Assembly (NCBI GenBank): GCA_921293015.1
Contig: OV121088.1
Span: 35,336,010-35,400,009, forward strand
Origin: Phorcus lineatus
Taxonomy: Eukaryota; Mollusca; Gastropoda; Trochida; Trochidae
DNA length: 64,000 nucleotides
Direction: 5' to 3'
The position numbers were made by a program, and so were the translations under genes. Below the pieces are notes generated by a model. It searched no databases. It saw only the letters and a program-made list of their open reading frames with translations, and had not been told where the DNA came from. Shown piece by piece: positions 1-64,000 of the stretch; within the stretch, counting starts at the first letter, position 1, and every line of letters begins with the position of its first letter.

Positions 1-681
1 TTGTTTATACGAAAAACAAGATAAGTTTTTAAGAGATTATTATATAATGTATGGTAGATTGGAATAGAGGGTCCTACATGTATTTCATTTGTAGATAAAA
101 CAATGGCAATGATGGAAGTATGTGCTGCATGGATGTGTGTTTTAATTGAATAATGAATGGTTATCGTCAAAGAATTTTATTACATGTATCCAATTTTAAG
201 AATTGTAATCATAATGATTTTGATTTTGCACCACTCATTCAATCAATCGTTGATAGATAGATGTATGGAAAATAGATTTAAGTTCAATATCCATTTTTTA
301 AATGATTGTCTATAGATAGTTTTCGTACATTTAATTTCACAAGGAAGGCTTCTTGTGACGATGTTGTTGGTCAGATTACTAATATAGATTGTGTGAAGTG
401 ATGTATAAGTAAGATTCATGAAATCAAATGAGTAACCTGCACGTGAAAATATACTTTAATATCCAATGTACTACTGGGTGATTTCAATGATTACACATGG
501 TGAGAAACATACATAAACACAATCGTAAAAAAACGTCTTCAAACGCAATCAATATAAGGAATATATAATCCATATACTATTGCTTTATTGAACTTTAATA
601 AAAAATAATTACCAGAGATTCGTCCAAAGGCCAACATTTGTTAACTTTTATAATTACAGAATACAGTATTCATTTCAGACA
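1..681. other. Upstream flank of the protease gene, no coding exon seen
   Basis: This AT-rich stretch has no open frame or recognised repeat. A pyrimidine tract ending in CAG lies at 671–678, only three bases before the start codon at 682. The ATG may therefore sit near the start of a second exon, with a non-coding first exon and promoter further upstream or outside the window. This is inference from the splice-like sequence only; I see no convincing TATA box tied to a start site. Confidence 0.4.
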
Positions 682-744
682 ATGAAGCTTCTAGTGGCTT
701 TGGCTTTCCTGAGCTTGAGTTTTGTGAACTCAAAGATGTTGCCG
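682..744 (+). CDS. Protease exon 1: signal peptide
   Basis: Codes MKLLVALAFLSLSFVNSKML plus P. A positively charged start and a hydrophobic core of about 12 residues make a clear secretory signal, with likely cleavage after the small polar residues near 17–18. It ends in phase 0 at a GTAGGT donor (745). Confidence 0.8.
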
Positions 745-3700
745 GTAGGTCTGATTTTCTTCTTGATTCCAATTGGAAATTATAGATGTTCTATGGGTAC
801 GCTGTACGGAATGGATCAGTCGTATTCGATATAGCTTGCACAATTTATCGTTTTTGAAATGTCGTTTTATATATGAAAACTAATAATTAATGCCGCATTC
901 ACCTACTTGATGCCTTGAAATTGTTTTGCCGATATTGTATATTCCTATATACTGAGTTGTAGTCGTTTTAGTACTGGTAAGAAAAGCATATGTTCGCACC
1001 CCTCTTCAGTGACGTAAAGTGACGTCGTTGACGCCTTCATGACTATTCTCCCTGCTCGTGCTCGACATGAAAAGTAACCTTGAAATACTTAGAAATTTAT
1101 CAACATATACAACCTACAAACCAACCCACCAACCTGAAAATTCTGATAGGATACAACTTATGCATTTGATAATGCATACTGAGTCATATTTCAAAAGAAT
1201 ATACCTCTTGTGATAGAGAAATATTTCTTAAAATTAGAGAGTATATATCCTGTACTTTAAGGCGTTTTAAAAATACTTTGCTGTTAGTGGTTTGGTTACA
1301 GTGCTTATTTCGTCAACGAATGTGGGAGATATCTATAAGAAAACTTGTTCCTTTCGTGACTTTCACTCTTTTATTTTTTTCTTTCAATGACCGATATAGA
1401 TTTAACAAGTTCTGGTAGGATAGTAAGGGTAAAAACAGTTGTTCTGTAAATGAAGGTTTGAATGCAATGCACAAATATGTTCCTAACCGATTCACACTGC
1501 TTTCATAACCTGATTAGAAATACTAAATATGACATCATTAATGTCATTATCACTACATGTTGAACATTACAAAACATTTTTAATTTTTTGTTTTCAAGGG
1601 AAGCATTTTTGTATAAGCTGTCTTAGCCTATTTGATGATCCCTGAAGTATGTCACAATGTTTGGAAGATGAAATACTGTTTAAATAACATATTATTTTCT
1701 TTCATTACCTACATGGGCGATCATATTGGGGTTCATATTTTTGTTACGATACCCTAGGGCAAATATCACTTTTTCATTGTGACACGTAAAAAACATTCCT
1801 TTGACGTCACAGTTCGCCTACTACGTTGTGTTCCAAATGCGCATATGGCTATGCTTGGATGTTTATTTTGATTAGTTTCTTTGATTACACGACTTCGGTA
1901 ATAAACAGAATTTCATATTCGTGTCCATTACATACTATGTTTACGACACTTGTGCTTCAATATCACTATATCCCACGCTCTCGCTTGAGAAATACTAATA
2001 TTATGCACGTGTGTCGTAAACATGGTATGTCATGGACACGAATAAATTATCCTCTATCTATGTTTAACAGGTCATCATGCCTGAACCGGAAGAGCCTGAT
2101 ACGTCTAATCAGAAGGTGATCTATACAACTGGTAACCAATTCAGTTGGACATCCTTTTCTTAACCAGGAATATATATATATATATTCGACTTGGACAGGT
2201 ATATTTTTCTATGTTAAACTGGGTTTGCCAAGAGTTCAATCAATCAATCTTTATTCAGTACTCAGAAGGCCTCAGGCCTATAGTACAGAACATTTATATT
2301 ATATTCCTGGTTAAGATATATATTATTGTAGTAGAAATTGTGAAATGAATGACGCAGCATCATTAAAAATAGTTCTCTCCTAATTGTGACGCATTCTGTT
2401 TGTGTTATTCCAAAAATGGTGAAATCTTCAAACTATGTTGTTTTATATGTTCGTCATCCAGATCATTTTGCTTGTTGATAGTCATCTTGTGACGAATGCG
2501 CTTTTTTGTGAAAAGATGTTATTTTAATAAGCGAAAATAAGCATTGAAAGTTTGAATCAATGTTTTGTTTCCCATATATATCTTTCAAAACAAACGTTTA
2601 AAGAGCCACAGAGTATGTCGGTGCTTCTTATATATTTTTAAACAGAAACACATAAACATAATATCAGTTGGTAGATGAATTATTCATCTACAACATTGTA
2701 TATGAGAAATATTATACAAATAACAATAAGTCGACGATATTACGTTCTAAAGACACCTGCTCGTACGAGAAGTGCGCGCTAGTGAACTGTGATGTCATCA
2801 TGCGGATTTTCCTTTCTTGTGTACTAAGCCCCTTAGGATATATTGAAAACAAATAAACGAATTACCTTTCTTTCATTAATTTATGATATTCAGTTTAAAC
2901 TTTTTAGCTCGTGAAAAGTAAAAACCATAAACTTGTTGAAAATAAGGTTACCACAACTGACCCAGGAACAGATATTACCCGACACACTTACAATATACAT
3001 ATATAACTTTAACCTCCGTTCCTTCAAAGACTGAGAAATTATAATTTAATGTGTTATGAAGGAAAGTACCTCTACTTGCTCTTTGGAAAATGGGAATCTT
3101 ATAAGTGTTACTTCTTCTTCTTGAATGTGAAGGCAATGTATCGAAGATAAGTACGTTAAGTTTTCGAAAAATGATTTATTTGTATAGCCACATTTTTGCC
3201 TTATAGTCCCACACTTTTAACGTTAAGTCAAATCATAAACGTATTCGCTGTTTTGACTAGGCATTTGTCGTCCTTTTCAATCAACTTGTCGCCGTTCTAG
3301 TTTGTTGTCGAACTGTAAATCACTTTTCGTTTCCTTCGCCTCGCTGTCCTCTTAGTTTGTAGGATATGAGCCTCCTATGACAACATTGTTTTGCGCGTGA
3401 AAATAATAATAAACCCGATCTATAAATAGACTTGGGAAATACCTTTACTAATCTCGGCTTAATTGGGGTTTAAATTGGCTACACGTTATTTGTATATCTT
3501 TCACCGAGGTACACCTTTTGCAACATTTTAATTACCTTGTATCAACTCTGTGGCCCTTTAAGGTATTCTCAGTTAACTTAACCTTGAACAATACTATTCT
3601 GACCTTCTTTCGTCGGTCTAGCGGCGTGTTATATAAAGAAAACAACCGTGTTTCAAGTTGCAAAAACATAAAAATAAGTAAATAAAGACTCAAATCATGC

Positions 3701-6700
3701 ATTTGTCAAATATAACTAGGAAAAAGACCAAATTACTCAAATATATACACTTCGTTGCAAAAAATAAAACTTGAATGCCATTTAATTTGTGTAACATATT
3801 TTGAATACATAGTCCTAAGATTCAGTTTGAAACCTTTTTGTAGCATTCCCAAACATACCAAAATCGTTTATATTACTTTCTCATGTGTTCCACAGCTGGA
3901 CATAATTGAACCGAAGGAAACTCTTGACCCCGATGGTGACATTTTATCTACTCATCGGGTAACAATACATTTTATCAAACTTTTCTTCTTTTTAATCTTT
4001 TTTAAAATTCCATTTCAAGCATCTTTTACATTATATATTTGTATATATGCGGTGGCAGTAAACATCTTTGTACATGGATTATAGTTACATCGAAGTTCAT
4101 ACAGTAGTCGTAATGCATTCATTTTGGGTAACAAGAGTGTAATTTGTTAAATGGACATAGTTTTGCTGGATTTTATGAGTGCTTCATAGTTGTGTCAGAG
4201 TTATTGCTATATTTGGCCATTTTCTAGTAAATTGATAATATCTGTCATTTTAAATTGCAATAAATTTGTCTATCTTGTAAACATCCTTAAGTAGTGAAAG
4301 AAATGCTTCGTAAGATATATCTTGTTGTGTTAGGCTTGATATATAAATATACCTTACAGCAAGTAGTAAAACATGATTTATGAATGGTTTGTTTGAGAAT
4401 TCGCCAAAAATGATAATAAATTTAGACAGTTTCAGATTTAATTGTAGATTGTTGTTCAAGAATGTTTCAATTTTATGCCAAAAGTTCTGAACAAGATGAC
4501 AGTCAGAATAAACATGTGATATATCTTCTGGAGCATTCTTACAAAAAGAACAAGTATCATCATCAACTTATTTCATTTTCATTAATTCTTTCTTAGTATA
4601 CACAATTCTGTTGATAAATCCGCATTGGAAGTCTAACAATTTGCAGTCTTTTGTGTATTTTCTAAAATAAACTAAATACATCTTTCCAATTAATCTCATG
4701 CAAAAATACATTATTCCAGTATTCTAATGATTTTGCTATGGTATCATCCTTAATTAATTCATCAAAATATTTCCTGGAGTCTTCAGCCATAGTAAACATT
4801 TGTTTATTACTATATGTGGCAAGTGGTGGGAGAATTTTTGGTCTTGAATTCCTTATTTGAAACCTCCAGCTAGTTGGAATATTCAATATTAACCGTTGGT
4901 AATCTAAGAAGGTTCCCTTGATTTTGTATCTTTCTATGAAATCTTCAAAACTTAGAAAGCCATTTTCATCACAAATATCTATGATACCTACATTTTATCA
5001 AACTTAATTTTTGAAAAACAAATGTCTATTAGTACTTCTTGAAAGAATATTTGACGTTTATTGTACAGAAGCATGTGCATTACATTTTATTGAAGCTAAA
5101 TATATTTTTTTAATTTTTAATATGTTTTTTTTTTTAAAATTCATATTTTTATTTTAAAATATATATACATGCAGGTATATATATTTTAATGATATGCTGT
5201 TTAACCCCCCAAATAATTTTAGATAATGCTTGCTTAGTGAACTTTCTCCTTGCTTGGTCCAACAAATATAACGACTTCACAGTTTTGTCTGTTGACTTCA
5301 TCGTTGATGTTGTATGATGTAACTTTAATTTCACGGAGTGGAATACCATATTTCGATATTTGAACGTACGGATTTTAAACCAAAACTGCTGTATTCCATC
5401 ATTTTAAGTTTGTAAAATCTTTTATCTCAAGTTAAAATTCATAAGGTAAATTGATGCTGTTTCTTCAAAAGGAAAGAATTTTAACAGAGATTGATTAACT
5501 ATATATTCTTGGTTAAGATGTTTCAGTTAATTAACTAAATCTAGTAAGTTTTGTTTTCTATGCTAGATATGCAATTTTACACCGAGAAGCTATGAATATT
5601 CTTAGATAGGGAAGTTTAGGATAGGACGACACATTCTTAGGTAGGGAAGGTTAGGAAGTACACATATTCTTAGATAGGGAAGTTTAGGAAAGAACGTATA
5701 TTCCAGATTCTTAGTTTGCGAGAGTTAGGAAATGATGCGGATTTTAAATTCTAAAGGATTGGGAAAGTCCACATATTTTTAGATTATGAAAGTTGGGAAA
5801 AGACGCATATTCCTACTTTGGAATTGGCCGATTCCAAATTTGAAAAATAAAGGAAAGGGAGCAAATTCCAAATTAAGAAAGGTTATTAAGGATGCAAATT
5901 CCTAGTTTGGAAAGGCAATGACATGACATAGATTCTATATCTAGATATAAGGTAGATTCAAAATTGGGAAAGGTAAGTAAAGGACGAGCATAGAGAGATA
6001 GGAAAGAGCGAACATTTTTGCTTGACGGACGTATGAGGTACTCGAGAAAAATTTCAGATCAACCTTTTTTCTCGTAGACCTTGTCTAGTTCTGCTGGGAA
6101 CCATCAACGCCGGAAGAGAGTAGCTATAACTCACTATAGCAGATTGTGGACTAACGGCATCGTCCCGTACATACTTGATGGTAACCTGTGTAAGTGAACT
6201 GTTCATACTTGGACACAAAACTTCTAATCATTACCTTGTATAGCCTTTAGTTATAATATCCTTCATATTTTCAGTAAAGAATCGGGATATTTGTCATTTA
6301 GTCTCTTGTTACATTTTAGTGGTCAGGAAAGGGACATATTAAGTCTTTAGAATGCATTCTAATATTATCTAAATAAGAATATTACTCATTTCTTTGTATT
6401 TAGATGCATTACAACTTGTGGTTAACTGGCCTTATATGTCTTTAGGATAAATGGGTTTTAAACATAAAAACGACCGCCTTCAAATAATTTTTTGTGTGAA
6501 GCTGACTCAGGTTGGACTTTCTCTTTTCTCATTGATGAACGTTTGCATTTAAGCCAATGAAGAAGAGACCGCTTTGATGGATGGCATCACTGACATAGAA
6601 TATCACACTTGCGTGGACTTCTACCATAAGGATTCTGAGGGATTTTTATATAATCCAACTTTCTCCGAATATTTGCACTTTACACATCAACAGGGGAGCG

Positions 6701-9700
6701 GGTGAGGAATTTGCTTTCTAGCAAAGAATAGTAAATGTGCATTTGTAGGGAGCTTTTTCTATGTACAAGGCACTTGCTCAAAGCCCTAACACAACAATCA
6801 TATACATGGGTAGAGGAGGAAAGTTTATTAAGTTGTAATGTGCAGCAAAAAGATGTGTTTCCAACGAGCGTTTGAAAGAGGTAACGCAGTTGTTGATTTT
6901 ATGGCCAATGGGAGAGAGTTCCATAGAAGAGGGACAGAACAAGCAGAGGACTTTTTTCCCCAAAAGTTTCATATTTTTAGCGAGGCACAGAAAGCATGTT
7001 TTGACTTTGGGAACGCAGTTTCCTTTCTGGGATGCAAAGGTTTAGCTATTCACTTAAATATTGAGGAATTCTCAATTCTGTAAACAAAACACATCAGTTA
7101 GGATTTAATTCTTGATTTTACATGTAGCCGATGTAGATCTTTCATGAGAGGTGTGATATGACAGAGGTTTTGTTGAGTTCTGTGGATGATCATGTCGGCT
7201 GTATTTTGTACATTACAATTTAGAGAGTAGCTTCTACGAAAACTCAAAAGGGAGACTATTGCGGTATACAAGTAGTGAGATGACCAATACTTGAACTAGA
7301 CGATGTGCAGCGTCACGGTCGATAACATGACGTGTTCCTCCAAATGAAAACATCTGCAAATTAATGATGGAGAATGATTGTTGATAAGGAAGTATTATAT
7401 TGTATACAATTCACATGCGAATCCAGTTTTAAACGTGTTTTTTTTCTATATTACGACAATGTGTTTATCGCGAATTATCTACAGTGCTTAAACAACTAAA
7501 AGGTTTTGCTATTGAGCCCAACAGGGGAAGGTCACAGTGATTTAAGTAGTAGTAGTAGTTATGGGGTCGCTGGTTGCAGTTCCTTTATAAATGCGATTGC
7601 TGGCTGATTCTGAGGGTGCTAGTTCGAATCCTTCGATGGATTCGTCATTAATTAGTGAACTAATGTACAATCTCAATAGTGTGATTCCAAATTTAACATT
7701 GATTCTGGTTAGTTTATTGCAAAATAGAATTTGAACCAAACGATCCAGTTACGGTTCAAGTTTCAATATAAAAAAAAATACTTGGAAAGGTACCTCATAA
7801 AAAGCAATAGATATTCGATAACAATTATTGTGTCAACCAAATTAAATAGGAATCTGTTTATGCTCTCTTATATTATGTTAAAGTTTTGTCAAAATTTGAT
7901 AACGAATGTTTTCTTCATATGTTTGATCTAGTAAGCTCAATATTATTCGAGTTTCTAGATAAAATCTTTTTTTCTTGTTTTACAGGTGTGTTTCATACGT
8001 GGGGAGAGTGTACGAAAATCAAAGCATCGTTACATGCGATACGCCGGTGAACAAAATCAAACAATATTTAGAAATTTCATTTCCCTAAGAATTTAATCGA
8101 TGTATCATTACTGTTCCCTAGCTGGCGAGAACAGAATATTTAGATGAACTTTGTATGAAATTAGCGTTTCCATGTTCATAAACTGATAAGATTTAATCTA
8201 TAGAAAGATGAATTCACATTGGTCATAATCGACAAAGAAAGCTTCAAACAATTATTCAATTGACAGACAGAGACACAGAGAGATTGGGACACAGAGAGAT
8301 TGGGACAGACAGAGAGATAGAGACACATAGAGACAGAGACACAGAGAGATAGAGACACAGACAGACAGAGACACAGAGAAAGAGATTGAGACAGGCAGAG
8401 AGATAGAGACACAGAGAGATTTGGACAAACAGAGAGATAGAGACACATAGAGATAGAGACACAGAGAGATTGGGACAGACAGAGAGATAGACACATAGCG
8501 ATAGAGACACATAGGCACAGAGGCACAGAGAGATAGAGACACAGAGACACAGAGAGATAGAGACACATAGAGATGGAGACACATAGATATAGAGACACAG
8601 AGAGATAGAGACACAAGGAGATTGAGACACAGAGATAGAGACACAAGGAGATTGAGACAGACAGAGAGATAGAGACACATAGAGATGGAGACACATAGAG
8701 ATAGAGACACAGAGAGATAGAGACACAAGGAGATTTGAGACAGACAGAGAGATAGAGACACAGAGAGATAGAGACACAGAGACACAGAGAGATAGAGACA
8801 CAAGGAGATTGAGACAGACAGAGAGATAGAGACACAGAGAGATAGAGACAGGAACAGGGAGAGAAGGGGAGGGTGGGGGAGGAGAGAGAGAGAGACTGCT
8901 TGTATCGTATATGATGTATGACGGCAATACTATCTGGGTACGCATTGGAACTAATTGTGCTCCCCTTTATTCTGTGACATCACACCATGCCAACGTCATT
9001 AAGAACCATGATTACCGCTGTATTGTGTGAGACCGCGGTCAAACCATTCCAACATTATTTTTTTGGGGAAAATATTTGTAACTAGAGCTATTAAGAAGGT
9101 TTTTTTTTAAGAATCAGTGACACCATTAAAAAAGAGTTATTCAGTAATTTTGAAAGCAACAGAAAATAAAATTAAGAGACGGCCCAAATCAAGTGAATAC
9201 GAGCTGACGTTTATCGATAGGTCAATTAGCATATTTTTTCAAAAGAGCAGTCAGAATCAGGAAATAACCTTAATCATGTCACAATACTGTTTGCCAACTA
9301 GGAAATCGCCATTCACGAGATGCTACACGCCCTTGGAATCTTTCACGAGCATAACCATAGGGACAGAGATGACTACGTGCAAATCCGGTTTAACAACATA
9401 CGGGAAGGTAATTTTCATTGAGTTAAATTGTAATGATTGAATGAGATAGTTTGATCCTTCAGTGATAAACCCACTATCTGAGTACAGCAGAGTAACTTTA
9501 TCATCTCTGCTCTGATTGGCGTTAAAGTGTAAATGCTTCAACTGGTTTCTTGTTGAATTTGGCATATAACTTTTGCAAATTATGAAGAATTTGAATAGAC
9601 CCGTCGTTAATTTGAGATGTAAAAAGAAAAAAAAGAATGGGTTAAACTTACTTTTTAACATAAATTGTTGAATCTTTTCCGCCTGTCAGCCCTTCACAAC

Positions 9701-12700
9701 AGTTTTTCTCTTGGGTCAAATCGTTATTTTAAAAATAAATTACGGAAAAAACATTGTTAGATGGGCAACAAATGGGCCATCTTCCCAAGGTAAAGTAAAA
9801 ATGTATCGACATAGACGAAATGTTTGAATGAAATATAGTATTCTGATATATGCTGAACACCTTCAAGAAATATCTTTTTAGTAGACATAAATTTCGTTTT
9901 CTGAAAATAAAAGGAAAAGTTCTCTCTTCGTCAGGCCCAGGTTACTCTCAGCAGTTCGAGGTGCGGGACGAGTGGTACGTTGATGCAGGATCATATTCGC
10001 CCTCGTCAATCATGCACTATTCACCTTACGTAAGTGAACTTCCTTTAAACGCACTAGTGCACACCAATATTTCGTAAACACAACGAATGCACAGATACTG
10101 CATATCTGTCGATATTACGATCCTCGTACCTCGTAAGTTTTTTAAAACAACTATTTATGTATTCAGGTAGTAAAGTTGATTTTTAAAGGCCGGAAGTATT
10201 TAATGCACCGTTGTCAATCTAATAATAATGCTAATGGTGTGTTATCAAATCGGTTAATTTACAACATTGCTTTCATAAAACATATTTCAATCTTTGTTTT
10301 CAGTTCAGAGTTTAGGTAAATTCAATAGCTGCACACAATACTAGTTCAGCCGTTTTCAACTGTCCATAATTTATCCGTTTTGTGCACAGCTAACCATAGA
10401 TTTTTTATATGTCCAAGCCGACAGCGGCTGTCTTAACGTTTTCATTGTTGATTGCAGGTCAATTGTAAAGACAGTTATGTATATCAATAGTGCCTTTAAA
10501 CTAATGATAAGCTCCATTCTCAACCCTACCGTAGTTTACTGCATTTTCTGTACCCGATCGCAGCGCCTCTATCAACGACATTGAACTCATTTATTTTTTT
10601 GGTATTGTAAAAGACTTTTCAACATAATTCAAAGCGTAAGGAACGAACAGTGGAAAGATTGGGAATGAAACATTTTGTTCTACTTTCAATGGATTTTCTT
10701 ATCATGAGGCAATATCTTCAGCATATGTATTTGGAATCAGATCACGGCTCATGTGGATAACGACGAGAATCAACTTCACCCATTAAGCAAAACTTGCGCT
10801 AGCTCTTCGTCAAACTGCACCTGAACTTGATAACCCTAACTGGGAGCTCTCCGAGATAATAAACCACGAAGTTTGTCGATCAGCAAAGCTTTTACTAGCC
10901 TGTGATTGAGATTGGTGCAAGTCTTACCTTGCCGTGTTCTTACTGCAATGCTGCATTCATCTTGAAAGATTTCCTTAAACCTTTGATATTTGATAAATTC
11001 TATATATTTAATAAATTTTATAACTGAGTTTTTACGATTTTGTTTGAAGGATGTATTAGGTCATTGCTGACCTTTAGGAAAAGACATACATGTACTAGTA
11101 TAGGGTGTAATGTATCGCGTTTGTTCATCAAAGTTATTTCTAATTTTTCAATAGATTGTTTTTTAACCATGTTTTATGTTTCGTCAAATTTTGTTAAAAG
11201 CTATAAACTTATTATTCATGTGTCACCTTTTAAAAACCTCTAGTATCACCATTCTTACAAAAACTGATAAAGTTATCAACTGATTTAATTGATTAGTGTA
11301 TTGTTTAAAGAATGGATAGGATATAAGCAAATTCATTGTATTACACATACTACATTTTTAAAACAACAAAATGTATCAAACATAGTTTATGGTCACTACA
11401 TTTAATAAGATTACCTCTTCTTTGAAAGGCTTTTACTAAAAATAACTACCGGACCATGGCAACTTTAGATGGGTACCACACCACACATCACTCAGATACT
11501 TGGGAAGCCTACAAACAAGTCAACGAACTGTACAGTTGCAGCGGTAAGTCTGTTCACGATATACTACAAAAGGTTACAAACCATTCCAACATTCAATACA
11601 TGTACATTTTAGTTCAAGAATATGTGGAGAATGAATTCATTAAATTCGTCAACGTTTGATTGTAAGGCGTTGAGGGAGGCTAGTAGATCATTGAGTGCAA
11701 ACATTGGCGAGTTGGAATAAAAGATTATATCACTTAAACTTTAAGTTTGTACACGAGAATTTTAACTTTATATAGGTCTAAAGGGGCAAGATCACGGTTT
11801 GGAAAGGAATCTCTTCAAAGTTTCCGGAATAAACATTGTTCTATGCCCTATATGTTATATTAAGTAGGCCAATTGAGACTATTTGTAAACATTTTGATGT
11901 TTTGATAAAATTAAAACAAATTGGTGAAATGATAACGTTGTGACCAAATGAGACAATTTGCGAACATTTTGATGTTTTGACAAAAATAAAACAAATTGAT
12001 GAAATGATAACGTTGTGACCAAATGAGACAATTTGGGAACATTTTGATGTTTTGACAAATATAAACAAACTGGTGAAATGATGACGTTGTGACCAAATGA
12101 GACTATTTTTGACTATTTTGATGTTTTGACAAAAATAAAACAAATTGATGAAATGATAACGTTGTGACCAAATGAGACAATTTGGGAACATTTTGATGTT
12201 TTGACAAATATAAACAAACTGGTGAAATGATGACGTAGTGACCAAATGAAACAATTTGTGAACATTTTGATGTATAGACAGATATAAACAAAATGGTGAA
12301 ATGATGACGTTTTGACCAAATGAGACATTTTTTGAACATTTTGATGTTTTGACATATATAAACAAACTGGTGAAATTATGACGTTGTGCCCAATTGAGAC
12401 AATTTCGGAACATGTTAATGTTTAGACAGATGTAAACAAAATGGTGAAATGATGACGTTGTGACCAAATGAGACAATTTGTGAACATTTTGATGTTTAGA
12501 CAGATATAAACAAAATGGTGAAATGATGACGTTTTGACCAAATGAGACAATTTTTGAACATTTTGATGTTTTGACATATATAAACAAACTGGTGAAATTA
12601 TGACGTTGTGCCCGATTGAGACAATTTCGGAACATGTTAATGTTTAGACAAATATAAACAAACTGGTGAAATGATGACGTTGTGACAATTTCGGAACAAT

Positions 12701-15700
12701 GTAACGTGTTGACAACAGAGACGATATTGGGAAAATTTTGACATTTTGACAAATTGAAAAAACCTGGTAAGCAAATTGTTGTGTTGACAAAATTTGTTAA
12801 TAATCTTAATCTTCTCACAAAATATTTTTAGTATATTGACGCGATGATAAAGTGAGACAATTTGATGAACATTTTGAAACATAATGTCATTATGAATTAA
12901 TAAAAAACCGGTCCGAATATACTTAAAGAAACACTCTTTGACCTGAACATAGTTGGTGTCACATGTAAGAAACGATGTAACAGGTCTCATTGTATAAAGA
13001 ACTATTGTTAAAGGTATCAATGAAAGACTAAACGGATTGGCAAAGTTTCGATGTTGATCGAAACCCGGACAATTTACAGGCCCCCCTAAGTAATGGCATC
13101 AAATTTGAAGGAAAACAGTGCCTAATATAAGGAAAAGCTTCCATAATGGAAGGAAACCAGCTTAATCGCGAAACAAACACGTCAACATCGGTGAAAAACG
13201 CCAATAACAGAGATTTGTCTTCCTAACGGAAGCAACATCGTCCCACTTTTGAAGGTAATCGGTAGACTTCGGAAGGAACATCGGTAATATCCGTGAATTC
13301 TCGGTCACGATTAAGCTGGTTTCCTTCCACTATGGAAGCTTTTCCTTCAAATTTGATACATTTCCTTCAATTTCTTAGGGGGGCCTGATTTACATTGACA
13401 GAAAGAAGACAGATTTGAGTTGATAGTCATAAATCGTGTCTTCTCTCATACGGCTGATTTTCGATTTTAAATTGAAAACTATTAATTTATATTTTTTTGG
13501 CGTTTAAAGATGGATGTGAGGGATATTTTCAGTCTGGATCGGCATATGTATTATTTTGGCTTAATGAAATGTGATGAACATTATGAAGTATCTAAGTGAG
13601 ATATTTTCAGTCTGGATCAGCATATGTAATTCTTTGACTTAATAAAATGTGATGAACAGTACGGAATTTCTTGAGATATTTTCAGTCTGGATCAGAATAT
13701 GTAATCCTTTGACTTAATAAAATGTGATGAACAGTACGGAGAATCTTTTTTTTATACCGTTTCACCATAGTGCCTTTATTATATCTTGTGACACAAATTC
13801 ATCTCTCCTATTTTATTTGTATAAGAGTTTGATCTTTCGGAGTATTTATATTTTTCGATGTTGACAACAGCTGGATGCAGTATGAACTGTCAACACGAGG
13901 GCTACCCACTGAATACTGGGAGTGGTTGCACTTGTGTTTGCGTCGATTGGTTGAGCGAGGAATCAGACTGCTCCGACTTTGAAACTGGCGGTAAGTAATA
14001 TTTCTTTTTTAAACATGAGGTACAAAAACTTGTTAAAGTTTTCCTGTTAAAATTGATCACAATGTGATTGGAATCAACCCTTTCCCAAGGAATTAAAGTC
14101 AGAATGTTGTCTCAAACGCAATACATTTTACGTGCTCGCATTGCGCATATTCGAAACCTTGCCAGACCATGTGGAGAAAACCACTGAACGAACGAGTTCA
14201 TATCCTGGTTGAAGCAAGATTTTATATCCTTAGTTATCGAAATATTTAGTTTTTAATCAGACTGAAAGTGGTTAAATGCTTAATTGGTGGACTTTTGTGT
14301 GTTTTATTTTGGATGCAAGTACATTTCTAATTTTATTTTATTGAAAATATCCTGACAAAATCGATAAAAGCAGTTCAGATTATTAGTGACCTATAAAAAC
14401 CTAAATTATGCTACCTTTACAAGTATTTAAGAAAATTGCTGGAATAATAATATATTTTAAAAAAGAAAATCCCTTGTGATTTCAGTTGTTGGCGAATTCG
14501 TTGAAGTTACCACAGAAACGACTACGATTTCTCTGGCAACTCTGTCACAAGGCAACGTCCAAGCTGGAACGACATACATGTGGGTATTGGAGGTATGTAT
14601 GTGTCAAAGCTAAACATACGTACGTTAGTGTATCATATACCTTCTACATTAAATCTAGGGATATTTCACTTGATCGGCCTTCACGTGGCTCTTTATGGTA
14701 AGTTGTATGTGGATTTTTAACTATTTAACATCAACCTAAAACTAAGCCGTAACATTATCTCCAATAGCTCCCATATTGAATTCAAACTGACACACAGTAT
14801 TATTCATTATTTTTGTATGGGGTGACCGTTCAGATAAGAGAAAAAATGCCATTTTTCCTAAAGTGCCATAACAAAAATAGCGATATTTTCTTGTTAACAA
14901 TGATAATCGATAAACGCCAACCCAGATACCTTATATGCCATCCTTTCAACTATGTGAAAGCCAGTGAAAAAACAAACCAAGTCTTATTATGCCAAATATT
15001 TACTTTATATTGTATTATCCTTATCACAAGGAATGATTAAATCAAATCAAAAGTTGTTTTTTAACTTGCCAGTTGACTTTTAAATCTATCGTTCAATATG
15101 TTTAGATATATAGGTGCTTACCTGTATATTTCATGAAAACGATTCATAACCAAATCTGTGAAGGACTGAATGAAAATATGCCTTGGAACAAAACATCAAC
15201 AAGGTTACGAGTGTTCAGAAGTAATATTTGTTATATTTGTTCTGTATATGTTCCATGGAACTCTTCGTTTCGGTGACCGAATGGTAACGCTTTAACCATA
15301 AATTATATATCTATATATATTTAATCGGAGTATAATCTCTCTATTACGAATAAGGATGGGTATCGCTCCTCATTTTGTATTACAATATATTGCAATACAG
15401 AAAAGCGTAATGCAATACGTATTGCAATATATTGGTACTTTTCATATCTTAGTTTTTCCATGCTCCCTTGACTAAATAACAGTAATTATCAATGCTTAAC
15501 TGGCCCGTCGTTTTGTAAAGCGAGATAATTCATTAGCTGCTTTCGGACTTTTACAGTTATGTGCTAATTTCACTTTGCGAGTTAACGCTTTGTATAACAA
15601 CTTTTAGTAAAATCACATTTTTTGGTTACGTTTTCCTACAATTTTACACGGAAATTGTTAATTTTGTAACATCCGATACATTGAATATTTTCAGAGGAGT

Positions 15701-18700
15701 GTACCGGTACGTATCGTGTTGTTCCTGTTTTGCATTAAACCGATATACCGATAATACCCTTAATTACGAAACCAATCGATGTTGACAGGCCCCTGTGGGA
15801 TATCGCCTACTCCTCGACTTCAATGAACTGGAGGTTGCCTCGACTGAGGACTTCTGTGTCTCTGCCCTGAACATCAAGAGAAGGAGACTGGGGTCCACTG
15901 ATGAAGTGTACGTGTGGACTATGCATAAAAAAATCACCCTGAAAGGGGCAGAAGAACCTTTTAAATGTCATGTCACAAAAACTAAAATAAATGTTACCAA
16001 CTGAAAGATTTTTTTAGAACAGACAGAAGCAGTTCTTATATTGCTCAGATAAGAATACATTTTTCTAAATGATTTAAAGGTGTTCAAACTAAAATGACCG
16101 CCAGTAGTTAATGCTTGAACTTGATAATTACCTCTACGACTACTGGTGAGTAGTGTGGTGTTTTACCCTCTAAAGATAATACACTTGGCATAAACTATTC
16201 TATTTTAGAATTGAAGAAATATAATTTTCAACAAACGTGCCCGTGCCCCTTTAGGTTAGGTTTTGACGCCAACATATTGAAACGTGGTATAAGAAATTCT
16301 GATAAACGCAAACAATATTTAAAACTTCATATTTGTGACCTCTCTTGCCAACTGCGCGGGTTCGAATCCTTGTCAACACACCCACAATTTGTGGCATGGG
16401 CTTTACACGGTGTTGTGTAACTGTGTAAAGCACTTCATCCACATTGCACCCAGTCCAGCCAACTGTACAATTGGGTATCTCAATTGACGCGCGAAGCGCT
16501 ATTGACCTGCTTTGACAATTAAATCCCTCAGGTATATTGTACTACCATTGAATAGTCCTTGATTGGATATAAGATATTCAAATTGTAATTATCATCATAA
16601 TATGCCAGAGATTAATTTCTTAAAATGTTCATCAATGATTATGTTTATGCCAAATCATGCATTGTCTTCACATAAAACAAACAGATGTTACCGTTAGGGC
16701 TTTGGTAGACTCTTAAACTTATCTCGTACTATGTATAAATGTTTCCAGAGTGTGCGGTTCGGGCTACAGTGGGACGATCTTCTCACATAAGAATCTTATT
16801 GCTCTTGTACTCGAATCTGAAAGTTCAGATGACGTTTTAGAAGCTGTAATTAGAAGAAAACACGGTAGGTGATTCAGATTTTTGAGGAAAACATATAACG
16901 CTTTGTATTTTTCATAAATTTCAAAGGGTACGAAATATATATCCACATGTCATGAACAATGAAATGAACGTCGCTTTTCGATGCTTTCAAACTTTAAATA
17001 AACCTGTTTTGTCACTATGTGTCGGCCTATTGATCTCAGTTTGTTGTTTTTCGGTCGGATCAGAATGATATAGAGATGTATGGTTTCAGAGTCGGACTGG
17101 TGTTACAACGTGGCGGACAAGGGCGCTACCTACAACGGAGAAATGAATAGAGCGGCCGATAACTCTTTTTGTCTGAATTGGGCACTGACATCCGAATGTG
17201 AAGATTCACCGCTAAAATCCGGGTGAGTTTCCCGTTGCTCCTGTAATATTAGTCTCACACCAAGTTTCTTTTGGCACTTCCTGCCTCAGGGTAAAACGTA
17301 TACGTTCTTGCTCTACTTATGTCCCCCTGGGATATAACTAATCTATGACGCGCTGTTACCTATGACCTATCTTAAAATAATCAACCAATAGCAGCGCTTG
17401 ATATGCGAGTCGGCATCATCAAGGCTGCACCGACTTGTCTGCAGTGCACTTCTTTTTCGTTGGTCTCTTCGGAATTCCTACAAATTCTCAAAACAGTGTT
17501 TTCAAACATTTGCCACATCTACTTTGATTAAATGCCAATAGCGTTTGATTTTATTTCGCAACGTTTTGACTGGCTGGATCATAAGTCACAGCTCGTAAAT
17601 CATAGTGTGGTTATATTCCAGGGATAAGAGTGGAGCGAGAGCGTATTTTTTCTTACCCTTTTTGCTTTTGGTAAATTTTACATGAAGTCATTCAAGCTCA
17701 ATCAGTTTTATTAAACATATTGTGAAACATACGATGTGATTATTTTCAAATATGTATATACATACATGTTTACTCATATCACTTTTGCCTAACAACTGTT
17801 GTTGCAATATCTTGTATTTTTTCTCCTGTGACGTAATAAAATAATTGTTCATGAATTTAGGCTTTTCTACTTGCTGTTTTAAACCAATTCAAAAGAAATA
17901 AAGAAATTACAACATTCGAAAGGTTAACATATGTTTTTTTACGAGACTCTTGCAAATGTGTTTATTACTATGCCTCTCTCTCGTTCGGGTTTGACAAAGT
18001 CTGATTTTGCTGTAGGTAATAAAGGGAATTGCAGGATGTGGCGAGAAGAAATATATTTTATAAACATGTCACGCTTTTCTTGTAATTTCTTATATTCCTA
18101 GTTTGATGACATGTTTATATAGTTCGTTACACAAACGGTTCTCCGGTAACCTCTGCTCTATATTCAAACAAAACAAAATTTTTTGTGGAACTCCACAGAG
18201 ATCTTGCCGCAGACTACTCAGGTAATGCTTGTCGGAACCCTGGTGGTAAGAGGGCGGGTCCCTGGTGCTTCACCAACATGGACGATGGGGGTTGTGACAT
18301 CAAATACTGCGATGCCTGTGGATATGGTAAGTGGCCAGAGTTTCTACCAGGACGCATATCATGGTCGTTCACACGCCGTACCTTCTCGACCACAACGATT
18401 CTTTTCTATTAACATCTTGTGGGATGGTGGAAGGTTGAATGGGGTGTAGTTCATGAGGCTTAATCATTAATCATCCACGTTGCCTATTTAGGGGCGAGAG
18501 GGGTGGGGAAAGGGGCGGGGTGGGGGTGGGGGTTTATGTAACGGGTGGAATGAAAATGTCTCATAATAATGATTTTGGTGCCCAAAAATAATTTCTGGCT
18601 TATAAACTGGAGGTGTGTGTGGGGGGGTGGGGGGGGGGGGGGGGGGGTTCCCTTCCTAAAGTTTCTACGCCTATGTATTGACTGACACTTGAAACACAAA

Positions 18701-21700
18701 CTTTCTCGTAATGGCCTGGAAACACGTTTTCTATTACCAGGACAATATGATACTGAGACAGGACGTTTTATCTTAACTTGTACATATACCGGTATATACA
18801 TTATCATTTCAGGACAAGTCTATGATACGTATCACAACTGCGTTGAGCGCCTTGCCGACGAGTCAAATTTGTGTGACACAGAAGATGGACTTTTCGGCTG
18901 CAGAAAGACCTGCAATGCTATCCATATTACAGTCACATCACCTGGTAGGCTTCAGCCTATTTCACTTATTCTTGGTGTGTCCAGAAGTTAAAGTGTCACA
19001 GAGTATGTTTCACGATTTTGAATGTGGTTTAAGAACTAAAATACCTTATGACCTGGGTGCAGTTGAATTCGCCTCTCTAAACTCGCATCTTTATCATGAT
19101 ATTTTCTTGTTTTCAATGATATTCGTAAACGGTCCTATATAAGTTAAAATTTCGAAATTCTGTTTCTAATTAAATGGCCTACTTAACACTATGAACCTAT
19201 GTTTGTCTTTGTGTCTGCTGTAGATAAGTTTAAAAAATTACGTTTGAGTCATTTGCGCGCACCACTGTCCGGTTTTCGATAAAAAATCACGACTCTTTCC
19301 CGTTTATTGTCAAGATACAGAGCTGATAAGCATTCAGCTTCCGATTTTCTGAAACAACCACTACTTCTCGATATAGTAACACCATTTATTAAGTTTGACA
19401 TATTTGACTCCGACAACATACTCTGTGCCGCTTTAAATAATTTTGGATGCCAAGGCTCAATTACCAGTGTTCACGTTATCCACGTTATTCCTTATAATTC
19501 TTAATAATTCTGATTATGCTTTTAATTATAGGCTCTTGTCCTACTCCGGGTCCAGTTACCGGAAGTAGTATCATCGGGGACGTTGCCGCCAGCTATCCAA
19601 TCGGAAGTAACGTGACATACCAGTGCGATAGCAACACGATTGTTGAGAGGATGAGATATTGTCTGTCTACTGGAGAGTGGTCAACACTAAATGCAGTATG
19701 TGGAGGTAGGTTTAAAGAAGACAGTATACAAGTATATCTATATGGGGTTACGGCATTTCATTCTGGGAGAGAAAGGTTGAGTCTATTCTTATATGACATG
19801 ACCTAAGGAGAGGAATACTTATTTACTTATTGCTATGTGTATGTGTGGCGGGGGGGGGGGGGGGGGGGGGGTGTCAACATTTATTCATTTGGTGGGTTGG
19901 GGTCAGCTGGGGTTTTTTCATCCTTATGACGGGCAGGTAGGGCGGGTGGAGGGGAGAGGGTTGATTGTTTACCGTTCATCGTTTATTTGTATGGAGCTTA
20001 AAGGCGCTAGTGCACGCTTTTACGGTTTAAATTGGCTGTCTTAAGGTTTACGAGGACTTATGCATTCACTTAAACTTTCTTTCGATGCAATGAAATATTA
20101 AACATTCTCTACAATTTACCTGCAATCAAAAATGAAAACGTTAAGGCAGCCGCTGTCGGCTTGGACATATAAAAATCTATGGTTAGCTGTGCACAAAACG
20201 GACAAATTATTGACACTTGGAAACGGCTGATCTAGTACTGTGTGCAGCTATTGAATTTACCTAAACTCTGAACTGAGAACAAATAATGAAATATGTTTTA
20301 TGAAAGCAATGTTGTAAATTTACCGTTTTAATAACACAGTATTAGCATTGTTTTAGATTGACTATAGCGGCTGCCGTTTCCGCTTTTCTGGTTATGAGTA
20401 AAATCTTAATATTTCCGATATCGTAGTTCATACGGATTTAATGTAACGTAACATTAAATACTTCCGGCCTTTAAAAAAACACTTTACTACCTGAATATAT
20501 GAATACTTGTTAAATAACTTACGAGGTAGATTAATTGAGTGAGGATAGTTAGTAATATCGAGAGATATGCAGTATCTGTGCATTCGTTGTGTTTACGAAA
20601 TATTGGCATGCACTAGTGCGTTTAAGAAGGCAAAATCTAAACTGTTTTTGATATAACAAAATTAGTCATAGAAAGAGAAGGGTAAGCGACAAGTTTCACT
20701 CTAGGAAATTAGCTACGATTTTATGCACCAATCAACACTGTGATTTCTTGAATCAACTGAAGGTGAAAGGTCACCAACAAGGTCACTTTATTTGAACCTT
20801 CAGAGTATAGAACTCAGATCAAAGTCAAGCTAGTTACGAATGTTAATTTGAACAGGTATTGATGACATTTCTAAGTATTTCAAACCTTTGATCAGACTTT
20901 ATTTTAGTCCCTTTTTCATTTCAGGCGAGATTGAGGACACGGCAACCAACTGTGTAACATTGGCTTCAAACCCAGACTACTGTACCTCCCCCGCCGGACG
21001 AAGGGATTGTGCCAGAACGTGCCAACACGGTTGGTCATGTTGAAAATTTTGCAAACTGTTTCAAATAGTTTTTATGCATTTTATTGGATCAAGAGGAAGG
21101 ATTTACAAATGAAATCTGCATGTTCCATAAAAATGAGCAGTCATTTACACCCATAATATCATGTATGGTATGTGTTCATTTTCGCTTTATGTCAAAGGTA
21201 ATAATTTGAGTCAAAATGTCAAAATTTAGATATCGATCAAATCTTGTCATATTTAATCATCTTTAAAGTCTTATGATAAATTGAGCAAGGTATAAGAAAA
21301 TATTTGTAATTAAACTCTAAAAGAAAATATTATAATAAGTGACTGAAGTAAATGTTATTAAAATGAATCTGTAAAATGACCTGTACATTAAGTTTGCCCT
21401 TAAGGACCTTTTTGGTCTCGGAATTAGGTTCCTTTACACGGTACAAATAGTTGTGATCCACTTAAGGGTGGATGGTTTACAACAGCTGAACATTAAAACT
21501 TTACTGTACGAAGTACAGAGTTTGCAGAAAAGTGTTTGGTTAATAAATGGACGCACTAAATGTGGGATCTCTTGTGAAAGATGTTACGGCTCAATGTTAC
21601 TCAACCATAATAGCGTGCTTTACAGCTGCTTAACAAAAGCTTGTTTCATTGCTTTCCGATGTATTGCAAAACTCATGTGAAATCAAGCGTTAGTTAAGAT

Positions 21701-23866
21701 TCAGTTTTCAGATATTTTGAGAAGATAAAGAAAAACACATACCTACCACATACTTAGAGATAGTACTCATAGAACTACATGAACAAATTTGGCAGGAACT
21801 TATGCAACACTGGGGTCTAAAATGCAAATCTTTAATTTCTTGATTAGCATATAATATGGTAATTTCCTGCATCCTGTGTAAGGGTAACAGGTAGTCAATC
21901 TAAGGCACCCTTACTTAATTGATTCGTAACTCAAATTATGGCATTGGGTTAAGGGCTTCCTTAGCTGTTTAAATGATATCAATCATTCCTTAAACTAAAT
22001 ACACTTAAGCAGTCAGTGATTATGATGGTTGTGATTGATATAGTTTTTATCATTATGAACCTTCTTCACCTGCAGTGGTTTAGTCGGAATTCACATAAAG
22101 AAGATTAAGCCGTGTCCATGAGGTATAAAGTCATGGCAACATAAGATATATACTATATGTTCGTCACTATGTCACGTCTTATATAAGGGATCATACGTCA
22201 CGCAAGGTATGCCTTTTTGTTTGTTGATCTCAGTGACGACCTGTACCTTGCCCGAGCCATCTGAGAACACGGAGAGGGTGACAGGTGCGATTGTGGGGGC
22301 GGGCCAGACAGGCGAATACCGGTGCCATGGGGGTTTCATCAAACTGACGGGGGACGAACAGAGGACCTGCAGATCGGACGGCACCCTCACTGGAGACCTC
22401 CTCACCTGCACAGGTATGACATTCTCCCCCACAACTCGAATCATTGCAAAGAATATAGTTCTTCGAGAATCAGAGGTTGATGTTACTCAAAGTTTGAAAG
22501 ATCTGATAATTACAACAATAACCATCGGTGGACTGATGCTGCTATGCATTAAGCTTATTTCCAAAATTCCCATCTGTTAAGGCATTGAATGGTGAATTAG
22601 CATACGTTTCAAACGAAACTATTAATTTTTTGATAATGCCAATGCGTGCAATGTCATGATTTATCAATATTTATCTACTGAGATATTCATGACCATGCAA
22701 CACCGATGCCTTCGAATTCCCTGGTCCGCCACTGCAAGTGTTTCACCTTTCCTTACAGTTGGCGCCCTGAGGACAGCCACAACCTGTGACGTCACCGATC
22801 CCGCATCAAGTGATCACGTGACCTGCTCGCATTCTGGACAAATCGAAACAGGACTTAGGCTGGAATGTCAGTGTGATCAAGGTTACACGCAAGTGTCTGG
22901 AGACGCATCGAGGGAATGCTTTGATGGCGGGTTCTTGGCTGGACAGCAACCAGTTTGTACAGGTAGGAATGGGCTACATGGTGTTCAAAAGCACACTGTA
23001 TCATTTGGTGAGATCTTTGATATACACACTCTCCTCGCAGATAAGAATTAGATGAGAAGCCTTTGACGGCGTCTTTGCTGGATATCAACCAGGTTGCGAA
23101 GGTTGGAATGGGGGTACACTGCCCTTCAAAAGAAAGTAATTCAATCGAGTTTTTGAAAATATTATCATTTTCTTAAAACTGTTTTAATTGGTTGACAATT
23201 ATGCTCCAAAACATATTGAGATAAGTGGTTGACAGTTGTATGGTTGGCATGGTCATTTGTGGAAATTGTCAGGGTGGCAATTATCTATTGGCCATGTTGC
23301 CAATTGTCCCATCACAGATATTCACATAATAGTCTAGCAGCTTGGAAAAAGTGAGAGGACTTTGATGGATTTCTTTCTCCGAGCAGCAACCAGCCTGTGA
23401 AGATTTGAATGTGAGATATGTTACTGTATATGAAGTAAATGACCCTGAACAAAAGCTAGTTTAACTATGCAAGAGTTCAATTTAAAACTATTATTTTTGT
23501 AATATGTATAAATATTTGTTTGTCAGCGTGAGATAAAATATATAGCCGAAAAAAATTATTCATTGCTTACGAACAAAGGCTGTGATTCAAATGTAAGTTC
23601 ATTCACATTTAAACTGTTATAGAGATAACTTGCGATACGACCACCGGAGTCAACGTGCGGCACCTTGGAACGGGGTCATCTATCAGCTCTGGTTCAGTCG
23701 TCACGTACGAGTGTATAGAAGGGTATCAGTTGTTGTACGGGGATCTCACTAGGACATGCTCAGAGAAAGGAATTCTTGATGGTCACGCCCCAATCTGCGC
23801 AGGTACCGTCTTTTTGACTCAGTGTCTGTATCAGTGTGTCTCTCTCTGTCTGTTTGTCCCTCTCTG

Positions 23867-23963
<97 letters not shown>

Positions 23964-26900
23964 CTCTCTCTCTCCCTCTGGTATGCATTTCGCCAATTTG
24001 TACAGCAAATTTGTAATTTAACGGCATACATACTAGTATTTATCTGTTGTTGTTTTTGCTTGAATCAAAATCATATGTAATTAATACACACTAAAAATTT
24101 GTATGTTTACAGAACTCTTTTGCAACGTTGAGCTAACTGTTGCCGGCTCGAATGTAGTTCGACAATCCAACTCGATCGTCAAGGTTGGCGAGGAAGCAAA
24201 TTACGCATGTCTATCAGGTTACGAACTCTCTTCCGGCAACCTTCAAAGGACCTGCAACAATAACCTTTCACTGACAGGGAATTTGCCATCATGTTCATGT
24301 GCGTAACTGCATTCTTATACAGTGTAGTATACAACGTTCAGAGGTCCCCACGTTGCTGATATATGCAGAATACCTATGTGTTACAGTTATCAACATTAAT
24401 TACACACTATTAACTCAGTTGACCGTTATCAGTAAGGTTCAACAACGCGGTACGTGAGTGAACTCTGAGAGTTTGAAGGGTTATTCTTGCCCCAAAAGAG
24501 ACACGAGTTGAGAGAATCTTTGTGTCTACTTGGGCAAGAGACTCAAAAATAAAAATGTGCTCTCTGTTCGTTGGTACCTGTTAAAGCATTGTGTTGGAAA
24601 TGACCTCCTTACTACAAATATATCAGCTTGGGTTCAATCTCATTAAAATAAATTCTCACATTGCTGCACTACGTTACGCAGATTATAGATCTCACTATGC
24701 TCCTTTACTCAAGCCGTCATGTTAACCTTTGCCTTGTTAACCAATTTGACCTCTAAATCGCATTGGCTTGTCGCAGATACCTTCAAGCAATCATTATGCG
24801 CGTATGTTCATGGCCTTCTACAACATGGCGAGTAATTTCACAAATGGCAGATGAATCTCTTTATCAATTTTCGAGTAAACAGAAAACAAGTTGAGGTAAT
24901 ATGCAAAAGTCCTTTAATTGAATGGCAACCCGGCAGAGGTACTTATAACATGTCTTTGACGAAACAAGGGTCAATCACATAAGCATATGACTATTAGGTA
25001 ATTATCAAGAAACCTCTTGTAAATATCTGTATATGTTTTGATTGTTTTGGTTTCTCAACCTGTTTATGATTTATTTGTTTCACAAAATTAAGAATTATGT
25101 AACGATTATTATAAACTAAAGACATAACGTTTATTCAACGTTTCTGTTACCAGAAAAGGCATTTTGGATTTGTTCCATCCACTATTGCATTACGTTGAGG
25201 TATGCAGAGTTTGCTTTGTGAAAGACAACACCACAGTGTTCGATTTGATTTGTCCAACACACCGAGCTATGGTAAATTGTCAGTACATAAAATACATTTA
25301 TTCGGATTTGAATTATATCAGAGGCAAACCTGACGGCTCGCGTGACGGAGGCTGGTGAGATCTCCACGTGTAATGTAGTCGAGCATTTATATTTCATTTT
25401 AATGAAATTGGCTTGGGTTAGACCAGGGTAATATTGTCGTTAGCGCATTGAGCAAGCCCTAATGGATGGAAGTGTGTGCCTTATAAAGATTCACATTATC
25501 ATTAAGATTATCTTTATTATATTAATTATTATTATTACTATTATTTCTAAACAAAGCAAACCTCGTCCGGTTGTAAACTTTTGCATTCGGATAGTTCGGG
25601 TTAAGCAGTTGAGTTCACCAACTATCTAGCTGCACCTCAGCATAACTCAATGTTACCCTTGTTCCAGTGGTTCAATGTTCCGTTGACCTGCCTTCTGACG
25701 AGGATCTTGTGGCCCTGTCGAGCTCCAACCACCTCCCTGTTGGTATGTCGGCCACGTACGAGTGCACGAGCGGTCAATTAGTGGAGGGGGCACTGGTCAG
25801 AGAGTGTCTAGTTGATGGGTCACTGTCCGGGAGCAGCCCAAGATGTAGCGGTAGGTCATTGGAATTACAGAGCTGTGTAATGATCTTCATCTAATACTAA
25901 ATACGCCCACTAGAAAAGGATGCAGTTTAATATTAAGGGGTAATTGAAAAAATGAAAATGCGTAGGATATTACTTTCATGCAATTGTTTTGCAACGGTGT
26001 GTGACCGGATAGCAAATCTTTTGCATGCATATAAGCAAATCTGTTGAATGCATAGAAAAGCAAATCTGTTGAATGCATAGAAAAGCAAATCTGTTGCATG
26101 CATAGGGAATCAACTTTGTTGCATGCATAGAAAAGCAAATCTGTTGAATGTTTGATATAATTATTCGAGAGAATCCCTTAAAGCTAGATTTATCATTGAA
26201 GAGCAAATCTGTTGAATGTTAAATATCTTTATTTGAGAATGACACGTTTTGTTGAATATTCTCATTCAAGAAAACCCCTTGAAAGACGTTGTATCATTGT
26301 TGAGCGAATCCGTTGAATGTTAGACATCAACTTTCAACAGCACCACTTGAGGCACGATGTGTTAGGTTTGGTATCAATGTCAGAGCATTCCTCGAGGTAT
26401 GTCATAGAGAAGCTTCTGTATTATCTTGTAGAATAAGGTATACATTCACATATACCCTACCTAAAAATGGAGACAGGCGTTCCTAGACGTTACTGTAAGA
26501 TAATATTGATCGACGAGAAATTGGCAGATGGTAATTTTGCCCACTACACAACTAAATATAATAACATCGGAGAGGGAAAGAGTTTTAAATAATCATATAC
26601 GACTCTATGTTACAGTGAAACATTACATTTTAATCCCGATATTATCAATAGTTCTTATCTCTCTAAGCAAAACGTTAAAATCTAACGGTAGACTTGCATA
26701 AACGAAAGACAACACAATCGTTTGTGGTTATCAAAATGTAAGATACATTGACAACAATTGACAAGTATTAATGACAGCAGTAATACGCCTGGGGAACAAT
26801 GTATGTACTCAAGGGAACGCTCTGTCTTGAGGTTTTACCGTACCCCGTACCGATCGGTTCTTCGTCCTGTGCTGGTTCAGAAACTCTGCAAGAAACAGCA

Positions 26901-29900
26901 CTATATCCAGTCTAAGCATATATTTGCAATGGTTTCAAACCAATCTCAACAATCTGGAACCTTACTCTCTTTCTGCATAGAGAGGTCAGACCTTTGTCAA
27001 GGCTGCTGGTTTCAGCAATGAAACGGTAAGGGCGTTTGACTACACCTAGCTCCAAATCCCTAAAAATTCTGTACATTTTGATAAGAATTTTGATAAGGAA
27101 ATAGGAATTTTAAGGAATTACAGCGTCAGCGTAGTATATAACACCGCTATCAAATTCAGAAATGTAATTTATCTTTGCAATAAGGAATATATTAATCAAT
27201 ATATCCATTCCTCATATCGTCTGGAGCGTAAGGAGAGGGTATCCAAAGTTGGAGAACTTGTTCCCAATCCGTTTCATAATGAATAAAATATGTTTCAATC
27301 AAAATCATAGACTGTGACGGTATTATCTTCGCAGATAACGAATGTACGGTTCCCGATCTAACTGGAGCCAATGTACAGAGGCTCTCTGCAAGTTCCGTGG
27401 GTCTGACGGAAGTTGCCGAATATCGTTGTCTACCAGGTTTTGCACTGGAATCGGGAAATCTCGTGCGCACGTGTGGTTCGAATGGAATTCTTTCCGGAAG
27501 TGACCCAAAGTGTGCTGGTAGGTACCCAGAATGTCGACTCATGTGTTGATTTAGTATTTTGCGTTTAGTTTGGTGCAGAGTGAAATGATTTGAGCAACGA
27601 ACTCTGTCTATTCTTGAATTGGACTGTCATTTACTTTTGAATTTAAAGGATAATTGTATGAATATCGTCTCAGAATGACGTACACCTATGCCAACTTGAC
27701 AGTATATGGCTTAATGTTCAAGTTAGTCTATTAAGGAAAATGCCAAATGGACCGTGAACGATTGTGAACATCAAATATTTTCATTTTCAACGTTTTACTA
27801 TGTCAAAGCTACGCACATTTTTCCTAAACGAAAGATATCTGTATTATACTAAAAGACCCTGCGCATTATGCCTTACCTCAATGGTTTTATTACTATTGTT
27901 AAAAGGGACATTGCAATGAATATGATTATACATGTTCAAATATGTATTAAATTTGATAGAAATACGTTTCTACAGAAATTTTCCATCGTTAAATGAGTCA
28001 ACTAAGATATGATTTATGTTTAAAGTTTCTATCTCCTCTCCAGAGACAATGGTCTGTGTTGATACCCGGGGCGATTGTGGTGCCATGTTGAACTTTCTCC
28101 CCAACATGTGTACCAGTCTGCAAGAATACGCCGATGATTGCCCGGCAACCTGTGGCAACTGTCTTCATGATGGTTTGTTTGTTTCTCTCGACTTCTAGTA
28201 TTCTTCAATTTCTTCCCACATGTGCGGAAGACACGAGTAGAATATTCTCCAGTAATGTCAGTTGCAAGTAGATGTTGTTCTTGGCAAGAAATATTAAATC
28301 CTGATTGAAAACAGTCAAATTATTTCAAACTTATTTTAACTGTTCCCGTTACCTTTTAAGAAGCCTAGAGTATCTTCCAATGTAGTTGCGCACATATTTC
28401 TTGCAAACAGAAATCAATCCGAGATGAAACACGATGTTTGATTGGACCAAAGTAAAGACAGTAGCTTAGTTTTCAACGCCGCTAAATATCGCCCACTCGT
28501 AACAGAGGTTACTGGAGGAAAAGCCTCTTTGAGGAGAGAATATCTATTATTTGAGCAATGACATTAAACGATTGGTGCGGTTATGATGGACAATGGGTCT
28601 TCGGACAATAGAAAGTTCATTAGTATATGATCGGGTAATCAAAATATATATTAATTCTCTGGATGCGAACTTATCTTTAGGATATAATGATCTGTCTGCG
28701 TCATTCATTTGATTGAATTGAGTTTGATTATACTTACAAGAAGAAGTGAAACACTTGAGTCATCTTTAGGTTTTACACCATAATTATATATATAATAAGT
28801 ATCATCAGTTTGAATTTTAACAATTCCCTCATGAAAACTTAAAGGTCCTATCCTAATAACTATTGTGTAGAGAAGTAAAGTTTATTCAAAATAAATCACA
28901 CCGGGGTTGCATATGCATCATGGATTACAGTCGTATCTAGAGCCCTGCATAAATCCAAGAGGATTTTAACTGTTGATATCCTCATTTACAAAATTATATA
29001 AACTTGAGACCAAAGAATTAAACACTAGTTGAAATATACTCAAGAAAATATGTTAAGGACCACTCCGATTTACAATATTTATTTATTCTACTACGCATAT
29101 AATCCTTGTGATTTTAACTGTTGATATCCTCATTTACAAACATATATAAACTTGAGATCAAAGATTTAAAAACTAGTTGAAATATACTCAAGAAAATAAG
29201 TTAAGGACCACCCCGATTTACAATATTTATTTATTCTACTACGCATATAATCCTTGTGATTCCTTTAACTCGAATATTTTAATGATCCTTAACTTGGTTT
29301 TATGTATACATTTCACAGGCTCAATATCAATAAGTCTCAAAATGAATGTTCATTATGTGCAGACACATCGTGCAAAGTGGTCGCGCCAGAGTTTGAAGAT
29401 GCTGTGAGTGTGATAGACGGACAAACGTCCTTGTACCCCGGGCAGGTGGTCAAATATCAGTGTGACCCATCAATGACCCTAGCGACCGGGGACCTCATCC
29501 GAGCCTGCAGACTCGATGGAACCTTAACCGGAAAACCTCCCAAATGTTCAGGTGTGAATTTGTTTGCATCTTCCTGTATATATCTTTCAGCGGGCTGTTT
29601 TCAATCGTAGGGTCCCTCATACTGCACTTAAAATGTCTTGTGTCTCTCTGTCTCTCTATTAGCTCCAAATTTTAGTCTCTGACAGGTTTTGCCTTTCTAC
29701 CTCAATCCTTAGTCAGACATTATCAGAAAAGTTCGTTTTCTAGTTACTCGCCTGGACTTATGTTTAAGGAACAATAACTCAATGAAACGGATTGATATGA
29801 GACGTCAGAAATACATTTAGGCGTTTCTATATTGAGAACCTTGATGTCTGGTCACCTTACTTGCTTGAAATCAAGAGAGTGTGAGATTATAGTTGGATTG

Positions 29901-32900
29901 GAACACAATGTCCTCAAGGCAAGGCCAAAGGTTGATGTAACACAACTTTTTAGGGGCTAGCAGGTCCAATGGAAGTACCCATTGATTGATTCATTCACAC
30001 TTAAGGATAGTAATATGAGTACGGATTTTCTTCATGAAAGTCTAAGGAGCTAGAAAGTAAAGATCATCGGAACATTAGTTCCAGTCTGTCTGCCAGTCTG
30101 TCCGTATTGTTCTCTATCCCTGTGACTTTACTTATGGTTGCCAACCGTTCTCGTTCACTGTATTTGTCCATATCTCTAGCACTATGCATACCTTTGCATA
30201 CCTGAAGAACAGAGTTTCTGGATATCTTTCTTCCTTTATCTCTTCGACCATCTAAAGTGAAACAGAGTATGTTTAATTATTTTACATGTGGCATTAGAAA
30301 GAGCCAAAATACCTTATTACCTGAGTTAAGTTAAAATCTCCTCCCTAAACTTGCATTTTCCCTCCAAAATAATGATGTTTTCTTGTTTTCATCCATAATC
30401 GGAAAACGGCCCTTTAAATGCATTAGTGCAATATTTCGTAAACACAACGAATGCACAGCTACTGCATATCTCTCGATATTACTTACTATCCTCACTCAAG
30501 TAATTAACCTCGTAAGTTATTTAACAAATACTTACGTTTTCAGGTAGTAAAGTTGACTTTTAAAGGCCGGAAGTATTTACTGTTACGTTACGTTAAATCC
30601 GCATGAACTACGATATAAGAAATATTAAGATTTTGCTCATAACCAGAAAAGCGGAAACGGCAGCCGCTATGGTCAATGTAATAACAATGCTAATACTGTG
30701 TTTTTAAATCGGTTAATTTACAACATTGCTTTCTTAAAACATATTTCATGATTTGTTCTCAGTTCAGAGTTTAGGTAAATTCAATAGCTGCACACAGTAC
30801 TAGTTCAGCCGTTTCCAAGTGTCAATAATTTATCCGTTTTGTGCACAGCTAACCATAGATTGTTATATGTCCAAGCCGACAGCGCCGTCTTAACGTTTTC
30901 ATTTTTGATTGCAGGTAAATTGTAAAGAATGTTTAGTATTTCATTGCATCGATAGAAAGTTTAAGTGAATGCATAAGTCCTCGTAAACCTTAAAATAGCC
31001 AATTTAAACCGTAAAAGCGTGCACTAGTGCCTTTTAGATTAAAAATTCGAAATAATCTGCTCAATTAATGTGTATAGTAGTTACAAGACCTACTTAACAC
31101 AATTAACGAATGTTTGTCTTTGTGTCTGCTGTAAATAAGTTTCCGAAATTACCTTTGAATCGCGGCATTGGCGCGCGCCCCACTGTCCGGGTTTTTTTTT
31201 ATCACAAATCGCTACACTAATGCGGTTATCGTCACTTTACTGAACTGATAGGCCAAAGCATAAGGATTCTGATTTTCTGAAACAACCAATAACACCATTT
31301 ACGAAGTTCGACATATTTGACCCCAACAACATACCCCATTAATTAATGTCTCTGTATAACTTTTTCTGCCTTTTTGAGTTCGATATATTTCGGATTCAGT
31401 ATATTTTATAAAAATATGAAACCCTCCCTTTCATAGATAACCCCCCTCCTCCCCCGAGTTATTGTACCCGACACTGTCACTTTTTGATACATATCTCCTT
31501 TGTTATATTCTAGACGTCGCATTCGTTCCACGATGGCTGAATAGTTTGGGGCGGATGAGACTCGAACAGCAAAACGTAGGACAAAGAGCCATTTTCGGGC
31601 CCTCCGAGTACACGACCATACCGACCAATGGACTGCTCACTTGCTGGCGATTTTACTGCCATGCGACTGGACGAGTTCGATTCGTTGTCATCAGGAGGTC
31701 GGGGGATTCATCAAACAGGTGCGTACACGTCCCCTCAGTCTCAACCACTTGGCGATTCAAGCCTTGCCGCATTTTCTCAACTTCTCTGTGCCAACTCTTT
31801 AGCTTAATGCAGCCTAAAATAACTAGAAAGTCCTATCAGAAATCTCCCTGATTCTGGCACTTCACTAAAAACATTGTTTTTTGCGAAAAGCAGCGAGGCT
31901 TAAGTTTGCCAGTGTTGGAGCTACACTATATTTAGCCTTATGTAGCCTAAAATAACTTTATGTCCAATCAGAAATCTCGCTGATTCTGGCGCTGATCATG
32001 AACAATGACGAGGGAGCCGTTCCGCAAAGCCGAGTTAAGGTTAAATGTGGTCCATTCTTATAATGTTGATTGCAAGATTGAAGACATACAAGTGTTTTGC
32101 GTAACGGGGCCTTGATCTCAACAATACTTGTCAAAGACGCCTCGATATCTTTGACTGATGATGACAACCTGATATCCATGATTGGACGACTTTTATGAAA
32201 CGCCCAAACCCACATGAACTAAACTTTCATTCCGATTCTCTGAAAAATCATTTAAAAAAGAATTATCTTTTAAAATACAAGAACGGTGCGAAAGAGAAAT
32301 TGAATTTTATTGCCAATGCAAATCTAGACTTGTTTTACTGTTGTTTAAATTTAAAAAAAAAAATTAAAAAATTGATCCAATACAGCATGCTTGTTACAGG
32401 AAGACATAAACTAAACAGGCAGTAGCTCAACCAAGTTTAGACCAAGTTCACTAGATGACCTTGACGTTCAACAAATGTTTTTGCCAATTTCCCCCTTGAA
32501 ATGATGCTTTTAACATGCAATTTTGGTAATTTATGCATAAGTACAAATAAGAAAATTTAGAACAGAAATAAGATCTAAAAGTGATATTTATATATATATT
32601 TTTAAATCTAATTATTTTACATCGATTTGCAAAAGACAATTTTTATGTATTATACATACATAGTGAATAGGGGTCGAAAAATCAAAGATTTCAGACCACT
32701 TTGTTTCACAACCCATCTTTCGCCTCTTCACTTAAGTATCAATGAAGCGATTTAAAACATTGTTTCTTGTTTTGTTATTTTTAAAATGACTCGAACAATA
32801 TTTCTATCAATTCGTCTTTCGATATTATTGCTTAAAATACTATCTTTATATACACCCAATTTCTCCCCAAGTCTGATATACTCGATCGTAATCAAACGAA

Positions 32901-35900
32901 AAAAGTTTCAAAATATTGCCTTGACCGGGATACGAACTCATTCTGTTCTTTCTTTCCCTACCTGCCACTCGACCCATGAATGTTATGTATGCCATGTACA
33001 TTTCTCCATTACAGTTACTTGGTTGTGAGTCATGACGACTACCAATGTCACGAAGATGTACGTTCAACTTACTGTCCGGATAGGCCCATCCAAGTGGAAG
33101 CGGGGGATTTCATTGGTTTCGTCGACGTGGATGGGGGCAATCTGTATTTCAATTCTTGTTCCCCTAAATCCGAAAATAACTACAGCGAAATCCGACTCGG
33201 GTGGATGTCAAATAACATATATGAGAATGTCACTTTAGAGTCGTATCCAAACTACCGGTTTTGCTGGACCTACAGTTTGAATGCTTTGATAGCCCCAGGT
33301 GAACCCTTCCCTTAACGTTAATGAATTTCATGCCCGTCCCTCAAACTTCCTTGACATTTAAACAACTCTTATTCTGTCTTTGAAAACATGCAATCTAGTA
33401 TTCTAACGTTGTTGTTCTTTCTTAGAGATCGTGATTATCTCGACAATCTCTTGACACGTTGATCTTCTTTCTTGATCTATGGATGTTCTTCTTTTGATGG
33501 CATGCTGATCATCTTTCTTGATATATTGATCTTTATAATTTGTTACTTATTGACCTCCTATATAATATACTGATCTTCTTTTGATGGCATGTTGATCATC
33601 TTCTTGATATATTGATCTTTATAATTTTTTGACATGTTGATCTTTCATATGATGTACTGAGAGAGAGAGTTCCTGTATTGAAGGGCGCATGGCCCAGAGT
33701 ACAATAGTTGATACATTACATTCAATGTTGTTATAATGAACTGATCTTCTTTTGCTGTCATATTGTTAATCTTTCTTGACAAATTGATCTTGACATTTAA
33801 GATCTTAACGTGTTGATGTTCCTTGACATCCTTCTTCATGTTGAAGATGAGCTTCTTTTCTGAACATGATCTTGATAATACCTTGATTTGTTCTTCTTCC
33901 CTCTTTACGTTATTCTTTTGAATAACTCTTACCCGTTGGGCTTCCTTCAATGGTAATCTTAAAATGTTCTTTACCTGTTAATTTACCTCCGTGACCTTAT
34001 TTATCTTGATTATATTTATTTATTATTTATTATATCACCCGCGGAGCCTTCTTCCTTCAATGTTTATCTTAATAAGTTCTTTACCTGTTAATTTACCTCC
34101 GTGACCTTTTTATCTTGATTATTTTTTTCACCCGCGGAACCTTCTTCCTTTGATATTGATCTTGATAATTCTTGAAATGTTAATCTTCCGGTTTGAGATC
34201 AGTTAAATACACTTTGAACTACTTTATGCGTTAGTGACACAAACGTAAAGTGAAGGTCACCTGACCTGTCATGTCCCTGTCTCACTCACTCTCCCAATCT
34301 CTTCTCTTCGACTGTATTTCATCATCTTTAAATGTCAAGTGAGCTTTGAGCTGAATCCGGGAACAAACTTTACATGACGAGACGAAATAACTTTGTATCC
34401 ATTGTTATTGTCATGAATAAATTCAGAGCAAAACACCGTTTTGTTATTTTTTCCATTGATATATAGGTAGATATCGTATTTTGCATTTTATGCACCTCTT
34501 CATGGGTACTATTGTGACTTGCTACGCTAAAGGAACGTACCTAATAACTCGTTTATATATAGCTTTTGAGTCAACAATTTCATGGATAAAATGCTCAAAA
34601 TATCGATTGAATTATTATCGTAGTCAATGACTGTGATTCTGTAAACTAGATCCATAATTAAAACATGACTCAAAATAAGTGCAATACACATTACAGTAAA
34701 CCCTGGTTATATTACCCTCGGTTTTTAATGCCAAACTGGATATAATGCCATTTTTTGTCAGAACGGATTTCCTGCACTTATATTTCACTGGTTATAATGC
34801 CAAACTGGATATAGTGCCATTTGCCAACTCTCTATAGAACAAAAGTCAGTCTTCCCTGACTATAATGCCAATGAAACCACACTATTTCAGATATGGTTTT
34901 AACTAATTAAGGTTAATAAACATGGCTCAAATCCATTCACATTGGGTGCATGTTGTAAAGGTACATTAAGTGGTGGTTATTAGGCACTTCTTGTACATGT
35001 ACATGTATGTATTAAAAAAGCCTTGCACAAGTAAAAGTATCTGTGCCAAATACATAGATAAAAAAATGAAAAATAAGCAAAATGAGAATGCCTTGTTATC
35101 TTTGTAGCCAACATGTTTCTAAATGCCTTACCTGGACATATATTGCCATAATTTATCTCGGACAAATGGTGGCATTATAACCACCCAGACGCCCCCGGCT
35201 TCTATTTTTGCAGAGTCACCTTGGCTTTATATAACACATTCTCCAACGTAGGACGTATTAAGTGAAGAACGTAGGAGATGCTGTCTTACGTAGGTGACAT
35301 TATCTCCTACAGAGAAGATACTCTAACCTACATATGAAATATCAAGGTATACGTACGAGAAACTTTGCTGAACAGTTTTTTTTATTTCAGTGTATGGCTG
35401 TAGGTTACGTGGTCTTTATACCCTACTTTCTTGTTACATGTGGTAAAGTTGCTATAAACACCATGTTCTTTATGTTCAAATTCTTTATTTTAATCTATCT
35501 TTAGCTAGGAGAGTGAGCTAACATACACAATAACCTATTTCATGCAACCTAGTTAATAGTAATGTTGAATGAAAATTATATATTAACTTATATATTAACA
35601 ATGATGAAACACAAACCTAACTTCAAATATGAAAAGACTCAAAATTGTTTTGACCTTAAATGAAACTTGGAATGAAAATTTTCTTAATCTTGCAGGCCAT
35701 GTCCTTCATGAACTACAAACCACATGGCTAAGACTGATAAACAGGATAGCTTAGCAGTAACCTTCCTTTATAGCTATAGTTATGCAAAACGGTTAGATAA
35801 AAAATGCAACTTCAAGTGGAAAATACAATCCTTATTAAATTGAAATGAAAATAAAAGTAAAGAATAATGTTTTTCTATATGGGAAAATTAAAATAGTAAA

Positions 35901-36183
35901 AAATACTTATTTTGACCATTACAGTTATATCAAGTGAATTGAACGGTTTGAAGATGAATAATCAGTTGAAGGGGAACCACATTGTGATCCAAGAAAACCG
36001 TTGGTATTTTATCATGTGAATTATATAATTTTTAATTTAAGTTGAAAAATCAAGAAATAGAATGCCAATCTCTCCTTTCCAGACGAAATGAAAATGGGTG
36101 TGGTTTACTCCGAAAATTACACTTATCAAGATGAATACAGTGTCCTCATGACACGTGTAAATGTATATTTTAGAAATATGTAG
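682..36183 (+). CDS. Secreted astacin metalloprotease with EGF, CUB, kringle, ShK and sushi modules (28 exons, 1306 aa)
   Basis: Zinc endopeptidase of the astacin (M12A) family with a long tail of extracellular modules, expected to be secreted and furin-activated. My exon model is 682–744, 3896–3958, 6078–6189, 6554–6701, 7986–8046, 9302–9407, 9935–10029, 11429–11543, 13871–13990, 14486–14592, 15789–15907, 16749–16864, 17090–17222, 18199–18326, 18813–18944, 19532–19705, 20925–21029, 22234–22413, 22759–22962, 23623–23802, 24113–24298, 25668–25850, 27335–27517, 28044–28172, 29363–29551, 31514–31718, 33015–33298 and 36083–36183. All introns are GT–AG and all phases agree; the total is 3921 nt including the stop. 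Module order by residue: signal 1–17, propeptide to 56, astacin 57–254, EGF-like 255–294, CUB 295–408, kringle 409–495, ShK 496–539, CCP 540–597, ShK 598–632, six CCP 633–1004, ShK 1005–1047, CCP 1048–1110, C-terminal domain 1111–1306. The substrate cannot be inferred. Least certain are the first two exons and the last exon. Confidence 0.88.
1916..2044. repeat. Imperfect inverted repeat with 40-bp arms
   Basis: Arms 1916–1955 and 2005–2044 match in opposite orientation with about four mismatches (starts with TATTCGTGTCCA, ends with TGGACACGAATA). The loop is 49 bases. Intron 1. It could be a foldback element remnant. Confidence 0.8.
2158..2316. mobile_element. 159-bp element with 17-bp perfect terminal inverted repeat
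   Basis: TCTTAACCAGGAATATA at 2158–2174 is the exact reverse complement of 2300–2316. Inside is an AT microsatellite and a segment (CTTTATTCAGTACTCAG…GGCCTATAGTACAG) that resembles SINE or LINE tails. No target duplication is evident. Confidence 0.6.
2598..3561. mobile_element. 964-bp TTAA-flanked element with family-B-like ends
   Basis: The left end TTAAAGAGCCACAGAGTATG and the right end read inward, TTAAAGGGCCACAGAGTTGA, are near-identical inverted repeats. No transposase frame is visible. Intron 1. The ends resemble family B, so it may be an older or longer relative. Confidence 0.6.
3896..3958 (+). CDS. Protease exon 2: propeptide segment
   Basis: Twenty-one codons, beginning LDIIEPKETLDPDG and ending in HR, follow a pyrimidine-rich tract and CACAG acceptor. 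The exon is acidic and has no cysteine, as expected for an astacin propeptide. It is phase 0 at both ends, and the GTAACA donor is weak. It is supported by frame continuity and position rather than by strong homology, because astacin propeptides vary in length and sequence. Confidence 0.65.
4240..4990 (-). pseudogene. Decayed non-LTR retrotransposon, reverse-transcriptase C-terminal part
   Basis: Read on the minus strand, broken frames give SLEYWNNVFLHEINWKDVF, then DTCSFCKNAPEDISHVYSDC and FWHKIETFLNN. The CxxC…H…C cluster followed by FW is typical of the region after the reverse transcriptase in LINE ORF2 proteins. Stops and frame shifts make it inactive. It is antisense to the protease gene, in intron 2. 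Confidence 0.7.
5590..5990. repeat. Degenerate tandem repeat, roughly 40-bp unit
   Basis: Recurring ATTCTTAGATAGGGAAGTTTAGGA-type units with increasing divergence to the right. Non-coding, just upstream of exon 3. Confidence 0.75.
6078..11543 (+). CDS. Protease exons 3–8: furin site and astacin catalytic domain
   Basis: Exon 3 (6078–6189) carries RRKR at 6108–6119, a furin-type activation site, then the mature N-terminus with the LWTNGIVPY motif typical of astacins. Exon 4 (6554–6701) has the first conserved Cys in HTCVDF. Exon 5 (7986–8046) has GCVSYVGR and a further Cys. Exon 6 (9302–9407) holds the zinc site HEMLHALGIFHE (residues 154–165) followed by RDRDDYV. Exon 7 (9935–10029) has the Met-turn SIMHY. 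Exon 8 (11429–11543) closes the domain with QVNELYSC. The three zinc-binding His, the catalytic Glu, the Met-turn and the four family Cys are all present, so the enzyme should be active. The phase series 0-1-2-0-1-0-1 is consistent throughout. Confidence 0.93.
6720..7080 (-). pseudogene. Decayed LINE ORF2 terminus
   Basis: The minus-strand reading includes RKLRSQSQNMLSVPRSK, later HKINNCVTSFKRSLETHLFA and AHYNLI. This matches the common end of LINE polyproteins (a basic RTLRSS-type stretch, the SLWNSLP region, then a TSFKRSLKTHLF tail). The middle is frame-shifted. Intron 4, antisense to the host gene. Confidence 0.6.
8260..8900. repeat. Purine-rich satellite, GAGATAGAGACACA units
   Basis: About 640 bases of AGAGATAGAGACACAGAG-type units, with TTGGGAC and CAAGGAGAT variants, ending in a GA microsatellite. 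Because the repeat has no stops on the minus strand, it opens three overlapping frames of 183–229 codons that are not genes. Intron 5. Confidence 0.95.
10045..10498 (+). mobile_element. MITE-like family A, copy 1 (internally deleted)
   Basis: Starts TTAAACGCACTAGTGCAC, has the family interior (CAGGTAGTAAAGT, GCCGGAAGTATTTAATG, CAGTTCAGAGTTTAGGTAA), and ends in AGTGCCTTTAAA after a deletion. Its left tip lies 15 bases after the exon 7 splice donor. Confidence 0.8.
11900..12700. repeat. 74–76-bp satellite, 11 copies, with higher-order structure
   Basis: Units containing GAAATGATGACGTTGTGACC start at about 11925, 12001, 12075, 12150, 12224, 12298, 12372, 12446, 12520, 12594 and 12668. Variants recur every two units (149 bp) on the left and every three units (222 bp) on the right. 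The minus strand reads through all frames and yields a 325-codon spurious ORF. Intron 8. Confidence 0.93.
13077..13387. mobile_element. Intact 311-bp MITE with 14-bp perfect inverted repeat
   Basis: CAGGCCCCCCTAAG at 13077–13090 is exactly mirrored at 13374–13387. Sub-terminal sequence is also inverted (CAAATTTGAAGGAAAA… and …TTTTCCTTCAAATTTG). ATTTA directly abuts both ends (13072–13076 and 13388–13392), consistent with a 5-bp target duplication. Intron 8. Confidence 0.8.
13520..13745. repeat. Tandem repeat, about 76-bp unit, three copies
   Basis: GATATTTTCAGTCTGGATC recurs at about 13522, 13598 and 13673, each followed by CATATGTAAT and AAAATGTGATGAACAGTACGG. Intron 8, just before exon 9. 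Confidence 0.9.
13871..13990 (+). CDS. Protease exon 9: EGF-like cysteine module
   Basis: Forty residues with six Cys spaced C-x3-C…GSGC-x-C-x-C…C and an acidic end. The spacing resembles the short EGF-like module that follows the catalytic domain in many nematode and molluscan astacins. It is bounded by phase-1 introns on both sides. Confidence 0.75.
14486..16864 (+). CDS. Protease exons 10–12: CUB domain
   Basis: Exons 14486–14592, 15789–15907 and 16749–16864 (phases 1-0-2-1). Recognisable CUB features are YMWVLEAPVGYRLLLDFNEL (the W-x-I-x-A-P…L-x-F core), EDFCVSALNI, then CGSGYSGTIFS and a hydrophobic strand before the exit. Only the second CUB disulfide pair (…FC… and …VCGS…) is present; the first pair is missing. 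The donor of exon 11 is GTACGT at 15908, chosen because it is the one that joins in frame to exon 12. Confidence 0.85.
16330..16450 (+). other. tRNA-like B-box stretch, possible SINE remnant
   Basis: GGGTTCGAATCC (about 16359–16370) matches a polymerase III B box. No cloverleaf can be built around it, so a tRNA gene is not called. Intron 11. Confidence 0.3.
17090..18326 (+). CDS. Protease exons 13–14: kringle domain
   Basis: Exons 17090–17222 and 18199–18326, joined in phase 2 and entered and left in phase 1, the classic split kringle arrangement. Exon 13 gives WCYNVADKGATYNGEMN and CLNW. Exon 14 gives NACRNPGGKRAGPWCF, a strong kringle signature, then CDIKYCDAC. Kringles are disulfide-bonded binding modules best known from blood proteases and ROR receptors. 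One here suggests binding to a matrix or partner protein; this is inference. Confidence 0.92.
18600..18650. repeat. Poly-G tract
   Basis: Long G runs with few interruptions. A similar run occurs at 19848–19871 and another at 41863–41887. Such tracts often cause sequencing or assembly errors, so exact length is unreliable. Confidence 0.9.
18813..18944 (+). CDS. Protease exon 15: ShK-like module 1 (four cysteines)
   Basis: About 44 residues containing HNCVERLADESNLCDTEDGL and then GCRKTC. The spacing matches ShKT Cys2 to Cys5; Cys1 and Cys6 are absent. Entry and exit are phase 1. ShKT modules are common on astacin tails in invertebrates. Confidence 0.72.
18988..19436. mobile_element. MITE-like family B, copy 1 (about 449 bp)
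   Basis: Ends read TTAAAGTGTCACAGAGTATG and, from the other side, TTAAAGCGGCACAGAGTATG, so the element has terminal inverted repeats with TTAA at both tips. It has no coding capacity. It lies in the intron between exons 15 and 16. It is the best-preserved copy of a family found five more times in the window. Confidence 0.75.
19532..19705 (+). CDS. Protease exon 16: sushi/CCP module 1
   Basis: Four-Cys CCP starting SCPTPGPVTG, with VTYQCDS, RYC and GEWS before the last Cys. This is the only CCP of the gene that keeps the canonical Trp before Cys4. Phase 1 at both ends. Confidence 0.88.
19998..20625 (-). mobile_element. MITE-like family A, copy 2 (reverse orientation)
   Basis: TTAAAGGCGCTAGTGCACGC at the left and, read inward, TTAAACGCACTAGTGCATGC at the right. 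Full length, intron 16. All landmarks of the family appear as reverse complements of the other copies. Confidence 0.88.
20925..21029 (+). CDS. Protease exon 17: ShK-like module 2 (four cysteines)
   Basis: Thirty-five residues with NCVTLASNPDYC and CARTC. As in exon 15, the ShK Cys1–Cys6 pair is missing. Phase 1 at both ends; the donor is GTTGGT, a less common but acceptable form. Confidence 0.72.
22234..22413 (+). CDS. Protease exon 18: CCP module 2
   Basis: TCTLPEPSEN start, GEYRCHGGF and RTCRSDGTLTGDLLTC end. The four CCP Cys are present. The usual Trp is replaced by Leu in a G-x-L-x-G pattern shared with the following modules. Phase 1–1. Confidence 0.88.
22759..22962 (+). CDS. Protease exon 19: CCP module 3, two extra cysteines
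   Basis: The longest CCP exon (68 residues). It has TCDVTD, HVTCSHSG, LECQCDQGYTQ and ECFDGGFLAGQQPVC. The added Cys after HVT and inside CQC probably form an extra disulfide. Phase 1–1. Decayed copies of its 3' end lie in the next intron. Confidence 0.85.
23030..23420 (+). pseudogene. Two decayed partial duplicates of CCP exon 19
   Basis: Around 23049–23135 the sequence repeats the last ~50 bases of exon 19 plus its donor and intron start (CTTTGA…GGC…GCTGGA…CAACCAG…GGTTGGAATGGG…TTCAAAAG). A third, poorer version is at about 23359–23415 (GGACTTTGATGG…CAGCAACCAG…TGTGAAG). Both carry substitutions and lack the 5' half of the exon and an acceptor, so they are not counted as coding. They read as relics of a local tandem duplication. 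Confidence 0.6.
23623..23802 (+). CDS. Protease exon 20: CCP module 4
   Basis: ITCDTTTGVN start, VTYECIEGYQLLYGDLTRTC centre and CSEKGILDGHAPIC end. Phase 1–1. About 80 bases after its donor is a long CT microsatellite. Confidence 0.9.
23880..23960. repeat. (CT)n microsatellite
   Basis: An almost pure run of CT dinucleotides, preceded by CTGT variants from about 23820. It lies in the intron after exon 20 and generates overlapping low-complexity frames on both strands that are not genes. Confidence 0.95.
24113..24298 (+). CDS. Protease exon 21: CCP module 5
   Basis: FCNVELTVAG start, ANYACLSGYELSSGNLQRTC centre and CNNNLSLTGNLPSC end. The donor was set at 24299 (GTGCGT), because only this leaves phase 1 for the next exon. 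An alternative GTAACT four bases later would break frame. Confidence 0.88.
25668..25850 (+). CDS. Protease exon 22: CCP module 6
   Basis: VQCSVDLPSDEDLV start, ATYECTSGQLVEGALVREC centre and CLVDGSLSGSSPRC end. Phase 1–1, with a strong GTAGGT donor. Confidence 0.9.
26010..26330. repeat. Minisatellite, about 24-bp unit (GCAAATCTGTTGAATGCATA)
   Basis: Five or so close units at 26030–26150, decaying into longer degenerate copies up to about 26320. Intronic. The short minus-strand frames across it are products of the repetition. Confidence 0.85.
27335..27517 (+). CDS. Protease exon 23: CCP module 7
   Basis: ECTVPDLTGANV start, AEYRCLPGFALESGNLVRTC centre and CGSNGILSGSDPKC end. Phase 1–1. Confidence 0.9.
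28044..28172 (+). CDS. Protease exon 24: ShK module 3 (complete)
   Basis: Six Cys in the full ShKT spacing: VCVDTRGDCGAM…NMCTSLQEYADDCPATCGNC. This is the only ShK copy in the protein that keeps all three expected disulfides. Phase 1–1, donor GTTTGT. Confidence 0.92.
28972..29260. repeat. Tandem duplication, 138-bp unit, two copies
   Basis: The segment beginning GATTTTAACTGTTGATATCC at 28972 is repeated from 29110 with few differences, and the second copy fades near 29260. It sits just before exon 25 and lies wholly in the intron. Confidence 0.85.
29363..29551 (+). CDS. Protease exon 25: CCP module 8
   Basis: SCKVVAPEFEDAVS start, VKYQCDPSMTLATGDLIRAC centre and CRLDGTLTGKPPKC end. Phase 1–1. 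Last sushi of the protein. Confidence 0.9.
30252..31342 (+). mobile_element. MITE-like family B, copy 2, split by a family A insertion
   Basis: Begins TAAAGTGAAACAGAGTATG and follows copy 1 up to the GGAAAACGGCCC segment (about 30413). It resumes at about 31037 with the sequence that follows in copy 1 (AAAATTCGAAAT…) and runs to about 31342. The interruption is exactly one family A element. Confidence 0.75.
30414..31036 (+). mobile_element. MITE-like family A, copy 3 (nested in family B)
   Basis: Starts TTAAATGCATTAGTGCAATA and ends GCGTGCACTAGTGCCTTTTA, with the right-hand TTAA decayed to TTTTA. Full-length interior. Intron 25. Confidence 0.85.
31514..33298 (+). CDS. Protease exons 26–27: C-terminal β-type domain, loosely recognised
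   Basis: Exons 31514–31718 and 33015–33298 join in phase 2. Landmarks are NVGQRAIFGPSEYTTIPTNG, LLTCWRFYCHATGRVRFVVI, SYLVVSH, PIQVEAGDFIGFVDVDGG and RFCWTYSLNAL. The pattern of a G-rich loop, W-x-F-Y, V-x-F-x-V-x-R and V-x-A-G-D-x-I-G resembles an unnamed β-sandwich module that I associate with many secreted molluscan proteins. I cannot give a family name. Extra Cys (TCWRFYC, YQC, YC, SC, FC) suggest a disulfide-stabilised variant. Confidence 0.8.
31805..32010. repeat. Short tandem duplication
   Basis: The block GCCTAAAATAACT…CAATCAGAAATCTC…TGATTCTGGC occurs at about 31809 and again at about 31948. Intron 26. Confidence 0.7.
33420..34200. repeat. Degenerate TTGATCTTCTTT-type repeats with a longer tandem block
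   Basis: Many short TTGATCTT(C/T) units. At about 33973–34150 a unit of about 110 bases with ACCTGTTAATTTACCTCCG and CACCCGCGGA occurs twice. Non-coding, intron 27. Confidence 0.75.
34690..35200. mobile_element. Possible pogo/Tigger-like element remnant
   Basis: TACAGTAAACCCTGGTTATA at 34693 resembles the termini of pogo/Tigger-type DNA transposons. The following GGTTATAATGCCAAACTGGA units are repeated. A matching inverted right end is not clear. Intron 27. Confidence 0.35.
36083..36183 (+). CDS. Protease exon 28: last coding exon
   Basis: After a strong acceptor (CTCTCCTTTCCAG) the phase-1 frame reads DEMKMGVVYSENYTYQDEYS and ends at TAG 36181–36183 after 32 further codons. It completes a strand-like run at the end of the β-type domain. 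A possible donor (GTAAAT) at 36157 would allow a longer C-terminus. An alternative last exon at 39079 would add only eight codons and is less likely. Confidence 0.65.
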
Positions 36184-36516
36184 TCTATAGAATTTTTAGA
36201 TATTTGAAAAATTAGTAATAGCTTGATTGCATTTTATACGGGTAAAGTCATCGAAATTACTAATGTATGCCTAGATTCTATAGTTGCAAAAGAGTCGTCC
36301 GTAAAATATCCCACAAACGGAAAACGGCTCTCGGCTTTGAAAGCTTTTATGACCCTCAAGTCCTTTCCGCTCAACCGCTGTGTTACAGTGGTATGATCAA
36401 CGTGTTTGATGGATGCACGTATGAAGTATACGGTTCTATTCTCCACAAGCATCACATAGAGTTGCAAATTGATTGAATTATATTAATGATATTTATGGCC
36501 ATGGTATGAGTAGGCT
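36184..36516 (+). other. Likely 3' flank or untranslated region of the protease gene
   Basis: No AATAAA lies close after the stop at 36183. The first reasonable hexamer I see is ATTAAA at 37041–37046, so the 3' end is unresolved. The short frames at 36234–36476 on both strands have no recognisable content. Confidence 0.35.
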
Positions 36517-36588
36517 CATTCTCTCCCAACAGAGGTAGCTCCGTCATATAGGAATTTATGACGGAGCTACCTCTGTTGGGAGAGAATG
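36517..36588. mobile_element. 72-bp perfect foldback flanked by a 9-bp duplication
   Basis: Arms 36517–36548 and 36557–36588 are exact 32-base reverse complements with an 8-base loop. GAGTAGGCT directly precedes (36508–36516) and directly follows (36589–36597). A precise 9-base duplication next to a perfect inverted repeat is the mark of a recent transposition; 9 bp is the usual size for Mutator-like elements. Confidence 0.85.
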
Positions 36589-37235
36589 GAGTAGGCTAGA
36601 CCGCCCTAGTCTGTTGTTATGCCTTTTAAAATATTGATGAAGCCACTCCTCTTCTTGCCATGGTTTGATCTGGGTTTCATTTCTCTGAAAGTATTTGTAA
36701 GTGTTTACCAAGCCGCTGCCAGATTGTTTCTTCTAAATTATATAACGCTGTGTTGAAGACGATATGAATTGATAATAGAAGATGGTTGCAAGTTTGACAA
36801 AGTGTAAGCGCCCATAAAATATAGCCAAGCTCTTGGAAAGCTTACCTTAGGACGTCAATTGTTTACTAATGGCAAATGTCTGCGATAAAATTATTTTGTT
36901 TTCGGCTACAGATTGAAGGGATGCAGGTTCGAATCGAGTATTCCTTACTACGACAATTTAAAAGATGAAAATTTAAAAAAATTTGGCGATGTGATACCAA
37001 ACTAAATAGAACTATGAAATCATGTTGTGACACAACTGCAATTAAAATATATACTGGATGGAAATAATTAGGGATATAAGTAAATTCTGAAATTATAAGT
37101 ATTGGTATATCTTTACATTGAACACCTGATGAATTGTTATCCATAAGATTGACAATATCCCTAACTTGTTTAGTCCAGTATATTAAGGTTTATTGGTGAT
37201 ATCTACGGGAGGCACTATCTGAACAATTTCAACCG

Positions 37236-37862
37236 TTAAACGCACTAGTGCACGCCAATATTTCGTAAACACAACAAATGCACAGATACTGCATATCTCT
37301 CGATATTACTCACTATCCTCACTCAAGTAATCTACCTCGTAAGTTATTTAACAAATATTTACGGATTCAGGTAGTAAAGTGGATTTTTAAAGGCCGGAAG
37401 TATTCAATGTTACATTACATGAAATCCGCATGAACTGCGATATCGAAAATATTAGAATTTTGCTCATAAACAGAAAAGCGGAAACGGCAGCCGCTATGGT
37501 CAATCCAATAACAATGCTAATACTGTGTTATCAAATCGGTTTATTTACAACATTGCTTTCATAAAACATATTTCATGATTGTTTCTCAGTTCAGAGTTTA
37601 GGTAAATTCAATAGCTGCATACAGTACTAGTTCAGCCGTTTCCAAGTTTCAATAATTTATCCTAAGTGCACAGCCAACCATAGATTTTTATATGTCCAAG
37701 CCGACAGCGGCTGTCTAAACGTTTTCATTGTTGATTGCAGGTAAATTGTAGAGAATGTTAAGTATTTCATTGCATCGATAGAAAGTTTAGGTGAATGCAT
37801 AAGTCTTCGTAAACCTTAAAATAGCCAATTTTAACCGTAAAAGCGTGCACCAGTGCCTTTAA
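37236..37862 (+). mobile_element. MITE-like family A, copy 4 (full length)
   Basis: TTAAACGCACTAGTGCACGC at the left, GCGTGCACCAGTGCCTTTAA at the right, both with TTAA. It lies in the spacer between the two genes. Confidence 0.9.
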
Positions 37863-39078
37863 ATTGGAATACGGCAAAAACAGGGCTACAGATAACTTTT
37901 TAGGTGTAAGTGTACATACACCTTGAATATAAAGTGGAGGTGTACTGAAACTTTTGGGGGTGTACTCACTACTTTAGTTCTTGCAAAGTGTGAGCACGTT
38001 TGTATGTTGTTTATGAAGGTGTAAAGTTTTGTAATCAACCAATGAAATCGCCAAGCTGTACATAATTTTAGAAGTACATTTTACAAGGTATCATATTATA
38101 TGTCTTAAATATATGGTCAACAAAATTAAGAGAGCTGTCGAAATAGTGACAAATGAAATGATAAAGATATTGTCCCCCGTCAACAATTTAATTTCAAAAT
38201 TAAATTTTCAAGTATTCTGTTGAATGAATCATTTGGATAATAATATTCAGATGTTAAGTTAACGATAAACTACACGTACATGTATATAACTTCGATAGAA
38301 GTTTTATCCCCCCAAAAAACTCTTTATTACCAGTTTTAGATATTTTTTTACAATGTGTTTATTTCTGATGCTGTTTTTACCTTTTATACACGTTATTTTA
38401 TATCGAGATGTATTTTAAGCAAGTCCGAAAGTACTCTACAGAGTCAATACGTGCTATGAAATGAGTATTTTGATAAAGACATACTACTTTTCAGTTTAAT
38501 TATAAGATATGTTTTCACAAAAAACACTATATTATTGACAAAACAAACGTCTTTAATGACGTATTTCGGAACGAGTGTTTTTAAAAAAATTAACTCACAC
38601 CATCTAAATTTGATTTAAAATCTAATTTTGTGCAGTTGCAGAAGTTGATAAGCAGCAACTCCGTCATGTATGAAGTGTTAAATACGGTTCAAAACTAGTG
38701 TTCAGGTAAACGGGGCGTGTATTTAAAGGTCTCTGTAAATAAACAAGGCTATAATCGGATATTCGTTGAAAATAATTTTTTGTCATATTTTTGGCATTTT
38801 ACACCCAACATCGCCGATTTGAAGTAATTGAAATCACAGCGTGTCCTAGTGTCAAAAAAAAAAATTCGCCCGACTTCTCAAACCTTTATGGGTATGTTTG
38901 AAATAATATTGTATTAAAGTTTCTTTGTAATAAGAAATTTGTGATATTTTGCAAAGATGACCTTCTTCAATGTCCACATCAAGTAGATCCGGTCATCGAG
39001 GTTAGATGACTTGATTTGGGGTTTAACGTCGTTGTCAAGAATATTTAACTTATATCACGGCTGCTAATATTATTGCAG
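37863..39078. other. Intergenic, nothing recognised
   Basis: AT-rich sequence with stops in all frames. It contains a small GTGTAAGTGTACATACACC palindrome-like patch near 37918, but no gene, RNA or clear repeat that I can support. Confidence 0.5.
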
Positions 39079-39325
39079 GGGGAAAGCCCGGAACACTATT
39101 GTGACTATGCATTGCGGTGAAATCTACGAGCATCGGTATGAACTAGAAAACCATGCCGTTCTTCGAAGCGCTTCCCTACACAGCAAGATATTGTCCGAAG
39201 TGCTCCGGGCACCTGCGGTCAGGGAGCGTCCAGGGGTGTTGTCCACGCCTACTTGCACATTGGGAGATGGAGCGTTACATATAATCAACACCATTCTACA
39301 GAGCAGACTGGTCCAATTAGTGTAA
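39079..39325 (+). other. GC-richer open stretch of unknown nature
   Basis: A frame of about 80 codons stays open from an acceptor-like CAG at 39076–39078 to a stop at 39325. The other strand is open as well. The composition is richer in GC than the surroundings. I do not recognise the product in any frame. It could be a decayed exon or a transposon fragment. It is not the natural end of the protease, since that phase hits a stop after eight codons. Confidence 0.25.
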
Positions 39326-39399
39326 TTAGATTGATAACACACTTGTGAATCAGAAAACAACAGAATTAGGTCTCCTAAAGATTTTATTCTCGTCTTTAT

Positions 39400-40360
39400 T
39401 ATTTAGGAATTGTATACCGACTCATACTTTTAGAATTGCTAACCTTGACGTAGTTGCAAATATACAAAATAGTTTTGTTACTCCTTCTTTCAGAATAGTT
39501 TGATTACACATACGTTTAGAATTATAGTTACATCACGTTTGATAATTATTTTTTATTTGGGTGGAGTAAGGGCCAAAATAACATCTGTCTTGAGTTCAAT
39601 TTAAATATCGTCCTTCGCCTTCTATTGCAAATTATATCTTCTCGTTTTCAATGATAATGAAAAACCGCAAAGTCAATAATTTACTTAGTTTATTGATCTA
39701 TTAAAGACTATCGACATATGCTTTTCCTTGTTTTAACTCCAAATAAGTTTCTAGAATTACGTTAGAGTCGTGGCGCGTACCATGCATTGTCCGGTTTTCT
39801 ATCATAAATCACAACTGAAACCGGTTTATTGTCTCCATACTGATCAGCAGTAAGATGGTGATTATCAGACAAACACTCCTTCTCCATGAAATAACACCGT
39901 TTATAAAGTTTGACATATTTGCCCCACATAATCATGTAAATCTTTTAGTCTCTCATAACCCTTTTTGGGTGGCTCACTTTTTACACTTTTTATATCTGCA
40001 TCATAATTTTATTGTAATGTTTTTTTTTGTAAAAATGCGGTGAGACTTTAATAAAACAATCTGTCTGTCTGTCATTATTTTAGAATTAAACTAACATCTA
40101 CTTTTAGAATTGTTACCCACCTTTATGACTGTTTACCTACTCCTACTTCTAGGCTACCTACACCTACTTTTAGAATTGTTAACAAACATGTATTTTTAGA
40201 ACTGTTTACAAACACGTACTAATAGTGTTGTTTACCACAGGGTACTTTTAGAACTGTTTACCAACACGTACTTATAGTTATAAAATTATTTACCTTCACA
40301 TACTTTTAGAATTGTTTACTCCCACGTACTTTAAGGAATTGTATACCAAGATTCAAGATT
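39400..40360. repeat. TACTTTTAGAATTGTTTACC satellite, interrupted by family B copy 3
   Basis: Units related to TACTTTTAGAATTGTTTACC (about 20–30 bases) occur at 39405–39535 and again at 40078–40350. A family B MITE lies between (about 39541–39935). Confidence 0.75.
39541..39935 (+). mobile_element. MITE-like family B, copy 3 (ends eroded)
   Basis: Shares the interior order AGGGCCAAAATAACATCTGT, GAGTTCAATTTAAATATCG, CATTGTCCGGTTTTC and CCGTTTATAAAGTTTGACAT with the better copies. The TTAA tips are lost. Confidence 0.7.
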
Positions 40361-40679
40361 CTTTATTCTCTAAAAACACACACGGTGGCCCATGAGCAAT
40401 TTTACAAAGAGAAATAAATATACAGCTTGCGCATAGAGATAGCACATGTAATGTGGTATAACATATATGAGAATATACATTTGATAAAAGTGAGGCGTCG
40501 TTTAAACATCGGAATCCGCGTTTCTTCTTAAAAGTAGTTATGTAGTTAATGTTTTAAGGGTATGGCCAGTTTGAGTATTAAGATGGTTCAAATTGCGCTC
40601 TTGTGATATTTACAGTTTGACATCTGAACAAATAATTCTTTTCGTCAGCAACAACCCCTGAGTCAAAGAGCATTCGTGT

Positions 40680-41165
40680 CCTTTCATACTATTCCATTCG
40701 AATGTAAAACAATGTTATTTTTAAGTCTCTTTGACACGTGTATGCTAGACTCACTGAACGAATGAATAGAAATAGTTCTGACAGCTAATCAGATCTCGAG
40801 TGTGTATGTTTTAGAAAAACTGTAATTCCCATGACCATTATGAAAACTTTAAGTAAAGTCGTTCAATGAGTCTAGTGTCAAAAAGACTTCAAAACAAACA
40901 TTGTTTTAGATTTCGTATGGAATAATATGAAACGGAAATTTATATAAGGTTTGTTATTATATTTTCTTACCCAAGCGGGCACAAATATGCCGGGTATTAA
41001 AGTTTTTATAATGGTCACGGGAATTACAGTATTTCTAAAAATAACTCGAGATCTGATTGGCTGTCAGAACTATTTCTATTCATTTGTTCAGTGAGTCCAG
41101 CCTACCCGTATCAAAGAGAATTTCACCACAAATATTGTCTTTAATTTCGTATGGAATATGACACT
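40680..41165. repeat. Long imperfect inverted repeat, arms about 175 bp
   Basis: 40680–40857 is the reverse complement, with scattered differences, of about 40990–41165. Shared strings include CTGACAGC(T/C)AATCAGATCT and GAATAGAAATAGTTCTGACA. A third partial copy of the outer arm (GTCTAGTGTCAAAAAGAC…ATTTCGTATGGAATA) lies at 40870–40930. Probably a foldback transposon. Confidence 0.75.
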
Positions 41166-41169
41166 TAAA

Positions 41170-42160
41170 ATGTTTTATATATAGTTTGTTTTACTATTTC
41201 GTTCATTTAAGATTATCTTGCTTAATATGGTCCACACAACATGTAATGAATTGCAGAGACTACATTTAACGTCTCCATGACATAATCGTTGTTCGTCGCG
41301 CATGAAAACAATGGCCAAGTTTTCTTGCAACTCGCCATCACGGAGGTATTTTCCAAAAGTACCGTAAATATTCTTAGATTTGTTCGGGTAAGAAAAAAAA
41401 TTAGCCAACTCGAAGCTCGCTAAAGCTCGGACTTTATAACAATAATCAACTCAAGACAGATAAACCGTAATTCCTCGCATCTTGTTGATTATTCTTATTT
41501 TATTACTATTTCTTAATTATACTTTCTTATGATACCAATATAAAATCAAGACCTCAAACCATATAGGTATAAAAATTTACCACTACAGTAGAACCAATTT
41601 AAGGTTGAAGTAGCTAAGAATTACACTAAAACATTAAAACAGCTGCAATTGTATCGTTTTTTCACTATAGGCAAGATACCGGTAACGACCATCGTATGGA
41701 TTAAACCTCTTAGTATTTATGCCATCGTGTAAAAAAAATTTGTATCATGTGATTTAGATAAAAGAAATTCAAAAGTTAGGTATAATTATTTGATCGTTTT
41801 AAATAAAACATTTTTCTCACTATATTCGATTTATTGTAAGACATACTTGAATGTATCATAATGGGGGGGGGGGGGGGGGGGGGGGGGAGCAAGGAAGAAA
41901 GAAAGCGGAATCATGAAATGCAAGTGGTCCTATATCAGTTTTCGCTCATTTGTTTTATTCTTTTGCATTTTCGTTGTTTAGCGATACTTTCGAAGGTCGT
42001 GAATTTCACAAAAAGGTGATGTTATTCGGAAAATCATTTTACATATGTGTACCTATAAACAGAAATTTCATCATTGTTATCTCGACTTGCACAGCAATGT
42101 TGGCTACTCATTGGCCAAACGCGGTCACGTACCGTTGGTATATCAAGGTTTAAAAGCCTT
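41170..42160. other. Intergenic, nothing recognised beyond a poly-G run
   Basis: AT-rich with no supportable gene. The poly-G tract at 41863–41887 is the only striking feature. Confidence 0.5.
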
Positions 42161-42164
42161 ACTA

Positions 42165-42345
42165 AAATTCAATAAAATTTAAAGTAATCTTAAAAAATCA
42201 AATTTAAAGAAATTTTAAAACATCAAATCTAAAGAAATTATGAAAAATCAAATTTAAAGAAATTTTTAAAAATCAAATAAAAATAAATTTAAAAAAAATC
42301 AAATTTGAAGAAATTTTAAAAAAAAAATCAAATTTCAGATTTAAA
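42165..42345. repeat. AAATTTAAAGAAATTTTAAAA simple repeat
   Basis: About seven units of 20–30 bases built on AAATCAAATTTAAAGAAAT. Low complexity, non-coding. Confidence 0.85.
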
Positions 42346-42621
42346 AGAAACCCATCTCCACTTGAAATAAGACCCCAGGTCATTGCGACCTACCAGGTAT
42401 CAGGAATGAAGCACTAACTAGAATGAAGATTCGATGCAATTCACCGCGAAGGCTGCGTCCGTTTTCAGTAAGTGACGTACATGTATGTTAATATCAAATG
42501 TATCAAATTGATACCTTTAAAAAAGGTTATATTTTCCTTTGAAATTTATGTCTTGAATTTATATGTCTTATGAAAAACGTTTAACTTTGAACAAAGGATC
42601 TGCAAACACATTTTGACATAC

Positions 42622-43165
42622 AGCTGCATATTAAATTTTTTTTCACATACCACTGTATCTTAGTGCAAATATCATGTAATTTGGGTTTGGTTTCAAGGTT
42701 AATGAAATGTTCAACAGAACTGACAAAGGATCTCCAATGGCCAATGTTTTAACCTATTGTAGGATGGTCTAGTCCCTCGTGCAAAAATTGGAATTTTGGC
42801 ATTATTAAATAGACAGAAGGGGTCACATTTTCAAAATTCCTTTCATTAAATTTTGATTGAAGTACTCTTTTCGAATTTCTGGGAAAATCATATTAACTTA
42901 ATGAAAACGAACAAATGTGACTTGTGTTCAAAGCTGTTGGTCTCTTATAAAGGATTTTGTGGAGAAAAATAAAAAAGACTGTTTTCGAAATTTTTACCCT
43001 TGGTCACTTTCAGTGGCGGATCCAGGATTTTTTTCAAATTATTTCTTATTGACTTGAAACTATATTTGATTTTCAAAAGCGGGGAGGAGCATCAAAGACA
43101 TGCCAAATTCAATGATATTTGCACTACGATACGCAGGTATGTGAACAAACTTTTGATATGCAGCT
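42622..43165. mobile_element. Inverted-repeat element family C, copy 1
   Basis: Left tip AGCTGCATATTAAATTTTTT and right tip GTGAACAAACTTTTGATATG CAGCT form terminal inverted repeats with some decay. The interior shares GACAGAAGGGGTCA, TGACTTGTGTT and CCCTTGGTCACTTT with copy 2. Confidence 0.65.
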
Positions 43166-43383
43166 GTATATGTAAAATAAGTGAAATGTATTATGAGCGT
43201 AACTGGACATTCAACATTATATTATTTTATGCTTTTGGGCAGTATTTTTAAATGAATAAAATGACCTTATGAAAACATAAAAATAATGTTAGGAATTGCA
43301 AGACAATGTAAATCAATCAAAAGAAGCACTTCTAAAACGAACGTACTATGTTCAGCTGGACTGTGTGAATACATTTCCCTACC

Positions 43384-44001
43384 TTAAACGCACTAGTGCA
43401 CGCCAATATTCCGTAAACACAACGAATGCACAGATACTGCATATCTCTCGATATTACTCACTATCCTCACTCAAGTAATCTACCTCGTAAGTTATTTAAC
43501 AAATATTTACGGATTCAGGTAGTAAAGTGGATTTTTAAAGGCCGGAAGTATTTAATGTTACGTTACATTAAATCTGCATGAACTACGATATCGGAAATAT
43601 TAAATTTTGCTCATAACCAGAAAAGCACAAACGGCAGCCGCTATGGTCAATCCAATAACAATGCTAATACTGTGTTATTAAATCGGTTAATTTACAACAT
43701 TGCTTTCATAAAACATATTTCATGATTTGTTCTCAGTTCAGAGTTTAGGTAAATTCAATAGCTGCACACAATACTAGTTCAGCCGTTTCCAAGTGTCAAT
43801 AATGTATCCGTTTTGTGCACAGTTAACCATAGATTTTTATGTCCAAGCCGCTGTCTTAACGTTTTCATTGTTGATTGCAGGTAAATTGTAAAGAATGTTT
43901 AGTATTTCATTGCATCGATAGAAACTTTAAGTGAATTCATAAGTCCTCGAAACCTTAAAATAGCCAATTTAAACCGTAAAAGCGTGCACTAGTGCCTTTA
44001 A
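43384..44001 (+). mobile_element. MITE-like family A, copy 5 (full length)
   Basis: TTAAACGCACTAGTGCACGC at the left, GCGTGCACTAGTGCCTTTAA at the right, each with TTAA. It lies between the two family C copies. Confidence 0.92.
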
Positions 44002-44473
44002 ATGATTAAAATGTGTCAACATTAAAACGACCGCCAGTAGTTATAGCTAAATACTTGATAACCTCTCCTACGACTATCATACGGATGGCCGGGTGGAATA
44101 AGGAGATGATTGCATGACCCTCTGACAAGAATACATTGGCATAAACTAATGCTAATTCGGGAAATTTAACAAAAAAACTTTAAGAAAACGTGCAACTTTT
44201 AAGGATTTTTGAAAAATGAAATAAAATAACGTCATTTCAATTTTCGTGTGACATCTGTTAACTGATTGAAATATGGTAATAGAGTATTCGATGTTTTAAA
44301 TTTGATTTGATTTGAAATTCGATGTGTTGACATGGTAAATAATTCGTTTATTTGTGTACAACGCTAACAGAGGTTTAATTATTGGTGGTAAACACAATGG
44401 ATCGGTGGAGGTATTCTTATATGACGTGTTGTTTGACGCACATTTACATTACTATGAGGAAACTGTACTTTCC

Positions 44474-45104
44474 GCTGCATACCAAAAGTTTGTTCATATA
44501 CTACTGTATCGTAGTGCGAATATCATGTAATCTGAATTTTCTTTGGACGTTAATGAAATAACTTCAGCACATCTGACAATGAATCACCTACTCTCCATGT
44601 GTAGTATAGCCATTTTTAAAGTTTTTAGGGATCGTCTTGTGTCTCATGCCATAATTCGAATTTTGGCATGATGAAATAGACAGAAGGGGTCATGTTTTCG
44701 AAATTATGATTTCCTGAAATTTCGATTAAAATATTCCAATTCCAATCTCTGAGAAAAAAAATCAGCATAATCACATTGACTTAGTGCATGGGAACAAACA
44801 TGACTTGTGTTAAAGAGGTTGATCACTGCAAATGGATTTTGTAGCGAAAAGTGGAAATAAGTGTTTTCGGAACTTTTACCCTTGGTCACTTTAACGATCT
44901 GACAAAACTGTTATGGGTAAATGTTGGTTATGCTATACGATTATGTTAAAGTACAACGAATCTTCAATTCTGTATTGAAAATTCAACATTATCCGTTTTT
45001 TTCCGTAATGCTATGATGCCCCAAAGACATCCCAATTTATATGATATTTGCACTAGGCTAGTACTGGGCTCCACAGTAATGTGAACAAACTTTCGGCATG
45101 CAGC
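44474..45104. mobile_element. Inverted-repeat element family C, copy 2
   Basis: Left tip GCTGCATACCAAAAGTTTGT is the reverse complement, with few changes, of the right tip ACAAACTTTCGGCATGCAGC. About 630 bp, no coding frame. It aligns with copy 1 over most of its length. Confidence 0.7.
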
Positions 45105-45344
45105 TAGCTCTACACTATGTTTAATTCGAACGTCTACCAGTTTTCATCGACCTGTGAATCAATATATCAAAAATGCTTGGCGTAAGAAAATCAGGACTGA
45201 ATGCGTCCACTGGTTGTATTTATCACATTCTTAACCATCTAACTCCTCACTTTGTTGCAGATTCGTCGTGACGAAATAAGTTAAATGTTGATGACGCATG
45301 TTAAAATCAATGCAAATGTCATCAGTACAATATATGACTGTCAT

Positions 45345-45800
45345 AGAGAGACGCAGAGTATGTTTCATTGATTTTCATACAATATGCAGTGTGTTAAATT
45401 CACATCACCTCGTTTAACTTACATCTACATCCCATAAAATGCAAAAAAATAAGATAATTTCTTGTTTCATTGATAATAGAAAATGGCCATATAAATGTTA
45501 AGAAGTTGAAATTCCGGGTTCAAACTAAATATTTATGAGTAAAATGACTTACTTTAAACTACAACCCAAATTTGCCTTCCTGGCTGCTGTAAATACGTTT
45601 TAAAAATTACGTTTGAGTCACTGCCGCGAGCCATTGTGCGGTTTTCAGTAACAATTCATGACTTTAATCTATGTATTTTTACTGAACTGATAGCACGAGG
45701 AGGGTTATTTTCAGAAACATCCACTACTTTTCGAAATGTTAACACCATTTATAAAGTTTGACATTATTTACTGCAGCAACATACTCTGTGCCCCTTTTAA
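45345..45800 (+). mobile_element. MITE-like family B, copy 4
   Basis: Starts AGACGCAGAGTATGTTTCAT and ends AACATACTCTGTGCCCCTTT, with the family interior (TTACGTTTGAGTCACTG, ACACCATTTATAAAGTTTG). Terminal inverted repeats are still clear. Confidence 0.8.
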
Positions 45801-45805
45801 TCCCG

Positions 45806-46050
45806 GATATAATAAGGACAAGTATTAGTTGATATAAGGACAATTATTAGTTGATATCATAAGAAAAAGTATGAGTTGATATCATAAGGAAAATTATTAG
45901 TTGATATCATTAGGATAAATATTAGTTGATATCATAAGGAAAATTATTAGTTGATATCATAAGGAAAATTATTAGTTGATATCATAAAGATGAACATTAG
46001 TTGATATCATGAGGACAAGTATTAGTTGATATCATAAGAAAAAGTATTGG
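45806..46050. repeat. Minisatellite, 24–25-bp unit (AGTTGATATCATAAGGA)
   Basis: About nine units of ATTAGTTGATATCATAAGGA with small variation, beginning directly after family B copy 4. Confidence 0.93.
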
Positions 46051-46699
46051 AGGGATCCATTATTGGTAAATGCATTTAATCCACTATCTACGGTATCGGC
46101 AATATTTTGAGGTATGAAGACCAAAAACAGCAACCTATGAGTAATGAAATAGCAATGTTTATACTGTTAATAAAAATTAAAGTTACAGATATCCCTTAAT
46201 TAAAAAAGTGTATCTTGGTTTTCAGTGAAGAGATCGTGTTATATTCCTAACCTGCACATTTTCACCAACATAATCTGGTGTGTACTTAATAGCGGTTTCT
46301 CTAGTTTTCACATACATATTCAGTTTATTTCATCACACCTCACAAAAAATTAAATGAGTATCAAGTATGAAATAAAAGTAAAACTACTTTTAAAAGTTGT
46401 CCCAATTGCATATCTTCTCAATCTAGTAGCAAGTTTTTTTAAAATTTGATTTTTCAAGTTTGCCCAAATAAACATTTTTTTCAGAGTGTCAAACATCTCA
46501 TTGCTCAACCCGGTGATCCATACTCGTGGCAGTGGTTTTGTGTGAACACCTTTAAATCATTTGAAGTAGGAAAATGAACCAGGGTGCCGTTGCATAAATT
46601 TAAGGTAAAAACTGGAAATGACAATCGCTTATATTTGTGTGCAAAGTATGTCAGAGAAGCTTTTTTGTTACGATGTTCTCTACTTTAATTCCATGCACA

Positions 46700-46838
46700 T
46701 ATTTCTAAAGCCTGTAAATATGTTATGTTTCATTTGTTAGCACCAAACCTGTACGTTTATAAAATCTGTCTTGTACATTTTGTACATGGGCCTGTAGCCT
46801 TTATACTGAATAAATTCTATCTATCTATCTATCTTAGG
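46700..46838 (+). mobile_element. LINE- or SINE-like 3' tail ending in (CTAT)n
   Basis: GTACATGGGCCTGTAGCCTT, then TATACTGAATAAATTCTATC and repeated CTAT, resembles the 3' ends of non-LTR elements that finish in a short microsatellite. No coding remnant remains. Confidence 0.35.
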
Positions 46839-46853
46839 TAACCTTAAATCATT

Positions 46854-47450
46854 ACAGCGACACAGAGTATGGTTAATATTTTTTGGGCTGAAATAAGAGC
46901 CCAAATACCGTCTGTCTTGAGTTCAATTCAAATATTGTCACTAAACTTGCTTCTTCATCTCTAGATACCAACATTAGAATATTTTCTCGATTCTAAATTA
47001 TAGTAGAAACACCGCCTTATAGATGTTATGCATCTGCTATACTTGAAGATGCGTTAATTGATCTACTAAAGACTATCAACATACATTTTCCTCGTACTAA
47101 GTTTCCAGAATAAGGTCTGAGTCACTGTCATAAATTACAACTTAAACCTGTTTATTGTTTCTATTCTTAACTGATCGGCAATAATATGGTGATATTCAGA
47201 AACAACCACTTGTCCATAACATAAACCATTAATAAAGTTTGACATATTTGACTCCAACAACATACATAGTCTGTAGGCCAGACCCTGAAATACGGTAGAA
47301 GCCTTAGCAAGTCTATAGAAAGGCTTTAGAGCTTGATTTCAGTCTCCTTTTCATTTCATTTAACATTTTTGAAAATTTTTCGATTAACTGATGCATTTTT
47401 CATTTCAAGGTCCAAATGGTTAGAATGCAACATACTCCGTGGCCCTTAAA
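46854..47450 (+). mobile_element. MITE-like family B, copy 5 (with extra sequence near the right end)
   Basis: Starts GCGACACAGAGTATGGTTAA and follows the family to about 47275. A second right-tip-like string, AACATACTCCGTGGCCCTTA, lies at about 47428–47447, so the end may carry an insertion of about 150 bp. Confidence 0.65.
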
Positions 47451-47455
47451 GGCAC

Positions 47456-48470
47456 TCTGAGTGCAATGTTAAAGGATGTCACTCAGGTCAACCTACATGT
47501 CAGTTTACTTTATGTAGCGACCCCAAGCATATACATGTAAGCTTTTATTCCTCCAGAGGAGAGTGCAGAAGAATGCGATATATTTAAGAGATAATTACAT
47601 TAGGATGATGTGTGAGACGCGTAGGGAGTTCATGCAATACAGATCGCGTAGATTCCTTTAACAATAGTCATTGCATATAACTCGGCCTCCTCGTCAAGGA
47701 TTGACACTGGGGGACGGCAGGACAGCAAGCTGCACACCACACAACATTTTGCACCATTAACAAAAAGAAAAAGAAAATGCATTGCCAAGTTTGCAAAGTG
47801 ACACTTTGTTGAACTGGATAAAATGCCATGCGTCTTTTCCTTGTAACAATGCATATGTATCAAATTAATTATCAATTTAATTGGATAAAACACGGGGTTT
47901 TGAGATTCCTTTGTACCATTGAACGTGTTAAATTCTCTTTAAACATTCTAAAATACACATTCCTTGATAAGCGTTGAGCAATTAAAAAAAGGTTTTGAAA
48001 CATTGTAAATACAATATGACATTTATTCGATTTTCTATTTTCTATTTCTTAGATCCTCCTCCACAAGGCAACGACAGTCTGAGCTCAATTCTTTCTGGCG
48101 GGGCCGTATTTTTAAAAATTCTTAGATTTTTACAGGAAACCTTTCTCGAACCCTTGGTTTTACACTTAATTTAACACTTAAGCATTCGTGTATACATTTT
48201 CTTAGAGTGACGTTTAGCCTATATCGAATTTCATTCCCTTAATAAATCTCAAACTGTCACTATTTTAACTACTTAAAAACTTCTGAGGAGAACTATTTGG
48301 GGCTCCTTATTTTTACGTTAGCAACTTGAGAGTAAATCCAAAACATAAACTTTCTTACACTTAAGACTCAATGTAAGTTTTATATCGGAGAGTATTCATA
48401 TGAAATTCTTTTTAAAAAATCATCAACTCTTAGAATTTTTAATACGGGCACTGAGCGTCAAGCAAGGATG
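47456..48470. other. Intergenic, nothing recognised
   Basis: No supportable gene. The short minus-strand frame near 47630–47893 has no family resemblance and no splice context. Confidence 0.5.
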
Positions 48471-48474
48471 CGAC

Positions 48475-48560
48475 ACTAATCACTCTGCATGGAATCGAAC
48501 CTAAGAAATCGACTACTGAGTGCTTGCTTTACCGACAGAGTTACAACAGAGAATTCTCGC
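48475..48560 (-). other. tRNA-like sequence, degenerate or SINE-derived
   Basis: On the minus strand, ACTCTGTCGGTAAAGC resembles a tRNA D arm with an A box. About 30 bases later GGTTCGATTCC is a B box. Acceptor and anticodon stems do not pair well, so this is a tRNA-derived repeat or pseudogene rather than a working tRNA. Both strands are open here for about 85 codons, with no recognised product. Confidence 0.4.
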
Positions 48561-48746
48561 CGGGGATGGGCTGTCTTGTTTTTGTCACTGGTATCCAGCA
48601 CCTTGGTCGCGTGTAAGTCCATGATGCACGCTTTTTCAACACAATTGACGCTGGTGATCACCGTGGGGTCTCGGATGACGACTTGGGAACCGGAAGTGAA
48701 GGAGTTGAAGACACGCAGAAACAAGTTCCGCGGTAAATACAAATGA

Positions 48747-49890
48747 CTTCAGTAATTGGTTGTTTTGTTTCATCCGAGTTCTTTGTTGTGCCCACAACGC
48801 AGTTTGTCGCTTGTGTGCACTTAGTTAATTTCAGATGTAATTAAAATGCTCCTTGGAGCTTTTTGAGAAATAATTTCTTCCGATGAGCTTCCAACAGGAA
48901 ATTCTTCACAGAGTATTTGTGATAATTAGTTTGTGATCGTTTCCCGGTCTTAGTCACACATAAGTTGTTGATTATGGAAACCGACAAGATGATGAAGATA
49001 TGCCACAAATGGTTGTGATGGAGACGACAAAGGCGATAATGATTGTAATATTTTTGGTGCTGTTGCTAAAGACGACGTCGACTGTTTTTAAAAGTTGAAA
49101 TCAGTTTATGTTCAATTGAAAATTTATGAATAATGTAAATTTTTAAAGAAAATGTTTCCTTATAAACACTTGATATACGACTTTTATCTTCTGTAGGACT
49201 ATTTTGATTTTTAAAATATCCGTATCTCAGACTAGAACCACTTAAACCAACTTTTATATTCACTTGTCATCTGGGAGTTGATTTGATGGAAATTCATGGA
49301 TAAGCAACTACAGACGCTTGTTTTACATCGCCACTAGAATCTATGTTAAAAACGTCGTTTGCATATAAATTAGAAATTGCTTATCCAAAAATTGTCCTTA
49401 CTGGTTTTTAACAGTGCTCAATTAGACGGATAAATCATTTTCCTTCAAACACGTCTCATGATATTGCAGGCTTAAACCGTCGCTGTTTTTAAGCAAATCT
49501 TGAACTATAGGCAAACTTAACAATATCTCTGTTCAAAACCAGAATGAACATGTTCCAACCTGGAAGGACGATGAGAAAGGTGGTATGAAATAAAGTAATT
49601 TGTCTTCATCTTCAAAAACAGGACTCCCAGGACATTGATCTATTAATACTTAGTATCTTGAATGAACATTCGCTCCAAAAAGTTTTATATATGAGAAATA
49701 TTTATTATAATAATAATAGAAAACACTTTAAACAGAAAATATATCTTATCTCAATTATTCATACGGTATATTTTGAAAAGTGTTATTTTTTGTACTTATA
49801 TGTAAATATTTAATGGAAAAGCAACTATCTTGATCAACTCCTACGATTCAACACATCTCGATCAATACAAGACAAGCTATCTCTCCCTCT
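48747..49890. other. Intergenic, nothing recognised
   Basis: AT-rich, stops in all frames, no repeat that I can match elsewhere in the window. Confidence 0.5.
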
Positions 49891-49894
49891 CTCA

Positions 49895-50225
49895 CAGTGG
49901 AAACATTGTCATTTACGATCTCTCATCTTTACAAAGGAAAGACCCTGCTGACAAACTCTTCACATCGCGCCGTTAATGAGCGATACCTAAGTGATGGGGG
50001 CAGAGCTAAGTCGAGGAGACGTACACGTGACCGCTACGGGAGGAGTCGCTTTTGCCCGAGGGTGGAAAGCGATGCACAGAGATGTGGCAGGCTTCTCTCA
50101 ATCCTCGACGCTCTCAAGGCTGCTTCTCCCGCCCCCCGTTCCGATCCACAATACAACATTTTGGTGTCCGATTCGAGAGGCGATAATTGGTTTGACGGGA
50201 ATTGATTCATCCATGACCATTTCAT
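49895..50225. promoter_or_regulatory. GC-richer island about 6 kb upstream of glass
   Basis: A sharp rise in GC and CpG content within AT-rich DNA, containing CACGTG (E-box) and GGCGATAATTGG. Frames are open on both strands (up to 102 codons) but resemble no protein. A CAG acceptor-like site is at about 49895. It may be a distal regulatory element or an unrecognised exon. Confidence 0.3.
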
Positions 50226-53200
50226 GATCTCTATTCAGTGGGACACCCACTTGAAAGTCTATTTCCACAAACAATATGCTATTTCATTTGGTAAAATTGA
50301 AGGACTTCTCTTCAATGAGCTACAGACTTGAGAAAAGTCTTTGCAATAAAATAGGTTATTTCATTTGACAAACTTTAGGACAAATCTAAAGTAAATGTTT
50401 TTCAGGAGAAATTGACTTGAGTAATGTGTTTCTGCTTATGAGATAATTCTATTCGAATAAGTTATAAACTTATTTAAGAGCGAAATGTATTTCCCCCAAA
50501 TAGATTATTTCATTTGGCAGAAAAATAAGATTTGAAAAAGGAATTGAGAAAAAAATTCTCAATGTAAAATGTTTTTCTGTTTCTTCAAATTGTGATGACC
50601 ACGAGGTATTCATGAATAGAGTATTATTTTAAAAGTCTGAACAAATTTATGTGCTTTTTAATTATCTTCTGACTTTTTATATGCTTACCAAAATGTTTTC
50701 CTAGTTATTTTTAGTTTTCTCTAAACTACATTATTCTACAAAACATTTACTCCATATGCTTTTGTCTTTGAACTATTTTATATTAACAATATGCAGTGTT
50801 TCATCATTCGATAGGACAGCTTCAACATATTTCGTTATTTTGTTTTAAATCATTAATAAACTTGCTCTATGCAATATGCTGTTTCATTCGATGTGACAAA
50901 ACAATTGCGATAATGCAATAAGCAGTTGAAACATTTAATCCTTTAAAAACTAAATTGTTTTTGAGAATTTAAGAAAAAATGAGACGAATATTCTAGATTC
51001 CATGACGTTTTAAGTTTTTTGAAAGACCTTAAAAGTTATCAACAAACAACCTATTTTATCTTATCATACTATGACGTCAATGACGTTTGTGAGTAATAAA
51101 AGTGTTTTACCAATAGATATAGACACACTTTGTGAAGCATTTCGATTGTGGAAATTGTAGTTTAATCCGGTATACTGCTTTTAAAGACCTCAATCTAGAT
51201 ATGAATTTATTTTAAAAACATAGATATTTTAAAAGAAAAAATTAGAGAAGTTAGGAAGAAATATATTAATTTATTTACAATGTCTCAACTCGTCAACAAT
51301 CCCTCAAAACTAAATCTAAATAAAAAGATAACCATGTCAACTCAAATCTTTCATTTTACCTTTCAGTACATTTGATAACACGATGAATCCTTTGCATTAT
51401 AACGCGTCGTACAACATGTGGTATACATTATACATAAACTTTTACCTCAGGGTGCCTTATACATTGTAAGACTCTTGAAAATAAAATGTTTTTTCGCATT
51501 GTTTAATACTAAAATTGAATATGTATATTTTTGTAAAATTATGTTTTCATGGTTTATGTTTAAAATATTCCTAAAAATAAAAGACTGAAGATGAATCTTT
51601 GCATATCGATTCATTACCAACCGGTTTCACATAAATGTGATCATCAAGGTATAATACATGTTGTTGCTACGAATGTAGCGTTAACAATATATCTTCTATG
51701 CAATTGAAAGTGACCTAAAACATATTATAGAATGTGTCACAAGAGAAAGGATATAACGTGTTTGGTAACTATACACTGGGGACATCTACGTATCTTTTTA
51801 TATATAATATTGCAATAAATAACCTCTCTGGAAAACAATTAGGCATGCATAGAATGAAGACAATGTAATTTTGCTTTATTATGGAGGATTGTATTCATAT
51901 TACAATATATAAGCATTATAACATTAGATACTACTTGTATGAAATAAATTAGAAATACAAAAGACAATTTTAATAGAGCATGTTAATGACAACGAAAATA
52001 CGGCATTTAACTTCTTCAGTTGCTGAGTAAATTTCGTGACTTCTTTTATTCACAAAATGCCTCTCACAGAAGCTGATCATAATCCGTGAGTAAGGTTGAT
52101 ATAGGCGGTTATACACCCGCGCAATTTTCACACCATGTACAACATTGCATCGAAATTAATATACTTGGCGTCGTATAATCATTTTCTATAATACCTTATT
52201 CACTTTATCATGCATTTTATAGTATCAATAATACTATAAACACCGAAATTATAATTTATATTGAATTTGTTAGCATGTTCTCACGTGCAATATATACCAA
52301 CTTACACCTAAGATAATTTGTCAAAGTTAAATCAATGTGATACGAAGATAGGAGCAGCTGATAAATGATCAAATCATAGGCTTGATAGGGAAATTTAAAT
52401 AAAAATGTATTTTAAATAGCTGCACAAAATTATTATCCCAAATATCGCATACTACAATGGTATGGTGATTTCGTTTAAAAATGTATCTGTCTTTGTAGCT
52501 AGTGAACGTACAGTCAGCGCAAATTCTTCTGTTTTCTCCATTTCTATCGAAGTCTACGCCGTTTTCAACTCAAGCTTCAGTTTATGACAAACATTTTGAC
52601 CTTCCTCTTATTGTATTAAAAGCATACTTGATGAAAACGTCAACGGGGGAACTTACTATTATTAACGTATAAGTATTTCTTCTTTCTAAATATGCATTAC
52701 ACAGTGACGAATCGTTTTCTTACATTATGTCTATACTGTCTCTGGTGCACAGTATCTGTGTTGAAATAAATAAACATAAATATCTATTTATATATGTTTA
52801 TATACATTGTGTTATTATCTATTAAAGACAAACTATCCCTATTTTAATTTATTTCAATAATGAAACTCCCCCCCCCCCCCTCCCTAATTTTATCATCTCG
52901 TTTCCGTATTCGTATATATCTAACAGACGTAAACTAGAAACATTTTATAGAATATGTATTTGCAGTGATAAAAGATAGGGTTATTTGACATGACTATCGA
53001 GTACCCTTACTACTAGTATCATAACCAGTGAATGAGAAAAGTTCCTGCCCGCAAGCGAAATGTTTGACAGCGTCAGAGGGGTTAGTTAAATGGTCAAGGA
53101 GCCTATTACAATTTGAAAATATACAAAAAACTTGATTAAAGTGACAGAACTGGTTGCTTTTCTCTTACACATCCTTGCTGTTTGTGTAGACACAAAATCA

Positions 53201-55260
53201 TGTCCAAACGCCTAACGAAAGTCCATCTGACAGGTAGTTGGACAAGTTTAATTTGACCAGTGGTCATCGATGCAAGAATCATTCGCGATTCATATGATAT
53301 CACCTCGTCCTGCTACTATAAGCCAGGCTCTGCAGATAAGAGTAAGATGACTGCAATCTGGATGTAAAAATATCATTAATTTAAAAAAAATCTATATTCT
53401 TATTGCTTTCGTCATTATTCACATTAACATAATGTGTTTTAAGTGGTTTCAGATTTAAATGTACGTTTGATGATGTTCGAGAATGTTTTAAATAAATTAA
53501 CTATAATTATTGCTTAAAAAACCACAATGTGCGTTTTACTTTTGACGCTTTCTCATGAATTTATTTTACACAAAATGTAAACGGTAAATGTTGTGTAAGG
53601 ATAAAATCATTGGTGTTCAGTTGTAGATCAGAATCTTGTTTATGGTATTTATATTCATATTAAAACAGAAATGAAGTCGAATTGCAATTGTATTTACATT
53701 CCCCACTAAAAAGTTTAGCATGACAGATGAATAACCAGTTTTTACATCACTGTTAACTCGTCAAATACAGGTTTTAAACATTTTCCCACATGCATCTTGT
53801 AGTTAGATATAATTTCTAATTATCATTAAATGCCAATTTGAGAGATTCAGCACAGTAAATGAAATTAATCATTTACCGTAATCAAGTTATCAATTAGATA
53901 AAAAAACAAAACAACGAATCATAAATTTATTATTATTTTACCGTTTCCTATTTCTTTTGAATTGAGATTTTAATTGTCATTTTTCAAATCAAAACAAAAT
54001 ATATTTTACAAAATGACTTAATATCATTTTTAAGAAAAGTGTATTTTACTATTTGAAAAAAAGAATTTCGTTTTTCACATATTCATTAATATCTAAAACA
54101 ATTCCAAATATTTGAATATGAAAAGACGAACATACTATTTAATCACTGAATTTAGACAATCCGTTTTAGCGCGGTATGTACAACATATAACAATTTCTTC
54201 AATTTTTAAAAATATTTTCAATACTCTTATTGTATTATCGATATCATTTTATTTCAGATTAAAATGGATTCAAAAATAAGGAAATAATTTTTTTGTTTCA
54301 GGTTAAACAAATTCGAACAGAAATTCATTTACATGACATCTTTTAACTAAGTACATGTCATAAAAGAACATTGCCAACTGTAAAACAGTAACAATAGAAT
54401 AATTGCATATTTCCCAAATTATATACAGATTCGATTTGTGTGAAACCGTGCGCCATTTCCTATGATATACAACTTATAATAATACATAAGGGTGTAATTT
54501 AATTCAATTAGAATTTTGAATGATATTTTAAAGAAATTTTGAATGATTAAAATACTCTAGTCATTTACCATCGTTGATACAAAGTGTTCCTCTCTATTCT
54601 TTAAAACCCTTTGATTTAAAATTTCATATTTTTATACAAATACAAAAACAAAATGGTTTAGCATGACAGTTTAATCAAGAATTTAAGCTTGAAGAAAATT
54701 TTCTGTAATTTTATCTTAAATCAACAGGGACATGCATCAGTTTTCAATGAAACTAACAAAGTAGAATTTTGATTTGCATCTCGACACTGTTGATTTCTAA
54801 AACTATGTAATCATAATTTATAAAATTCGAAGGATGGACTGTTATTAGATTTTTTTATGGACTAAGGGGTAAACTGCTTCAAGATACATAATTTAATTTT
54901 TTTCCTAAATGATTTGGTTAACACATGTACTAAAATGTAGTAAATGGTTTTAATTTCAAGACAATATAACCCTATCCGAAGAAACTAACTTGAAATTATA
55001 TCATTTACATTTTTTTGAATTTATTGTCGAAAAATCTATACATTTAGATCGTTCAAAATTAAAAAATGCAAATTCAGTTATTCTTATTTCTATTTTTAAA
55101 AATGTATTTTATATAAACAGATTGACATAAAAAATATCATTATTTCGTTCAAAACATACACAAAATATTATATCTTCGTCACATCAAAAATAAATGTCAC
55201 ATAATTCGCCAATCTTCAATCAAAACAATCATATCCTTGTATTACATTTAAGCAAGCAAT
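50226..55260. other. Gene-free AT-rich upstream region of glass
   Basis: About 5 kb with almost no open frames and no recognised mobile element. A poly-C run lies at 52868–52880. Long repeat-poor sequence upstream of a developmental regulator is often rich in enhancers, but I cannot point to a specific one. Confidence 0.45.
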
Positions 55261-55339
55261 CAATCCAGAGTGACAGGGAGCCGGGTAGATGCAACTGAGA
55301 TAAAGCAGGTTGGAGAGGTAGTGTTACCTGTACTGAACC

Positions 55340-56056
55340 ACTAACCCGACTCCCACACGCCACCAGCCCGACCCCCTACACGCCACTTGCCCGACCCCCA
55401 CACCCAACAACTCGACCCCTGCAGCCACCCAGGAGTCATATATCCCCAGACCGGCACTCACAAGTGCAGTAATCTTCTAAATACCTTCAATCGCACTGCA
55501 GAGGTCGATGTTTACAATCTGGCACGTGCGATCGCGGCCATGTTGATGATGCATGCACGTGTTGTCAACGTGTGAAGTGTATAATTTGTCTCAGGAAGCG
55601 TAAGAAAGTTGGCTTCAACAAAAACGCGGCGGTATGACAGTCTTCTGAAGTTGCAAGTCATCGTTTCATTTCGCGAGGCTGTAAATTCGGCACCAATGTC
55701 CAAGTAGGGTTTCTTCTTCGACGCGATGCCATGATGACTTGTAGTCGTTTTCAAAGCGATTTCACGGCGTTTTCTTGGTTTCCGTCTCTCCTCCAATCAG
55801 AAGATGAGATTTTGGCTTCTCCAATCTCATTAGCCAATAATCTGGTAATGAAAACGGTGCGAGGACATACAAGAACATCAGGTTCCAAGATTGAGGTGCC
55901 CTAAATAAAAAGATGGAGAAACCTTAAAGGTGCACATGCGCAGTACGACCCCGCGGCGAACGGCGATAGCTTTTAAATCACTGTCGTCTCAATTTTCGCT
56001 GTTTAGTTGGTATCGATGACTGTCCGTCTTATTTAAACATCAGCTCCAATCAAAAG
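55340..56056 (+). promoter_or_regulatory. Probable glass promoter region and 5' untranslated sequence
   Basis: GC-richer than its surroundings. It begins with short CCCGACCCCC-ACACGCCAC repeats (55345–55415). A TTTTAAA at about 55969–55975, some 85 bases before an ATG at 56057, is TATA-like. The transcription start cannot be fixed from sequence. Confidence 0.4.
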
Positions 56057-56107
56057 ATGGACTCAGTCGCAATACGTCACGGTCAGCGATCAGAAGAGTT
56101 CGCCAAG
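56057..56107 (+). other. Likely 5' exon of glass with an upstream AUG
   Basis: ATG in a strong context (A at −3, G at +4) opens 17 codons to a good GTAAGT donor at 56108. Spliced to the strong acceptor at 56636 it runs out of frame and stops at 56667–56669, overlapping the main start. Spliced instead to the weak GAG 10 bases further on, it would fuse in frame to the Glass protein. Confidence 0.5.
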
Positions 56108-56640
56108 GTAAGTCTTGAAATGTGAAGTTCAAGAGATTTTGATTTCTTTTAGGATATTTTGAACAAATTTTTTACCATTTGAATGGAATTCATAAAATCA
56201 TAATATGTTATTGATAATCCATATGTGTTTAAGAAAGCATTTCGTCCAATTTCTTAAGGATAAGTTGTTTTATTTGTAAATTATAAAATCTTCATAACCA
56301 TGTCAAAAAATACTTTTCTTGGCAATGTTTGAACTTTCATTTATGTCAACAAAATGTCAATATCCAGAAAATGAACTTTTCTCATCAGAGTTTGAATATC
56401 TATACATGTATGCAACTATTCATATTTTTATCATGAAGATATATTTTGTAAATGAGAGATTATTCATCAAATGCAAAAGTAAATAAATATATCTTTCAAA
56501 ATCTAAATATACACTTAAAAGTTCTTTTTTTAAATTAATTTTCTTTTCCATAACACATTCACACCTAGATAAACTATTTTCAATATCTTTAAACGTTTCA
56601 CAATGACATAAATTATAATTACTTTCAATTTTTCAGACAA

Positions 56641-59600
56641 ATGGAGGCCTCTTACGCGAACCTCTCTAGTTATTCCGATGTTTGGCGATCAAGTCCGAGT
56701 AGACACTCGGTATCTTCCGAGTCTCCTCGATCGTTTACGGAACTGAGCATGAACACCCTGCCTATGCCCTCTCTGGAGTTTGACCAGTTCCCAAACGTGT
56801 TCTCATTCTCGCCCTGCCCTCCTGGATACAAGTAAGCAGAATTAATTACCAATAATGATATTATTAGTAACATTAAAATAAAGAAATATTTTTTGTATTA
56901 TTAGGGTTAATATTTAAATTTCAAGTTTCAAATCGGCGTTTTTAGCGAATGATATTATATTTCTTATCAAATGAATATTCATCATGTAATAATGATATCA
57001 TCACTGACGTCATCTTAGAATAGGATGACGTCACTTGAAAGAAAAGACCAAAGGGAGATCTATCTTGTTGAATCAGCGGTTTTATATCCGCGTTGTTCAA
57101 GGGTCAGAATAGTGTGCTCATTTCCTTTAGATTCGAACAGTGGACCTCACTATAAATAAGCCCTGTTGAAATTGGGAATTGCTGAGTAGCCAAGGGGATT
57201 AAAAATCATCTCTCGTTTAATATAAACAACTTCTAAAATCTTGCAACTGAGTAAGTATTTATTTAAGCACAAATTCAAGTAATCGACTGTATTTTATACA
57301 CGCTATGAACATTGTTTAAACGTTAAAAAAATGTGTGTAATTAAGAATAAAAAATAAGAAACGGTTTTAAAAAATTCAATGTATTAAGTTATAATGTCAA
57401 GAGTGACTAGAAATTTTCAGATTCGTTGCCTAGCGGTATTGGAATTTCATCATGATAAAAGTAATTTCAGGATTTAATATTCCCACTTCCATGATATTTC
57501 AATAAGTAACATAAATTGAACATTTTGCGAGCTATCTTGGAGCATTCCATATGTCTTGATAAAGTTATCATTGTTCTACGGATACTATACAGAAATAATG
57601 TTAACAATACTGGAAGATAAGGTGTGGTAGTCCAATAAACAACCTACGATACATATCTATAAAAAATATCCCGAAATTTTCATACTCAACGGAAAATATA
57701 CCTAAACACAAGAGTCTTTCATAGTAATAGCAACATGCATGTTTAAAAAAGTGGTTTTGAAGTTTAAGAACTATGACTAATAATGTTATAAAATTAAAAA
57801 TCTAATTGGATCATATACTCTTATTTTCAAAACTTCGTCGATGTATTTGATTAAAATATAACCATGGGAGCGTTTTATATTTCAACCTTTAATTTTCATC
57901 AAAATAAATTTGTTAACACAGGACATTACCGTTAATTTAAGCGTATGTGAGGATAATCTGATATAAACAATCCATATTATTACATCTATATCTAAATCCC
58001 ATGCGTAATAACAACACTTTATGCAATGATGATTTCAATGGAGTACGCCTATCTGCAAAAATCGACCACCGCATGTTGTAAGAGACTCAAAGTATAGGAG
58101 ATAAGGAAGCACTATATGTACTCTTGAATATAAATCTCTGTGAACGATATGATTAAAAATTCAACAAATGCTTTTATAAAAATATGCTGTTATCATTGAC
58201 TTCAAAATGCAACGAAATATCTATACGTTTTTGTGTGATGACCAGTAATTCTATCTGAAAAACTGACCAAGAAAAATATTCTTTGCTTTTATATTATTAT
58301 CAGAATTTTTGTGATTATTACAAATAGTTCAATTCATCCATTTTATTTAGAAAACGTTTATTGAATTTCCAAATATTTAGTTATTTAAGATATTACAACA
58401 ATGCATAATCTATCCTCATATTTATTCTAGTCCGTAAAAAGTATTTTTTTCAAATCAAATAAAACCGGTCGTGTGCCAAATTTGCGTCAAGTTATTTATG
58501 ATTTTATTGTCAAATTTAATTTGGTTTTCAACAGTGAACAAGCAACTCATTATAACATTTAAACAATGAAGCAGACAATTACCTTTCACTTCAGTGTTGT
58601 TAGTAACATCTTATATGTATATAAACATACATGGTTAGATGTACATAATATAATATCATATATAGATATGAATAATATATAATTTACATATTAGATATAA
58701 TTATGTATAATATTTAATAATAATAACAATAATAATAATAATAATATATACATATACATATACATGATACACAATGACACTCGTTTGGACCAAAATGACC
58801 ACTCATTGACGTACGCGAAGTTGACAATAGAAAACGAATTTATCCTGTACAGAAAGTCGTTGTGTGTTGTTCTGGTTTCTTACAAAAGTTACAAATCATT
58901 TGCTAATGTTGGTTATGTCAAACTTCTAGCTCCAACTGTTTATAAACACTGAGATTAGTATTTCAGCTAAGTGTTGATATTTATTCTGGACACTTTTCGG
59001 CAGGGCCCTAAGTACCGACTATTGTTATTAACATCACTTAGTCCACACAAAGTTCCCTGTTTGGTAAAAGGCTTAAGGTGGAGCCCAGTCAGAATATGCT
59101 CTCTCTGTGTGAGAACACTAGTGATGGATTAAGAAGCCAACATGCCGGTTCGATGGTGTTTATAAGTGTAGAAAATTGTTGACAATATCAGACATTTTCA
59201 CGTGAAAGATTGCTTATTGTGTGCTGACAAACTTTGATTTGTGTACTCATATATCGTATATCAACTTCTTGAGGTGTCATTTTGACTTAATGATTGTCGT
59301 CTGCTAGTTGTGATATCGTCTGCTCCGGCGTGATTTCTTCCTCATGTCCGGTGGCAGGTGAATGACCACGCCTGATTAGCTCCTCTCATTCCGGCCAATT
59401 TGTCCCTCCCTGGTCAGTAACGAACGCAGTATATTCAGGCGGAACAGATTTCACACCTTGCTGACCGCTGTGTTAAAACAAACACTCCAAATTTTAATTC
59501 GGAATACTAATTGTTTTGAACTTGGATTTTCTTTCAGGGACCTGACAGTGTTTAAGGAGAAGGCTCCTCATGACATCGCCGACGCGCTGTTGTCTTTGAA

Positions 59601-60678
59601 ACACGCCGTTGTCCATCCCCAGTTCAGTGGTCAGCTCTCTCCTCTTTCGCCTGCTCCCCCGCCGCCGCCGATGTCGCACTTCGGTCACAATCAAGTCATG
59701 AACGCTGGCCCTTTTTCATCTCAGAATCACCAGGGTTTGGCTTATCCCGTTAGCCATCAAGGCCCGATGTTCCACAACCCGTATCCGACACCGACGCCGG
59801 CTCAATACGCCAGTCCTTACCCGGATCCCGGCCCAAATCCTTCAAATCAAGCACCACCTCAAGCAAACGTGCACTTCCCCTCCATGAGCGTCAACGTTTC
59901 AATGAGTATGAACGTCGGAATGCCGCCGGGCCTCGGTAATACTCAGTACAACCCGGTACCGCCTCAGCAATGGCCACCACAACCACAGAGTCCGACCCTG
60001 GGACAGTACCATCCCGGGTACACGCACACCCCCAGCATTCAATCACAATATGGCGGCTACAACTCGCAACCATATCCGCCATCGTACAGTTTCTCGTCCG
60101 ACTTCCGGTCGGATGGTCGAGGTGGCATATACTACAAACACTCGGATGGCTTCAAAGACGCCAAGTTCTGCACAGTGGGTCATCTGAAGCGCTCTAAATT
60201 CCTCTCGGAGAAGACGCCCCCTCCACCCCCCGGGATAGACCCCAACTCCCTCAAGACCAACATGTGCAGGATATGCGGCAAGACTTACGCTCGACCGAGT
60301 ACTCTCAAGACCCATCTTAGAACCCACTCGGGGGAGAAACCCTACAAATGTACAACATGTAACAAATCTTTCTCCCAGGCTGCAAACCTCACCGCTCATA
60401 TTCGGACTCACAGCGGAGAGAAACCTTTCCGTTGTCCGATCTGTGACCGTCGCTTCTCGCAGAGTTCGTCGGTCACGACCCACATGCGTACGCATTCGGG
60501 CGAACGTCCGTACCGGTGTAGACTCTGCAAAAAGGCTTTCTCGGATAGCTCAACCCTGACAAAACATCTCCGTATCCACAGCGGTGAAAAACCGTACCAG
60601 TGTAAACTATGTCTTCTGCGCTTCTCGCAGTCAGGAAACCTCAATAGACATATGCGTGTGCATGCAAATACTGGATGA
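56641..60678 (+). CDS. gl: Glass, zinc-finger transcription factor of photoreceptor development (443 aa)
   Basis: Nuclear DNA-binding protein; in flies Glass is needed for photoreceptor differentiation. Coding exons are 56641–56831 and 59538–60678, joined in phase 2 across a 2.7-kb intron (donor GTAAGC, acceptor TTTCTTTCAG). The N-terminal part ends CPPGYK, joining [20 protein letters not shown], a conserved-looking block. A Pro/Gln/Ser/Tyr-rich low-complexity region fills residues ~85–230. Five C2H2 fingers occupy residues 307–439, with the linker and helix signature of Glass ([80 protein letters not shown]). The protein ends four residues after the last His. It is shorter than fly Glass (about 600 aa), mainly in the low-complexity part. 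I chose ATG 56641 because it heads the only frame that joins exon 2 in phase. Confidence 0.95.
56832..59537 (+). other. Large intron of glass
   Basis: AT-rich with an ATA/ATAAT microsatellite at about 58690–58760. The last ~250 bases are GC-richer (for example GCTCCGGCGTGATTTC at 59321) and may hold regulatory sites. No exon or mobile element is recognised inside. Confidence 0.7.
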
Positions 60679-61612
60679 TATGTATTTACACACAAACACT
60701 GGATAAGATGCACGTGTACGCATATACAGGATAAAGTGTATATGAGCTCAAACTCTGGACAAAATGCATGTGCGGGAAAGGCTCAATGCAACATTTGTGC
60801 ACGCGATTATTGAATACGAACTTCTATTGAATTTATCGTAATGAAAAATTATCTGATGCATGTGTAAACAAGTTCAAATTTACCACCAGACAAAAAGTGC
60901 TCGCATACATACTCATATTGGACAGAATGTCGATTTGCAACATGAAGAACTTCATGCATATTCTAAATCAGAGGGACGGGTGTTCTCATGGCAGGGTAAA
61001 GGTGATACATTTTTTTGGCTGGTAGTTAAACATAGACATGTATTAATGTCGAAAATTATCATTGATTACTACAGAAAACTATCCGATACTTTCTCATCCA
61101 TGACAAAAGACGATGTCTGTGTAGTCGAGCATATAAGATAAAGGTAGAATCAAAGCAATGATTTATAATTATTTGTTCTTCGATACGTATGAAAATCCTA
61201 CTTTAATGTCAAACAATCCTACTGTATAACGTAGGTTAAGTCCCTTGAGTTTCGATCTGTAAATGATTGTTAAGAGTGATGTGTGTTCTATACGATAAAA
61301 AACTTTACCAAAGATAGAAATAAAATATATACTGTCACGTATATATGTGTAACAGTGGTGTTGTGTTACGAACCGGTGTCAAAAACAGTGATGGAGTGCG
61401 GAGTTTAAAATATTGGACAAATTACTTTTAGAATATGTTCAAAGCGGCAAAGGATATTTCTCTGTTGCTGTAAGTAAAGAAAGTCATTTTGATGTTGAAT
61501 TATTTTCACAAATGTTATTTTTGTCGTTATTGTTGATATTACTGTAATTTGTGACAATATATACCTTTAGTCATATTACAGTGTCACATTTTGTCACATA
61601 AAGCAAAATAAA
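60679..61612 (+). terminator. Glass 3' untranslated region with candidate poly(A) signals
   Basis: Two AATAAA hexamers at 61319–61324 and 61607–61612 lie downstream of the stop. The second is followed by GTGTACTT and a T/G-rich stretch, as expected of a cleavage site, and is the better candidate. Confidence 0.6.
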
Positions 61613-63060
61613 AGTGTACTTATCATTGTATATACTTTGTCTCGTTATTTCCATGAGTATTTTTTGTTATGATTTGTGTAGGAATTGGCCTAACGTTTCT
61701 AAGAAAATGTTTTTTAAAACGATGAAACTATGAAAATATTAACAAAAGTACAGTAATGAGTCTTTTCCTTCCGTGATTGTTATCAAAGAAGTTATTGTAA
61801 ACCTTAAAAGTAATGGCGTCATCAACCTTATTAATTATATGCTAATTGTTTTTAATGAAAATAATGCTAACGTATATATGATTATAATCATAACAAGTAT
61901 GTTCTGACAGACGGAAAGCAACAATATCATATCAAACGATGCCACTTGCAATTGTTTTTGAAAAGGAACAAGTCTTAAGTTTTATTCGGCTACTCATTTT
62001 TGATTTACTTCATAAGACCTTTTTATTTCTGAAAATATATCATACTGATTAAAATGTAAGTTATATTGATATGGAAAATACAGGAACACTCAAATGATTT
62101 TAAGCGTTCATCCCAAACAACACGGTTATATTTACAGTTCATCTATAAATGTCTGAATCAGATACGCAATAAAAACTAATTTCATTTTACAATGTGTCAC
62201 ATTTGATAAGTGTTGAATCGCGAATATATTAATACATTCTTTGAAATATAATGTTTGATAGTTTTTAATTCATTCAGTATTTGTACAATCAAATTTTTTG
62301 CATGAATGGTATGATTAGACATATAAAGGTTCTTTTCAGACATAGATTATTGTTTGTTTTTCATTGCTTAGAATTGTTGTATATGTTTAATACACAAAAA
62401 CATATATAGTATTTAACATATGAACATTGCCTGTATGAAACGTAACGAAGAACAAGCGTGTTTTCCTTTTCTTAGGATGTTTTACAAGTTATCAATTTTC
62501 CTTTATTTGCATTTTATGACAACATATAAATGTTAGCCTTTAACTTGTCATGATGTCGATATTAATGTTCATAATGATATTTTAATTTTAACTCTGAAGA
62601 TACCGAAGCTAATATTCATATTTTTTTATTTTAGAGTTGTAAGCTCGCTTATACCGTAATAAGACTAACATTTCGTTTCGAATAGCGTCCGTAATTGAAT
62701 ATATATTCGCATGTAAATAATAGATCATTATTAAATTTGGAACCTACCGGGATACATTTTTAATTTTTTTTAAAAGCATGATAAAGTAAGGCTTATTGTA
62801 ATATATTCAGGCGATTTCTTTTAATTTTTATATGGATAAACTTACTTAAATTGTTTCTTTTTAAGGCACTATATAAATGTTAAACAGGTTATACAGGTAA
62901 TACATCAAATATATAACAATTAAATTGTTTTTTACTACAATTGAATTGTCATAATTTCTATTCACACAATTTTGAATTACATTCTTATGTAAATGGTAAA
63001 AAAACAATTTACATCTTATGAATATTGATCACACTAGAAAGCTTTCTTACCATTCCCATG
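61613..63060. other. Intergenic, nothing recognised
   Basis: Very AT-rich, without frames, RNA signatures or repeats that I can support. Confidence 0.5.
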
Positions 63061-63063
63061 CAG

Positions 63064-63530
63064 TTAAAGTGACACAGAGTATGTTTCATAAATTATTTGG
63101 CTGAAATAAGAGCCGAAATACCATCTCTCTTTAGTTCAATATAAATATCGTCCCTAGGCTTGCATCGTTATCTCGAAATGCAAAAAATAGGATATTTTCT
63201 CGTTTTCAGTGATAATAGAAAAACCGCCACATAGGTTTTAATAAGTTAGAATCCAATTTACATGAATAAAGTTAATTGATCTACTAAACACTATCAACTT
63301 ATAATTTTCCTTGTATCTTCTGTAAATAATTTTCGAGAATAACGTTTGAGTGACTGGTGCGCTTCATTGTCCGGTTTTCGATCGTAAATTACAACTTAAA
63401 CGTGTTTATTGTCTGCATACTGAACTGATGAGTAATAAGATGGTGATTTTCAGAGACAACCACTACCTCTCGATAAAATAACACCATTTAAAAAGTTTGA
63501 CAAATCTAACTCTGTTCCTTTACTTGATGC
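63064..63530 (+). mobile_element. MITE-like family B, copy 6
   Basis: Starts TTAAAGTGACACAGAGTATG, the best left tip of the family. The right tip is eroded (AACTCTGTTCCTTTAC near 63520). The interior matches copies 3 and 5. Confidence 0.75.
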
Positions 63531-64000
63531 GATACCGCGATACTTGAAATACTTTTTATGAGTATACGCATCCTATGAGTCAGTTAAAAGGTAAACATTA
63601 TAGAAACATGGACATACCAACTTCACAAGTGCGTGTAATTTAAGAAAGAAATTTTACTGCTTTGTAAAATTCCAAATGCGTACAAAGTCGTCTTTCCCGC
63701 AATACATACAGTTTCCACAGTGATTAGAGAAACTGGAACCTATCATTTTATAATGCAGTGCTTCTCTAGTGCACGGCGTGTCACATTAACATATGAGCTA
63801 CATGAATTTACTTACTTTCAATTATAGTGATAGTTTTAAAATTAATTGCCCGACAAAATGAGATGGATAGATGTTCACAACAAGTTTACGAAGGTTTGGT
63901 AAACTGAAACAACCGTACAGTCAGTGTTGAAGGCAGCTAATATAAACATGAGGAGATATTAAATGAATTATATCTCATTGGTTGAAATAGTAATTGGTTG
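63531..64000. other. Intergenic, nothing recognised
   Basis: No gene, repeat or RNA signal seen before the window ends. Confidence 0.5.

What the first reader, a model, noticed from the sequence alone, without database searches (positions are those of the whole stretch)
682..36183. A 1306-residue astacin with an unusual mosaic tail including a kringle
The hand-built 28-exon model is in frame across every junction and gives astacin–EGF–CUB–kringle–ShK–CCP–ShK–CCP×6–ShK–CCP–β-domain. Astacins with CUB/EGF (BMP1/tolloid) or with ShK tails are well known. A kringle together with three ShK and eight sushi modules on one astacin is not an architecture I know.
Basis: partly seen in the sequence, partly recalled or inferred. 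Interest (0 to 1): 0.75.

Follow-up and report, generated by a model that had tools for sequence, protein, structure and literature searches.

The report
Snail mosaic astacin protease with kringle
This stretch of a mollusc (probably snail) genome appears to hold one 28-exon gene for a secreted zinc protease with a long chain of binding modules; it belongs to a small gene family here, and a very similar assembly of modules has already been reported from limpet foot mucus.

Summary
A separate search rebuilt the same gene (682-36183, 28 GT-AG exons, 1306 aa, one stop). A splice/codon run using no similarity recovered 20 of 28 exons exactly (score 263; nine controls plus one strand swap 6-69). Pfam finds astacin (E 2.7e-34), kringle just above cut-off, and sushi; singly, six of eight sushi exceed the cut-off, one equals it, one misses. 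One of three ShK modules passes; CUB does not; EGF and the C-terminal domain have no Pfam match.

The gene is not a one-off. In the same 958-Mb genome 11 other loci have an astacin active-site exon, an EGF-like match and the same eight-cysteine kringle in line. Tails differ: lectin-like + ShK + CCP + C-terminal domain; lectin-like only; or ApeC before the kringle. The window gene has no lectin-like exon and carries more CCPs. The organism is a mollusc, probably a gastropod.

The assembly is not unknown: limpet pedal-mucus protein P-vulgata_14 is published as M12A, ApeC, CUB, kringle, sushi x2, C-type lectin-like, ShKT (PMC7333891). New here: family context, eight-cysteine kringle, exchanged tails.

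The parts
682..744 (+). exon 1: start codon and signal-peptide-like MKLLVALAFLSLSFVNS
   Evidence: ORF, donor, phase 0; no similarity support; missed by the run without similarity
3896..3958 (+). exon 2: propeptide with PDGDI (cf. aspartate-switch motif FXGDI)
   Evidence: motif from PMC9848320; no similarity support
6078..6189 (+). exon 3: end of propeptide, RRKR cleavage site, start of astacin domain
   Evidence: weak paralogue match E 0.01
6554..6701 (+). exon 4: astacin domain
7986..8046 (+). exon 5: astacin domain
9302..9407 (+). exon 6: astacin zinc site HEMLHALGIFHEH
   Evidence: Pfam on raw frame; paralogues
9935..10029 (+). exon 7: astacin Met-turn SIMHY
11429..11543 (+). exon 8: end of astacin domain
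13871..13990 (+). exon 9: EGF-like, six Cys
   Evidence: paralogue matches; no Pfam match
14486..14592 (+). exon 10: CUB part 1 (degenerate)
   Evidence: same length and phases as an exon of a C17 copy
15789..15907 (+). exon 11: CUB part 2
   Evidence: paralogue matches E 0.002-0.004
16749..16864 (+). exon 12: CUB part 3
   Evidence: paralogue matches; Pfam CUB 19.6 bits over exons 10-12, below cut-off
17090..17222 (+). exon 13: kringle, first half
   Evidence: Pfam; paralogues
18199..18326 (+). exon 14: kringle, second half
   Evidence: Pfam; paralogues
18813..18944 (+). exon 15: ShK1-like, four Cys
   Evidence: paralogues; no ShK match in Pfam
19532..19705 (+). exon 16: CCP1
   Evidence: Pfam sushi 24.7 bits; groups with CCPa of the upstream gene
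20925..21029 (+). exon 17: ShK2-like, four Cys
   Evidence: Pfam ShK 16.8 bits, below cut-off
22234..22413 (+). exon 18: CCP2
   Evidence: Pfam sushi 18.6 bits, below cut-off 20.7; resembles the CCP before the C-terminal domain in paralogues
22759..22962 (+). exon 19: CCP3
   Evidence: Pfam sushi 20.7 bits, equal to cut-off
23623..23802 (+). exon 20: CCP4
   Evidence: Pfam sushi 28.6 bits; raw frame
24113..24298 (+). exon 21: CCP5
   Evidence: Pfam sushi 29.2 bits
25668..25850 (+). exon 22: CCP6
   Evidence: Pfam sushi 22.3 bits
27335..27517 (+). exon 23: CCP7
   Evidence: Pfam sushi 32.7 bits; raw frame
28044..28172 (+). exon 24: ShK3, six Cys
   Evidence: Pfam ShK 22.5 bits, above cut-off; paralogues; donor read, corrected
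29363..29551 (+). exon 25: CCP8
   Evidence: Pfam sushi 26.9 bits; raw frame 19.7, below cut-off
31514..31718 (+). exon 26: C-terminal domain, first half
   Evidence: paralogue match E 1e-5; alignment
33015..33298 (+). exon 27: C-terminal domain, second half
   Evidence: upstream paralogue match E 2e-11; alignment
36083..36183 (+). exon 28: last exon and stop
   Evidence: acceptor and phase; no similarity support; missed by the run without similarity

Best explanation
One gene for a secreted zymogen of the astacin family (M12A). Shown from sequence: signal-like N-terminus, propeptide with GDI and an RRKR site, a complete astacin domain with zinc site and Met-turn, then EGF-like, degenerate CUB, an eight-cysteine kringle, a four-Cys ShK-like module, CCP, another four-Cys ShK-like module, six CCPs, a six-Cys ShK, CCP, and a C-terminal domain with no Pfam match. 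Shown from the genome: it belongs to a family of at least 12 loci sharing the astacin active-site exon, EGF-like exon and eight-cysteine kringle; tails vary between a C-type-lectin-like domain, CCPs and ApeC. Inferred: furin-type cleavage frees an active protease whose EGF-CUB-kringle-ShK part is a fixed chassis, and whose tail docks it on a target (mucus glycoprotein, matrix or microbial surface), so changing the tail changes what is cut. Most likely setting (about 45%): mucus or epithelial secretions, in mucus defence or remodelling, by analogy with limpet P-vulgata_14 found in pedal mucus.
For: Gene model. Catalytic residues: HEMLHALGIFHEH and SIMHY present; E 1.1e-22 to crayfish astacin 1ast, with three of its four disulfide Cys aligned, the fourth lying beyond that alignment. 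Family: 13 of 47 astacin active-site places have a kringle match under 15 kb downstream on the same strand, 0.04 expected if places were random; 12 of these 13 carry the eight-Cys kringle, while 0 of 8 other kringles read here have more than six Cys in the matched stretch. Upstream neighbour: kringle, ShK-like, CCP, lectin-like, ShK, CCP, C-terminal domain; the four C13:34.5-Mb copies each have three lectin-like exons, ShK and CCP after the kringle, and C-terminal-domain exons. C17 copies have lectin-like exons and no later match. C11 has ApeC at 122.9 bits. Selection: pN/pS 0.54 against the upstream neighbour over eight exon pairs, pS 0.76, nearly saturated. Mucus link: PMC7333891 passages.
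Against: No transcript or protein from this species. Exons 1, 2 and 28 lack similarity support and no polyadenylation hexamer was found. The window gene lacks the two modules (ApeC, lectin) that, among the limpet protein's recognition domains, its authors tie to binding of bacteria. The propeptide motif lacks the Phe of FXGDI. Paralogue models come from a home-made gene finder, are partial (the upstream gene's model lacks several astacin exons) and contain some false exons; lectin-like exons score below Pfam's cut-off. One C13 copy (inv2) has its CCP split over two frames, so not every copy need be intact. In one search one pair (CCP6 with CCPb) is not positional and the upstream second C-terminal exon ends in a stop.
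Confidence: 0.75

Rival explanations
1. Two neighbouring genes: an astacin-EGF-CUB-kringle-ShK protease, and a separate CCP/ShK/C-terminal-domain protein, joined by the model.
For: The C17 copies show a lectin-like domain without ShK3-CCP-C-terminal domain; the CCP block here is long; no transcripts.
Against: In the upstream locus and the C13 copies the same ShK3-CCP-C-terminal-domain block follows the kringle part on the same strand in phase 1, though that too is genomic, not transcript, evidence; CCP1 lies in the same place in the upstream locus; every junction from exon 14 to exon 26 is phase 1.
Confidence: 0.1
2. A developmental matrix-processing protease acting like BMP1/tolloid rather than a mucus or defence enzyme.
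For: Catalytic domain matches BMP1 and tolloid-like 1 nearly as well as crayfish astacin; EGF and CUB modules follow it.
Against: Only one degenerate CUB; CCP/ShK/lectin/ApeC tails are not part of tolloids (recalled); tandem similar copies on C13, unusual for a conserved developmental enzyme (inference); the limpet look-alike is a mucus protein.
Confidence: 0.2
3. A digestive or salivary astacin, as the vampire snail's M12-ShK proteins might suggest.
For: M12-ShK proteins occur in Cumia reticulata, where ShKT peptides were found as salivary-gland products (PMC6409789 passages).
Against: That paper was not among those holding astacin, kringle and ShK together, and 'lectin' does not occur in its main text; the long binding tail is not needed for bulk digestion (inference).
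Confidence: 0.15
4. A decaying pseudogene of the family.
For: Long introns and degenerate CUB and ShK modules; another copy (inv2) shows a frame break.
Against: No internal stop in 1306 codons, intact catalytic residues, GT-AG sites throughout, pN/pS 0.54 despite near-saturated pS.
Confidence: 0.03

Closest known systems
P-vulgata_14, limpet (Patella vulgata) pedal mucus, PMC7333891
   Same: Gastropod protein predicted secreted, with M12A, CUB, kringle, sushi and ShKT; the authors also note the absent Lys-Tyr dyad in ShKT.
   Different: P-vulgata_14 has ApeC, a C-type lectin-like domain and two sushi in 1113 aa (no start codon in the contig); the window gene has no ApeC and no lectin-like exon found, eight sushi and three ShK-like modules. 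Paralogues in this genome have lectin-like or ApeC modules.
ShKT-astacins (e.g. Cumia reticulata M12-ShK, PMC6409789; review PMC9848320)
   Same: Astacin domain with ShK modules downstream.
   Different: EGF, CUB, kringle, CCPs and a further C-terminal domain; two of the three ShK modules have only four Cys.
BMP1/tolloid and BP10/SpAN-type astacins (module orders recalled)
   Same: Catalytic domain, basic activation site, EGF and CUB.
   Different: Single degenerate CUB; kringle, ShK, CCP tail.
Kringles of plasminogen and HGF
   Same: Pfam kringle above cut-off; best PDB sequence matches are HGF and plasminogen.
   Different: Two extra Cys, and Gly/Lys where plasminogen kringles 1 and 4 have the acidic pair of the lysine site.

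Membership tests
Astacin (M12A) | Pfam PF01400 over the whole domain | tested here: met
   119 bits against cut-off 22.5, positions 2-188 of 189
Astacin (M12A) | zinc motif HEXXHXXGXXH plus following Glu, and SIMHY Met-turn | tested here: met
   HEMLHALGIFHE and SIMHY in exons 6 and 7; motifs from PMC9848320
Astacin (M12A) | propeptide FXGDI aspartate switch | tested here: inconclusive
   PDGDI in exon 2: GDI kept, Phe not; motif
Astacin (M12A) | protease activity | not testable with these tools
   needs protein
Kringle | Pfam PF00051 above cut-off | tested here: met
   35.1 bits whole protein, 44.3 bits isolated, cut-off 34.3
Kringle | six canonical Cys | tested here: met
   six canonical plus two extra (assignment by eye); eight Cys in all 12 astacin-linked loci, C32 read by eye
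Lysine-binding kringle | acidic pair of the lysine site (plasminogen; recalled) | tested here: not met
   alignment to plasminogen kringles 1 and 4 puts Gly and Lys there
ShK domain | Pfam PF01549 above cut-off, six Cys | tested here: inconclusive
   ShK3 alone met (22.5 bits); ShK2 16.8 below 20.9; ShK1 no match; the last two have four Cys; none listed in the whole-protein scan
K+-channel-blocking ShK toxins | Lys-Tyr dyad | tested here: not met
   no adjacent Lys-Tyr in the three modules; dyad named in PMC7333891
Sushi/CCP | Pfam PF00084 above cut-off | tested here: met
   109 bits in all; singly, six of eight above, CCP3 equal to, CCP2 below cut-off
CUB | Pfam PF00431 above cut-off | tested here: not met
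   19.6 against 21.4 bits, E 0.0012; module placed by paralogue exon structure
BMP1/tolloid proteases | several CUB modules with EGF (recalled order) | tested here: not met
   one sub-threshold CUB, EGF before CUB
P-vulgata_14-like proteins | M12A + CUB + kringle + sushi + ShKT | tested here: met
   domain content, CUB and two ShK modules being sub-threshold
[quoted passage not shown]
   nine lectin-like exon templates: best E in window 0.2; no ApeC in the scan of the spliced product; both occur in paralogues
P-vulgata_14-like proteins | sequence similarity | not testable with these tools
   limpet sequence is not in the text held; supplements could not be opened

The most novel reading that the evidence does not exclude
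Gastropods carry an undescribed multigene family of secreted astacins with a fixed chassis (astacin, EGF, CUB, eight-Cys kringle, four-Cys ShK) and exchangeable recognition tails (lectin-like, CCP array, ApeC), spread by tandem and dispersed duplication, so that one protease is aimed at many surfaces, as a secreted innate-defence repertoire would be. The window gene is the member that exchanged its lectin for a CCP array.
Probability: 0.4. Interest if true: 0.6.

Novelty: new variant of a known kind. Interest (0 to 1): 0.38.

Why it matters
It turns a single unexplained limpet mucus protein into a likely gene family with a conserved core and variable tails, and gives a sequence mark (the eight-cysteine kringle) for finding the rest. 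If the tails set the target, the family is a natural set of proteases with different aiming parts, useful for asking how mucus and epithelial secretions are defended or remodelled in molluscs. As a single gene it is an unusual arrangement of ordinary modules.

Tried and rejected
Two-gene reading: considered, disfavoured (see rivals). C9 as a 13th family member: its kringle is of the ordinary type without the extra Cys pair and lies 5.5 kb from an astacin exon; not counted. A lectin remnant in the window: nine lectin-like exon templates gave no hit better than E 0.2 on the + strand, while the upstream locus gave E 2e-11 with a template from another copy. A recent CCP array: no DNA-level repeat found covers the CCP exons and identities among CCPs 1-8 are at most 47%; the CCP tree splits CCP1/CCPa from the rest (100/98) but is open within and has long branches. 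Last exon at 35696 offered by the first run was dropped for 36083 (better acceptor by eye). An echinoderm source is disfavoured by the mitochondrial code, judged on recalled conserved residues; the code alone would not exclude every other animal group, the haemocyanin domains point to molluscs. The bacterial-type promoter/terminator scan is uninformative here. Pfam on raw frames found only astacin and sushi.

Full report
The gene. All 27 introns are GT-AG, phases chain, and there is one stop. The junctions from CUB part 3 to the first C-terminal-domain exon are phase 1, except the intron inside the kringle (phase 2). A run without similarity predicted 21 exons on the + strand of 1-37000, 20 of them identical to the model and one extra, score 263; it missed exons 1, 2, 3, 4, 6, 12, 13 and 28. 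Ten controls: reverse strand 20; 37001-59000 on either strand 31 and 16; five block shuffles 6, 8, 8, 9, 23; window 27001-64000 reversed 27; upstream 30 kb reversed 69. The codon table came from paralogue exons and the noncoding table from 37001-59000, so the run is not wholly independent of either.

The protein. Pfam on the spliced product: astacin 2.7e-34, sushi 1.5e-31 in eight stretches, kringle 1.6e-8, all above cut-off for the whole protein, plus a chance zf-C2H2_8 at 0.025; ShK and CUB are not listed there. Singly, CCP1-8 score 24.7, 18.6, 20.7, 28.6, 29.2, 22.3, 32.7 and 26.9 bits against 20.7. As isolated pieces ShK3 passes (22.5 against 20.9), ShK2 does not (16.8), ShK1 has no ShK match, CUB is just below cut-off (19.6 against 21.4), and the EGF-like exon and the C-terminal domain have none. 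The catalytic domain is closest by sequence in the PDB to crayfish astacin (1.1e-22), then tolloid-like 1 and BMP1 (5e-21 to 3e-20). HEMLHALGIFHEH, SIMHY and an RRKR site before the mature start are present; the propeptide has PDGDI where the review gives FXGDI. The kringle's best PDB matches are HGF and plasminogen; where plasminogen kringles 1 and 4 have the acidic pair of the lysine site (role recalled) it has Gly and Lys, so canonical lysine binding is unlikely. None of the ShK modules has an adjacent Lys-Tyr, so channel block is unlikely.

The family. In the source genome (958 Mb, 74 contigs; window at C13:35336010-35400009) 13 of 47 astacin active-site places have a kringle match within 15 kb downstream on the same strand, against 0.04 expected for random places. 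Tandem copies are not independent; the 13 fall on five contigs. Twelve of the 13 (the window gene, its upstream neighbour, four copies at C13:34.5 Mb, three on C17, one each at C13:7.8 Mb, C11 and C32) have a kringle with eight Cys, on four contigs; the C32 one was read by eye. The C9 kringle lacks the extra Cys and is not counted. Eight other kringles of this genome, C9 among them, have five or six Cys in the matched stretch. Of the 11 other loci, 10 models hold an EGF-like exon between astacin and kringle; the eleventh (C17a) has an EGF match.

The tails. The upstream locus, whose active-site exon lies 18.9 kb before the window and whose last modelled exon ends about 3.8 kb before the window gene's start codon, has CUB, kringle, ShK-like, CCP, a Thr-rich linker, lectin-like exons, ShK, CCP and the C-terminal domain; its model lacks several astacin exons. 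The four similar C13 copies each have kringle, ShK-like, three lectin-like exons, ShK and CCP, and C-terminal-domain exons; an Asn- or Asp-rich stretch precedes the lectin-like exons in the three read for it; in inv2 the CCP match is split over two frames. The C17 copies have kringle, ShK-like, a Ser/Thr-rich linker seen in 17b, and lectin-like exons, with no later match to the window tail. C11 has ApeC between EGF and kringle (122.9 bits); C32 has a similar exon by resemblance only, and a ShK-like exon after the kringle. Three lectin-like pieces scored 20.3, 20.6 and 14.0 bits against a cut-off of 22.6 on partial models, and the last had a better, also sub-threshold, match to another family. 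No lectin-like exon was found in the window. CCP2-7 group with CCP8 and the upstream CCPb, apart from CCP1/CCPa (100/98), so the array most likely grew from the CCP before the C-terminal domain (inference). No DNA-level repeat was found over these exons.

Selection. Against the upstream locus pS is 0.76 and pN 0.41 over eight exon pairs; with pS near saturation the ratio 0.54 understates the constraint. One pair is not positional (CCP6 with CCPb).

The organism. COX1 on contig C74 reads better under the invertebrate than the echinoderm mitochondrial code, judged on conserved residues recalled. The order nad3-trnS-nad2-cox1-cox2-trnD-atp8-atp6 (protein genes other than cox1 named by eye) is one recalled for molluscs. 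Molluscan haemocyanin beta-sandwich matches lie in two clusters of eight, as in gastropod haemocyanins (recalled). I call it a mollusc, probably a gastropod.

What is in print. Ten searches of the held PMC library. PMC9848320 (passages, and section 5 part 1 of 2) lists kringle, sushi, ShKT and C-type lectin among astacin accessory domains in a figure legend; the word kringle occurs once, in that legend. PMC7333891 (passages) reports P-vulgata_14, 1113 aa, in bulk primary adhesive mucus (a protein had to be found in all three animals to be so assigned), with M12A, ApeC, CUB, kringle, sushi x2, C-type lectin-like and ShKT; its authors propose an antibacterial role and found no reliable homologue beyond hypothetical proteins. 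PMC6409789 (passages) describes M12-ShK proteins in a snail. PMC12549020 (passages) had no kringle in its main text. Other papers were seen only in search listings.

Mechanism. Shown: modules, catalytic residues, family, differing tails. Inferred: furin-type activation, docking by the tail, exchange of tail as exchange of target. Setting in mucus or epithelial secretion: analogy with the limpet protein, about 45%; developmental matrix processing about 20%, digestive about 15%.

Verdict. A well-supported gene model; a new variant of a kind already seen once in limpet mucus; the gene family is the more interesting part.

Noticed in passing
window 59380-60675 +: A 432-residue open frame with at least five C2H2 zinc fingers (Pfam zf-C2H2, 116.6 bits, five stretches): probably the next gene downstream.
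   Followed up: partly
window 35123-35242 +: A short frame resembling the first half of the C-terminal domain (E 8e-4 to C13 copies), not fitted into the gene model: perhaps a relic exon duplicate.
   Followed up: partly
C13:34530001-34630000 (L018-L027): Four similar tandem copies of the lectin-like family member, active-site exons 22-27 kb apart; in inv2 the CCP match is split over two frames.
   Followed up: partly
C11:38279001-38289000 (L037); C32:13580501-13593000 (L040, L042): Astacin, EGF-like, ApeC (C32 by resemblance) and eight-Cys kringle exons in line; in C32 the third His of the zinc motif is followed by Ser, not Glu.
   Followed up: partly
window 10047-10482, 30435-30959, 37235-37732: Three copies of what looks like one dispersed repeat, also matched in the C13 and C17 loci.
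   Followed up: no
window 11869-12686 and 8265-8850: A 74-base minisatellite of 11 copies and a 16-base purine-rich array, both in introns of the model.
   Followed up: no
window 23839-23979: A TC repeat starts 36 bases after the donor of exon 20; it could affect splicing.
   Followed up: no
C12:7646582-7661095 and 16557773-16572398: Two clusters of eight molluscan haemocyanin beta-sandwich matches each.
   Followed up: no
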